From Saccoglossus kowalevskii (Eukaryota > Hemichordata > Enteropneusta > Harrimaniidae): 64,000 nt of DNA. The translations under genes and the position numbers were made by a program. Below are positions 1 through 64,000 of the stretch, in pieces; within the stretch, counting starts at the first letter, position 1, and the number at the start of each line of letters is the position of its first letter. Below the pieces are notes generated by a model. That model was not told the origin of the DNA and searched no databases. It worked only from the letters and a program-made list of their open reading frames with translations. The DNA is taken from positions 272,920-336,919 of the forward strand of contig NW_003137821.1 in assembly GCF_000003605.2 (NCBI RefSeq). The letters are read 5' to 3'.

Positions 1-607
1 TTCGCAATTGAAACATAGACTCGTTCAACACATATCTACAGCACATATTTAACGTTTCATCCACTTATCTCCGGGTAGCTGGGGTTTCCACACATTGAGA
101 GCCAGGAGTTCAAACAAAACTAAACGAATGGTAACACAGCTATCGATGAACACGCTGTGTGTAGTAAAACGTTAATATAACGACAAGTACATTTTGTTTA
201 AAGATTATTGTATGGACATGTGTCACAATTTCTGTGTAATGGTCAAACATGTACCTTGTAAATGTGATGTTCAATTTATTATTTCCGACATATCAATTAT
301 CTACTAATAGTAAAGACATGTGTCACATGTTTTGTTATGCATTATTGATGACATTGATTGAGTGCCATGTTTCAATAACGTGAATGAACAAAACAACATA
401 AACGAATATTTTTTGCTGTTGGATCTGTAGAATTGTAAGTATCATTAAACTTGTTGTGCGTGGAAATATCTAAAACGCCATCGTGATTTTTTGATCGAAT
501 TTTGACTCAAACTTGTATTTGTAAACCAAATTTAGCGGTAAAATCACACTTTCTGTGGACGGACGATCAAACCGTCATATATACTGCAAACAGTAGTGTC
601 TGCACAG
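1..607. other. Non-coding AT-rich flank, nothing recognised
   Basis: No reading frame, repeat or RNA gene is recognisable before the minisatellite begins. A short open frame at 502-750 runs straight into the repeat array and has no family features, so it is not called a gene. Confidence 0.5.
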
Positions 608-3060
608 TAAGCGCAGTACACGTCATTCCATTGGATCATACCCAAATCCAGTACACGTTATTCCATTGGATCATACACAAATCCAGTACACGTTATTCCA
701 TTGGATCATACCCAAACCCAGTACACGTCATTCCATTGGATCATAACTAAAACCAATACACGTTATTCCATTGGATCATACCCAAACCCAGTACACGTAA
801 TTCCAGTGGGTATACCCAAAGCAAGTAAATGCAATTCCAGTGGGTATACCCGAACCCAGTACACATAATTCCAGTGGGTATACCCAAAGCAAGTACACGT
901 AATTCCAGTGGGTATACCCAAACCCAGTACACGTAATTCCAGTGGGTATACCCAAAGCCAGTACACGTAATTCCAGTGGGTATACCCAAAGCCAGTAAAT
1001 GCAATTCCAGTGGGTATACCCAAAGCGAGTACACGTAATTCCAATGGGTATACCCAAACCCAGTACACTTTATTCCAGTGAACAACGCCCAAATCCAGTA
1101 CACGTAATTCAAATGGATATACCCAAAGCCAGTAAATGCAATTCCAGTGGGTATACCCAAACCCGGTACACTTTATTCCAGTAAACAATATTCAAACCAA
1201 GTACACTTTATTCCAGTGAACAACGCCCAAATCCAGTACACGTAATTCCAGTGGGTATACCCAAAACCAGTACACGTAATTCCAATGGGTATACCCATAG
1301 CCAGTACACGTAATTCAAATGGGTATACCCGAATCCAGTACACGTAATCCAATGGGTAACCCAAACCCGGTACACGTAATTCCGGTGGGTATACCCAAAG
1401 CCAGTATAAGTAATTCAAATGGGTATACCCAAACCAAGTAAACTTTATTCCCGTGAACCGCGCCCAAAACCAGTACACGTAATTCCAATGGGTATACCCA
1501 TAGCCAGTACACGTAATTCAAATGCCATAGCCAGTACACGTAATTCCAATGGATATACCCAAAGCCAGTATAAGTAATTCAAATGGATATACCCAAAACA
1601 AGTAAACTTTATTCCCGTGAACCACGCCCAAATCCAGTACACGTAATTTTAATGGATATACCCAAAGCCAGTAAATNNNNNNNNNNNNNNNNNNNNNNNN
1701 NNNNNNNNNNNNNNNNNNNNNNNNNNAAACCAGTACACGTAATTCCAATGGGTATACCCATAGCCAGTACACGTAATTCAAATGCCATAGCCAGTACACG
1801 TAATTCCAATGGATATACCCAAAGCCAGTATAAGTAATTCAAATGGATATACCCAAAACAAGTAAACTTTATTCCCGTGAACCACGCCCAAATCCAGTAC
1901 ACGTAATTTTAATGGATATACCCAAAGCCAGTAAATGCAATTCCAGTGGGTATACCCAAACCCGGTACACTTTATTCCAGTAAACAATATTCAAACCAAG
2001 TACACTTTATTCCCGTGAACCACGCCCAAATCCAGTACACGTAATTCCAATGGATATACCCAAATCCAGTACACGTAATTCCAATGGATATACCCACATC
2101 CAGTACATGTAATTACAATGGGTATATCCAAAGCCAGTACACGTAATTCCAGTGGGTATACCCATAGCCAGTACACGTAATTCCAATGGATATACCCAAA
2201 CCCGTTACACGTAATTCCAGTGGGTATACCCATAGCCATTACACGTAATTCCAATGGATATACCCAAAACCAGTACACGTAATTCCAATGGGTATACCCA
2301 AACCCGGTACACGTAATTCCAGTGGGTATACCCATAGCCAGTACACGTAATTCCAATGGATATACCCAAAACCAGTATAAGTAATTCAAATGGGTATACC
2401 CAAACCAAGTAAACTTTATTCCCGTGAACCACACCCAAATCCAGTACACGTAATTCCAATGGATATACCCAAATCCAGTACACGTAATTCCAATGGGTAT
2501 ACCCAAACCCGGTACACGTAATTCTAGTGGGTATACCCATAGCCAGTACACGTAATTCCAATGGATATACCCAAAACCAGTATAAGTAATTCAAATGGGT
2601 ATACCCAAACCAAGTAAACTTTATTCCCGTGAACCACGCCCAAATCCAGTACACGTAATTCCAATGGATATACCCAAATCCAGTACACGTAATTCCAATG
2701 GATATACCCAAATCCAGTACATGTAATTCCAATGGGTATATCCAAAGCCAGTACATGTAATTCCAATGGGTATACCCAAACCAAGTACACGTAATTCCAA
2801 TGGGTATACCCAAACCCAGTACACGTAATTCCAGTGAATCACACCCAAAGCCAGTACACGTAATTCCAATGGGTATACCCAAACCCAGTACACGTAAATC
2901 CAGTGAACCACACTCAAACCCAGTACACGTAATTTCAATGGGTATACTCAAACCCAGTATACGTAATTCCAATAGTATACCCAAACTTAGTACACGTTAT
3001 TCCAGTGGACCATGGCCAAATCCACAGTACGCTTTATTCTAGTTGACCATACCAACAAAC
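608..3060. repeat. 34-bp minisatellite array, about 70 units
   Basis: A head-to-tail array with period 34 bp, measured from successive ttccag anchors at 801 and 835. The typical unit reads gtacacgtaattccagtggg followed by tatacccaaagcca. Most units carry the perfect 12-bp palindrome TGGGTATACCCA. Variants include units with tttattccagtgaacaacgc, units with ttattcccgtgaaccacgcc, and edge units with ttccattggatcatac (608-780). The variants recur in the same order, suggesting higher-order blocks. One shortened unit near 1515-1545 has lost the ggtataccc part. Because 34 is not a multiple of three and the unit lacks stop codons in several frames, long overlapping open frames appear on the minus strand; these are artefacts. 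The 3' edge decays between about 2950 and 3060. Confidence 0.95.
1677..1726. other. Assembly gap of 50 N inside the minisatellite
   Basis: Exactly 50 N, the same length as the gap at 53190-53239, so probably a placeholder of unknown size. The 210 bases before it (1467-1676) are identical to the 210 bases after it (1727-1936), which suggests two overlapping contig ends that were not merged. Confidence 0.95.
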
Positions 3061-6000
3061 CAATAAAACACTTTATTTCACGCGACCGTACCCAAACCTG
3101 GAACATAGGAAACCAAATCAGCAGACCACCTTGTTCCATTCTGGTACAATTACTTTCAGTGGATCCCGTTCTATTCACGTTGCATTTCAATTAACAGCTA
3201 TCAGGAATTGGTCACAAAGAGGGAAAATTAGGTCAGATGTTTATTTTATCACACTCGACTCCATGGCAACAAAATACAGCGGTGGTTTAGCGAAATAACT
3301 TTGTTTCCGCAGTACAATCCGCCAGTGTTGCACAAATCATTTTGTTTAAACTTGCATGTTGAATTACAACGTAAATACATGCGCATAGCCAGTGATATAC
3401 AATCTACATCCTTTCCCACGGCCATAATTGCTATATAGTTATCGATGACGCCACTAACACTACCAACACAGTGAATGCTGAACCCTGGATGAACATCCGA
3501 TCTTTACTGCTTTGGACGGAATGCTAAGTTTCGTGCCACGGTTATTTCTTGCCTAATATATCAACATGTCAACGCGAAGTACTAGGGGTCGAGAGAAAAG
3601 TGTTTTATTTGAGGTGATATACATGGCTGGGCTGTGTCAATGAATATCTATCTAAATAAAATATATTGCAGCTATTCGGCCGTGAATCTCCGACTAACGT
3701 TAAAAGAAACTTCGATCTCCAGATCTCAGTATTTACTTTAGAAATATCTCCGAGTTTCAACACCCGAAAAGTGTCAGCGGTGACTCTCGACAATTGGTTC
3801 GTTGCCATAGAAACCACACAATTTACTGTAGATATATCCCATTCATTGTCCAGATACCAGTGTGTACCAACTGAAGGAGTATTTCGCTGAAGGACAAAAT
3901 GTGACGTCGTCCTTTCATCAAACATCTTTTCTTTGCACGAAGATTAGCGTATGTACTGGTAACCCGAGGTACGATTATCACGGATACGCGATAAGTGAGA
4001 GAAAATGTAACCCGTATTTAATACTGCAAATTATTGTGCAAAAATCGTTTTTTTTTTTTTTTTTTAATTGGTTGCAATTGATTTTTTTAGGCCGGGGACG
4101 TTCTGGGCAGTCTTAGTGAAATGGCCAGTATGCACTGACACTTCAAGTCGGTATATCTCGTTGACACACCTTGGACAGTTTAAAGTGCAATCAAACCGGG
4201 CAAAGGGGCATTGCCATTATTGTTTCGATCAACGGGAGGAGGGGTTGGAAAGCGTCACATAGAACCGGAAGCCAAGCGCTGGGGTCAACGGTTTTTCTTC
4301 TTTAGTCCCGGAGGCAATGTGTTCTCCCATTGTAACTGCATCAATGATGCTGTTGCCACGACGACGCATTTCCATGCCGTTTTTTGTTGTCCTTTATTTT
4401 AATTTGTATTTCCCCCCTTCTTTGGTTGGTGACTTTCCTGTGTATGAACATCGTCCACACTTGGACTAGGCCGTAAACGTTTTAGATTTGCTTCCGGGCG
4501 GCGGTGGGTTTCAATATATCCGGAGAGTTGGTCGATATTGTACGACTCACCTAGGTATTCCCACACAACGTTACAATGCGGACGTACATCGTGACAAAAT
4601 AAAAAATTACCACTGGGTAAATTAATACATTTATCCATTTATAATTGTGAACTTATGCAGCTAACTCGCCACTGTCCGAACAAGTGTCCCTGGTCCGACC
4701 GGTATTTGTTTTATTTGACCTTGGAATCACTAGAGATTGGTCGATCATATCGTATCATTCTCTATTGTGTGTCGGTATCTTGTAGCGTCTACGGACCTGA
4801 AGATAGCAAACGCCAACGGCAGACTTTGTACTTTTTTAGATAAGGCATGGGCGAAATGAATCGACCGGGACTTATGTACAGGTACGGTAGCACTAAGGTC
4901 AGATATGACAGCCGATATACCGAGCACTAGTGATGCGGACTCACCACCAGTCCGCGTGGGAGCCGGCTATGTTTTTGGGAGCTTACGAACAGGTCACGAT
5001 TATGTGACAGCGTGCTCATAGTGGATACACTATGATAGTGGTTACTAAAATAACCGTGGTGGAAACTAGTTTTATGAATCAGGCCACGTGTACATCACTA
5101 TGGTAACAACGGATGATAATCGTCAGATGAAGCCTAGTGAAGTGTCACGGGTCGTTCGGTATTTAATAAATGGTAGCCGTCTATATAGGGAGTTGGTGCA
5201 CGATTCGCTCAATGCATTGTATGTCACATCGTCCACATACACCATCATTAGTATAGAATGACACTGCGCAGTCTGTAGAAATATTAATTCAAATGCCTCA
5301 GTGCCGTCCGCGCTATGATATCGATTGTTCGAATTTTGGTCGTATTAAAACGCCGGGGACTCGGAAGGATACGACGATTTAACCATTTAAATAGATCCCC
5401 TCCCCTCTGTTGAGTTTAGGTGAAGGTCAATTTTATCGGTTTTATGTATTTCTTGGAATGTTGCCAGTTGAATTTGACCTTAGCTTTGACCTGCTGATGC
5501 CGTTTGGGGGGTCGTGTATGGGGTACTAAAGGTCATTTCTGACAATGTAAGATTATTAATTTTAAAGTAACCGTATCCGATTTAATGAAGAAACATGCCG
5601 CTCTTTAAAATATGCGACACGCAGTCATCATTATCTCCCCGATAGCACGTGATAGGCTGAACTCTATACTAGGGGTCACATTGACCTCAGAACGAATGTC
5701 AGCATCGCGTAAAAGCGCTGACTGCGTTTCCACTCGTCGTTCTATTCACTACTGCTGGTATTGTATACGCTTGACAACATTTCGTACGATTTCGCAATTC
5801 CATCTATTTCGCAATACCATCAATGAATTGAAATGGTCGAGACTATTTGCGTCTATGTATTAACAAAGGAGGGTGGTATGCTTTGGCACTCGTGGATTTG
5901 GATCGGGTGTACGTGAATTCGTGATGATATTTTTAAAATTATCTCAAGGTTCATTGAACGTCGAAAAGGCGGTCCTATGGCCAATGGGCGTCATCTCGCC

Positions 6001-9000
6001 AATGGACTTTAGTTGAAAAACGCCATTTCTTAAGACGTTTGCATAAGGGTGGAACTTTACATAAAGTCAACAGTCAGTTAAAAAAAATCATGTTGAGAAA
6101 AAAAAACTGAAAAGATTGTCGTCAATGAATAATGGTGCGATACGAGTTGAAACCGTGGGACAGTTAAAATCTATAGACGGTTGTATACTCAGTATAGTAC
6201 AGTTGAATAGCTCATGGAAATCTCAAAGAACCGAGCACAACTTGACGGGACAATGGGCTTTCAATGTATTCATAACGTGCTTAAAAGAACATTTCCCGCC
6301 ATTGGCTCTTCATTTGGAGTCCTCCCCCTTATAAAATTGTACCTGTACTGAGGCCATGGGAAAATGCCTAACTTGGGAGGTGTCGTATCTATGGGAACCA
6401 ACTAAACCACATTCCAATACCGTCCAGCGTCTTCTATGCACGGTATGGTATTTCAATGCCTGGAGTCATTGTACGCTAGATAATAGAAAACGACTGCGAT
6501 GTTGATTAACTGCTCGTCGATTTTCCCCAGATCAAATAAACAATTTACATATCTGTAATTCTTTGCTATTAGATATAAGAAAGGAATCTACAAGTTTTGT
6601 TTGCAATAAAACAGAAAGCATTGCTTGTTGGTAACGCATTGACAAATCCTGGAACAAACGAGCCCCTCGATGTCGTCTGCGTCAATGGTTGTAGAGGTAT
6701 GCAAACGACACTTAGAAAACCAGCCCGAAGTACACACCGACACGTTCAAACTTGTTTTCTGTTTATTACATTTCCTTGTCTCAATGAAAAACGACCTGGA
6801 TTTGAGTTCACCTACCCAAGTGTTTTGAAAACATAATAATCTTTACGTGTGTAGGTAATATATGTAGCAAACTTCTTTTGGAGTCGTGAACCCAATGCCC
6901 AATCCACTGTGTATGTATGGACTGTAAGAGTATCTTATCCTGCACACTAGAACCCCAGCAGGTCGCTGACAAATTTGTCATCAAGAACACTTACATATAG
7001 GCCCACTTCCATTCAAAATACTCAGAAACATCTGGAAATTCTCAAATTTTTTTAAAAATTATTTCATCTTCACGTATCAATAATAATAATAATTTTATTG
7101 CGCAACTTAGCCATGTGTGGGTTTAGTAAGGTAAAAATGATTACAAAAGACAAATAAAATAAGACTCACTGTAGGACACTCCGACTTCAATATGACGTCA
7201 CGGTCACTACATCATTCTTGATATACACGCTTGGCACCTAACGTTCACGTTTGGGACGTTCGCTTTTGTAAACAATAACATTTCAGACAGCAAAAATGCT
7301 CATATGGTGGTGAAAAAAAATATGATGTTAAATTAGCGAAACCTACATGTTTTAATGTTTACGGTGTTAATCGTATAAATGTACATTTGGCATCTTTCTT
7401 CCCGGCTTTCGTGATCGGCCCATTTGGAATTTTTGCTCCAGACATGCACGTTTGGTATTTGCCATTTTTTTTTTGGTATTTTGACACGTTTGCCATTTTT
7501 GACTTGCTGAACTGGTATTTATTTGACAAGATTTACACGTTTTGCACATTAGGCTTAACATTTTACATTGCTGCCGTTTGCTGTGGTAGCCTCAAATGTG
7601 TATGTTCTGCAAGTTTCCAAACATGCAAATTGTACCGATTCCAGGAAAATTTTACTTGCAACTTTCTTGGATACGACTGTTTGTGGGTTCATAGCTCTTA
7701 TAGTTTCTAGTTTCTTTTCGTGAGCACGTCGAATATTTATGCAAACGAAAGCGAAAACTACTGCTATTCTTCGAAATCAGTACAGTTCAAATCCTAACCT
7801 GACTTTCAGTAATAATATAGTATCAGGGAGGATGCTTCAAATTACCCCATCGCTTTCCAAACATATATCAAGTTTTTTTCAATCATTTGAATATATAATT
7901 GGAGACAAATGTATGATTGAAAAAAACAGACTAAGGCACACGGCCTTAGGTAATCGTTACGTTTCGAACAATATTGTGTATCACTGTTGGTTTTATATAA
8001 ACCTTTTTCCTGTGGCACGTTCAATTAGAAGGAATATTACAGGTGTTACTGTTAGAAATATATTAAATTATACTTTTGCTTATGAGGTTACTCAATATTG
8101 ATTCCTTATAAGGCGATTATTTCACCATCTCTATCCTTCATCTCCGATTGTTCTGTGTCAATAATAATCCGGGCAGGTTTGTTCATTTATTTGGCAATCC
8201 TACAGCTCACACCATGCTAAATGTGTACATTGTGGCGAAAAAGCATGCCCTCAAACACTCGGCGTCGGAGCACTACTAGTATTTAAAAAAAAAAAAAGCT
8301 GATACGTAGCAATTAAAAAAACGGGTTATTTTTACCTTATGTGTTCAGTGATATGTGGTATTGTATTCACGATTTGCCGGTCAGCTATCAGTACCGAAAG
8401 ATATACACTACCCATGAACAATTGTGATACGAGAAATTTTGTTGATGCAAAGACTATAAAATTATGTTTATATGTGTTTGAATTGTGGCTGGATATATTC
8501 TTAGCGCAACTAATTTATTCACTTCATCTTTGCAATACTTCACAATTTAAACAGAAACGAGAGGTTTCTATTGGAGAATTGAATATCGTTTGAACGTCGC
8601 TGCGCGTTGTGCTCGTTGATTGGCTGGTTGAATTCAACTGCCATTGAAATGTATAAGTAATAATAGGAGATGGATAAGATGGAGGTAATGCCTTTGTTGT
8701 GCTGATAGTATAGCCATTCACGTAGACACCATTTATGTGCATTTTTTAGGGGCCAAAGACTCGGCTTGTTGTTTTGCCACTTATATAATATCATTTGCTT
8801 TTTTAGAATTAAAGAAATCGCATTTTTGCAATTATTTAATCGTATGTGAATGTTAAAAGCCGCAGAAAAACAAACACAAACAAACAAACAAATGCAACCG
8901 TCGGTATGGACACCCACAAAATGACGGCATCAAGTAACGGGAAATTAGCTGACACTTGTTGAGCCTAGTTTTTTTTATTTAAGTTTGTCACACAAATAAA

Positions 9001-9880
9001 CGTGCCTGCTTATTTTTCTGTTCACGCGTCAACTATTATTTTGGGTGCGGTGACTTAGTTAGATAAGATTAGAAAATATGAAAAAAATGATTCTATAGGA
9101 AAGACATGAATAGCACAGTGAAGGCAAATCATTAAACGTAACTATTCCATATAAATTAAATCGTATAAGTCTTGATGCAAGAACAAAATACAGACAGTTT
9201 TATTTTTTGGTTTTAAACATGTCAAAACAGGGGTACTGTGTCGATAGTTTTAACCATTGATACTGATAAATAAAGAAACATGTTGGGGTCATCATCTTAA
9301 ACGAGTGTGTGTTTACATTCTGTTCGTATATTGAAGCAAACATACTAGTATCGAATCATCATCGCAGTCGTCGCAAAGCGTCGTGATCGATGTGGGTCCC
9401 ATGCAACAACGCGTGTAAATTTTTTTTTTTTACTACAATCGAACGCGCGTCAAGAAGTGGCTGAGGCGCCGAAACCTACAGGGTAGTGAAATTAAACATC
9501 CAGTCTCTTCAACTGCAAGGTAGCGTCATGTAAAACGTCTGTTTTGACGCCACTACACCTTCTCAGAGACGCTACACGGCACATACTTTGGATAATTAAC
9601 TGATTGTTTTCGTTATGTGCTGTTTTAACCGGAAACATGCTTTGATCAAAACAAAACAAGTAACAAACTGAACTTCACATTTGATTTGTTTCCGTAAAGT
9701 GACCTCGGCCCAATTCTAACGTGCTAGTTCTCAGGTTTGGTCGGTGAACGATGGTGGGATGGGCGAACATTTGAACAGATGTTTGTCCGTGTTTTTTTGT
9801 ATAAAATGTTCTGCCATAACAGATTAGTATACAGGTGATACAGGTGATACAAGAAACTAAATCGTATTATGTGGGGACTG
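3061..9880. other. Repeat-poor intergenic DNA upstream of Myc, distal part
   Basis: I find no convincing exon, RNA gene or named repeat. Open frames of 60-120 codons occur (for example 3605-3925 minus, 7387-7710 plus, 7739-8101 plus) but show no family motif and no typical splice context. Poly-T runs occur at about 4050 and 9421. A short AAT run at about 7080 is followed by ttttattgcgcaac, which may be an old retroposon tail. None of the MITE families that crowd TRIT1 introns was seen here. Confidence 0.5.
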
Positions 9881-9882
9881 AC

Positions 9883-9916
<34 letters not shown>
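9883..9916. repeat. AT dinucleotide microsatellite
   Basis: A run of about 34 bases of alternating t and a with one register slip. Confidence 0.9.
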
Positions 9917-12900
9917 CATGCCAACAAGAAAACCAAGAGAATCCAGCTGGAATGATGTCGATATTCAGAAAGCAACTATGTGACAAAATCTATGAATACG
10001 CTACAAATGTTAGGGACCAGCAAACTTCTACATTTGGGGGAGCGAGGGGAGTAGTGGTTTGTGAAAACGTGTCTATCAAGCTTTGAATACTCTAGACGCA
10101 ACAAAGCCATTCTCTTTATCTATATAAATATTTATACATTCCAATGGCAGCCAATCAACGAGCACTGTAGACATCGATGTCATTTTAAAACATTCCCGTG
10201 TCATGCAATCAGCTAATAGAAACCTCTCGCTTTAGTTCGGACTGAGAAATTATAAATATTTATAGAAATGAGGGGAATGATTCTGTTGCGTTGAGAGTAT
10301 AGTAGTATATTTACATCACCAACTTTATATTGCCCAGTATTAAATAATACCGTAGGCTGCGATACTCGCTTGCCTCAGGCTCGAAACTGTGTAACTCGTG
10401 AGAAAAATACTACTCACGCCGTCGTTTCAGTTTTATTTTTAGTCAGTGCCAGCTAATGTTTTTAAAAGTGAAATTTATAGAAAAAAACACTTTATAGTCA
10501 CCCGCCCGGTCACGCTTGCGATCACAGTGCACAAACGTGCGGGTGTATGTGTGTCCCTACTGCTCGGAAACTATACTACCATGTAAATGGGAATTATGTA
10601 TATTTTTTGCAATTTTGGCAACTAGAAATATACAACGACACACACAAATAAAATTACTGGTCGCCAACCGCATCAACACGTGTACTGCATGAGGGTGGGT
10701 GGAATTGGTGTTCATTCTACAGTAAAATAAATATGTCATTATCGGTTTCAACATCCGGTACCAGTGACTCAACATGTTGTTGTTGTTGTAATGATCTTGT
10801 TATGGCAATGTTCGGTGTATTTCAAGTATCGCCAATTTGGGCAAATTTGTAACTTTGAGAACAATGGCAAGGTCGGACCTACAGGCCAGCACTATAGCAC
10901 CGAACTGCATGTTCCGTTTGTATCTTTGTTTTTTAATTTTGAAATACGTTGACCGCAACCGTTTTTTAATTGACGAATAATGCGCACATCTCCAGCTTCT
11001 GAAGACGACGTGTTGCCATGGTAACCATCCACTACAAGCAGACAGAACCCTAATGAAGAGCACGTTAATGCATGGGTGTGGCACCTCCCATCAGATTGGT
11101 TTATTTGTGTGAAGTTGCGATAAGATACCGATTCTCTGTAATCATGATCGATCTTCGTACTGGTGGCATTGGGAAGATTAGTCCTTGTTTTATCCCACGC
11201 ATCTTCACACGAGGAATGTTTAACAGTTTAGCATCCCCATTCCTTTAAACTAATCAGGGAGAAAAAAATATCCCGGGAAAAACGACCCCACGGACGGCTT
11301 GGACAAACGTTACATGTGTAACAAAATTGATACATCTTATGACGTTAACGCAATCAATTTGCCACACTGTATGTATGTAAGTACGCTTCCGTGCTTGATT
11401 TTAGATTTGCTTCGTAGATTTAGTTTTACGCCGTGTATAGAACGACTGATTTCACGGACGTTTAAAAATCGCGGTCCCAACCCGGGTTTTCAATCGTGTC
11501 ACTCCGTTTTTTTACGGTGGAATAGATCATGAACAAACATACAGAGGGCATATAACCTCCTAAAGTAAATAGATTCAAACACACACAGAACACAGCGTAG
11601 TCAGGTTATATACAACTCTGTTTTAATATTATAACTCCATTCAATTGCTATCAAAGTCCAGAGTTACGGTGCCCATGCATTGTGTTCTTCTGGTCTCAGC
11701 ATCTGGTATGCCGGATTGCGTTGTTCTGAGCGTCTGGTACAACCGTGGGGGGTCCATTTTATAGCTCTTAGGGGATCCGTCGGTAGGGGAGTCTTTGAAA
11801 TAAAACACCCGTGTCGTAAACTGCGTAGTTCGGTAATCCATATGGTCAGTTATAACATTAAAATTTATTAATTACCTAATTAACATGAACAAATGATACG
11901 ATTAATCAATGGAAGGATGGCAGCTGAGGAACTCACGGGTCATTTAATTTGGATACTAGTGTATAGTATGACTGTGAAGGCCCTTAGAAGATGGTCTTGA
12001 ATAAAACAATTGTTTCATTTCGTTATTATAAACAATTTACTGCATGCAATGTTGTGGCTTGGTTTTCTTCCAGTTCCACGAAATGTGCCACGCTCTTTCT
12101 CGTGGATTCCAAATGGTGTGCTCCTACTAAGTTGCCTGGGCCAGACAAAATTTCCAGCGAACTACACTCTGGCAGATCCCCGCCACGGTCACCAGTTGTC
12201 ACCCAAGTGTCACAATCTACGAGCAGTTATCACAGAAAATAAATGTTGTATAATAAAGTTGAATCAAATCAGGGAACGGGAGTTTATTTACGGAAAATTA
12301 CGAAATACAAGTTTACGACGATCATTGTTATTACAACACCTTTTTTTATCACAAATATTTACCGAGCATCAACTCTTGCATCCCGTATACAATAACCGCA
12401 TAATGCGCATATCCGTTTTGAATTCTTTATGTTGCTGGTGAATATGTAAATCGTCGTAAGTCGTTTGACAACTAATGCTTTAATCGGATGCACAACTTCC
12501 TGGGACAATTTCCAGTTGTTGTGAACGCAAACTGCGAAAAGAGATTTGAGTTACTCCGGGAATAATCAATATTAGTGTATTAACTTTTTACAAAACGATA
12601 ATACATTCAAATTTGAAACTGTAACAGCCATTTTAATTATGAGCATTAGCAAACTTCTTACTGAGTGCATTGTTATGCAAATTAGCAATTATCTCAGCTT
12701 CTTTTTAGTGCACATTCCAGAAAAAATAGCTCGTAGACGCTTTGACCTTTTGTTTTGAAATTTTCACAAATGATTGACAAGGTGTTTATCTTCTAAACGC
12801 CGTCGGGCATTGTTTTTAGTTGAATAGTGTTACAGCAATCGTACAGACAACTAGCCTGGGTGTTAATTTATGCATAAACTTGAAGTAGTGAAATTGGAGC

Positions 12901-13780
12901 TGCTGCCCTACAAAATTGACAACTGGTAGACATTTTTCAAGACGGCGCTTTCTTCATAGTAAACAGATGTACCCATAAACCAATTTTGACAGGAAACAGA
13001 AGCATGGTTTAGAAGCTAATTTTTTTAAATCACTTTTGACCAAAAAAGCACATTTTTGTGCATATTTCCAACTAGAGTGTCCAACAAAACTTTAAAATTC
13101 ATACAATAAGCTTTCCGAAAATATATAGCTTTGTGGACAAGGGAGGTCATCTTGATTTCCTAATTAATTAATTAAAATACCTGTCAGGTAAACTGCATCT
13201 CTACCTTAAATCGAAAGAGCATACAAGCCAGAGAAAAGACACCCCCCCGGTCCCAACATTCAAACACACCCGACCCGACAGGTGCCTGGCTTCCGATTGC
13301 TTTATCGGTAGGAAATCGCCCAGGGTTTACAGGGAAACAGTCAGTGCATAGCGTATACGTAGTGTGGCACTCGTACCACAAAGCCCTGTTCTAGACAGCT
13401 TCTGATTGCACTTTGAGAATTGAAACTTTACCTGCGGGGCAAACATGGGTGTAACTACATGCAAACAAAAAGTGTGGATATATGAAATCGCGATAAACCT
13501 TGTGATTAGAGATTCTGTTTGAACATACATGTGGTATAGGTACTTAGTAATTTACCGACGAAGGGACAACCTTTATACGAAGTCGTTGCTTATCGATAAA
13601 CAGCGTGTCTGACAAGAGCTCAAACAAACTGTTAAAATTAAATATTATCACTCAACGACACTGACAGGGTGTCACTGATAATTTCGGCGATGACCCTGAA
13701 GACGAACCCAGCAGTTGGTTATTTTCCCGTGCAGTACTGGTGTTTATCCTTGCGTCGTACGCTAGCAGTGCTGCGGAAGA
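9917..13780. other. Repeat-poor intergenic DNA upstream of Myc, proximal part
   Basis: No gene is recognised. The longest open frame, 12010-12441 (143 codons, plus), overlaps another open frame in a different phase (11991-12242) and neither resembles a known protein. No MITE or SINE copy was seen. This stretch plus the preceding one gives about 11 kb of mostly unique sequence upstream of Myc. Confidence 0.5.
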
Positions 13781-13794
13781 GGAACACGTGTTCC
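13781..13794. promoter_or_regulatory. Palindromic E-box upstream of Myc
   Basis: GGAACACGTGTTCC is a perfect 14-bp palindrome centred on the canonical E-box CACGTG, the site bound by Myc-Max and related bHLH-zip dimers. It lies about 1.4 kb before the Myc start codon, so it could serve autoregulation. The half sites GGAACA and TGTTCC also resemble steroid-receptor half sites, but the spacer is 2 rather than 3. Function is inferred only. Confidence 0.4.
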
Positions 13795-14337
13795 TATTTT
13801 TATGAATGGACCACTCGTAATGTTAACGTGGCACCGTAGTAAAAATAAAAAAGACGCACATTGCGTGCCTACTTCTTAACATACATGCATACACCTGTTG
13901 TGGGTTTCATGACTCTGGACTACCTCCAGAATTCATCGTCCATGACAAACTCTTGAATTTTGAAAAAACAAAACTTGTGTAGTATCGGAGAATTCGACTC
14001 GAATTCGAATATTCCAACAACCCACGACGCTGTATATAATTGCACATTGATTTGACACGCCATTTTGATAATTACACAGCCGGTGTTTGACTACTACTAC
14101 TACTCGTTACTACATCCTGCCCTCTGTGCGAACCGGCTAGTATACATGTGTTTACCGCTGCACAGACGTTTCTATGGATTTGGGCATGTTTCGGATGTAT
14201 ACTGCACGAAATTACTGATTACGCATGTATGTTGCGTACACGAATGTTGCGTACACACAGCCCTTCAAAGTCCTCCACTATTTCCAAAAAAAATGCGATT
14301 TTACTCTGAATAAATGCGTAAGATTGTCGAGTAAATT

Positions 14338-14459
14338 GATTGGTTAACGTAGTAATAAAGCAAGGTAGACAACGCGTAATTTGCATAAAACACGCCTACT
14401 TTATTTCGCGGGCTACCGAAGTGGGCACTTTTATGCAAATTAGAAACTTTGCGCCAAAA
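14338..14459. promoter_or_regulatory. Putative Myc promoter cluster: CCAAT, octamer, E2F
   Basis: An inverted CCAAT box (ATTGGTT near 14338), an octamer ATGCAAAT at 14433-14440 and an E2F-type site TTTGCGCCAAAA at 14448-14459 lie within 125 bp; a further tttcgcggg lies near 14404. Vertebrate MYC promoters are known E2F targets. The cluster is about 300-350 bp upstream of the probable 5' splice donor of Myc exon 1, which fits a promoter. No clear TATA box was seen. Confidence 0.35.
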
Positions 14460-14639
14460 TAGTTCCAAGAATCATTCCTGTTTAACACATAAACAAGATT
14501 TAAAATGCATTTTTGTTGTCAAAAAGAGAATATATCGCGTATTGTGTAGTTTTGTTGTCATTATGCGCGTAATATTTTGAAATTTATATTATTTGCGTAA
14601 AAATGACCTTAGTATGAGCTGCCCTACGCGGATGAATAC

Positions 14640-14792
14640 AGAATGTAACAGTTCATTTAGCGGGTTTTCCGGTCTACATTTATTACGCCTACTCCAGCTT
14701 GGTGAATAAGCATTGACTGTGTGAGGGAGATACGTAGTATTTTCATTCTACCTCCAGTTTTCTTGTGAAATAAGTCAAAATTCCGCTCCAAG
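14640..14792 (+). other. MYC: Probable non-coding first exon of Myc
   Basis: The coding exon of Myc starts three bases after a splice acceptor (ttgctag, AG at 15190-15191), and an in-frame TAG sits in that acceptor, so a 5' untranslated exon must exist upstream. The best donor is aag|gtaagc with GT at 14793-14794; an alternative is gcag|gtaggg with GT at 14952-14953. The 5' limit given is only a guess. A non-coding first exon matches vertebrate MYC genes. Confidence 0.4.
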
Positions 14793-15194
14793 GTAAGCAC
14801 ATTCGATAGAGCACACATGTTTATGCCCACCAATGAAATGTTTTTGTAGCATTCCGTTTTTAAGTTGTGAAATTCAGTGAAACAAGTTGCCGTCTGGCGA
14901 CTCCCAGTGACTGGAGATTTAAATTCTTCACGCGTAACGTTTTACTCGCAGGTAGGGTTGCCAATGATGCCAGACTACGAACTTGGGGTTTATTGCGTCT
15001 GCTACCGAAGGTGAATAGTTCTTAGTGTAGCTGGCAGGGTGGATTTTAGTTTGTGTGTTTAGACTAGTTTTTACTAAATTCTAACTCGACTACAGTATGT
15101 TATCGCGTTCTTGTATGGACTTCCTCGTATGCTGCTGTAATAATTGAAATTTTTTCCATGGTCTGACGCGTCTCTCGTTTCTTTTTGCTAGGAA

Positions 15195-15714
15195 ATGCCA
15201 GAAATGGAACCAGAGCAACGTATTCAGTCTATATTGGATTACGACAAGTATCAGCCTTATTTTCTCGGGCACGACGAAAATGAGGAGTTTTACGGAGCTA
15301 CGCATACACCGTCGCCGAGTGAGGACATTTGGAAGAAATTTGAGCTGCTTCCTACACCGCCTCGGAGTCCCGGTAGGCCTGCGCCGATACCACTGCTCTC
15401 TGTCGTCGCAGAAGCCTTACAGCAAGTTTCAGAAACATTGGACGATGATAACCATACCCAGACATTCGTGTTTCCAGACCTTTCAAATTTGAAATCGAAC
15501 CTTATACAGGACTGCATGTGGAGCGGTGGAAATAACGGCACTCCAGAAGAAACTACGAAGGGAGAAACTACTCTGCCAGCGGCTATTGCCGCTTGTTTGA
15601 CCCCTCCCCCTCTGGATTACGCCGTTGCTGAATGTGTCGACCCTACTGCCGTATTTCCATACCCTCTGAACGACCCTAAGGATCAACTTAGCGGACCATC
15701 GCAATCAGATTCAG
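15195..15714 (+). CDS. MYC: Myc coding exon 2 (Myc boxes 0, I, II)
   Basis: Acceptor ttgctag (AG 15190-15191) and donor ttcag|gtaaat (GT at 15715). It encodes residues 1-173 plus one base, so the intron is phase 1 and follows ...SQSDS. To my knowledge human MYC is also split by a phase 1 intron just before its EEEQEDEEEIDVV acidic stretch, so the position looks conserved. Confidence 0.95.
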
Positions 15715-17845
15715 GTAAATTCTATTTCTCTTGTTAAAACATCGATGCAACCCAGTGAATGAACGGGTGTTGCATTGTTTGGTAGCAATCGACGTCTGTG
15801 TTGCAACATGTCTCTAATATTGCTACAATTTTAACTAATGAATCTAATCAATGATAAGGCTGTACTGGAACGTCCACTAGTTTCCGCCCAGACACACATT
15901 TCGAAGGTTCAGAGACTAGTTGAAAAGCGGAGACCGTCAATGAATAATTCTTCACTTTTGTTGTTATAGTCTGATGATTCATGATTCGTTCATTTGGGCA
16001 GAAATCGAACAGCTGGAGTGGAGAGTCGTCGCATTTTTTTGTTCGTTCGTACACAAACGCTTTCTACAGTTTGTTTTACCACTGAAACTAGTTACGTAAC
16101 GAGGTGTTGGACGCCTTTTCACACCTCAGCTTGATTTTAAAAGCACTTGACCCCCCTTTGTCGTTAGATTAAGCGAGTCTCCCTGCTGATTTAGTTGCTA
16201 TTTCCCGGCCATGCGATGACTAGACAACTGTTTAATATATCGATCTCGCATGGTAATAGTCTCTGCGACCCCGATTGCCCAACGCGCCGGAGCATATCGG
16301 CTGTTCTTGATTGCTCTGCGATTAGACAAATCGGAGAGATTTCGCAATACTAAAAGATAACAGACGTGTCTGTGTGGTGCACTGGGCATTCTTGCAGTAT
16401 GTGGTAAACGGTATGCTGGACATAGCTGCACGTAGACTTAGTCCCGAGTTTAGCCGTGTGAAAAATCTGTATGGCGGGAATTTTAGTTGGATTGCTTGGT
16501 CTACGCGTAATACATGCCATACATGAAATTACGTTTTGACCGGCTAACACAATGACTAATTCGTCTCTTTATTTCACGCCACCAACGGTGTGCTGTAAGT
16601 TGGAAAATGAGCATGTTTTCTATTATTCTGAAATCGTTTATGAGCTCATTAATTCAATGTAATGCATAATAAAACGTTCATTCATAACGCGCCTTATTAT
16701 AGAATGACATTTTGCTTGCATAAAATATTAGACTAATTTCTAAGATTTATTGTTGGCTCTAGGCAAAAATCTATATGCACAGTTTCATATCATTTGAATG
16801 GTGGTACAGGACTCTCCTACTTGTGGTCATGTGTTAGAATGAATCTAGGGTCCTCTTAATTAAGCAATGCTTAATTAATGAATAAGTAATTAACTAAGTG
16901 AATTGTAGGTGTTAATCCATGGAAGTCAATAAACAAAAGCATTTGTTTGGATAAATTTGTTTATAAGCTTTTACTATGCTGCTGTCATGCTGTTGTCATG
17001 CTGTTACAGTGTAAGAGGCCTGGATACGTAGTTTTTTTTTTATGTTCTTGTAGTCAATGATTTTGTCCAGTTTACTGTTCCCAATTACCTGATGTAAACA
17101 GTGGACAAGTTTCATCATGTTGGGAGCTTGGACTGACTAGTTAACCTCTCTGACCCTAGGTCAGGCTCTACTTTACGTGCATGTCGGATTTTTTGAAAAC
17201 TGTCAACCACTAATGAACTATTTTTTTTTTTTTTTTTAATTTACAGAAGAAGAAATTGATGTTGTTACTGTTGCAGAGAAATTACAACAGCCACCAAAAA
17301 GAAAGGTTACAGCGCCAGCTACTCCTGCATCAAACACCGCCACTACCACTACCAATACTACAAGTAGTATCACTTTAAAGCGAGTTAGACCTAGTCATAA
17401 CCATCATAATCATCATTCATACTCTACACCAGCCAAGAAAACAAAACAAGAACTGTCCATGGCAGAGTTGAAAGCACTGATGCAGCAGTCAAATGGAGGT
17501 CGTCGAACGCCAGGAAACAGCCGACCGGGCAGTCGTTCAAGCAGCAGACCTAGTTCTGATTCTGAGGACAATGATAAGCGTGCCACGCATAATGTGCTGG
17601 AAAGGAAGAGAAGAAACGATTTAAAAACAAGTTTTTTGACTCTGAGAGACAATGTTCCAGAATTGGAGAATCAGGAGAGAGCACCAAAAGTTGTAATTCT
17701 TCGCAAAGCCACTGATCATATACAACAAATCACTGCCGATGAGCTACTCCTGGTAAAGGACAAAGAGGGCTTAAAAAAGCGAAATGTTATTCTTCTGGAC
17801 AAACTTAACAGACTAAAAAACGATCTCAACTTTATGTTGTATTAG
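15195..17845 (+). CDS. MYC: Myc proto-oncoprotein homologue (bHLH-leucine zipper transcription factor)
   Basis: Joins 15195-15714 and 17247-17845 to give 372 aa. Myc dimerises with Max, binds CACGTG in the nucleus and controls growth genes. Visible in order: Myc box 0 ([10 protein letters not shown], residues 14-23), Myc box I ([19 protein letters not shown], 41-59) with T54 and S58 at the positions of the human T58/S62 Fbw7-GSK3 phosphodegron, Myc box II core (LIQDCMWSG, 103-111), acidic start of the last exon (EEEIDVV, 174-180), LKRVRP plus a His-rich stretch and basic PAKKTK (about 217-240, NLS-like), CK2-like SSDSED, basic region with HNVLERKRR (to about 296), helix-loop-helix, then a zipper with heptad residues L342, L349, L356, L363, M370. 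It is shorter than human MYC (439 aa); the box II extension AAAKL and box III are not evident. The start is the first ATG after the splice acceptor; a second ATG is codon 4. Identity is near certain. Confidence 0.98.
15715..17246 (+). other. Myc intron 2
   Basis: 1532 bp, GT-AG, with a poly-T tract and acceptor ttacag at its 3' end. It carries no transposon that I recognise. Open frames on the minus strand (16198-16431, 16350-16550) show no family features. Confidence 0.9.
17247..17845 (+). CDS. MYC: Myc coding exon 3 (acidic region, NLS, bHLH-zip, stop)
   Basis: Begins after a long T run and ttacag. The first two bases AA complete a Glu codon with the G of the previous exon, giving EEEIDVV. 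The frame stays open through [30 protein letters not shown] and the zipper, and ends in LNFMLY with a TAG stop. Confidence 0.97.
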
Positions 17846-18340
17846 AGCCTGCTTGGATACATTTATACAGATAAAATTGTATATTTTCAGTTTCAAGTGT
17901 TGCGTGATGTGATGTGTCGGGGGGGAGATAACTCACTAGCCAACTTTGTATATATTATTTGTTATATTTCTAACAAAACTGATAAAAAATACCTAATTAT
18001 GATAAAAAAAAAACGTGTTTGCTTTATCATTGTATAAATTTGTAAATGAAGATTTTATATATTTAGTTTATTATAAAAAAGCAAAAACACTGCCATTTTG
18101 AATTCGGTACTGCGAGTGTACTGTTTAGAAATAACGCTGGTTTGTTTAAATTACATGTAGAAACAAGCTGGCTCCCGTTTTGTCCTCTGACCCTTTGTTA
18201 ACGTTGGTCTTTGTTGCGAGAAATATACATGAAGAATAAAATAAGTTTTCTAGCAAGGATATTAAATTGCCGAGCTGGGATGTCTAATCTTGTGTTGTAT
18301 ATTTAAATTGTCAATAAAACTGCAAGTTTGTTTGAAGTTG
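17846..18340 (+). other. MYC: Myc 3' untranslated region
   Basis: AT-rich sequence after the TAG stop with ATTTA-type motifs (for example near 18058-18064) compatible with the short-lived mRNA usual for Myc. AATAAA signals occur at 18235-18240 and 18313-18318. The second is followed by a GT-rich stretch (gtttgtttgaagttgattgt) and is the better poly(A) site. The end coordinate is approximate. Confidence 0.55.
18313..18318 (+). terminator. Likely poly(A) signal of Myc
   Basis: AATAAA followed within 15-40 bases by T/GT-rich sequence, about 470 bp after the stop codon. Confidence 0.5.
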
Positions 18341-19145
18341 ATTGTCATTGTCCTTTATCACAACAAAATTGGTTTAAAGTCCCTCTGCCTTTGTTCCTTT
18401 GTGATTCTGCTATGTGGAAAGTTGATTTGCATAAAGCCCGCCAAAATCATGATGGTTGATTGACATCTTTTTTAGGGTAAGGAATGCGTTTAATATTAAT
18501 GAGATAGTTAAGCCTCGCCCACCAAATACTAGAATGTTCAGTAGTCATGACTGCAATAAGGGCATACAAGCTGGTCGAATAAAGCAACTTTAGTCAATAT
18601 GGAAATCTTCTCGAACGATTTATGCTACAAAATGCCAGTAGCATAACCTCTGAATGAACCCGTTTGATAGCGAAAAAAAACTCCCATGTTATTCTTGACA
18701 AATGGCTTTTTGCTGGTTCCCTAGCAACGAGTGTCCACTGGTTGGAATGCTGCCAACCTATGAGTTTGCATTTTCCCATGCCCCTGTGATTATCCAGTGA
18801 ATATTAACTTAACATGTTTGGAAAAGTACCAAATTAATGCAGACAGAGTATATAACTGAACTCCTATATGAACCTAATTATGCAAATTTTCATGATTGCA
18901 CAAGAGTTGCGGAGTTAGGCAACTACGAATCCGAGGATTTTGATTATATCTTTTGTGTTAATGTTTTTAAAATGTTGGAAAAATGGTTAGTAAAATAACC
19001 CTAGAAATTCTGAACATCAATTACATTGATAATTAATCTCAAAATCAGTCAAGTTTATACATTTTTTGGTTACTTGAGAGCTTGGGGAGCTTCAATTGAG
19101 AAATGCAATCGAGCTAGGTAGGCTACCTCGTTGATATGAATCATG
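18341..19145. other. Myc-TRIT1 intergenic spacer
   Basis: About 800 bp between the Myc poly(A) region and the TRIT1 start. It holds only short unrecognised frames and must contain the TRIT1 promoter. No TATA box is obvious, in keeping with a housekeeping gene. Confidence 0.5.
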
Positions 19146-19151
19146 GGTAAT

Positions 19152-19163
19152 TACAATGGCGGC
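19152..19163 (+). promoter_or_regulatory. YY1-like site overlapping the TRIT1 start codon
   Basis: TACAATGGCGGC resembles the YY1 consensus AANATGGCGGC, which often overlaps start codons of housekeeping genes. Function is inferred. Confidence 0.4.
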
Positions 19164-19293
19164 GCCCATGCGGGTGCTTCCCCGATTGCCAGTATTGGTG
19201 ATTTTAGGAGCTACTGGCACTGGGAAATCCAAACTGGCATTGGAATTAGGTAGCAGATTCAATGGTGAAATCATCAGCGCAGATTCCATGCAG
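19156..19293 (+). CDS. TRIT1: TRIT1 exon 1 (start, P-loop)
   Basis: 46 codons, [12 protein letters not shown] through [15 protein letters not shown] to ISADSMQ. Donor atgcag|gtaaag, phase 0. The frame runs on to 19398 past the donor but loses similarity at once. Confidence 0.96.
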
Positions 19294-22200
19294 GTAAAGT
19301 TTGATGTGTGGATAAATCGGCACAATCCTTGGTTCCCACGTGAAGCCATACAAGATCTCATCATAGTCTTGTTTACAGGTAAAGACATGAAGATTTGACC
19401 AAGAAAATAACATTGGAAGATCGTTGATACGTATTGAAAAAAAGTAGAGAATATAGAACTCGTTAGTATTTTCATGCAAAGAAGTCGACGTGTTGTGTAG
19501 CTTGAAAAGCATGTCTGGGACGGTAAAATGACTGTCCATACAGACAAAGCGTCTTGAATATGCGGAAGCACGTGGTCCAATATATAGACCAAAATGTCTC
19601 AAGTTGCCGTTGTAATATCTCAGCCAAGAATATTGTTATCTAAAGTGATATAACGACCACGGTTGCCCAATTTCAGACTATTAGAGCATCACATAACATG
19701 CACGAATATATTCTGTTGAATTATATTTATTATTATTTACACAATGTGCTTCTCATACTATAACGTATTGCCAGATGACATGCTTTCATGATACCTGTTC
19801 ATAACCTAACCTTAATTGTGGAAGGTACTCACGTTTGTACCTTCCATGCCTTAATGGAGCCTTGGGAGTTAGGCCAGACTTTTGTTATTACTTGTTTCGC
19901 GAACCCGCCGAATCTGCGAATGAACAGGAGCCGAAAATGAAATAAAAATATAATTTTATTGCAGCGTAATTTCTCGCACTCGTAAGCGCAAAAAATGCTA
20001 AAAAAATATTATTTTTATCTTCATTTTTTTTTTACCGTCCGCCGCATAACAAATCCAAGTTGCATTTTCGTGGGAGTATCATTATCAAATTACCAAAGTC
20101 TCGCGCAGATGAGAAACCAGGTTATACATGGAATACAATTTTATTTCATTTCTTCTCTCTGATCAATGATCTCACTTACAAATCTTTGTGAATCACGCAA
20201 ATCTAATGAAAAAAAAAGAATTAATTTTATTTTTTATTCGCCCTCCTCAAAAAAATTCAGTGTTCTCCACAATCCAAAATAGCTGGTGGGTGGCCTAATT
20301 AGCATAAATTTGCATATAATTTGCCTCCATTTACATACAGCATTCTAGCATTTATGTCATGAACTGCAATACACACTAAGTTATTTACTATTCTCTTTTT
20401 AATTTAATTGAAATTATTCTGCATTCTTGAAATGCAATTCGTGTAACCAAGAGCAAGTACAAGAGTTATAATGTAGAAAATATACGAGGTGATTTGTCCC
20501 CGACGCCAAAACAGGCGATTTTCAAAATAAAACTCATAACATTTGTGGCATCAGTACTCACCTGTGCCGACAGACGGTAAGATGCATTTACGCATGTACG
20601 GTCACGATACGTTGCGTTTTCACACGTTTTGGAATTCAAGAAAAAATGCTAGCAATCGGCAAAATAAAAGAATCTGCTATGTTCTCGAAAGATTAGACAA
20701 TAAAGAATGGATAAATTGAAAAAAGTACCTGGAAAAGATAACTAAAATATTATTCAATTACAAATACTCGCGGTAAACTAATCCGGCAGCCATGTTTGAT
20801 GTTTATTACTGCTTTCCGAATTCAGTACACGAACACCCAGAATGCGCTGTTCCCCTATGCAACTTAGATACTAAATCGTTACAGTGCCAACAGCGGTGGG
20901 TGGCCGACGGTCACCAGTTTGCCTTCTCCATGCTATTTTCACAATGAAAATCGAGTGAACGTTGTAAATATGGCTAGAATTTTAATTTTTGTTCATGTAC
21001 ATGCAATCTGCTAATATATTTGTTTATTTTCTGTGCATATACATTTCGTTCGTATATACTTCTTTCTTTCGTGATCGGAAGACCATTATTAAAAATACAG
21101 CTGTAAATTCAAACCACTGTAGTTGCGTATTGTAAGCAATAAGTGGCAACAATGTCGGGCGACAATGAATTCAGGCGATTGACACATTGCCATGAATAAA
21201 CTTGATAACTGCTTGCAGACTTCCAGTGGTCATTGTTTATGTCTGGACTCTTGAAACAATAGCAAAATAAAGGGTTGGGCAACTACTCTTTTGTTTAGGC
21301 TTGGGAAGAACAATGCAAGCTTTTTACAAATAATTTCAGCTGGATGTACGTTGGTGGGCGGGTGTTGAGAGTTACTAGGCGACCGTAAAACTTGATGGCC
21401 CACCGAAAACCTCTTCTGGAGAACACTGAAATTGCCTTATAAAAACTCGCGAAACAAGGAATACAAAAAGTCTGGCCTTATTAGTAAATGAACAAATACA
21501 TTCCATAATTTGTGCAGAAATTGTAACTCATTATTTTTGAGATATAAAATAACTTTCACAATCTCGATAGAACTTAAGAAGTTACACTGTAACCATCCCA
21601 CCCATATCAGAAATACTGGTTAGTTATTTTGAATAATGATTTGAATTGACTAAGAAATCATAAATGTGTGTATACATATAGATGTTTATTCAATGACTCA
21701 ACACCGACTAGAAATACTGTGGAATACTTTATTTTCACTGGAATTAATTTTCGCTAAAAAGGCATTTTGAATGTTCTGTATGGAATTTATTTTCACTGAT
21801 TTTTGACAAGTTTAATGTGAAATATAGGAAAAAAAGTATATTCGCTGGATTTTATTTTCACGGAATCATCCTTCAGCGAAAATAAATTCCAAGCGAAAAT
21901 AAAGTATTCTACAGTAGTAACATGGATAACATTTGGAAATGATAGACTTGTTTCATAATAAAGTTGGATAAATTTTAAGAAAACTAACAACTAATTTTAA
22001 GCAAGCAAATAAATAAATAAAAAAAAATCTAAACACATTAAATTAAACGCGACTAAATTTGACCACAGTTATGTTATTCACATTCACCGGTATAATCAGT
22101 CATGTAGTTGCAACTGTTGACTAAAGTTAGGTCACGGTTACTAAAAAAGAGTAACCGTGGATAAGTTAACCAATAGTTGTCAGTTGGAATAAAACACATT

Positions 22201-25200
22201 TAACTATATTTGGCTTTGTCATTTTAATTTACTAAGCCTGTGCTAAGGAGCTGTGCGTAAACACTACTTACAATTAAAATTACAATGGGGATAAAAAAGA
22301 CGGATAAAGGAAATCAAGGTTAAAGGTTAAGCCTGATCCAACAACAAATTTACCTACTTGATTAATTTAAAAGGACAAGAGAATTAAAAAGATGGATTTA
22401 TAAACAACAATAATAGAAAAAAAATGTGCAGGTGTATATTGCACCTAGAAATCATAAAGGACGATCTGTTTTTTCTCTAAAATTGGCAGCGTAAAAGTTG
22501 TGCTGTGTCTTAGAGGAAAAATAAAACTGATGTGAACACACTACTATTAATAATATTTATTTATTTGCATCTTTATAAATACCGTATTTCTATCAGTACA
22601 GTAGCAATAAAAGTATAACAAAGTATAATAATAATAATGAAATAATAAAGAAAGAGAAAATATTATCATGTTAAGTATAAAAGTAAAATGTAATGTGTTA
22701 AATTTTTTTACTAATAGTAATAAGTTTAATAATAATAAAACTAAGACTAATAATAATAAAATTTAAAGCTATCAACTATTTATTCTTTCTTGAACGCTTT
22801 GTAAATAAACTGAAACCTTTATAATTTCACATACATCTGCACTGAGTAATCGAATGAATGTATTGGGCAAGTGTGAATTGGAGGTGTGGCTATGCTAATG
22901 AGTGTTGTTAATCACTTGCATAGCCTATGGCGCAACCTGTTTCAGCGGTCCAACATCACGTGACTTTGATTGACAGTAGTTAATTATTCAAGATTAGTAG
23001 CGCGTCACTTTCTCCGATTCATGTTTTTGACTTTATTCGTCAAAATCTCAACTCGTACACTATTTATTGTCATAAATACTACACACAGTCACTGCTGTGA
23101 TATTCATAGTCGCATGCATCCACTTTGGCATGACATAATTAACCTGTAAGTTCGAGAAAACGCGCTATTACCGAGGCTTGGCTGGAGCTGTTTACTACAG
23201 CGTGACAAGCAAGGAAATAATCCCTATTGTTTAGGACCGTATTTATACTATACCTGGGCCTTTAAGTAAATCTTTAGCGTCTGTTGTGTTTTCATTCAAA
23301 TCTAAATTCTAATGTACTGTGTTGTGTTGTGTTGTCATTTGGGCATGAACCTTCACTTCAAACCAGGACTACTAGTACCTGGCTTGTCTGCAAACAGTAT
23401 ACAGCACATAATTATTCGCTAGGTTTAAATTTGTCCATTTCTCTGCTAATAAGTAAAGTATGCTAAATTAAATACATGTGGACATGCATGTGTAAAATAA
23501 CAATAGAACTCATTGTTTCACTGGCAAATTCATAAATATAAAACACAGTGAATATGCTCAAAACATCAAAATAGTGAAATTAAATGTCAGTGAAAATAAA
23601 TGGTTTTACAGTAACTTAAAATCAGGCCATCAGCTGGCTTTGTTTGTTTGTTAACTCATAAAAACGCTAGTGTCAACACTGTTATTTTGTTGTACAAATA
23701 TTAGATAATCTGCTGAAATGTCTGCTTGAGTTCTGACTTAGTAAAAATACCGGTGTCTGAGAATTGAATGCTGGCCTTCCACCTAATATTTTGTGTAGTT
23801 CATCCCAAAATGGCATAGTTTTTGGAACCGCACTGCTTCTGTTGTTGTGCTCAGTCACTTCTCTGTACTTAAAGTACTATACGTAAAGTTTTGATCTTCC
23901 GTTGACATTGTAATGACGTCCTGTCCAACCCCTTTTCAGCCGCTTTTTCTGCAATCAGAACATAGACATTCCTAGACATTTCGTCCATCATTCTTTGATT
24001 ATTAGATTCTCTCCATACAAATATCAGTAATCTTGCTTCTTCGTCTAACCAGTTCGACGTTCGACCTGTAACCTCTGACGCCATCTTGTGTAATGACGAG
24101 CATAAGTAAGTCAGTGATTGAGGGCGTTTGGCCATCGTATTGTGTTCACATGGCACATAGCGTTGTGCAAGAGCCGGTGTGAACAGCGTTTAGGATCTGG
24201 TCCACCCCGTTGACGACAGTGTCAAAAACGCTGATGCCTAAACGGCGTATTCTGTTCACAACATTTTAACAATATTCTCAAATAAAAGGCATTGTAACAA
24301 CGGCTTATTTCGTCCAGTGAGAACACCACTATTGTCATCAATAATTTCAACTTGTTCTTTGTAGTATGTTACTAAAAAATATACTGTGGAATACTTTATT
24401 TTCGCTGGAATTAATTTTCGCTGAAAAGGCTTTTTGGGCGTTCTTTATGGAATTTATTGTCACTGATTTTTGATTAATTGAATGTGAAATATAGGAAAAA
24501 AAGTATATTCACGTTATTTTATTTTCACGGAATCATCCCTTCAGCGAAAATAGCGAAAATAAATTCCAAGCGAAAATAAAGTATTCTACAGTAAGACATA
24601 TTTAGGTATGTTACTCCACACAATTGATGGTTTTGAAAGCAAGGTAAGCGAGCTATATGCCATCTTTAAGGGACAAATATTAAGTTATGCTCGTAATGTA
24701 ATTTTGTTAACACTAGTTGCTGCAGTATCCAGTGATCATTAGGTGTAGTAATGCCATTATGAATGTTAGGTATAAATGTCAATTTGAATATGCAATTTTT
24801 TCACATGAATTATGCTTGAAACAATTAGAGCTATTGGAGGTTTTATTTGGACATGGGGGGGGGGGGAGAACTACAACTACTCCGGAACAATTTTAAGTTT
24901 TTTTTTAAACATTTTTGGGAATACCCGATCAAAGACATGATAGTGGGGAATGGTAGACATAGTAACAAATCATGCTAGTTTAGCCAATAATTTCTAGCCC
25001 TTTGCCACTGAAAACATAATTATAGTACATTATCACTATGAAAAATTTAAATTTATGAATTTATTTGCATACTTTTACTAATATCAATGTTGAAATTCCT
25101 GAATTCTAAGGATGTACACTCTGGAAATATTTGAATGAAGGTTATATCGTACAATGAATGTTATTCAGATTGTTATAAGCCCTTGATTAACTTGGAGGTA

Positions 25201-28200
25201 ACACAAGAACAAAAACAGACAAAAATTGATTTTTGCAATGTCGAATTTGAATTGCCGGTTCAGCGGCATATCTCCAATAAAACCCATATTACATTTATCA
25301 CCGACAAATTAAACAAATTAATACTACCGGTATATCGTGAACCTGATATTTTGACTGTTTAAAAATATTACACAGACTGACTAAACTGGAGGATGGAGGT
25401 TTGTGTCTTCTGTCCTACTTATTTTGCAATAACACAACTGTAATCCATTAGCAACACAATATAGTAGTGTGCAATAATTTGTCTTTTGCACATTTTTTAA
25501 TGACAATTGCTACATTCACACGACAGCATTTTATTGGAGCCTACGACTCAAAAATGGCCGTGTATACGCGTTCAGCTCGAGCCGGCTCAAGCCAGGCTCG
25601 GCTCCAATATACCCACAGGGTTGAGCCCCGACAGGGTTGAGCCCCGACATGGCCCGACTGTGTATACGCAGGGACCAATTATCGGAGCCCAAATCATGCC
25701 CTCAATCGTCTTCTTCAAGTAACCTTTCATTTCAATTATGGCAGAGGCAACATCGTTTGTAATTTCATGCAATATCTGGCTTGATGAAGAGTTACGCGTC
25801 CTAATATATATTTGGTAGAGTAAAGAAATACTGCGATAGATTGGCAGAAAAATTAAATACAAAATTATGCGACAAAAACTTGAACGACTGAACAGATCCA
25901 ATGGAAATTGAAGAAACTTTTTAAAGACACCAAAGATAAAAATCATAGAAGCGGCCATGGTACGGTGATGTGTTTCTAGTAGGTTTAGATTGACAACTGT
26001 TACACATATCAAAACACTTACAAAATGGTAATTTTGCATGACAATAACTTGAGCGAATGGGCTGTACACATTTTAGCTGCTGTGTTTTCTGTTTATTTCA
26101 GATACTATTACCTAAATCATAACACCAGTGCATTGTCTTTTCTAACTACCTCCATGCTCAGACTTGTGACCTTCCTTTTTTTTTTCCTCCCAGCTCAACA
26201 GCATCGTGTCATGTAAAGAAACAACATAAGCACGACACCAAAATTGTTGTCAGCCATGTTTTTTTTCATACTAATTACCGGTATTTAAGGGCACTGTTCC
26301 GTTCGGCTCTGATCAAACTAAATTGAACTCTGGCAGTTCTCGGCTCTCTAACCCCCCCTCCCCCCGACCATGTGAACGCATTGGAGATGATCCCCTGTTA
26401 AACTGTGGGAGGAGCAGTAGTTCGGCTCTGATAGAATGCTGCCGTGTGAACATAGCATATAATTGCAGAGTGTTTTACTTCCATGCAGTTACTAAGTACA
26501 CCTCTCATTAATACAGTTATCTATTCGGTTAACTAATCCAGGGTCCTATAAATGAACAAATTGTGAAATATCATGGTATGGTGCTTTGTTTAATATCAGT
26601 GTTCATTCAGTATAATGTAGACGATAAATTAGCTTCCCATGATGTTGTGGAATGTTTCAGAAACTGATTTTATGCAACATATTTTAAAGCACTACATTTT
26701 GTCGCAGCGAATCATGTTCGAAATGAGGCATATGTAAAAAAAAAAATTAGTGTAAAAACATTAATGAACAGTTGTGACTATTTAACAAACTACATAGATG
26801 CCAATACTTTAGGTGACTAACTTAGTGTTATTATCGTATCAGAATATTTGAGGCAGATTCACATGCTGGATTGTGGATGGGGAGAGGGTTAAGTGTGACC
26901 CCCACCCCCCTCCATATGCTAAGCAACTTAATATGCAATGCAAATTTTTATTAAAATATAATTGTACATAATGAAATCTGTTAGAGATGTGTGTACGTTT
27001 GACTTTGAGGTTAAACGCCATTGTCAGTAAGCTGTGAACATTCACTCTGACTTATTGAATTTTTACACTGCCATCGGCCGTGTAGCCACTGTAGTCCAAA
27101 AAATAAGCTTGGTACAAATTGGTTGCCTCTACTTGTGTTTTAAAAAAAAACTTAGTCATTGTGTTTGCTTGCTGTTTTGTTTTTTACCCCCCGTGGTCAC
27201 ATATATCCTAAGTTACTACCCATTTAACACAAATTTAGCCTTGCCCCCCATAATCACTATTTTATAGACCCCCTGCCGTGATGCTGTTTTAAGTCCCTCC
27301 CTGGGCAGGTTTGATCCGGTGTAAATGCATCAACTCTTGGCCAGCTTGTTATAAATGATTTTACATCGACTGTGATTTCCGCAGGGATATACCCTCTTTT
27401 GGAATGCGTTCTTGAAGAGATTAGTTCAGTCAAGTATTAGCACTTTGAAGGATCAGCTACCGGGCTAAGAGTCTCAAATCGAGAAACAATTGGAATGCTT
27501 GTATACCTGTGCTGCTTTTCTCAATACAATTGCGAATCTAGGTCCAAATGTCACTGGTTAAGTTTATCTAATTGTTAATTTTGGTTGCTGTTGCCGGTTG
27601 TTTTAAAAGTGAAAGTGAAAGCTATTAGTGGAATGTTAATGTAGCCTGGGAAACAGGATTGGGTAGTTGCACGGAGAATTACAATTAATTATATTGTTTC
27701 TCTGCTCTGTACTGCCCTCAGTTACTTTGCTCTATTAGAATTGCGTCTCTGGTAAAATTTTTCATTCAATTCATTCAATGACACTTTAAGCTTGCACTAA
27801 TCTGATCTGACTTGTGACTGTATTTACGTAAACACACCCGATTGAAGAAATACTTGTAACGAAGATAATCGTGTGTATGATGCAATATCAGTAACATAAA
27901 ACTGTTCTATATGACATCTCTCGGCAGCAAATCTGATTGGTCCTTTGATATTGTCGCATCACCAACTAGTCGCCTCCGAAAATGGCAAAATATAGCTTAT
28001 CTAGAATATTTTTTTTCATGGTAAATGTTTAAAATACTGTAAAGGGGGAAATTATTCACTGGGTTTTAATTTAGCTTATTTCGCTGACTGGAAAATGCGC
28101 TAAATTAAAACCCAGTGAATATGTAAAATTTAGCATAGAACACATTATCTAAATGACGAAACCGTGAATTTAAAACCCACTGAATATGCCTGAAATGGTA

Positions 28201-31200
28201 AATCAGTGAAATTTAAACCCAGTGAAAATTAGTCATTTTACAGTATGATTAATCTAAAGGTCCTTGCTAAGTACTGTAAAATACTTTATTTCCGCTTAGA
28301 ATTAATTTTCGGTATTTCGCTGAAGGAATGATTCATAGAAAATAAAATCGAGCGAATATACCTTTCTTCCTATATTTCATATTCAACTCGTCAAAAATCT
28401 GTGAAAATAAATTCCATACAAAACACCCAAAAAGTCTTTTCAGTGAAAATTTATTCCAGCTAAAATAAGGTGTTTTACAGTACATGTACCTATAGTTTTA
28501 TGCATTCTCCAATGTGCATTTTTGTTATGAAGTTTCTTTCGAGGATTTCTTCATTTCTACTTGTCCCTACCATGGCAACACATGAAATTTTTTCTTCACT
28601 GAACCACTGCTACTGCTTGCCAGGTTTATAGCCAAAAAATAGAAAGTGCCTGTCTAAAAACTCCATCGAAATGATAGCATTCCCCAACCACAGATTTACA
28701 ATCAATTTTTTGTTAATGTTTATGGTTATAATTTACAGGTAATTTTCAATCAAAATTTGACAGGTTTGCCTGTCTAATGAAATTCTGTCTAAAATGACAG
28801 GTAGATGGGTGGTTGGGTAAAGCCTGCTGCTTGCTGATTGGCTGTTGAAATGTGTGAAGACCACAGATAGAACTTGTCCACTATTTAGTTTGTTTATTAT
28901 GTTTTCAATATACTAGTACATTGATGGTTCAAAAAATGAATTATTTGGTTATTCACAGCCAATAAACTGTCTGCAATGTACGTTCAAGAAATAGCGATCC
29001 TATATGCAAATGAATAAAATGCGCTATGAAGCTTATTATACTTGCAAACAAATAACGACTCAGTATCTGCAGCGGAAAAGCTCGAAATGTATACATGTGA
29101 TAAATAGAATATCAAAATTTGTGGCCGTGTTATATCATGTTTTAACTCTTATAAGTTTCTCGCCAAAGGCTTGAAACGTATAAAAAATGGCTACACTTGT
29201 TCTCATGTGTCTCTCATTAGATATTCTCTATAGCCGTATCGTTTCACAAAGTGTGAAATGGGAGAAGTCTGGAACTGGATCGGAACAACTATAATTTCCT
29301 CTTAACCTTTCACTATCGGTTCCCTATTTGCCGTCACAAATTTACAAAATATCCCTGTTCATAGTCTGCAATTTCCTTCAATAGCAAAAAATTGTTTGAG
29401 TAAAAACTGAAAATTTACTCAAATTTATTCTGTTGGCTCCAAAATTAGGGTTCATTTCCAGAAATATTAAAGAATATCAGAAAAAAAGCGCAGAAAAATT
29501 TGGGCGAGAAAGTCTGGTGGTGAAAACGTGAACACATTGTCTGATTATGCTGTTTAATTTCCCATTCATTTTGGCTCCTCTCTGTGAAACCTTTCAGCAG
29601 ACGATGTTTCAGGCCAAAAGTCAGTTAACACCTTTCACAAAATTAACCCTTGTAAAAAAAAATTTTTCTTTCAAAAATGTTGATTAATATCTACAGCCAA
29701 TTGGAAAAATATGTCCACATTACAAAGAAATTAGAAAAAATTACCTAAAAATGGGCAAAAAATTTACGTGGGAAAAATTATAATTAAGAAATGTTATTTC
29801 ATTGCAAGTGACGCCTTGAATCTACTGTATTTGAATAATAAATGCATCGTAAATAACAAATGAATGACATTAAAAGAAACCTAGTCATTTTGTGGAACGG
29901 TGGATACAATGCTTATATCATTTTTTCTAAATGACGTCACTAATCATTACGTTGTGTCATAATTATACTTGAAGATGTTTAATTTGAAAGACTAAAGTAG
30001 AGAAAGATGTAATGATAAATTGTGTCGTTGAAATAAATTCTGAAGGGCCACAAAAATCATTCTTGGGATTCAAAAAATGTCACAGTAAAAAAACATTTTT
30101 TGGATTGCCTCCATCCATTTTAAACATTTACCATGAAATAAATTCTGAAGGGCCACAAAAATCTTTCTTGGGATTCAAAAAATGTCACAAATATGTCACA
30201 AAAATGTCACAAATATGTCACAAAAATGTCACAAATATGTCACAAAAATGTCACAAATATGTCACAAAAATGTCACAAAAATGTCACAAATATGTTACAA
30301 AAATGTCACAGTAAAGAAACACATTTCGGATTGCCTCCATATGTCTGCATACATCCGCGTTTGAAGCGTTTGAATTGTTTTACGTGCTGTACCTAGTTTT
30401 ATGATTACATTAGTACTATTGTTTATAATATCTCTTAGTTGTTACTGGCGTAATTGATACAGTACATTATATAGGAACTCCAAATTTAATCACCATCTGG
30501 CATACACATGTATAGGGTGTATTGATATACCTAGCGTATTACTGTGTTTACGTTACATATGTGCTGCATATTGTTAATCCATTGCAGCGGGATTAACGCT
30601 GTTGCACTCCTGCACATTAGGGCTGGCTCGGTTTGTAACCAAATTAGACGCATATTAGTTGATCAGCCGAAAGGCATGCGTTTAAATATGTCTTCTTATA
30701 CTACGATGTTATTTGTAAATGATGTCAGTAATACGCTTGAACACCGTAAATTAAGTACTGTGGAATACTTTATTTTCGCTGGAATAAATTTTCGCTGAAA
30801 AGGCTTTTTTGCCGTTTTTTATGGAATTTATTTTCACCGATTTTTGATGAGTTTAATGTGAAATATAGAAAAAAAAGTATATTCGCTGGATTTTATTTTC
30901 ACGGAATCATTCTTTCAGCGAAAATATATTCCAAGCGAAAATAAAATATTCTACAGTACTTCGTGTATTTAGTTTCCATGGTTTCTGTAGTTTTGTGTTC
31001 CTTGGCAGGAAACTAACTATTGTTTTAAATGTTCACATGGATTTAGTTTAGCGAATTTTACTTATCAATAAAAATTAGTGAAATTAAAAACCAGCAAATA
31101 ATAAACGTTAACAGTATTATTTGAATTTGTTTTATTATTATCACATGACTAGGGAATCCTGATGATCAAAATAAGTCACATATTACTGTAAAATCTGTAT

Positions 31201-34200
31201 TAGAAGCCGCGGCTTCTATTAAAATGGTACAATACAACAGAGAGGATGCGGCTTCTATTAGAGCATCTACACATATGAGAAATGATGAATTTTTGATTCC
31301 CAATTTTTTAAAAAAATGGGTGCGACTTCTATTAGGGATGCGACTTCTAATACAGATTTTACGGTAATAGTCCAACACCCATGCAATTGTGCGCTTTTAA
31401 TAGAGTAAATACAGTACATTAATTATTCTACTAGACAGATGGGTACACTGGTGGTTTGATGTGGTGTATTAATATAATGCGCAGTCTGAGCGTAGCCTAT
31501 ATAAATCATCTTAAATGGGTTTGCATTCACGTAAGTGTTCTGTACTTCCAATAAAATAATGGTTTCTCCAGACGTTAATAGTGTAATATTGCAATGTTGG
31601 TACTTGGATAAATAGCTCTGACAAGGACGGAGTGATTCCTACATTTGAAATCGACTATCAAAAGCTGCATCCCTAATAGCAGGCTGCATCCATTCTTTTT
31701 GAATATTTAAGAATCAAAAATTCTCTATTTCTCATACGTTTTGATGCTCTAATAGGCGCAACATCCCGTCTGTTGTATTGTACCATGTACCGGTAGACGC
31801 AGCTTCTAATACAGATTTCACAGTACACTTCTCATTAACATTGTCTGTACGTGTTTCTGATAGTTTGACAATTGCAATGTGTTACACGTCTATCTATGGT
31901 GACTTAGGTTTGCATATAAATTATATGTCTTTACCGAGTACATTAAAACTTTGCACACATTACGCATTCGTACATATGAGACTCTTGTACATGCTCATTT
32001 CAATTTAGGCTTAATGATTCAAATTTTGAAATGTACATTCATATACATATATCATCTTAGAATGTAAACGTATATATTTATTACTCAAACTTAGATAACT
32101 TGTCATTATTTATCCTGGTTTAACCTTTTCACCACCAGACTTTCTTGCCCAAATTTTTCTACACTTTTCCCTTATATTCTTAAATATTTTTGGAAATGAA
32201 CCCTTATTTTAGAGCCAACAGACAAAATTTGAGTGAATAAACCTTTTTTCCTATATTTTACATTCAACTTGTCAAAAATCAGTGAAAATAAATTCCATAC
32301 AAGACACCCAAAAAGTCTTTTCAGCGAAAATTAATTCCAGCTAAAATAAAGTATTTTACAGTATTTTGTGATGAAAAGAGGAAACTGGCTGATAAAACTT
32401 TTATTTTCATTACATTATTATCATTTTATTACCATTACTGTGTTATGTTGTGACCTATTTTCTTTTCTCTACTATATTCATGCTAAATTATATAAACAGT
32501 TATTTTCTTTCTGAAATATTCATTGCATGATTGTATCATTAATTATTTATTCCAATTTTCAACAAGCAAATTTTCACTGACATCTGCTCAAAAATGATGT
32601 ATACTATTTGACATTGCCGTGTTCAGGTGCAGTTCTGGTTGTCTCCATTCCCGAAAGGTTTGATTCATCCATGTGGAACTCGTATATGAATTATTATTAC
32701 AATCATTGTAAAAATTGACATAATAGGAAAGTACGAGAAATCTACTATTTATACGGATTTATTTTTTGAACGAGCGATTAAAATTGACAATGACGGGATC
32801 ATCCACAAGTGTAGCATTGTCATGTATGCATTGTATTCTATTGCAGGTCTACAAAGGTTTGGATATAATAACAAATAAAGTGCCAGCAGCCGAGCGTCAG
32901 CAGTGCCCTCACCATATGATAGATTACGTGGACCCGCTCGGCAGATACACGGTCGTGGATTTCCGTAACAAAGCCGTGCCAATTATATCCTTTATAGTAG
33001 TGTCATCCAGAATTGACGGTAATTCCACTTTTAAAAGCGATTTCCCAGGGACTGTGTATTGTCATGTGTTAGTTAAATTTTCCCTCCCAACATTGTGAAT
33101 GCAGTGATTGTCCCTTCCCCCCCCTCAAAAATATCATACCCATGCTAATTGTCGCGACAATAGAATATCTTATTTATCATTATTGTATTAATTGTTTTAG
33201 AATAAGAGTTCTATTTATTATTCATCAAAATTAAGTGAAGAGGTGGCCACTATGTTGAACATTTTCCGTGGAGAACCCTTATTCGGTGTCCGGCAACGTA
33301 CACAGCTACTTGATTTTACGCCCTGCATACAGCATTGGTGCTTATAATCTACAAATAGCGAAGTAACTAAACTCTAAAATTAGACTGTGTTTTCACTGAA
33401 TCCGCGTTTCACAATGATTCAGCATTTGACATGTAACACACCTCAAAGTACAGAGGTCGTACTACACTGACCTACGTATGACCTGTAAATATGAAATAGT
33501 GGACATATTTCAAAAATATAAGAGGTCAGAAAAAGGTTGTCTAAGTTCATGCATCAATGTGTGCGCGGCGATTGCCCAGTCAATTGTGGCACGGAAACGG
33601 TAGGGTGGGCGGAGTTCAGATGGGGTTGTTGGGATGGGTTGGCAGCGGTGGTGTGTGTGTGTGTGTTTGTGTTAAGGGACAGACGAATGAGAAGAAATGA
33701 CAACTGTTCATTTTGTGGAGGCTTTCTATATAAAATGTGTATTTCATGCTTTCTTAAATATGTATTTAATAATTTATTTTTCATAAATTTAATTTTTTTC
33801 AATTTTATTTATTAGTTATTTTATAAGGGTAGTTTTTGGAAAGCGAAAATAAGTTAAACCCACATAAATTCATTATTTTTCAAAAATGTTATCATTATAC
33901 AATGGATCAATGAGATTTGGTCCAAAAATGCATAAAAAATATTTACAAAATGTTTCACCAAAAGAATATACATGTAGCTTTCGATAATTAATAGAGAAAT
34001 GCTGTTTCTAATACTTTCTAATAACTTTAGACATCAACACTGGCCAAGCTGGATTTATAGTTGTGAATCTGCTCTAAAAATAAAATGTAATAATGCAACA
34101 ACCCTTTAACCCTAGGTTTATGTAAATGGTTGAAATCACCTCTTATATGCATTGTTTTTTATTTGAAAATTATGTTTTTTTTTCAATTTTTTTTTATATT

Positions 34201-37200
34201 ATCTGTTACCCAGAATCCTTCCAGTAATCACACCATGAACAAATAAGTATATTTTGAGATGGCTGAATTGTTAAAAACTATATTGGTTGCGTGCTTGAAA
34301 TAATTTCTGATTTATTCAGCGTAGCAAAAGTCAGGGTTCCTCCCACAGTTAACCCAATGTATTAAAACCTGTGTAAACAGATTAACCCTGGTTAGTCTCA
34401 ATCTTGAGTTCTGTGTTAAATATATAATAAAAATAAATTTATTGCATCCTTAGAAATAGTTAGTTGACAGCAATAAAATGTAGAATATAATACTAAAATA
34501 AAATTGTCCGTTATTGTTATTTCAGATTTCAAATATTTTGTATAAGTATTAACCAACTTGTCTTATTGTGGGTAGGATGACTTTTAAGTTACTAGATGTA
34601 CATGTATCAAGCAATAATGGCCTGTAAAAAAAATTATGCAGATTTAATTTTAATTTTGTAATAAGACTATTCAATACCGTAACAAATAGATGTGTACGTT
34701 TATTAAATAATTATGGTTTTGAATACATGCATAACAAGTTGATTGGGATGAAAAACGTCCTTTGAAACGAAAAACAAACATTTCCCAATTATGCCGTATG
34801 TGGTGCATTTCACTGATAAGTGGAATTGTAAAAATAATGTGGTTTAGGTTTTGTACTATTAAATAAATACTATTTTTTTGCTATGAAATGGACAATTCAA
34901 AATTAAATGTTTCTTATGGCTTTCATGAAGTGCATATATTCTGATATGATTTTATGTCTCGTTGGGAAAATGTATAGAATTGTTATATTAAAAATTGAAT
35001 GTTGACAGAGATGAAAATTTCTGCTTTATTATAAGCATTGACTCTACAGAGATGTTTTCCCAGTACTGCATCCGGATCTTCTTAAGTACAAATATTTGAG
35101 TATGCAAACTTCAATAGTTGTTGATTTTTACATAATACTGTATAAAATACTTTATTTTAGACGTAATTAATTTTCGCTGAAAAGACATTTTGGGTTTTTT
35201 GTATGGAATTAATTTTTACTGTAAAATATAGGGAAAAGGTATATTCGCTGGATTTTATTTTCACTGATTCAGCGAAAATTAATTCCAAGTGAAAATAAAA
35301 TATTTTACTGTATGAAATTCTCTGGACCCCCTTCTCATACCTAAAAAAGTGCCTAGGAACTCCAATATTTAGGTGACAGTGCCCACGATAGTTGGTTATG
35401 ATGCCTCCAATCATCAACTTTGATCAGATTTTGAAAACTTTTGGTTGAAATATGTAAAGAAATAATTTTGCTCCAGATTTTTGCTATTGGGGGGGGGGGG
35501 GTACTGGTATGTCCACAGAGAACCACAACTGCGTAATTTGCATAAGTTATTAAAACAAATTTAACTGATGTTCTTAATATTGAAATCTTTGACATTCTAT
35601 TTTTAAAGAGCTTTACTCTTCCCAAGTTGTTACCAAGTAGTTGGTCGTCTATATATAATTATTTCTCTTCTCAATGCATATGTATGTTAAGTTTTGTTCT
35701 GTTGAGCGAAATTGACAATGGGAAAATCCTGACAGGTCATTCATGCTGTTCAGAACAACATGAAAAATCAGACCACTGCGTCTCGTTGAATCGGTAGATT
35801 CGTCATCAGTATAATTTGATATATATACTATTTGATTTATCCAAAAACAAATGGATCCCCAAAGTACTATATCGCACAACGAGACGATTGAGATGCAGGT
35901 CCACGATTTTGTATCCTTCAATTTTTTCTCTTTTTATTGAGCTGTACAAACCAGATGCGCTTTTGAGTAATATTACAGAATAATTACATTAACCTATTAG
36001 AAGTCTAATATTGCTTATATTGATGTAGTTTTGCAAACACACTAACCTGATTTTATATGGATACATTTGGATTTTCTGCTAGCGTATTCGCTGTAATAGC
36101 GCATACGCAATCGTAAATTACACGAATTATTCTATGCTCAAAATACGTAGTACTGTAAACTTCTTTATTTTCGCTTGGAATTAATTTTCGCTATTTTCAC
36201 TGAAGGAATGATTCAGTGAATATAAAATCAAGCGAATATTCTTTTTTTCTCGTATTTTACATTTAATTCGTTAAAAATCAGTGAAAATGAAATCATACAA
36301 AACACTCAAAAATTCTTTTCAGTGAAAATTAATTCCAGCTAAAAGAAAGTATTTCACAGTATTTAAATGATTCATCATATAGCAAAGGAAACTTTTGGTT
36401 TAGGAGAACTTTAATTAACTTGTGTGAAATATATCAAATGTAAAAGACTGTTTGTTAACATGGTATTTGAACATGCATTGCTCACCGACTCCCCCCTTTT
36501 ATTGACGTTCTTAAATTTATTATAATATGACATATTTTACCATAGAACACTTCTGTCATTTTAATACTTAATACAGCATAGATGCTACTGTTTCAAATGT
36601 GAATATAATCCTGAAAAATGTGTTGCTATTCCATTAACCTTTTGTGTACCATTATTTTTCTCAACAAAATGTTGGTGCCTGTTATTATGTATTTTTCTAA
36701 AAATTTTTGACCAGAAGGACATACACGTAAATTACCAATCTCTTAGCTACAAGTCTTTATCAAAACATTGGAAAAATACAATGGGATTAAAATTTGTAAA
36801 TGATGATGAATGTTGACTTCGACCTTCCAAGGGTTAATAGTTGCGTTCACGCACAGCTCCTTAGCACGGGCTAAGAGGTCAAATTCCTTAGCCCGTGCTA
36901 AGAAAACGTGCGTGAACGCTTAGCACGGGCTAAGGAATGCTAAGTACGGGTTAAATCTGATCCGAATTTAAGACGCGGTCTAGACCTTAGCACGGGCTAA
37001 CGAAGTATGCGCGAACGCTTAGCCCAGGGCTAAGCGCCCTCTGCGGCGACCTTTGGGTGTGAAAATTGTCCCATGTTCGTATAACGACACTATTCCACCA
37101 GTCATTACTCCGCGCTCGCTTCCACACTAATCGGGTCACTGTAGTAGTAGAGCGTACAGCAGCTCCAATCGTAGACAAAATAAATTTGGTTCGCTGTCTA

Positions 37201-40200
37201 CGACGTGCATTAATAAAACTCTGTATTCTGTTACGACCGTTGTATACTGTTTATGTGCATCCAAATAAGTTGGGTCCGTCTTCTCTCGCGTACCTGTGCA
37301 CGTCGCTTCAAATTTAGAACGAAACATGCCAGCAGCAGAAATAGAACCTCGCGCGTGTCATCCATTTTTCGTTCGCAAATAGCGGCTTACCAAAGGTCAC
37401 CGACTAATGGCACCTCTTAGCCCGTGCTAACGACTGGCCCGCCCTGTGCGTGGACGCAATTGGGTCTAGCCAAAATGCAAATATGCTAGATAAGCCTAAA
37501 TCAGCTTAAATCTTAGCCCGTACTTCGTGTAACGTGAACACAACTAATAATGCAAAGTATTACTAAGACAATGCAGCGGGAGTATCGATGAGATCGCGTA
37601 CTGCCTGAGTGCATGCTTTGCAGTTTACTCGTAATAACATTAATTATTATTATACATCTTTTCCTTCCAAGGATACACCATCGGAATGCCGAAATCCAAA
37701 ATGTTTAGAACAGAATCAGCAAACTACTTTGTGTGGGTCCGGTCAAACCCTGGGGCAGCCATGTTTCTTGTTTTTATTATTAGAGGACGCTTACGCGTGT
37801 AATCGTTCCATATTTGGAATTCGCGTTTCTTAATATGGTAGGATGAAAATACCCAGTAAAATACCGCAAAATTACGGCACGCTGTAACTTATGGCGTTAC
37901 GGTGAAAGATGTATAATAATACATTTTATCATATCTAGTTTATGTGACATTTGCAATTTGAATGCTGTATTAGTAGCACAAGCGATTATGCAAATTACTG
38001 AGTAATAAGTAATATTTTAATAATCAGTATGCAAGAAATGTAATATTTGGTTTACATCTTGCTTCTACTAGGGCAAATACAGAATTACTGAAGCCTGTAC
38101 TTCAAACTACCTGTTGCGAATTTGTCGTCTCTTTCAACCCATTTGTCTTCATCACTCAGTATCGCACAAGGTCCACCATTTCCATTAGCAATGATTTCAA
38201 TACAATGGCTAGAGCCATTTTCAAGGTTTTCAACACCAAAATTCTTAAATAGCATAGAATTAAATTAACTTGGACCCTGGGAAAACGTGAATAAGCCGTG
38301 AATAAATATTTACCTCTTAACATATATATTAAGTGGTTTTGTCGAAAAACTAGAAAACATACACACAAAAAGTGGCTTCACAAGTTGTTTAACTTTCAAT
38401 AAACCCCCACATCAATGAAGGTTACTGGTGTTTTTGTTTTGAACTTGACTATTGTCTGAATGGTTTAATTCAAGTAGGGGGTGGTGTTATTATCCTGAAT
38501 GGCTTCATGACATGTCTCTTTCACACTGCATACGTTGATGAGTTTCTCAAATGATATGCTCAGGTGTTCATGCACATAAAAGGCACGTCTTTTTGACTTT
38601 TTTAATTGGAATACCTATAGATTCAAAAGCATGGGAATTTGATTTTGGGATAGTGGGAAAATGCAATCCTGGCATGGAGGACCACGCCTAAATTTGATTG
38701 ACCTTCAGCTATGGTCTTCCTTTTGTAAAACCAGTCACAAAATGAAGCTTGACCATTTGAACTTGTTGATATAATTCGCTGGTACCATCTTCAATCGTGA
38801 GTGTTTTCTAATTAAAATAATCGTAAAATTTGACCCAAAAATCAAAAATAGGATAGGATAGGATAGGATAGGATAGGATAGGATATTTTATTTGGAACGT
38901 ACACAAAAACAATGCTTGAGTAAAGTCCAACGTAAGAAACATACAGTATATTTATGTTTCTTGAAACAGAACTTGTGTTCGTTCTTCCCTGGATACATGC
39001 AGTTGCCGTTAGAATTTGTCATTAATTTTATTCATCACAAGTTGAAAGCTTCTATGGATGGTTGAAAGGAATAGGAAATAGACTGCGTCAGTATACAACG
39101 GATAATTCTTCCTCCAAAATTTTGCTACAACATTAAAAGAATCTTTTGTCTTTTTTTAGCCTGGAAGTAATTAGTTTATTGTTCATGGAAGTCTGGAAAT
39201 CCAATTTGTTCTTTGTATTATAGACCTTTCTTTCTGTTAATTATTATTATAATTATTATTATTTGAAACTTGTATAGCGCCATAATTCTCGAGAGTCTGA
39301 TCAGAGACGCTTCACAATTATAAGAATTTAAAAAAAAAAAATGAAAGTTATTGATGTTCGTTCTTGTAGGCGTAGGCTTGTTGAAACAATGACGAGTCTT
39401 CATTTTCTTCCTAAATACAGATAACAAATCACATTTTTTTCATGTCAAAAGTAAAATTTATTTAGTTTTGATGCTAGATTCTGAAAGGCACGTTTTTTAT
39501 AAGATGACTTTACTTTAAGTAGTAGTTGTGTTATCGAACGGAGATTACAAATGGGATTATATGGCTTTAGATAAGTAGGCTGGTGCTTAGCCTCGAAGTA
39601 GCTTAATTGTGATTAGAAGAAGTTTGAAGTCGATACGCATGGGTATGGGTGGCCAGGGAATGTTGCTTTCTAAGGTCTGTGCATATATGCACCGTGAGAG
39701 AACCACAATACAGTGATTGGACTTCATTCATTTGTAATGTTATATAATCTAATGGTAGCCTAAGCTGTACTCAATCTATTGTCGTGTACACAACCTTTTT
39801 CAAAGGTTAATAAAAGCTGCCTTAGCTCAAGTGTGTATATGGTGATTACACCCTGAAAATGCTTGGAGGAAAAAATAAAAAATGATACGCTGTTCTCTCA
39901 ATAAGGGGCTTTCCCACCCGAAATGAAGATTGTTTGAAACAAGCAAACATTAGTATTCTTTTTATAGACTTTTGTTTTTTGACAATTCTCCAAATACATT
40001 TCTTAGGTGTGAACAGGGAGGTGTAATGAGATTATTATAGCTCCCTGGTATGAACAAATTAGGTTAAATGTTGGGAGAATATCTCTCAAACAAGAGATTC
40101 TTTATTTATTTTTTTCTGTATGAAAAAAACAAAACAAGAGAATTTTTTAAAAATATTGAAAAACCACCCATATGATGAAACTATATAGTTTGCTTCCGGG

Positions 40201-43200
40201 TTTGTTGTAAGTTAAGTTGTCAAAAAATCTACATTTTTCTCCTGATCTAGGAGACTGTCCTTCCTTGGAGATGGTTTCTGTTTTTGATGGAAAGTGCTTG
40301 ATTGTCTCAACAAAGCCCAACAACATTATAGTGATAACACTGTGGATCTTGCATGAACAATAGAGAGATTAACTCTCAGCTTAGAAAGACAAAGGGATGT
40401 TTTTTTTTGTAGCAGTGGAGATTTCTTTGTCTTTCACAAAAGCAATTGTGCACATAAGTGAAATGCATCATGGGTATACTGCTATTCTTTAGATAGATAA
40501 GTAATATGCCACACATTGTCGAAATTGCACAGATTTGTAAACTCAATGTTAACATTGAACCTGTGTGTGATTCTACTGGAGACCATGCATTTTAAAGTGA
40601 TAAAATTCATAAATCTGATTGGGTGCCTATGTAAAACATATGACCAATAGGAGTTGGCATAGCATACAGCAATGAACATGAAACAAAATGGCTGGATGTT
40701 GAATTTCCAAAGAGAGCGCACTTTAATACACACTTGCTGAACAGGATTATGCCAAGGCACAGTCCCTCTATCCCCGGTCTGGAAACGACTAGCGTTCTTT
40801 TGTCTCGAACCGCAGTGCGGGTAAACAAACCATTCACACGCAGGCGGAGGGAGTCAGGAAGTCAGACAGATTACAATACCGGTACCTTCAAAATTTACCG
40901 TCATGCAAAGCGATACCTCATTGTATGACTTCCCTTTGACTTCAAATTCGGGCAACCACAACGTAAACAAACATGTAAACAAAATTATCACTATGAAATT
41001 TGGGTTTTTTGAACCCTGATACGCATCACAACCAGCCTACCAACTCATAAACATCCAGTTCCTGCAATTCAAAGATTAATATCGGGAATTATGTTCATTT
41101 TCTCGTTTTAATAGGGAAAAAACTTCGTGTGCCAACATGCTGACATCGCTAAACAAATCTGTCAAAATGGCNNNNNNNNNNNNNNNNNNNNNNNNNNNNN
41201 NNNNNNNNNNNNNNNNNNNNNNNNNNNNNNNNNNNNNNNNNNNNNNNNNNNNNNNNNNNNNNNNNNNNNNNNNNNNNNNNNNNNNNNNNNNNNNNNNNNN
41301 NNNNNNNNNNNNNNNNNNNNNNNNNNNNNNNNNNNNNNNNNNNNNNNNNNNNNNNNNNNNNNNNNNNNNNNNNNNNNNNNNNNNNNNNNNNNNNNNNNNN
41401 NNNNNNNNNNNNNNNNNNNNNNNNNNNNNNNNNNNNNNNNNNNNNNNNNNNNNNNNNNNNNNNNNNNNNNNNNNNNNNNNNNNNNNNNNNNNNNNNNNNN
41501 NNNNNNNNNNNNNNNNNNNNNNNNNNNNNNNNNNNNNNNNNNNNNNNNNNNNNNNNNNNNNNNNNNNNAAAATGTGTCGCTGCTGGTAAAATAGATGAAT
41601 TAAAGAACTACTCGCCGGCTAAAATATGACCTTATACAGATATCCTGATTAAAAAATTATGTGAAAAAGTACGAATTCTGGAATAAACAACTAAGTTGTA
41701 AAAAAAAATACATAACACTGACGATGTCAAATCACGTACTGATCACGTGACAATGCTTTGCCCACACCCGCAATACGCCTTTGCCAGGGAAGAAGACCAA
41801 TTCACACCTAATACAATGACCGTTTCTAGACCGGGGATAGATGGACTGTGGCCAAGGTATATTAGTGAGAGGACGGGCAAATAAACAAATCTTAGCTAAT
41901 GTGCGTAAACAATCTAATGATCAGATGTCTGCATAGTTTTTCTCTCAAATATATTTTGGGGTGCAAGAGAGGCATATACTGGGGGATTAGGCCTAGGAAT
42001 GGGATGCGTAAAGAGCGTTTATCTTTTCATGGTGCAATCACCTAATGTAAGTTAAATTTATTACACACTAGGCTTCCATTAATAATATCTCCATAATCTC
42101 GTTTCATGTTGGGAACTTTTTACCATCGATGTCGTCATCGAAGTCTTATCTAACTGCCACGAGTGATTGTGGTCTGAAAATTACACAGTTGTTGCGAATG
42201 TTTCAATTTTTGAGTTCATTTGAATAATGACTTTAGAATGATAAGATAAGGGTATGCCACTGATATGTGATGAAAATAACACTTCAAGTCGAACAAAAGT
42301 GGGAAATAATCCCACAATTTTATTTTATATTCACCAATTTAGTATTACATAACCTTGCTTATTGCAGCTTGTGCAATCAGAACTTCGCGTCCACTATGTT
42401 CTATAATATATTAGTCAGAATTCAGTTTGATTAGCGTTCGTAGAAATCCCTCAGAATGGGAATTTTACAAAATAATGATTTGCTTGCATTTTTAAAAACG
42501 TTCGTTAATCACCTTGACTGGCATCGTACGTAGATGATATTTTATCACGTCAGAAACTTCCCATCATCGTTGGCGGCACCAACTATTACATCGAGTCGCT
42601 GCTTTGGAATATACTATTGGAGATGCCGGTAGGTCATTATGTTTGTCACTTCCAATGAAAATGTAAAGCAGTATTGTGATAGGACGTTTGTACTCCTGTG
42701 TTTACTCTATTACTTGTAAAAATGTTTGTATAAATGACAACAGTGCCTGTGGTAAAAAAAAAGTCTGATTTGAATACAACAAAAGAAATTTTTGATTTGC
42801 ATGCTTTTGTATTTCGAGACACTACTAATGAAGAAAATACTGTAATTTAGATAGAATGTTGCCTTTTATTCATTTGGAATAATTGTCATGTGACCTTGTG
42901 CCATGCCATATAAAGTCTGATTTAAAGTTTGATTTTTGGGAAATTTTTCACCCATTAACCTTTTCACCACCAGTTCCCTCTTTTCACAAATTCACAAAAT
43001 AGTCCCATTTATAGTCTGCACATCCCTTCAAAACAAACAATTTATTAACTCATAACAACCTACTGAAGGAGGTTAAAGGTTACAACAACAACAAAAATTA
43101 CAGATAAAAATTAATCAAATTACAATGGCTAATAGTTTAAAGACAACCAGAAACAGACTAAATTGAAGTTAGTAACGGAAATATATAATAAAGTAAAATG

Positions 43201-46200
43201 AAACACCAACAAAAAACTATAAACTGAATATAAAAACAAAAACCCAATGAATAGGTTTAAAAAAAAAAGTTAATCTTCAGAAGATTGGGACAAAAATAGA
43301 AAAATGTTTTGAGTAGAAAGTGAAAATTGACTCAAATTTTGTCTATTGGCTCCAAAATTAGGGGTCATTTCCAGGAATATTGAAAAATGTGAGAAAAATG
43401 TGCAGAAACATTTGGGTGAGAAAGTCTGGTGGTGAAAATGTCAAACAACAAAGTCAGCTTGTGTAACTTTACACAAAACAAGTCTTCATATCTTGTAACG
43501 TTTTGTATTTTAGTACAACTATAATAATGCTCTAGCGGTATTTGCTTAGTGTTTTTTTGAAATGTAATGCAAGAATTGTAAGGAATGAAAATATGCAAAA
43601 TGATTCATTAACAATTTGGCGGGAACAAATTATTGCGTTTTATTTATTTTATTTTTTTTTTAAATATTTTTTGGGCCAGGCGACAGTTCCGGACATTGGG
43701 TATCACTGTTGTCTCTCCTGACTTTTTTGTATGTGCAAATTGCAAGTGCTAGTGACGAAACACAGTGCATTTTGCCACAGAAGTCGTATTCATGTTTGAG
43801 ACTACATGACAGGGCTGTGTGGCCATCTCTCTGTCAAATGGCAATTTGTAATGCGCTATCCTGGCGTCAACCGGACCCATCAAACACAAGCACCTGCGGA
43901 CCTTAACCAAGGTTCCCCCAAAGTCGCATTCATTAGTGAATGAATCTCCATTGAGTCTGTGGCACACTCACCCAGGGTAGGGGTCGACCCTTTGATGTTC
44001 AACCTAAGGTAGGATTTGAACTTGGGTCTACCGATCATGAGTCTGATGCGACAACCACTATGCTACCAGTAACCGGTAATTATTGCGTTTTAATATTATT
44101 GTGTGAAAAATGCATGTTTGCACAGAATTTGAATGACTTTGTTTTCATGTTCTTGTGTTTTGTGATTTTTCAATCCACTGGTCAAAAGATAGCCATTAGG
44201 CCAACAGCTATTTTGCCCCAAACCTATTAGTCAGACATGCTCATGCTCACGACCTTAGACGATAACAAGTCTGGACCAATTCCATACAAGATTTATTGCC
44301 GTATGGGGTGTAATAAAATTGCTCATCATCTTGTTTAGTGATTCCATTCAAATGGCTGACTGGTTGCCATTTTGTTATACACATGTATATGTATTTGTAT
44401 GACATTCCTCGACTCATTCAAGTTCGTTGATCGCTATCAGGTGTCACTGAATACGCACTTGACAGGAGCCGTGATGAATTGTCAGTAATCTTGTCGTAAA
44501 TGATGATATGTCTCACAAGGTGGATTCGTGTGATTGGTTGATGGGGGCGTAACAGGGTTCTGTTGTCAATACTGAACAAGGATGCAAAATGAACAACCCT
44601 TACCATAGTATTTATTTTAAATGTACCTAATCAAGCATTGAAAAACAGCACAACAGTTCACACGGAATAGAAGGTGATCTTTTCTCTTCCAAGGAGTTTA
44701 TTTTACCCCCTTTGATACGTGCAACCTAATTGAAAAGTTGATTTGAAAGACTGGAATTTCAATTTCATTTTCTTCAAATTGTTTACAGATCAGAGACTCG
44801 GGTGAATTGATTCTGAACAAAGAACTTCACAGAAAAGGTGAACCCTCACTAACACCGGGAAAACGTAGTTGGAACGATGATATAGCCGGGAGTGCTCTGA
44901 AAGTGAAAATGCAGAAGACTGAGGGGGACGTTGGTGATTCTAATGTGAAAATTGAAGAAAAGGACCATGAGGAAAAAGACGAGACTAAAAAAGGGGTGAT
45001 GAAAAGTGAACTTGAAAATAAAAGAGAGGAACTTAGACAGTTTATTTCTAACATTGAACTTGACAAAGTGAGTGGAACTGAACTTCGATGCAAATTAGAA
45101 GCAATTGATCCAGTTATGGCAGACGGAACTCATCCCAATGATAAAAGAAAACTATTTAGGTAATAGTTTATCATTGCTGGACTATAGGTTGTTTTTTATT
45201 ATCCTAGAATTGATGCGAGTTCTGCTGACTAAGACAGACTGCGTAGGCACAATAATCTGGTATTGAACATTAGTTGATTGAATGATGAGAGATCAAATGA
45301 TTGAAAAAGAAAACCCTGCTTGCATCATCTGAATTGGCCACTGAAGTACATGTATTTGAGAAATATTTTATCAAACTTTTTCAAATTTGGTTACTGTAAA
45401 ATGAGTAATTTTCACTGGGTTTAAATTTCGCTGATTTACCATTTCCGGCATATTCAGTGGATTTTAAATTCACGCTTTAATCATTTAGATAATGTGTTCT
45501 ATGCTAAATTTTACATATTCACTGGGTTTTAATTTAGCGCATTTTCCAGTCAGCGAAAATAGACAAAATTAAAACCCAGTGAATAATTAATCCTTTTACA
45601 GTATGTTATTTCTAAGTTTCTGGTGAGATCCAAAATGCATGACATCAGCATAAAAAAATCTGAATATGTCATCGGGATATTATTCAAATTTTGTACCTGA
45701 TAATGTGAGCAAACTCTCACATTGGACATAATTTAAATAAATATGTTTTTTCTCATTGTTTTTATTATTTCTAAAATACTAACTTTCTTTACCGTCATGT
45801 TTAGTCTCAATGTGAGGTCACAACCTTTTTTTCCTTGATGACACTTTAGAAAATACAATATATGTAAAGCCTGAAAAACAACAACATTGTAATAAGTCTC
45901 ATCAAGACGCTATATGAATTTTTGCAAAGTCAAAATAAAAAAGGAAAACACTAGAACAAACAACAGAAAATAATATTTTTTCAGAGAATTCAGGTTCTAA
46001 ATGGGTTTGATAGGATTTTGGCAATGATTGGACATCCACATTTTCCTAGCACTTACAGTAAAATCTGTATTATAAGCTGCATCCCTAATAGAAGTTGCAC
46101 CCGTTCTTTGATTGAGAATTGAGAATCAAAAATTCATCATTTCTCATATGTGTAGATGCTCTAATAGAAGCCGCATCTCTTTTGTTGTTGCATTGTAACA

Positions 46201-49200
46201 TTTTATTAGAAGCCGCAGCTTCTAATACAGGTTTTACTGTACAAGCAAAAATACAGTACTATCCTACTACCTTAAATACCAAAAAAATCAGCATACAATG
46301 CAGCTGGTATTTACCTTCAATACGACATTTATGTGACATTTGCAATTTGAATGCTGTATTTGATCCATTAGTAGCGCAGGTACTTAATTGACAGAGGCAT
46401 TTCTATCAACAAAAAAGGTGTATTTGAATGATCCAAGTATACAGGTGAGGCCATTATTTCATGCACTTCTAATGGAGCAAATACAGTACACTGAACACAT
46501 TTTATTTCTATTTCAGAAGTCTGCAGGTTTTTGTGGATTATGGTGTGATACACAGTGAATTACTTGAAAAGCAGCGTTCAACCGAGGGTGGAAGCGTGCT
46601 CGGAGGTCCTCTCCGTTACAAAGATGCGTGTATATTGTGGCTACAGTGTGAAAGATCTGGTAGGTAAACAAATCAAATGTGGCTGAATTTTAGCGGCCTG
46701 CTTTACATAAAACGCTTCACGCGACAAAATAGCAGGGGTAGTCCTTTCTGTGATCTGCTTGTTTTGTAAAGATTTTATCAAATTCTTAAAAAGTTATCAT
46801 TCAAAGTCAAGCTCTCTGTTTCTTCCAAAGTTAACATCAAAGTTTGTGAAAAGCACAAGAAACTTTAACCGAGGGAGTCGTCACCTGCACACGCATAAAA
46901 TGGCCATAGAGTGTCATTGTTATAAGCATTATCCCATGATCCTTTACATTTTTAGCTAAAGTTGTTATCATTGCTTAGGACTCGATTCCTGTGATTCCTC
47001 AATTACTGGTGATGGACGCTTTGGCACAGGTGACAACCAATTCACTTTAAACTGTAGGAAATGTGATTAGTTATGCTGCTTCCTGTTGGGATTCTATAGT
47101 GTGAGCGTTATTTTACGGCATGATTTTATGTCAATCATGCGTATTCAAATCAAACCGTTAGTGACATTACGTTCAAGACACACAATAATTTGCATATTTT
47201 ATTAAATTATTGACTTTTTACCTCCGCTGTCATCTTAGATGACAGAGTGGGGGCTGTTCATATTGGTGAATGTCTGTCGCTGTCTGCCCATCATCTCTCA
47301 ACAATTCCATTTTCAACTTCTTCTTGAAAACTAGCAGCTCAATTACTCTGATACGTAGCTACCTTTGATGGACCTCTGTCAGATTTGTTCATTTGATGAC
47401 GATAACTTCAATTCTATTTTTGGCGAATATTTTTGATGAAAAATGCTATATTCAACTTCTTTTTGAACGATACCAACCTGATTGCTTTGATATTTGAGAT
47501 GCACATTATTTTTGTGAACAATTTGTTCTCAATTTGGCTACCACAATGTTCTTATGACAGAGGAGCTATTTTGACCGTCAGATCGCTTGTTTCAAACAAA
47601 ATGTCTTACTTACGCTCTGTTGTGGCAACATCTTTCTGCCACTGATAATTGATGGTTCACTAAAGTTTACAAATTTTGTACATTTTTTCAGAAATATTGT
47701 ACACTTCATAACATGTGGGGGATTTTATTCAGGGTGTGGCTAATTCCAAAATATGTCCGAATTTGAGTGAAACCCAGTAACGATTTGTCAGAATAATTTA
47801 TGAATCTCAACAAATGATGTACCATATTTGCTAAATTATTAGCACATGTGCTTACATAAAGTACAGAGATTTGTCTCTGGTCAAAAATGTTATATTTTAA
47901 TGAATCAATATATACAGCCAATGTGATTGATGTGTACTGCCAGTGGAGCCAATATGGTGTGCATACCTTTTTTTCGAAAATGGTAGATATAATTTTAATT
48001 AATATTTTACTTAATGCTTTGATTATCTGTTTACATTCATATGCCACCAACGTTTTTTATAGTTTAATTGAGATTGATCCCAAATTTTACCGATTCCTTT
48101 ATATATATATTTTTTTTACTGATGTAAATTTGCCAAATAGTGCTATTACATCATTAGCATTTTAAATTTGAATTTTTTTGGTTTTTGATTTTTCACTTTC
48201 TTTCATATGCAACAATTTGCTTGTCACTGAGGTAGTGTGTGACCTTGAAAACAAAATACTTTGTAGCATTGAAATGGGGGTGATTTTTTACTGATACTTC
48301 TTTGCTGTTTTCTATTGTTGAATGTGGATACATTGTTACCCTCGGTAACAGTATGGTAGAGTTGGCCTGGTGACCACAACTGTCCATCAGTGTCAAAAAA
48401 AGTGATTGATGCATGGGGTGATATTAAATTGTGATTGGGAGGGGGGGTACCTTTTTTTAGGGTCAGACCATTGTTTTTATCATTGGGTAATGGATAGGTT
48501 TCAAAAACATTTGGGAAGACTTGCATTTTAATATAAACTGTGTAGAAGCCCTACAAACATACCTCTCTGAATTAAGGGGTTAAATATTGGAAATCATTGA
48601 GGGGGGTGGCCAGTGCATTTTTTTCAGTGTTTTTCATTGTTTTTTCTCGAGTATGCAACCTCTTTTCCCTGCAACATTTTGCATGCAAATTTTTCTTTTT
48701 CTCTGTGTCTGGACTGCAATTTTTTTTAAAACAAACCTTCCAGTCACTTCTCTTCCGTGATGTTAAATACTAGTAGTAGACTCCTATCGAAAAGCACATT
48801 AATGGTGAACATTCAGGAGGGGAGATGCATATTATGCGTTTTATTTTTTTGGGAATTTGAGCTAGATTTGTTGATTATATTACTCATGGTTCTTTTTTTT
48901 TTATTTTTTTTTTTTTTTTGCCAGATGACAGTTCCAGTTTTGTATGTCACTGTTGTTTTGCTTGACTATTTTTTTTAATGTTCAAATTGCAAGTGCATGG
49001 TTTTTGTGTACTGCTTTTCGTGACTTTTTCACATTTTGTCCTGTAGGATTATTTTCCCTTGTTCAGAACCCTCCTTCCAGTTTACCACCCCCGAGTTTGC
49101 AATGGTTCACACCTCAGGATGGCCTGATTGTTCTAATAACCTGTTGTGTAACAGAAGGTCGATGTAACCTTCCTTTAGATCTCAACAAAACTCTGATGTT

Positions 49201-52200
49201 AGGAATAAAGAGGTGGATGAGGAGGGATAATAAAGTGATAAAACATCTACATAATAACCATATAATATATCAATGTACACTTCGATAATCCAAGCGACAG
49301 CTGTAGGATTATTTGTTTGTGTTTTATTAACTCGTATTGAAACAGGTTTGAATAAGTTTTGATTTGAATTGTTTCGTTTATTCTGAAAAGAAAAACATCA
49401 CAAATATCCTAAAAATGTAGGTTTACGTAACCTATAAAACAGCTGTGAATCGTCTGATCCCAATATTAAAGAATTCACTGTAAACTGCTAACATTTCATT
49501 GTGTGGAATTTTCAAAGTTTGTTTATTTGGAAACGTTTGATTGAACAAAATCTCCTGAAGGTCACTGTAGAACCCCCCCCCCCCCCCCTAAGTCTTACTG
49601 TACCTGGGCAGCCTGGATACCAGATTACTGTTTCCATGGTTACCCCTTCTTCACTACTGTCTTCACTTGGCAAGAGTTTGCTCATAACTTGGATTTATTG
49701 CATCAATATACTGTAAAACATGTTGAAAAAGTGTCATGCAATTTTAGCGAATTTTAGTAAAATGACATAATAGCGAAATGTTGATTTAGCGAATCTCTCT
49801 TGTCATTGTTGATTTGTTTGTTCGGCGGCCATTTTGAATTGATAATAAAGTCATTAGCGACATCTTGAATTAGCGAATCAGATCTCTCGCTAAATTCGCG
49901 AAAAAGACATGCTTGCCAAAAAGACATGTTTCACAGTAGGTCCCATGTGAGAATGTGTGTAAAATTCGTTGTTTGTTTACAAAAAACTCACTCCCTGACA
50001 ACTATTATAGAGTGAAATTAACACTGCAGCTTCCAGTATAAATGTCTGTTTCAATGCTGTTGTATTGGATGTTAGAGACAACTCTAATTACCTATCACAA
50101 AAAAATATAGTAAACTTACATTTTCTCCATATTTTCCCCCAAAATTAGATTTGGTCCAAAATGAACAAAGAAATTATAGAAATTTTCATACATATGTCAC
50201 GCATGTTGGCTTGAAAAGTGAGATAGACTGTTGTGTTGAAACAGAAGTCGTCACCTGCACTTGCAACGTCATAGCATGTCGTTGTTTACAAATTGGTGGC
50301 TACCTTCGAGCCTTTTGCATTTAATTATGCGTTGTTATCATCGTTAGGTCTCAATGTTTGCACGTGTTCAAGTAATGATCCCTATGCCTTATTTATTGCA
50401 CATAGTCATTTTTTTTTATGGTATCAATGAAATAGATGAACTAATATCACATCTGACCTGTTTAACACTTGACCTACTCTAGGAAAGTAGAGATTTCTGA
50501 GTAGAGAATCGTTAAAGTAATTTTATAAGTCATATTTTGTTTGTTTTCGACCATTCTTCCATGCCATATATTATTGAGTTGATTATATATGATCTGTCTT
50601 CTCGCATATACCCCGGTACTTTGGAATTTATTAAGTTTTACCGTACTTCCCCGATCATAAGCCCAGGTGCCTCAGCAGGTAAAGTCGGGGCAAAGTAAGG
50701 GGTGGGCTTATACTTGGAGACCACCTCAGAAAAGATTTTTTTTTTTTTTTTCGGTTTACAAAAAAATGGTTGACTGGCTGCCTTTTTCCAGTTCCAGAGT
50801 CATATCTCTTACATGCTTTGAACAATCACATTCAAACTTGACATTTACAACACAAGTCATATCATACATAAGCATATTTTGTTTCATAATCTAATTTTAG
50901 TGCTAAAAATTCATCATTTTTGCCATTTTCTGAACTGGATCATGGTCATGCATGGACATATTTCATTCAAACTTGGTATGTCCAGTAAATTAAACATAAT
51001 GGTCCTTTGTATCATGTCTGTCATACGAGTGTGAATAATTATTTGGCACTAAAAATAGGGTCAATGACTTGTTTAACTTCTGTTGTCAAGAAGATAGATC
51101 ACCATGAATTGTTTGAAATCTTTGTCTGTGTGTGCATTTTTGCAACTCGTTGCTATGGCATTACAAATTTTTGGGGTTGCACCTGTGGAGGTTTCTTGTT
51201 GTGATTCTCATTTAGATTCTCGTAATTGGTCCTTTGGTTGTAAATAGTTGGAGGCCATTATTGGTGGCTGGAATTCTAGGTTCTAGTAAATATATCCTGT
51301 TATCTGTGGAAGATCTTTATGATGGTCATTTCCCCTCCTATATCCTAGTTTGCATTTTTTTCCAAACTTGCCATGGCAACGCACTGAATTTGTGTAACTG
51401 CTTCAAAGGCTAATGTCGCCAGAGACTTTTCAGTTTTGTAGCTTTTTGGCTTTGGGGAATTTATTCAGTGTTTTCCGAATAATCATTTCGACTTTATCAT
51501 AAACTGCTTTAGGATACAGAACAACTTAGGATAAAAGATTAGTTTGTTACTATGGAGACTCCTGCTATATCTCACTAGGGAAGAAAGTTGAATTGTTAAT
51601 ATGATTATTTTACATTGTCTGTCTCCACTCTTACATGATTATTGACCCAATTCTCAAATAGAAATTGATTCAAACTGAAGAAACTAAATGAACCTGTAAC
51701 CTTTAATAAACTTATCCTACGATATTATTTGCTGATTTCAATGTAAAATTGCAGTTACCTCATCAGTGACTTTAGTCAATATAGCTGACATTTCCCCCAT
51801 AATAGTCATGCCCAAGTAAGAGACGTTTGTTTTTTTTGGTTGGCACATGTAGGTAGTGCAGTGTTTAGTGAAAGCTAGTGAAAAGCAAAATTTTTCAGTC
51901 AGTTCTAGATCGCGAATTCTAACCCGTAAAGTGAACAATTTCCTCACTCACTTCAGTGTTTGGATTTTGTTTTGTTTCTGACTAGTGAGGGAGGAACTGT
52001 TATTTATAATGGGGGTGGTTAGAATAAAGTCTGAAAAAAACAAATATTCAAAACATGTACTGTATGAGAAGATAATTATGAAATTATGTTCATGCACGGA
52101 CATTGTATGGTTGTATGAATCCCCAAGGAAAATTGTAGGGTAGTGCCCCCCAACCTAACTACTGAGTATGTGTTTTTTTTAAAACAATACATACAATGAA

Positions 52201-55200
52201 TAAAATATTGTTGATTAACATATTTAATTGTTATGCAAATTATCTTTATTGCTATGCTATTGTGAAATGAAAATTACAATAAAATTACACTCGTTAATTT
52301 AATAAGTGTATGATTTGCACGTTGGTCACGACACGTATTGCATGTGTTATGGCGTTACGACACGTATTGCACGCGTTATGGCGTTACGACACGTATTGCA
52401 TGTGTTATGACGTTATTTCTTGACAGGCTCAAGGCTTGGCAAATCAGACTGCTCAGTTCTGAATGAATCTATATTATCAACTATTCATGTTGAAAGAAAA
52501 GCCTGCATTGCTTGCTTATGTAGCAGTTTTAGTCAATAGTACTTAGCCACTATGTATCGAATAGAAATATGTCACAGGTGTAGACATGTAGTCTGAAAAC
52601 TGGATTCTTATCCAGGCTTCTCATATCTGGGGTCCAATATCCTTTCTGGGTCATGCTAATCAATTCACAAATTTTGTTCAAATTTTGATCAAGGGCAAGA
52701 CATAATAATATGCATATACACATCAATTTGTTTTTGAATTCAATAAAATTGAACTAACTTACTCGCATTTTAGTCAGAAACTACTTTCATGTTTTCTTGG
52801 CATTACTTTATCCATTTTAATTAAAATAACATTTGTTACTGTTATCATTTTATTAGTGATTCAAAATGTTTAAAGTGACATTTATTTTGGGGTGTCTTGT
52901 TCCTTACTCAATTCTTATTCTGATTTTGCTGGTAGAAAGTCAAGATATTTATATGCACTTTTGATTTTATTTTGTGAAGTTTTGAATTTATGATCGTATT
53001 CAAAATTATATAATGATGCAAAAATTTCATAATGGCATTTTTTCCAGTTTTAGATGAGAGGTTAAACAAGAGAGTAGATGAAATGATGGATGCAGGACTT
53101 TTAGATGAGCTGAATGATTTCCATAGCAACTACAACCAAGAGAGACTTAAAAGCCACAAACCGGAGAGGTGAGATGATTTTCATGGAGTNNNNNNNNNNN
53201 NNNNNNNNNNNNNNNNNNNNNNNNNNNNNNNNNNNNNNNTCGAGAGTTTGCGTACGATCCAACACTTTGTCAGTGGAGATAATATGACAATTTTGACTTC
53301 GACTGTGTTCCAACAGACTCAAATGTTTTTAATTTCGTAAATTCTGGTGGTACGTAATTAATATTGTAATAAAATGTGCATATTTTTTGTGATCATTTCT
53401 GTTTCTTCATTGTGAAAATCAATGACGACTCAATTAATTTCGTAATTTGATTTCCCTCAAAGACGTAATCTGTTACTTGATGAATCAAATTTTTCATTTG
53501 CACTCTTTTTCGAGGGGGGTGCTCGGGTAAGCGCCCACCCCTAAAAAATCATGATTTTCTGAGTTGAGGCCCCTGGGCGCTAACGCGGTCGAGTACGGTA
53601 CAGGTCTTAAATTATTCTTGGTCTTGAAAAGTATGCACAATGAAAATTAATGATTGTGAATTTTGTGAAAAGTATACTTTTCTTGTCCTGAAATGTAAAT
53701 ATAATTTTCACCAGATTTTCACCAGATTAATTTTCAAACCAGAACAACCTACCGTAACATGCTTTAAGAAATCTCCAATATTGTACTAGACAGGCGCTAT
53801 TACTGTCATGCTTTAAATATTGTGAGATCTCTAGTCAGAGTCAACACAGTTGTTTTCTTGATATTTTCTCAGGGCCTGGTAAAGAAGTGCCACCTGTGTA
53901 TGGTTTAGATGTCACTAATGTGACAGACTGGGACACCAAGGTATTGGCACCAGCCGTGCAAATTCTACAATCTTTGAGTCAGGTGAGTATGTCATTCATA
54001 TAGGTTCCCAAAAATACAAGTGTTGATACATTCAGCAACTGACACGTACGTACCAAAGATTAATGAAATGAGTTCCTGTACTGCCTGAGTACTTACTTCG
54101 CTGTATTCTTGTGATAACTTTATTATTATCGATCTTTTTCCAAATAAGGAAGACACTTTTGAACTCATCTAAGACGCTAAATTCTATTATTTTTGCTGCC
54201 AGAAGTATAATAATGCGCTTTAGGATCTGAATCAAATATGTCTGAGTGACGGCCATTTTTAATCTCGGGAATTTAAATCTCAATCTCAATTTCCCTCAAT
54301 CTTTGTGCATTTTTTTTACTCCATGTATTCATACAGATTGGTTAGAGTAGCATTCACAGTCACAGAAATCAGGTATACTGTGTCAATGACATTATTAGTT
54401 TGCAGATTAATAATTTTCAACTTTATCAAAAAGTATGATGGTTTTTGAAAGCATCATTTTTATAAGTGACAACAGGTGTTGATCATTATTATTGAAGAAA
54501 TTTAAAAAATAATGTATGCGATTATTTTGTGAAAGGTGCCTTAAGTTTTTGTGGCTTAAAGATTTATTAAAATGTTTTATGCTAATTTATTTATTATGAT
54601 TTATTATGCCAGGGGCAGACACCGTCTATTTCACCGTTGCCACGTGAAGCAACTCCCGACATTGATCATCATGTATCTAATGTATGTGAAGTTTGCGACG
54701 GAAAACTATTTGTTGGAGAAAAGCAGTGGAAAGGTATGTATACCGGTACTAGCCAATTGTACTTTCCTGCGAAACGATGTTAATCTATGTGACTGAAGAC
54801 GACCGTCATGTCCACACATGTCATTTAGCAGTGGTTTCAAGTAGTAATGAAATTGACCATCATAGAATGTCCTCAGCACATGGTGTCATCATAGACTATC
54901 TGTGCACATGCAGCCATCATGGACCATTTTGGTACATAATCATCATAGACCATTTTAGGGCATACAGCCGTCATAGACCATCTTGTTGGACCAAGTGGAA
55001 AGTCGAGTTTGAATCAAAAATTCAGCAAAAGATTGAGCAGTAACATTGTACCAAGTCCTTGTGTCTCGGGGAAGACACTATGGTTTGTTTACCGACTGGC
55101 TTTGGAAAGTACCCCATTTAAACGTTGCTGATGAGAGTTGCGGATATTTGTGGAAACATTGACCATTCTGTTATTTTGGTTATTGCATCGCGTTAATTTT

Positions 55201-58200
55201 GCTGATGAACATTTTCTGGATTCATATTCGATTTCCATCGATTCTACCAACAAAATATTTTTGGATGCATGTTGTTTACTTCCGTCATCGTAATCTATTG
55301 TAATCAGATTTAAACTTGGTTGTCTTGATTGCTTGCTAAGTGCTGTAATTCTTGAATATGGCAAAGTTACTAAATTAAATATTCATTACCAAATCCTAAA
55401 AAAACAACCACGAAGGCAGGTTGATATGACTATGATGTTGCCGAAAAAAACTACAGCTTTGTTTATACCGAGTGAATCTGTCAGTGAAGGTGAAATAACA
55501 GTTGTTATTATGTTATTTTATTTAAAATCCTAAAGTCACAGTCTGCAACTGTATCAAGAACTGTTTCTAAGAGATGGACAGAGTGAATTCAATCAAACTT
55601 TGTCAGGGGTTTTTCTAGAAAAAACACGGACGAGGGAGCGGAGCAACGCCATATCGGAAGGTTTCTGTGTCATTTTAACGGTGTATCTATCGCTATTGAA
55701 ATATTTTGGAGTAATTTTAGTGTATTTGGTGTCCAGACACATTGTCAGCTGGTGTTGCTGGGAAGTTTTCACAGAGAAAAATATATTTGAGAAAGATTTC
55801 ATGTTGTACGGCAACACGGAAGTGCACGCCTCAAGAAATATATTTATGACGTGAAAGTTCAATTGGCAATTCGGTAAGAGGGTGCCAGCCGAGAGTATCA
55901 GGGGGCTGCGCTCCTGTTCCCCGGTTTAAAAAAAAAACTGTTTGTAAGATGATCACGCCTACTGGGTTACCAAGGGTATGTAATTTTTTTGTTGAGATTC
56001 AAACATAAATGCTATAAACTCGCTGCCACGCTAGTTTTTGGTCTGTACAGTGATTATTATCACTACATTTTGTCAGTCTATGCACTTCCAGCCATACTGC
56101 ATTGAAATTAGCATAAGATGACCGTAGAAATGAATTACTGCATGTGACTTGTCAAATCACCTACCATTAATACCAAATAGAGACTGTGCATTGCAAATGC
56201 TGGTTGAGTTTACATTAAAGAATATTAAATTCACTTCATAAGCGAGCACTTTCTGGATTCCCAGGGATGAAACACATAGACATCATAAAGTAGTTTATAG
56301 TGAAATTTTGTATGAGTTTAATTCTTCTTTTGTCCTAAAGGTTAGATCAAATAATAATGAATTGGTAACACGCTTTCAGTTGTTCTGTTAATAGCCGAAA
56401 ATATGACCCAATAAAAACTGGTGTCATAAAGCATCAACACATACTGTTTATTTTATCAATTGATCACCCACGACTTTAACAAAGTCGGTAGATTACATTT
56501 TGAATGAATATTAATCCGAAATACAAACATGTTAATTTATGTGTATTTGTATTTAAAGACCATCTGTCTCCCTCGCAGAGTTCTATTTCTACGAATATAT
56601 CTCTGGCAGCACAACAGCTTGTTGTTGATTGGTTAATGTGTCACAGTGGTATTACTTTTAAAGATGCCAACTAAAACATTGCCATGTCGATTTTCAAACT
56701 CGACAAAAACTTTCTGTATTTTTGTAGATTTTGGCTGTTTTCAAAATGAGAAGCTGATTTTTTTGACTTTCTGTAGCGTGAATGGAGTGGCAGTAGGATG
56801 AGTTAGTTGTCAATACCACAAAGTGCTTTCATTTGTTTATATCGCATCGCATCGCCTCGCCTCGCCTTGCCTCGCCTCGCCTCGCCTCGCCTCGCCTGGC
56901 AATCAACAGGAATGTCTTGATGAATTGTAACACAAGTAATTGTGTTATTTTGAGATGAAATTATTTCTTTGTAAATTATACAAATGTAACTACTATTAAA
57001 CCATTTACAGTGTGTTTAACGAAAAAATCACCAGATATCGATGACATATTATAAAACTTGTTTACCAGTAAGAAGAAATCAAAACGAGAGCCTGCAAATT
57101 AGAAAACAAATGCCACGAATCCACGTACCTATGGTCTTGTAGCATTTCACTTGATACTATTGGTATTCTAGCAGCAAGGAACTCTGGGAAGGAGAATGCA
57201 GTTTTACAAGTTTTTATTTTAAAAAAACAAACATAATTTGTTTGTTCCCCATCTTTAAATATTTGCTGACATATTGCTCCATAAACTGAGAAATTATTGT
57301 CATGGTTTTATTTACAAATTAAACAAATTCAAATTCCTTATAAAAACCACTCTGGCTCTAAACGAAATGAACTAAACTTAGGACCATGTTGGCCACAAGT
57401 GTATTAACACACAAGACTTAATCTCTTGTTAATTGTGGAAGGAATAATAGTTCGCATAAAATACTGCTATGTAAACATAAAATGTCATTTGTAAAAGTAT
57501 AAATCAATTTTAGTATGGATTAACAGTTGTAAACACGATTATGGTCCTTGTATGGTTGGTATCCCATAAATTAGGATATAAACGGAGACGCGCTTTTATA
57601 TAATGTGGTAATTGACAAGGGTCAATGGATGTGTGAAAACAATGGATGAAACTTTGTCGGATACTGCCACTGAGGCTTTTCAGTCATCCGACCTTCATGA
57701 CTTTAACTTGGGTCAAGCATTTCATTCTGTGTCCCCTTCATTTAAGAGTCACTATACTGATGGTGACACCCCCCTCACGTGTCGTCCACAATTTTCATTT
57801 GAATGCATGCAATGACAGTGGCCTACCTTATATGCAAATATTGGTTGGTGTGCACTGCTCACAGCGTTTGTTGCAGCATTAAGCACGAAACAAAATTCAA
57901 GACGTTTTGACAATAGTACACTATATTCCAACAAAGTTACTTAGCTGAAGAAACAATTGATAGAACATCCATTTAAATGCCTCAGATGTATGATAAAATC
58001 AACTGATGGCTTATATTTCTTCTAAGTTCATATGTAACACACAATTTTATTATTAAAGGGTGATGGTCGTTGCGTTGCGTCCTGTTCGATATGGGACTCA
58101 TAGCGACGTATACAATGCTTGTAAAATACATTGTTTATTTACATGAAATTCCAACACACGCTGCACTTTAAACTAACTTTTCATTGTAAACTGATCTCGC

Positions 58201-58616
58201 GAGCGCCCCCAAAGGGTTCACTATTGAATGGTCCCTTTTTTTCAGACATTATATAGTATTAGCTAATGACGCTATGAGGCGACTCACCGGCCTAACAAAG
58301 TGTTAGAAAGGTTGAAAAACGTTTTGTGCTGCTGGTGTGTTTTTGGCCACTAGAGGGTGCTGTTTGGAATAAACATGTGTTAAACTTTATCATACACTTT
58401 GGAAAGATACTTTTTATTTACAAGGGTGAAACAAGTAGACATCTTCGATTGAGTAGGCTGTTTGGTTGTTGACTATTAATGTTGATGTTTTTGTTATTAC
58501 CTACAGCTCATCTTCAGTCACGTAGGCACGAGAAAAAGATGAAGAAGAAAAGACAGCTGGACAAAATGGAAGAATGTTATCAAGCAACGAAGGATCAGAC
58601 TGCTAAGTCATCATGA
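19156..58616 (+). CDS. TRIT1: tRNA dimethylallyltransferase (isopentenyltransferase), mitochondrial/cytosolic; one exon missing in gap
   Basis: Nine exons were joined by hand: 19156-19293, 32847-32984, 42530-42628, 44789-45159, 46517-46659, 53048-53168, (missing), 53873-53982, 54613-54733, 58507-58616. The enzyme transfers a dimethylallyl group to N6 of A37 in tRNAs reading UNN codons. Seen: P-loop GATGTGKS (residues 18-25), [18 protein letters not shown] across the exon 1/2 joint, [29 protein letters not shown] (106-118), [37 protein letters not shown], and a C-terminal U1-type zinc finger C-x2-C-x13-H-x5-H. The short Arg-containing N-terminus [12 protein letters not shown] could direct part of the protein to mitochondria. 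The segment equivalent to the family's YQHGIFQSIG...RYARKQNRW is absent and lies probably in the 53190-53239 gap. The known part gives about 450 aa; with the missing exon the protein would exceed the human one (467 aa), because exon 4 has a Lys/Glu-rich insert. Confidence 0.96.
19872..21477. mobile_element. PIF/Harbinger-like non-autonomous DNA transposon
   Basis: Inverted ends of about 30 bp: the left starts GGCCAGACTTTTGTTATTAC and continues cttgtttcgcga; the right end is its near-perfect reverse complement. It is flanked by the 3-bp direct repeat TTA (19869-19871 and 21478-21480). GGCC ends plus a TTA/TAA duplication are typical of PIF/Harbinger elements. No transposase frame is present. 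A second element is inserted at 20258-21428. Confidence 0.7.
20258..21428. mobile_element. Nested non-autonomous DNA transposon with CAGTGTTCTCCA ends
   Basis: CAGTGTTCTCCA (20258-20269) and its exact reverse complement TGGAGAACACTG (21417-21428) bound 1171 bp lying inside the Harbinger-like element. A 5-bp direct repeat AAATT flanks it (20253-20257, 21429-21433). CAG-type ends recall hAT elements, but those duplicate 8 bp, so the superfamily is open. Subterminal ggtgggtggcc motifs recur inside. Confidence 0.6.
21715..21916. mobile_element. MITE family 1 copy
   Basis: Ends TACTGTGGAATACTTTATTT and its inverted counterpart gtattctacagta. The long inverted arms contain ttaattttcgctgaa. TA flanks on both sides fit a Tc1/mariner-type duplication. 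202 bp, no coding capacity. Confidence 0.8.
23869..24156 (-). pseudogene. Myb/trihelix (Myb_DNA-bind_4-like) domain fragment, probably transposon-derived
   Basis: A 95-codon open frame with another Met at codon 25, the likelier start. Residues 36-92 match the pattern of trihelix Myb/SANT-like domains: W36 with DEEARLLI, W48, then [15 protein letters not shown] and [15 protein letters not shown]. Such domains occur in the accessory protein of PIF/Harbinger transposons and in domesticated regulators. The frame stops just after the domain (IVL, stop), so it is either truncated or a first exon; a possible donor (cgtata|gtac) lies at the end. It sits inside a TRIT1 intron on the opposite strand and is flanked at 24150-24265 by tgttcac motifs. 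Confidence 0.55.
24382..24593. mobile_element. MITE family 1 copy
   Basis: Same ends and arms as the copy at 21715 (tactgtggaatac ... gtattctacagta), TA-flanked, with a small internal duplication gcgaaaatagcgaaaat near 24545-24560. Confidence 0.8.
25509..26456. mobile_element. Terminal-inverted-repeat element, non-autonomous
   Basis: The left end gctacattcacacgacagca and the reverse complement of the right end gctatgttcacacggcagca match over about 32 bp. Near the left end the motif gggttgagccccgaca is repeated twice (about 25619-25650) within ggctc-rich sequence. The internal frame 25587-26069 (minus) shows no transposase motif. The target duplication is unclear, so the superfamily is not assigned. 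Confidence 0.6.
28035..28245. mobile_element. MITE family 2 copy
   Basis: TACTGTAAA at the left and ttttacagta at the right, TA-flanked, 211 bp. The inner arms repeat cactgggttttaatttagc and its complement. A second copy in the opposite orientation is at 45392-45603. Confidence 0.8.
28272..28482. mobile_element. MITE family 1 copy, opposite orientation
   Basis: Ends tactgtaaaatactttattt and taaggtgttttacagta. Internally it carries cctatatttcatattcaact, the reverse of the core in the 21715 copy. It lies only 26 bp from the preceding family 2 element. Confidence 0.8.
29302..29532. mobile_element. MITE family 5 copy (ends near ttaacctttcac / ggtggtgaaaa)
   Basis: About 230 bp with ends related to TTAACCTTTTCACCACCAG and its complement. 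Internal landmarks are atagtctgcaa, ctcaaattta and ttggctccaaaattaggg. A longer copy is at 42955-43443 and a partial one at 32120-32238. Confidence 0.65.
30031..30311. repeat. 103-bp duplication leading into an 11-bp tandem array
   Basis: gaaataaattctgaagggcc and the following 30 bases occur at about 30031 and again at 30134. The second copy runs into about a dozen units of atgtcacaaaa / atgtcacaaat (30182-30311), alternating in pairs to make a 22-bp higher period. The repeat opens several short frames of no coding significance. Confidence 0.85.
30756..30958. mobile_element. MITE family 1 copy
   Basis: tactgtggaatactttattt ... ttctacagta with TA flanks; a near full-length match to the copies at 21715 and 24382. 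Confidence 0.8.
31184..31366. mobile_element. MITE family 4 copy (cttctatta-rich)
   Basis: Starts tactgtaaaatctgtattag and ends taatacagattttacggta. Subterminal copies of gcggcttctattag appear in both orientations. Related copies are at 46054-46241 and, truncated, at 31661-31825. Confidence 0.75.
31661..31825. mobile_element. MITE family 4, 5'-truncated copy
   Basis: Shares gctgcatccctaatag, aatcaaaaattc and the end ttctaatacagatttcacag with the family 4 copies, but lacks the outer left end. Confidence 0.65.
32120..32363. mobile_element. Chimera of MITE family 5 and MITE family 1
   Basis: 32120-32238 matches one half of family 5 (ttaaccttttcaccaccag, then cttgcccaaatttttct). It switches without a break at gagtgaat to the second half of family 1 (cctatattttacattcaact ... 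gtattttacagta), ending at 32363. Neither half has its partner end. Confidence 0.6.
32847..32984 (+). CDS. TRIT1: TRIT1 exon 2
   Basis: 46 codons, phase 0 on both sides: [11 protein letters not shown] ... HHMIDYVDP ... [11 protein letters not shown]. The acceptor is attgcag. The downstream junction is not GT: the exon ends at ATT and is followed by ATATCCTTT, the consensus U12-type 5' splice site. The open frame continues beyond (SFIVVSS...) but no longer matches the family. Confidence 0.93.
33654..33672. repeat. GT dinucleotide microsatellite
   Basis: About eight tandem GT units, slightly interrupted. Confidence 0.7.
35136..35312. mobile_element. MITE family 1 copy with internal deletion
   Basis: tactgtataaaatactttat at the left and ataaaatattttactgta at the right; the internal core is about 30 bp shorter than in the other copies. 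Confidence 0.75.
36151..36361. mobile_element. MITE family 1 copy, opposite orientation
   Basis: tactgtaaacttctttattt ... gaaagtatttcacagta, TA-flanked, about 210 bp, same orientation as the 28272 copy. Confidence 0.78.
36840..37544. mobile_element. DNA transposon with near-palindromic ttagcacgggctaa repeats
   Basis: The left end GTTGCGTTCACG and right end CGTGAACACAAC form inverted termini. The 5-bp sequence TAATA is directly repeated outside (36835-36839 and 37545-37549). At least eight copies of the near-palindrome CTTAGCACGGGCTAAG, in both orientations, lie inside, mostly in the left 200 bp and again near 37416 and 37510. No transposase frame is present. A fragment of a related end is at about 22228-22262. 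Confidence 0.65.
38851..38885. repeat. GGATA pentanucleotide microsatellite
   Basis: Seven perfect tandem GGATA units. Confidence 0.95.
39238..39325. repeat. ATT-rich run joined to an old retroposon tail-like sequence
   Basis: ttattattataattattatt is followed by tgtatagcgccataattctc and gacgcttcacaatt. The tatagcgcc ... gcttcacaatt pattern resembles 3' tails of SINEs/LINEs in many marine invertebrates. No other part of the element is identified. Confidence 0.35.
40752..41857. mobile_element. Terminal-inverted-repeat element containing an assembly gap
   Basis: The left end cacagtccctctatccccgg with tctggaaacg and the right end, read in reverse (cacagtccatctatccccgg with tctagaaacg), are about 90% identical over some 35 bp. 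About 1.1 kb in total, of which 397 bases (41172-41568) are N, so its coding content cannot be judged. Confidence 0.6.
41172..41568. other. Assembly gap of 397 N
   Basis: The length is not round, so the gap size was probably estimated. It lies inside the inverted-repeat element at 40752-41857 and so is more likely to hide repeat sequence than an exon. Confidence 0.95.
42530..42628 (+). CDS. TRIT1: TRIT1 exon 3
   Basis: 33 codons [20 protein letters not shown] then [13 protein letters not shown], phase 0 on both sides. [12 protein letters not shown] is the best-conserved block of the family. Preceded by the AC acceptor of the U12-type intron; donor atgccg|gtaggt. Confidence 0.93.
42955..43443. 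mobile_element. MITE family 5 copy with about 270-bp internal insertion
   Basis: Ends ttaaccttttcaccaccag and ctggtggtgaaaatg. The outer parts match the 29302 copy (tagtctgca, ttggctccaaaattaggg). An A-rich block at about 43031-43300, including aggttaaaggttacaacaac, is extra and could be a further insertion. Confidence 0.6.
43643..44077 (-). mobile_element. tRNA-derived SINE, full length, with target-site duplication
   Basis: On the minus strand the head has a box A-like TAGCATAGTGGTT (44053-44065) and a box B-like AAGTTCAAATCC (44012-44023), with gcatcagactcatgatc between them resembling the anticodon arm of elongator tRNA-Met (loop with CAT). A conserved body of about 300 bp follows, then a tail ending in an A-rich run (T-rich on plus, about 43643-43672). 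The 15-bp direct repeat AATTATTGCGTTTTA flanks it (43628-43642, 44078-44092). The second full copy is at 62395-62842. Confidence 0.85.
44789..45159 (+). CDS. TRIT1: TRIT1 exon 4 with Lys/Glu-rich insert
   Basis: Acceptor tttacag, donor tttag|gtaata, enters phase 0 and leaves phase 2. It encodes about residues 126-248. The ends match the family ([12 protein letters not shown] and [19 protein letters not shown]). Between them is an insert of roughly 55-70 residues rich in K, E and D (for example [13 protein letters not shown]) that is absent or shorter in human TRIT1 and probably disordered. Confidence 0.92.
45392..45603. mobile_element. MITE family 2 copy
   Basis: tactgtaaaatgagtaattt ... taatccttttacagta, TA-flanked, 212 bp, inverted relative to the copy at 28035. 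Confidence 0.8.
46054..46241. mobile_element. MITE family 4 copy
   Basis: tacagtaaaatctgtattat ... tctaatacaggttttactgta, with the same internal aatcaaaaattcatcatttc and cttctaat repeats as the 31184 copy but in the other orientation. Confidence 0.75.
46331..46361. repeat. Dispersed repeat fragment shared with 37941-37971
   Basis: tatgtgacatttgcaatttg followed by aatgctgtatt is identical at both places. It is part of a further dispersed element whose limits I could not set. Confidence 0.5.
46517..46659 (+). CDS. TRIT1: TRIT1 exon 5
   Basis: Acceptor atttcag, donor tctg|gtaggt; enters phase 2, leaves phase 1. Encodes [20 protein letters not shown] ... [20 protein letters not shown], matching the family block SLQVF ... 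GGPLKF ... CILWL. Confidence 0.94.
48905..48997 (-). mobile_element. SINE tail fragment, head missing
   Basis: ttttttttttgccagatgac, gttcc, tgtcactgttgtt and ttcaaattgcaagtgc match the tail of the two full SINE copies with substitutions; the tRNA-like head and body are absent. Confidence 0.65.
49709..49938. mobile_element. MITE family 3 copy
   Basis: tactgtaaaacatgttgaaa at the left and acatgtttcacagta at the right, TA-flanked, 230 bp; the inside repeats ttagcgaat in both orientations. It shares only its outermost bases with families 1, 2 and 4. Confidence 0.7.
50637..50735. repeat. Dispersed repeat with ataagccca ... tgggcttat arms
   Basis: taccgtacttccccgatcat then aagcccaggtgcctca and ggggtgggcttatac. 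A diverged inverted copy appears at about 53511-53610 (gggtaagcgcccacccct ... ctgggcgctaac ... gagtacggta). Confidence 0.5.
52328..52414. repeat. 29-bp tandem repeat, three copies
   Basis: cgacacgtattgca then tgtgttatggcgtta, period 29 (anchors at 52329, 52358 and 52387). Confidence 0.9.
53048..53168 (+). CDS. TRIT1: TRIT1 exon 6
   Basis: Acceptor tttccag, donor gagag|gtgaga; enters phase 1, leaves phase 2. Encodes [20 protein letters not shown] then [20 protein letters not shown]. Confidence 0.94.
53190..53239. other. Assembly gap of 50 N, probably hiding a TRIT1 exon
   Basis: TRIT1 exon 6 leaves in phase 2, but the next recognisable exon (53873) needs one base from upstream (phase 1). The intervening family segment of about 70-75 residues, with the GFKEF and RYARKQNRW motifs, is not found in 53240-53872. 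A placeholder gap lies exactly there. Confidence 0.85.
53873..53982 (+). CDS. TRIT1: TRIT1 exon encoding PPVYGLDV
   Basis: Acceptor ttctcag, donor tcag|gtgagt. The first GG completes an Arg codon (xGG), giving [14 protein letters not shown] ... LQSLSQ, against human SRPGPIVPPVYGLEV. Leaves in phase 0. Confidence 0.93.
54613..54733 (+). CDS. TRIT1: TRIT1 exon with first half of zinc finger
   Basis: Acceptor atgccag, donor aaag|gtatgt; enters phase 0, leaves phase 1. Encodes [10 protein letters not shown] ... [17 protein letters not shown] with the two zinc-binding cysteines. Confidence 0.9.
54734..58506 (+). other. TRIT1 last intron
   Basis: 3773 bp GT-AG. Holds a CGCCT microsatellite at 56842-56899. 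The open frames here (for example 55600-55854 plus and its mirror on minus) match no family. No MITE of the named families was seen. Confidence 0.85.
56842..56899. repeat. CGCAT/CGCCT pentanucleotide microsatellite
   Basis: Starts as cgcat units and changes to about nine cgcct units with one cgcct-to-cgcctt type variant; strongly GC-rich against its AT-rich surroundings. Confidence 0.9.
58507..58616 (+). CDS. TRIT1: TRIT1 last exon (second half of zinc finger, stop)
   Basis: Acceptor cctacag. The first base pair completes Ala, then [20 protein letters not shown] ... QTAKSS and a TGA stop. The two histidines complete the U1-type zinc finger (human HIKSKSH), followed by a basic tail. Confidence 0.94.
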
Positions 58617-59185
58617 CCTCGTTATGTCATTCAATAATGGAACATATCTCGAGTGTTATTGTACTGAAAAGAAAGAATAACTGAGAGCTATCGTTGGGGG
58701 CGCTGTTGTAAAATTCAAAGTGATTGTTGTAATCTTGGCTGGTGTCATAATTGAACTCCAGCTGTCCTACTACTACATACAAGTGATATTTAATTACCAG
58801 TGATTAATAACATCACAACATTATTTATTTGTGCAGATTACAGTGTATGTTTATTAAAAATATTCAACACGTGTAAAGAGCTTTACTGTATAAAAACTAT
58901 ACATGACATTTTGTTTGAATTCAAATTATGTGGCAGCACTGGCAGCCATTTTGTAAGATGGCAGCACTGGCAGCCATTTTGTGAGATGGCAGCACTGGCA
59001 GCCATTTTGTGAGATGGCAGCACTGGCAGTCATTTTGTGAGATGGCAGCACTGGCAGCCATTTTGTGAGATGGCAGCACTGGCAGCCATTTTGTAAGATG
59101 GCAGCACTGGCAGCCATTTTGTAAGATGGCAGCAGACTTAAAATGTAACATTTTTCCTTGTAAATAAATATGTGGATTTGTTCTT
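58617..59185 (+). other. TRIT1: Probable TRIT1 3' untranslated region
   Basis: No AATAAA appears until 59163-59168 (followed by tgtggatttgttctt), so the 28-bp array at 58931-59135 probably lies inside the transcript. The end is approximate. Confidence 0.45.
58931..59135. repeat. 28-bp tandem array of paired YY1-like sites, seven copies
   Basis: Unit gatggcagcactggcagcca + ttttgtga, period 28 (anchors 58932, 58960, 58988 and on), last copy partial. Each unit is an imperfect palindrome with an AAGATGGC-type and a GCCATTTTG-type motif facing each other, both close to the YY1 core (AANATGGC / GCCATNTT). Copies differ by one or two bases, so the array is recent or homogenised. The minus strand has stop-free Cys-rich frames that are artefacts. 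Confidence 0.93.
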
Positions 59186-61376
59186 ACTGATTAAAAAAAG
59201 TCAGTACAGAAATTCTTGTTCATACTGTTAAATTAGCTAGAACTTTGTTTTGGAAAAATACAATAACATGATATAAAAAAAAAATATTCATGTTTAAGTC
59301 AAAACACACGACTATATTGTTTTAGTTTGCTCAAGAAAAAACATTACACACTGATAATTAAATTGGTTTTAGTAAATTAAATTAACCCTTTGAATGCCAT
59401 TTTTACAACGAACATTTTGATACAAAATTGTACATGTTATGAATTTAATTTTAGACCAAATTCTATGAAATACTTTATTTTCGTGTAACGGATAGATGTT
59501 ATTTTTGCGGTAAGTTATTCTGTTTGAAATCAAATGCCACAATCATCAAATCAAATATTCATGAATCTTATTTATTGTCACTGCCATATTGAACATCCAA
59601 ACATTGCCAGCTAAGCTGCCGATTGGTTTGCTATGTGCTACTAGGTTAGGCCAAATTACGTTAAACAGTCCATGAAACATTTTTTATGCATAAAAACAAT
59701 GAAATCACATCATGAGAACAAAGAATATGGTGATATTGTTTTGCGTGAAAATAGATCCTTCTGTCTTTATAATTCTTATACATGAAAATTAATTCCTATG
59801 AAAATAAAGTGTTTTACAAGTTTTGATCAAAATTTTCAGAAAAACAGTTATTGCACAGTTATTTTGTGTAAAGCTATAAAATTTGAATTTGGCCTTCATA
59901 GGGTTGAAATTAACACAAGAAGAGTAAGTATTTTATCATAAACAATTTCTCCAAGCACAAGTTTTATTACGTTTACAAGGTTGTTTTGGGTAATGTACGC
60001 TGAATGTAATCTGTGGATAAATAAATATATAATTTATGATTATACTCAAGAACTGCGCAAGAATTCCCAGAAAATGCAAATGGCTGTCAAGATCTCAACT
60101 TGTTTTTGCCCCTCCCCTCTATAATGTTTCATTCTTTCTCGTCGTACGTCAACTGTTACCATGGTATGTGGTTCAATGGATGAGATAACAAGAATGAAAC
60201 ATTCAAGGGCTTTCTCACTGTCAATGATACGTTGATGGCCATTTACGTTCAAGGTCTATTACATAAATATTGTAATTGATAAATATTCCATCATGATCAA
60301 ATGTTTACTGGTCAAAAACTATTGCCATGGTAACAGAGCTTCAAGATTTGTAGATACATGTACATAATAAATTATCTCTTACACTTTACAACCTCGTATG
60401 ATTTCAATTCTTTATTACACATAGCTTTTAGCAAACTCGCTGTTAAAATGAATAATGCCCACACAACTCGGTAAAAATGAAAGTATCAATTTGCAATGTT
60501 TTCACTTCATTGGAAAAATGAGTGACTGAAGACATTTTTTGTGCTGAACAGGAAGCAACAACAAAAAATGTAATTCGTGCTATGTCTCATCAATATTTTC
60601 TATGTATTTGGCCACCTGCCCTGCATTTTCTGCAAACCAAGAACGTTAATCAAACTGGTGAGCTGTTATTTGAGATGCTCATAATTCTATAGCATGAACT
60701 AATGGTGGACTGGGCAAACAGAGAATTTAAGATATCTTTATGAAATAAACAAATCTGATGGAGGTCCACCCAAAATGCCTCAGTATATCATTCTAACACA
60801 CTCTGTTGGTGGTTTTTATATTGATGACAGACATGGTAATGTGAACAGCTCTGTTTTGTTATAACAGATAACACAAATGGGTGGGGGTGTAAGAAATATT
60901 CAGGTACGAAGAATTGGTGTGTTATTGATCATGAGCTACATTCAGATTAATAGATATATAATAACAAAAGATATATAATTTATAATTATTTACAAAATTT
61001 ATAACTATTTACAAATAACTACACAATGCAAATAAATAAATCTGACATTTCCTGTGCCTTCACTGACTCTAGTAACGTTAGTGCAACACTTTGAGAGTCA
61101 GTTTGACGTTGCACATTCATGGTGAAGTAGGCCCTCTATGGCAGCAACCTGCACATATTGTCTTTGAACTTATTGGCTGTACATCCATAGTTGATTTATA
61201 TTGGATTAGGCAGATTTGTTACTAAATACGTATTAGTCATGCCCAAATAAGGGTGTTATCACTTTGTTCAATGGCTCTATACATATTAGGTGAAATTGTC
61301 TCCATATTTGATGGTTAGACTGGAGAGGTCGTGTCCATATTAGTAAATGTATGTCTGAATAAGGTACAGGTGTTTT
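59186..61376. other. TRIT1-FBXO intergenic and 3' flank
   Basis: At 59464-59820 ends resembling MITE family 1 (gaaatactttattttcg ... gaaaataaagtgttttaca) enclose unrelated sequence, perhaps a decayed element. ttctttattac at 60403 would give AATAAA on the minus strand and could be an FBXO poly(A) signal about 1 kb after its stop. Nothing else recognised. Confidence 0.4.
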
Positions 61377-61481
61377 TCAGAAAATTAATTTCATGAATTC
61401 CTGTGGTGAGATTTCTTTACTTCCTTTCAGGTGTTCCTCCTCTTCATCAGTTTCTGATGATGTACACGGATGACCTCCGAC
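61377..61481 (-). CDS. FBXO25/32: FBXO25/32 last exon
   Basis: Acceptor tcttctaag, then VGGHPCTSSETDEEEEHLKG through SPQEFMKLIF and TGA (complement at 61377-61379). Confidence 0.9.
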   Translation of the reverse strand, partial: VGGHPCTSSETDEEEEHLKGSKEISPQEFMKLIF

Positions 61482-62326
61482 CTTAGAAGAGAAAAGTGAA
61501 CCAGTCAATTTGCATACAGTACATTCTCGCCCACCAAAAAGATTGACAAAATACACTGACGAGGCCTACATTTCTAATATTGATATGTAAACATCTGAAA
61601 TAGAACGACCAATCAAGTGCTTGTATTAGAATGAACATTGGCACAATGAGTATAAAAAAAGTAGATTGATTGGTTCGCTGTAATGACTAGGTGTCTTAAA
61701 GAGGACAGTGTTTTATGATGATGTGAATATAAACCATTCCTTCATCGAACATATGTTTGTAATAGCGCAAAAAGATATACAGATAAAACGCATTTACCTT
61801 CCAGTAAAGACTATGGCATCGGTTACACAGCAGTGGCATTTCGGCATATGTTTCCCGTTTGCCGTGTTTTTTCAATAACCTAAGATAAATCAAGTGCCAG
61901 TCGGCTTCGTCAACATAGTCAGGAAGTGCAGACCAGATCTAGACAAGAAGAACAAGTTTAATTCTATTAATTCTTTTTGTTAGAATCTTAAGTGAAGAAG
62001 CTCTCATCATGGCACAACAAATATTGCCATATACCGATACTCTCTAACTTAACCTTAAGTAAGCCATACAACTTTTGGAGTTCCTTCTCCGCGCCTGTAA
62101 GTATAAAAGATTACAGTAAGTTAGTAAAACTTCTACATACCTGTTTTTCAGAAAAGTGAAAGTTGCATAGTTCTCTCCAGACTTCTTCTTCTTTGCAAAG
62201 TTGGTTCAGTGAATCATTTGTAGCACCAAGATTCACCACATCTCTATGATCGCTGAATCTTAATAGAATTTGTCGCAAGCAGTCGTCTGGTAAATCCATC
62301 AATACCATCTCCTCGTCATCTTCTCT
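61377..62326 (-). CDS. FBXO25/32: F-box protein of the FBXO25/FBXO32 (atrogin-1) family, 3' exons only
   Basis: Joins, in transcription order, 62326-62141, 61938-61798 and 61481-61377 (143 codons plus stop); all introns are phase 0 GT-AG. FBXO32/FBXO25 are substrate receptors of SCF (Skp1-Cul1-Rbx1) ubiquitin ligases; FBXO32 drives muscle protein loss in vertebrates. Seen: F-box DLPDDCLRQILLRFSDHRDV with NLGATNDSLNQLC, then WRELCNFHFSEKQ (human WKKLCQYHFSERQ), ADWHLIYLRLLKKHGKRETY, a conserved Cys motif LCNRCHSLYWK and HPCT, and the family C-terminus SPQEFMKLIF. An acidic run TDEEEE before the end differs from human. The N-terminal two thirds lie upstream, beyond 64000 on this strand. The gene is an apparent single co-orthologue of the two vertebrate paralogues. 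Confidence 0.92.
61798..61938 (-). CDS. FBXO25/32: FBXO25/32 penultimate exon
   Basis: Acceptor cttgtctag, donor tggaag|gtaaat. 47 codons IWSALPDYVDEADWHLIYLR ... MPLLCNRCHSLYWK. Confidence 0.92.
62141..62326 (-). CDS. FBXO25/32: FBXO25/32 F-box exon
   Basis: Acceptor ttgtacag, donor aaacag|gtatgt. 62 codons from REDDEEMVLMDLPDD to CNFHFSEKQ. The open frame extends 5' of the acceptor into a SINE, but that part is not coding. Confidence 0.92.
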
Positions 62327-62394
62327 CTGTACAACATAAAGAGATACAGTGCTCAAAATATTTTTTATCAAATATGAATTTTTACTGAATGTTT

Positions 62395-62842
62395 TTTTTT
62401 TTTGTGCCAGGTGACAGTTCCGGACATTGAGTGTCACTGTTGTCTCTCCTGACTTTTTTTTGTATGTGCAAATTGTAAGTGCTAGTGACGACACATAGTG
62501 CATTTTGCCACAAAAGTCATATTCATGTTTGGGACTACATGACAGGGCTGTGTGGCCATCTCTCTGTCAAATAGCAATTTGTAATGCGCTATCCTGGCGT
62601 CAACCAGGCCCGGTCGAACACAAGCACCTGCGGACCTTAACCAAGGTTCCCCCAAAGTCGCATTCGTTAGTGAATGAATGTCGGCCAGTGGAATTGGCCT
62701 TCCCATTGAGTCTGGGGCACACTCACCCAGGGTGGGGGTCGACCTTTTTGACGTTCAGCCTATGGTAGGATTTGAACTTGGGTCTACCGATCATGAGTCT
62801 GATGCAATAACCACTATGCTACCAGTGACCGATCATTTTTTT
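62395..62842 (-). mobile_element. tRNA-derived SINE, full length, with target-site duplication
   Basis: Second complete copy of the element at 43643-44077, very similar throughout, with box B-like sequence at 62768-62779 and box A-like at 62809-62821 on the minus strand. It has about 19 extra bases (ccagtggaattggccttcc) near 62686-62704. Flanked by the 16-bp direct repeat TTTTTACTGAATGTTT (62379-62394 and 62843-62858). It sits in an FBXO25/32 intron on the same strand as the gene. Confidence 0.85.
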
Positions 62843-62858
62843 TTTTTACTGAATGTTT

Positions 62859-64000
62859 GCTGCAAAAGGAGGTGCATTCCGAAATGTAGAACACTAAATA
62901 TATTAGCCCTGAGAAGATTGGAAGACATGCAGTGACTGCACTAAACTGTAAAGTCAGTATTAGGGAAGGACCAATGTTCAAATTGGGGCTGACAAGTATG
63001 GATTTTTTTGCAATATTACAATATGGGGTGAACATATTGATTTTCCTTCCCTTTGAAATTGTTTTCAGAAATTACCACATTGCTGTACATGGCATTGAAT
63101 ACTACTCTTTTTAGCACTATAAAAACTGTGTTGTCTGTTGCCAAGTTGATAACACTAAATCACCATCAGATGACATGGCAGATTCAAATTAAGTTGGTAA
63201 TGTTGGGAATTTTTATGTAATTTTCAACTTGAAACTTGAGTTCCAAGTGTCGTATACAACAGATTGTTTATTTACATCAAAACACGTGTTTCGTGTTGTA
63301 GTAATATGGCCAAAATAAAAACAGCCATTATTCGGCCATCTTTGATCTGATATGTATGATGTATGTGCCAAATACGAATGAACATAGTTGAACTCTGGTG
63401 ACCTTGTCCTTTGTTATATAATATAATTCCCTTTATCATAGTTTGTTCAATATAAATATGCATTTTCATAATTTTGAATACAAACAAGTTTTGGGGTTGA
63501 ATCAACAGTGGGGAATCAGTCTACCGAATGTCCTTAAAAGATGTAAATATCTTACAAAACATTGGTGCCTTATTTGTTTAATTATTTTAAGGGACATAAT
63601 TTCCAGCTTTTTTCAAAGTAATTCAGATATTTTAGTATAAAAACAAATGTCTCATTGAAAAAAAAAGTGCTGCATTTAGATGTGAATAGATTCATAAAAC
63701 ATGCAAGATAACAGAAAATTTTAGCTGGCTTTAGTCCAAGTATTTTGTACAGGTGTCTGTCAAAAATTAATGATTTACTGAGACAAATATGAACTGCCTC
63801 ATTGTGTGACTACTGTATTATATGAAAAGTAAAAAAAAAAACACCCTTTATGAATAGCTATCATGTTGCAAGCTCTGCTTTGTATGCAAATCAACTTAAA
63901 TAGTTAGTTGGTGTCCAGTGGAGGGAGAAGTCAACAGTACTGTTGCCTCCTGAGAATCTACATCTTCAACACTGCAATCTTTGAAGTGCGTTTTTAAACT
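62859..64000. other. FBXO25/32 intron or upstream region, nothing recognised
   Basis: I searched the minus strand for the preceding family exon (the helical segment with WQQQL) and did not find it. No other gene or named repeat is seen. Confidence 0.5.

What the first reader, a model, noticed from the sequence alone, without database searches (positions are those of the whole stretch)
15195..62326. Myc, TRIT1 and FBXO25/32 linked: candidate ancestral block behind vertebrate MYC paralogons
The single Myc is followed in the same orientation by TRIT1, and TRIT1 is followed by an FBXO25/32 gene. In human, MYCL lies beside TRIT1 (1p34.2), as I recall also in head-to-tail order, while MYC and FBXO32 are both on 8q24. 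One invertebrate block explains both vertebrate arrangements as products of whole-genome duplication with different losses.
Basis: partly seen in the sequence, partly recalled or inferred. Interest (0 to 1): 0.75.

Follow-up and report, generated by a model that had tools for sequence, protein, structure and literature searches.

The report
Ancient Myc gene neighbourhood in an invertebrate
An invertebrate's single Myc gene sits in one stretch of DNA with genes whose human relatives lie near MYC, MYCN and MYCL, which suggests that these three human cancer-gene neighbourhoods are copies of one ancestral block.

Summary
Myc (+) is followed after 1,310 bp by a near-complete TRIT1 (+, 39 kb, nine exons found), then by the last three exons of an FBXO25/32 gene on the minus strand, 2,761 bp past TRIT1's stop. 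No gap lies between the genes; two lie inside TRIT1, whose exons run in order across both.

The window lies in a 1.56-Mb contig of a 572-Mb genome; Myc_N matches only there. Predictions from the human map were then searched genome-wide. CYRI (recalled near MYC and MYCN): 5 of 5 matches on this contig, 85 kb left of Myc. MFSD2 (beside MYCL): 4 of 4 matches on this contig, 0.8-0.9 Mb right. KCNQ failed: 3 of 3 elsewhere. An unpredicted FAM110 gene lies 56 kb right of FBXO.

So an ancestral block is well supported, and larger than proposed. Untested: other invertebrates, the species' identity, an unrelated control family, and whether FBXO32's distant link to MYC is original.

The parts
15195..15714 (+). 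Myc coding exon 1: Myc boxes I and II; intron phase 1 after SDS
   Evidence: Myc_N residues 14-111
17247..17845 (+). Myc coding exon 2: EEEIDVV, basic helix-loop-helix leucine zipper, stop
   Evidence: matches Myc chain 6g6j_A, 3.9e-23
17846..19155 (.). 1,310-bp gap-free spacer between Myc stop and TRIT1 ATG
   Evidence: no Pfam domain above cut-off in the 4 of 6 frames scanned
19156..19293 (+). TRIT1 exon 1: P-loop GATGTGKS
32847..32984 (+). TRIT1 exon 2
32985..42529 (+). TRIT1 intron 2, U12-type AT-AC: donor ATATCCTTT, branch site CACCTTGAC with its A 12 nt before the AC end; contains gap 41172-41568
   Evidence: the AT-AC junction aligns without gaps to recalled human TRIT1, the eight in-frame GT-AG alternatives do not. 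The short motifs alone are not rare: RTATCCTT occurs 3 times and CCTTRAC 3 times on the plus strand of the window
42530..42628 (+). TRIT1 exon 3
44789..45159 (+). TRIT1 exon 4, with a long charged insert relative to recalled human TRIT1
46517..46659 (+). TRIT1 exon 5
53048..53168 (+). TRIT1 exon 6
53190..53239 (.). 50-N assembly gap inside TRIT1; the stretch matching human residues about 280-334 is missing around here
53873..53982 (+). TRIT1 exon after the gap
54613..54733 (+). TRIT1 exon with first part of the zinc finger
58507..58615 (+). TRIT1 last exon, zinc finger end and stop
   Evidence: zf-met across the junction
58616..61376 (.). 2,761-bp gap-free spacer between convergent TRIT1 and FBXO25/32
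   Evidence: no Pfam domain above cut-off in six frames
61377..61481 (-). FBXO25/32 last exon (ISPQEFMKLIF stop)
61798..61938 (-). FBXO25/32 penultimate exon
62141..62326 (-). FBXO25/32 F-box exon; earlier exons not found in the window

Best explanation
This is a conserved ancestral gene neighbourhood. CYRI, the single Myc, TRIT1, FBXO25/32, FAM110 and, further off, MFSD2 lie on one chromosome segment in this invertebrate. The same segment in the ancestor of vertebrates was copied by whole-genome duplication and thinned by losses: MYCL kept TRIT1 and MFSD2A, MYC kept CYRIB (and is loosely linked to FBXO32), MYCN kept CYRIA, and FAM110 kept a copy on each of these chromosomes. Shown here: linkage in this genome, a single Myc locus, and no CYRI or MFSD2A-like match on another contig. 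From papers: the trit1-mycl-mfsd2a order in a medaka, the human 1p34 block, the FBXO32 and MYC bands. Recalled: positions and strands of human MYCL and TRIT1, and positions of CYRIA/B and FAM110A-D. Inferred: that the species is an invertebrate (one Myc locus), common descent, and the duplication-loss history.
For: Head-to-tail Myc-TRIT1 with 1,310 bp between them and no gap. Medaka trit1-mycl-mfsd2a consecutive; human MYCL1-TRIT1-MFSD2A block. Families named before their search: CYRI, 5 of 5 matches in the genome on this contig, gene traced at contig 192910-203248 + by six pieces with 48-80% identity to recalled human CYRIB, the first of them weak (E 0.41); MFSD2, 4 of 4 matches to a recalled human MFSD2A stretch on this contig, 55-61% identity, and 8 of 15 MFS_2 matches. 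The contig is 1,564,211 of 572,110,611 bases, so a random single-locus gene lands on it 0.27% of the time; two or more of the three tested families would do so about 2 times in 100,000. FAM110 found unprompted at contig 391702-393942 + (FAM110_N 4.1e-4, FAM110_C 8.1e-4, both under Pfam's cut-offs; C-terminal NARIIKWL). Both Myc_N matches in the genome are this gene.
Against: KCNQ, also expected from the human map (KCNQ3 8q24, KCNQ4 1p34, recalled), has 3 of 3 matches on C2922 and C3275. Recalled MFSD2A, KCNQ, TRIB1 and NDRG1 gave no match in the 344 kb of contig read; MFSD2 came only from further along the contig. The three strongest MFS_2 matches are on other contigs. CYRI and FAM110 are joined to the trio across N runs; the contig between the read part and MFSD2 was not read. 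The families were chosen from memory, no unrelated control family was searched, and the tool scores only its best candidates. No second invertebrate was compared. FBXO32 is about 4 Mb from MYC in human (bands, distance recalled), which is weak linkage.
Confidence: 0.82

Rival explanations
1. Chance or lineage-specific rearrangement: the genes came together in this lineage and the likeness to vertebrate neighbourhoods is coincidence.
For: KCNQ, a further expected member, is elsewhere; the FBXO32-MYC distance in human is large (recalled).
Against: TRIT1 is immediately beside a Myc-family gene here and beside mycl in medaka. CYRI and MFSD2 both fell on this one contig when searched for.
Confidence: 0.05
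2. Assembly artefact: unrelated scaffolds joined.
For: The contig holds several N runs, and the stretch 336920-374651 just right of the window reads N.
Against: No N run lies between Myc and TRIT1 or between TRIT1 and FBXO; both N runs inside TRIT1 have TRIT1 exons in order on either side. An artefact would not be expected to reproduce vertebrate neighbours.
Confidence: 0.03
3. The block is ancestral except that FBXO32 and MYC on human 8q24 were joined later, and the true duplicate partner of FBXO32 is the MYCL-TRIT1 copy.
For: On the medaka chromosome that carries trit1-mycl-mfsd2a there are also stk3, ridA, rpl30 and laptm4b, which in human are on 8q22 (recalled), so 8q genes and the MYCL copy share a teleost chromosome.
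Against: Not tested; the medaka table lists selected genes only and the text has no fbxo. Either way FBXO would stay part of the block.
Confidence: 0.3

Closest known systems
Human 1p34 MYCL1-TRIT1-MFSD2A block (PMC2846890) and medaka chr11 trit1-mycl-mfsd2a (PMC9597887)
   Same: A Myc-family gene directly beside TRIT1, with MFSD2 on the same chromosome segment
   Different: Here MFSD2 is 0.8-0.9 Mb away and in several copies; Myc is the only family member found; FBXO25/32, CYRI and FAM110 are also on the contig
Human 8q24 MYC-CYRIB-FBXO32 region
   Same: Myc with CYRI and FBXO25/32 kin on one chromosome (FBXO32 and MYC bands from PMC7676242; CYRIB recalled)
   Different: In human spread over megabases (recalled) and without TRIT1; here within about 145 kb
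2R paralogons of vertebrates and ancestral linkage groups (PMC7269912, PMC8302630, PMC6193309: searched for gene names only)
   Same: One invertebrate segment against several vertebrate ones
   Different: The main texts hold none of the terms MYC, FBXO or TRIT1; CYRI, MFSD2 and FAM110 were not searched there and supplements could not be read

Membership tests
MYC family transcription factor | Myc boxes plus C-terminal bHLH leucine zipper | tested here: met
   Myc_N 137.8 bits, HLH 56.6 bits; N-terminal stretches match solved N-Myc chains 5g1x and 7ztl and the Myc degron chain 7t1z
TRIT1 / tRNA isopentenyltransferase | IPPT domain with P-loop and C-terminal C2H2 zinc finger | tested here: met
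   IPPT 174 bits, zf-met 28.1 bits; best solved match tRNA isopentenyltransferase 3eph, 1.5e-38. About 55 residues missing at a gap
FBXO25/32 (atrogin) family | F-box followed by the family's C-terminal tail | tested here: met
   F-box-like 30.2 bits; 35% identity to recalled FBXO25 and FBXO32 from the F-box to near the last residues. FBXO30 and FBXO40, also called paralogues of FBXO32 (PMC8805411, passages), were not compared
FBXO25/32 (atrogin) family | Conserved N-terminal half | not testable with these tools
   5' exons not found in the window; the adjoining 37.7 kb reads N
Ancestral segment behind the vertebrate MYC paralogons | Single Myc with neighbours whose vertebrate kin lie near different MYC paralogues | tested here: met
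   vertebrate side and recall
Ancestral segment behind the vertebrate MYC paralogons | KCNQ, another family with members near MYC and MYCL (recalled), also linked | tested here: not met
   KCNQ_channel matches only C2922 and C3275; not decisive, as the contig is shorter than a chromosome
Ancestral segment behind the vertebrate MYC paralogons | Same linkage in other invertebrate phyla | not testable with these tools
   No other animal genomes searchable; the tool states this genome has no relatives there
U12-type (minor) intron | ATATCCTTT donor, CCTTRAC branch site 11-13 nt from the 3' end, AC acceptor | tested here: met
   branch distance of 11-13 nt from PMC6717393 (passages); like sites in PMC7367187 (passages)

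The most novel reading that the evidence does not exclude
The CYRI-Myc interval, about 85 kb with no gene recognised in what could be read, is the ancestral form of the regulatory deserts between MYC and CYRIB and between MYCN and CYRIA in human (recalled). CYRI and TRIT1 would be bystander genes held in place because Myc enhancers lie in or beyond them, so Myc's long-range control would be older than the vertebrate duplications. That FBXO32 has been proposed as a MYC regulator (cited in PMC7676242, whose own screen did not confirm it) would make the block also join Myc to a possible ubiquitin-ligase partner.
Probability: 0.22. Interest if true: 0.8.

Novelty: new member of a known kind. Interest (0 to 1): 0.58.

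Why it matters
It gives a concrete ancestral gene list for the three vertebrate MYC loci and shows which neighbours each copy kept. It also makes testable whether Myc's gene-poor, enhancer-rich surroundings predate the vertebrate genome duplications: the intervals to compare are now named (CYRI-Myc, and the introns of TRIT1).

Tried and rejected
Pfam scans of whole frames found no known domain left of Myc (3009-15194, six frames) or right of the F-box exon (62327-64000, five of six frames; two of the minus-strand references were the same frame). TRIT1 intron 1 was scanned in six frames: one Myb/SANT-like domain (6.1e-8) on the minus strand. Introns 2 to 8 of TRIT1 and two minus-strand frames of the Myc-TRIT1 spacer were not scanned. 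Eight in-frame GT-AG alternatives for TRIT1 intron 2 were listed and rejected because they drop or add residues against human TRIT1. A codon-score scan of 203-273 kb of the contig listed 74 segments, none recognised by eye as a conserved gene; the score was trained on these same genes, 16 kb there reads N, and the segments were not compared with any library. KCNQ prediction failed. FAM110 copy number, NT5C1, strumpellin and an unrelated control family were planned but never sent. Paper searches: (all 10); six returned nothing, and in the listings and opened passages of the rest I saw no invertebrate Myc-TRIT1 linkage. I did not establish the species.
Full report
WHAT IS THERE. Myc is a two-exon plus-strand model of 372 aa (15195-15714, 17247-17845) with Myc_N at 9.6e-40 and HLH at 2.2e-15. 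TRIT1 starts 1,310 bp after the Myc stop on the same strand (ATG 19156) and ends at 58615. Nine exons have proper splice sites and join in frame apart from one missing stretch near the gap 53190-53239, where residues matching human 280-334 should be. FBXO25/32 is on the minus strand: its last three exons (62326-62141, 61938-61798, 61481-61377) end 2,761 bp from the TRIT1 stop, so these two genes are tail to tail. The FBXO piece is 35% identical to both human FBXO25 and FBXO32 (recalled sequences), as expected of a gene from before their split.

NOT CHANCE, NOT A JOINING ERROR. The same probes against the reversed window give at most 22.7 bits, against 125, 70 and 51 bits for the best real matches. 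N runs are at 1677-1726, 41172-41568 and 53190-53239. The last two lie inside TRIT1, with its exons in order on both sides; no N run lies between Myc and TRIT1 or between TRIT1 and FBXO.

THE WIDER NEIGHBOURHOOD. The window is contig C2915:272920-336919 of a 572-Mb genome in 4,830 contigs; C2915 has 1,564,211 bases. I took 280 kb of flank, of which 37.7 kb just right of the window and several smaller runs read N. From the human map as I recall it, I chose further families to search in the whole genome. CYRI (human CYRIA recalled near MYCN, CYRIB near MYC): 5 of 5 matches on C2915, forming one plus-strand gene at 192910-203248, about 85 kb left of Myc. MFSD2 (MFSD2A beside MYCL): a recalled human stretch gave 4 of 4 matches on C2915 at 1113842-1204935, 55-61% identity. 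The broader MFS_2 family has 8 of 15 matches there, two of them under the cut-off, while its three strongest matches are on other contigs; so MFSD2-like genes form a local cluster here and other MFS_2 genes lie elsewhere. KCNQ: 3 of 3 matches on other contigs. Sec39/NBAS and a search for further FBXO copies did not complete, and no unrelated control family was searched. An unprompted find is FAM110 at contig 391702-393942: FAM110_N and FAM110_C match at 4.1e-4 and 8.1e-4 (21.1 bits against a cut-off of 22.2, and 20.9 against 27), in the right order in one open frame, with the family's C-terminal NARIIKWL. Human FAM110A-D are, by recall, at 20p13, 8q12, 2p25 and 1p36. Both Myc_N matches in the genome are this gene, so Myc appears single.

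VERTEBRATE SIDE. Held papers give: MYCL1, TRIT1 and MFSD2A in a 106-kb linkage block on 1p34 (PMC2846890, passages); trit1, mycl and mfsd2a as consecutive gene models 1188-1190 on chromosome 11 of the medaka Oryzias curvinotus (PMC9597887, passages); MYCL1 1p34.2, MYCN 2p24.3 and MYC 8q24.21 (PMC3806277, abstract in listing); FBXO32 8q24.13 (PMC7676242, passages). The CYRIA, CYRIB and FAM110 positions and the head-to-tail strands of human MYCL and TRIT1 are recalled.

INTERPRETATION. Each vertebrate MYC copy keeps a different subset of what this one contig holds: MYCL with TRIT1 and MFSD2A, MYC with CYRIB and more loosely FBXO32, MYCN with CYRIA, and FAM110 copies on each of these chromosomes. 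That is the pattern expected if one ancestral block was duplicated and thinned. A single-copy gene would fall on C2915 by chance 0.27% of the time by length; at least two of three tested families would do so about 2 times in 100,000. This ignores that the families were picked from memory and that MFSD2 is a local cluster rather than one gene, so it is a guide, not a p-value. The weakest limb is FBXO: its link to MYC in human is long, and the medaka table puts genes of human 8q22 (recalled) on the chromosome of mycl, so FBXO32 may belong with the MYCL copy.

HOW IT WORKS. As an anatomy of inheritance the explanation is shared descent. Why the genes stayed together is not shown. The usual explanation is that regulatory elements of one gene lie in or beyond its neighbours. 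Here the stretch between CYRI and Myc shows no gene that I could recognise in what could be read: its last 12 kb were scanned with Pfam, the rest only by a codon score and by eye. TRIT1 has introns of 13.6 and 9.5 kb. Both are places to look for Myc enhancers. This is inference.

LIMITS. The species is not identified; it is taken to be an invertebrate because one Myc locus was found. The age of the block (chordate, deuterostome or bilaterian) is open. No other invertebrate could be compared. CYRI and FAM110 are linked to the trio across N runs, and the contig between 476919 and the MFSD2 cluster was not read. In the held library, ten searches showed no paper on an invertebrate Myc-TRIT1 linkage; subscription papers and supplements were out of reach, so it may be in print.

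Noticed in passing
32985-42529: TRIT1 intron 2 is a U12-type AT-AC intron: ATATCCTTT donor, CACCTTGAC branch site with its A 12 nt from the AC end. Whether human TRIT1 shares it was not checked; a search for TRIT1 with U12-type found no paper.
   Followed up: partly
23869-24189: Minus-strand open frame with a Myb/SANT-like DNA-binding domain (Myb_DNA-bind_4, 6.1e-8) inside TRIT1 intron 1, perhaps a transposon remnant.
   Followed up: partly
609-3008: Minisatellite of about 70 copies of a 34-bp unit left of Myc, with a 50-N gap inside it.
   Followed up: no
30178-30310: Twelve copies of an 11-bp unit AAAAATGTCAC in TRIT1 intron 1.
   Followed up: no
L008:4783-7023: FAM110-like gene in one open frame, 56 kb right of the window's F-box exon.
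   Followed up: yes
L029:2099-4033: 645-residue minus-strand open frame with strong coding score and no Pfam family.
   Followed up: partly
L011:4079-6730 and L023:8191-8673: SUEL-lectin and von Willebrand D domains on the plus strand, and a fibrinogen C domain on the minus strand, right of FAM110.
   Followed up: partly
contig C2915:1113809-1204962 (outside the window): Cluster of MFSD2-like genes, at least four copies of the same exon, on both strands.
   Followed up: partly
contig C2915:336920-374651 (outside the window): 37.7 kb reads N directly after the window end, where the 5' part of FBXO25/32 would lie; whether a gap or withheld was not asked.
   Followed up: no
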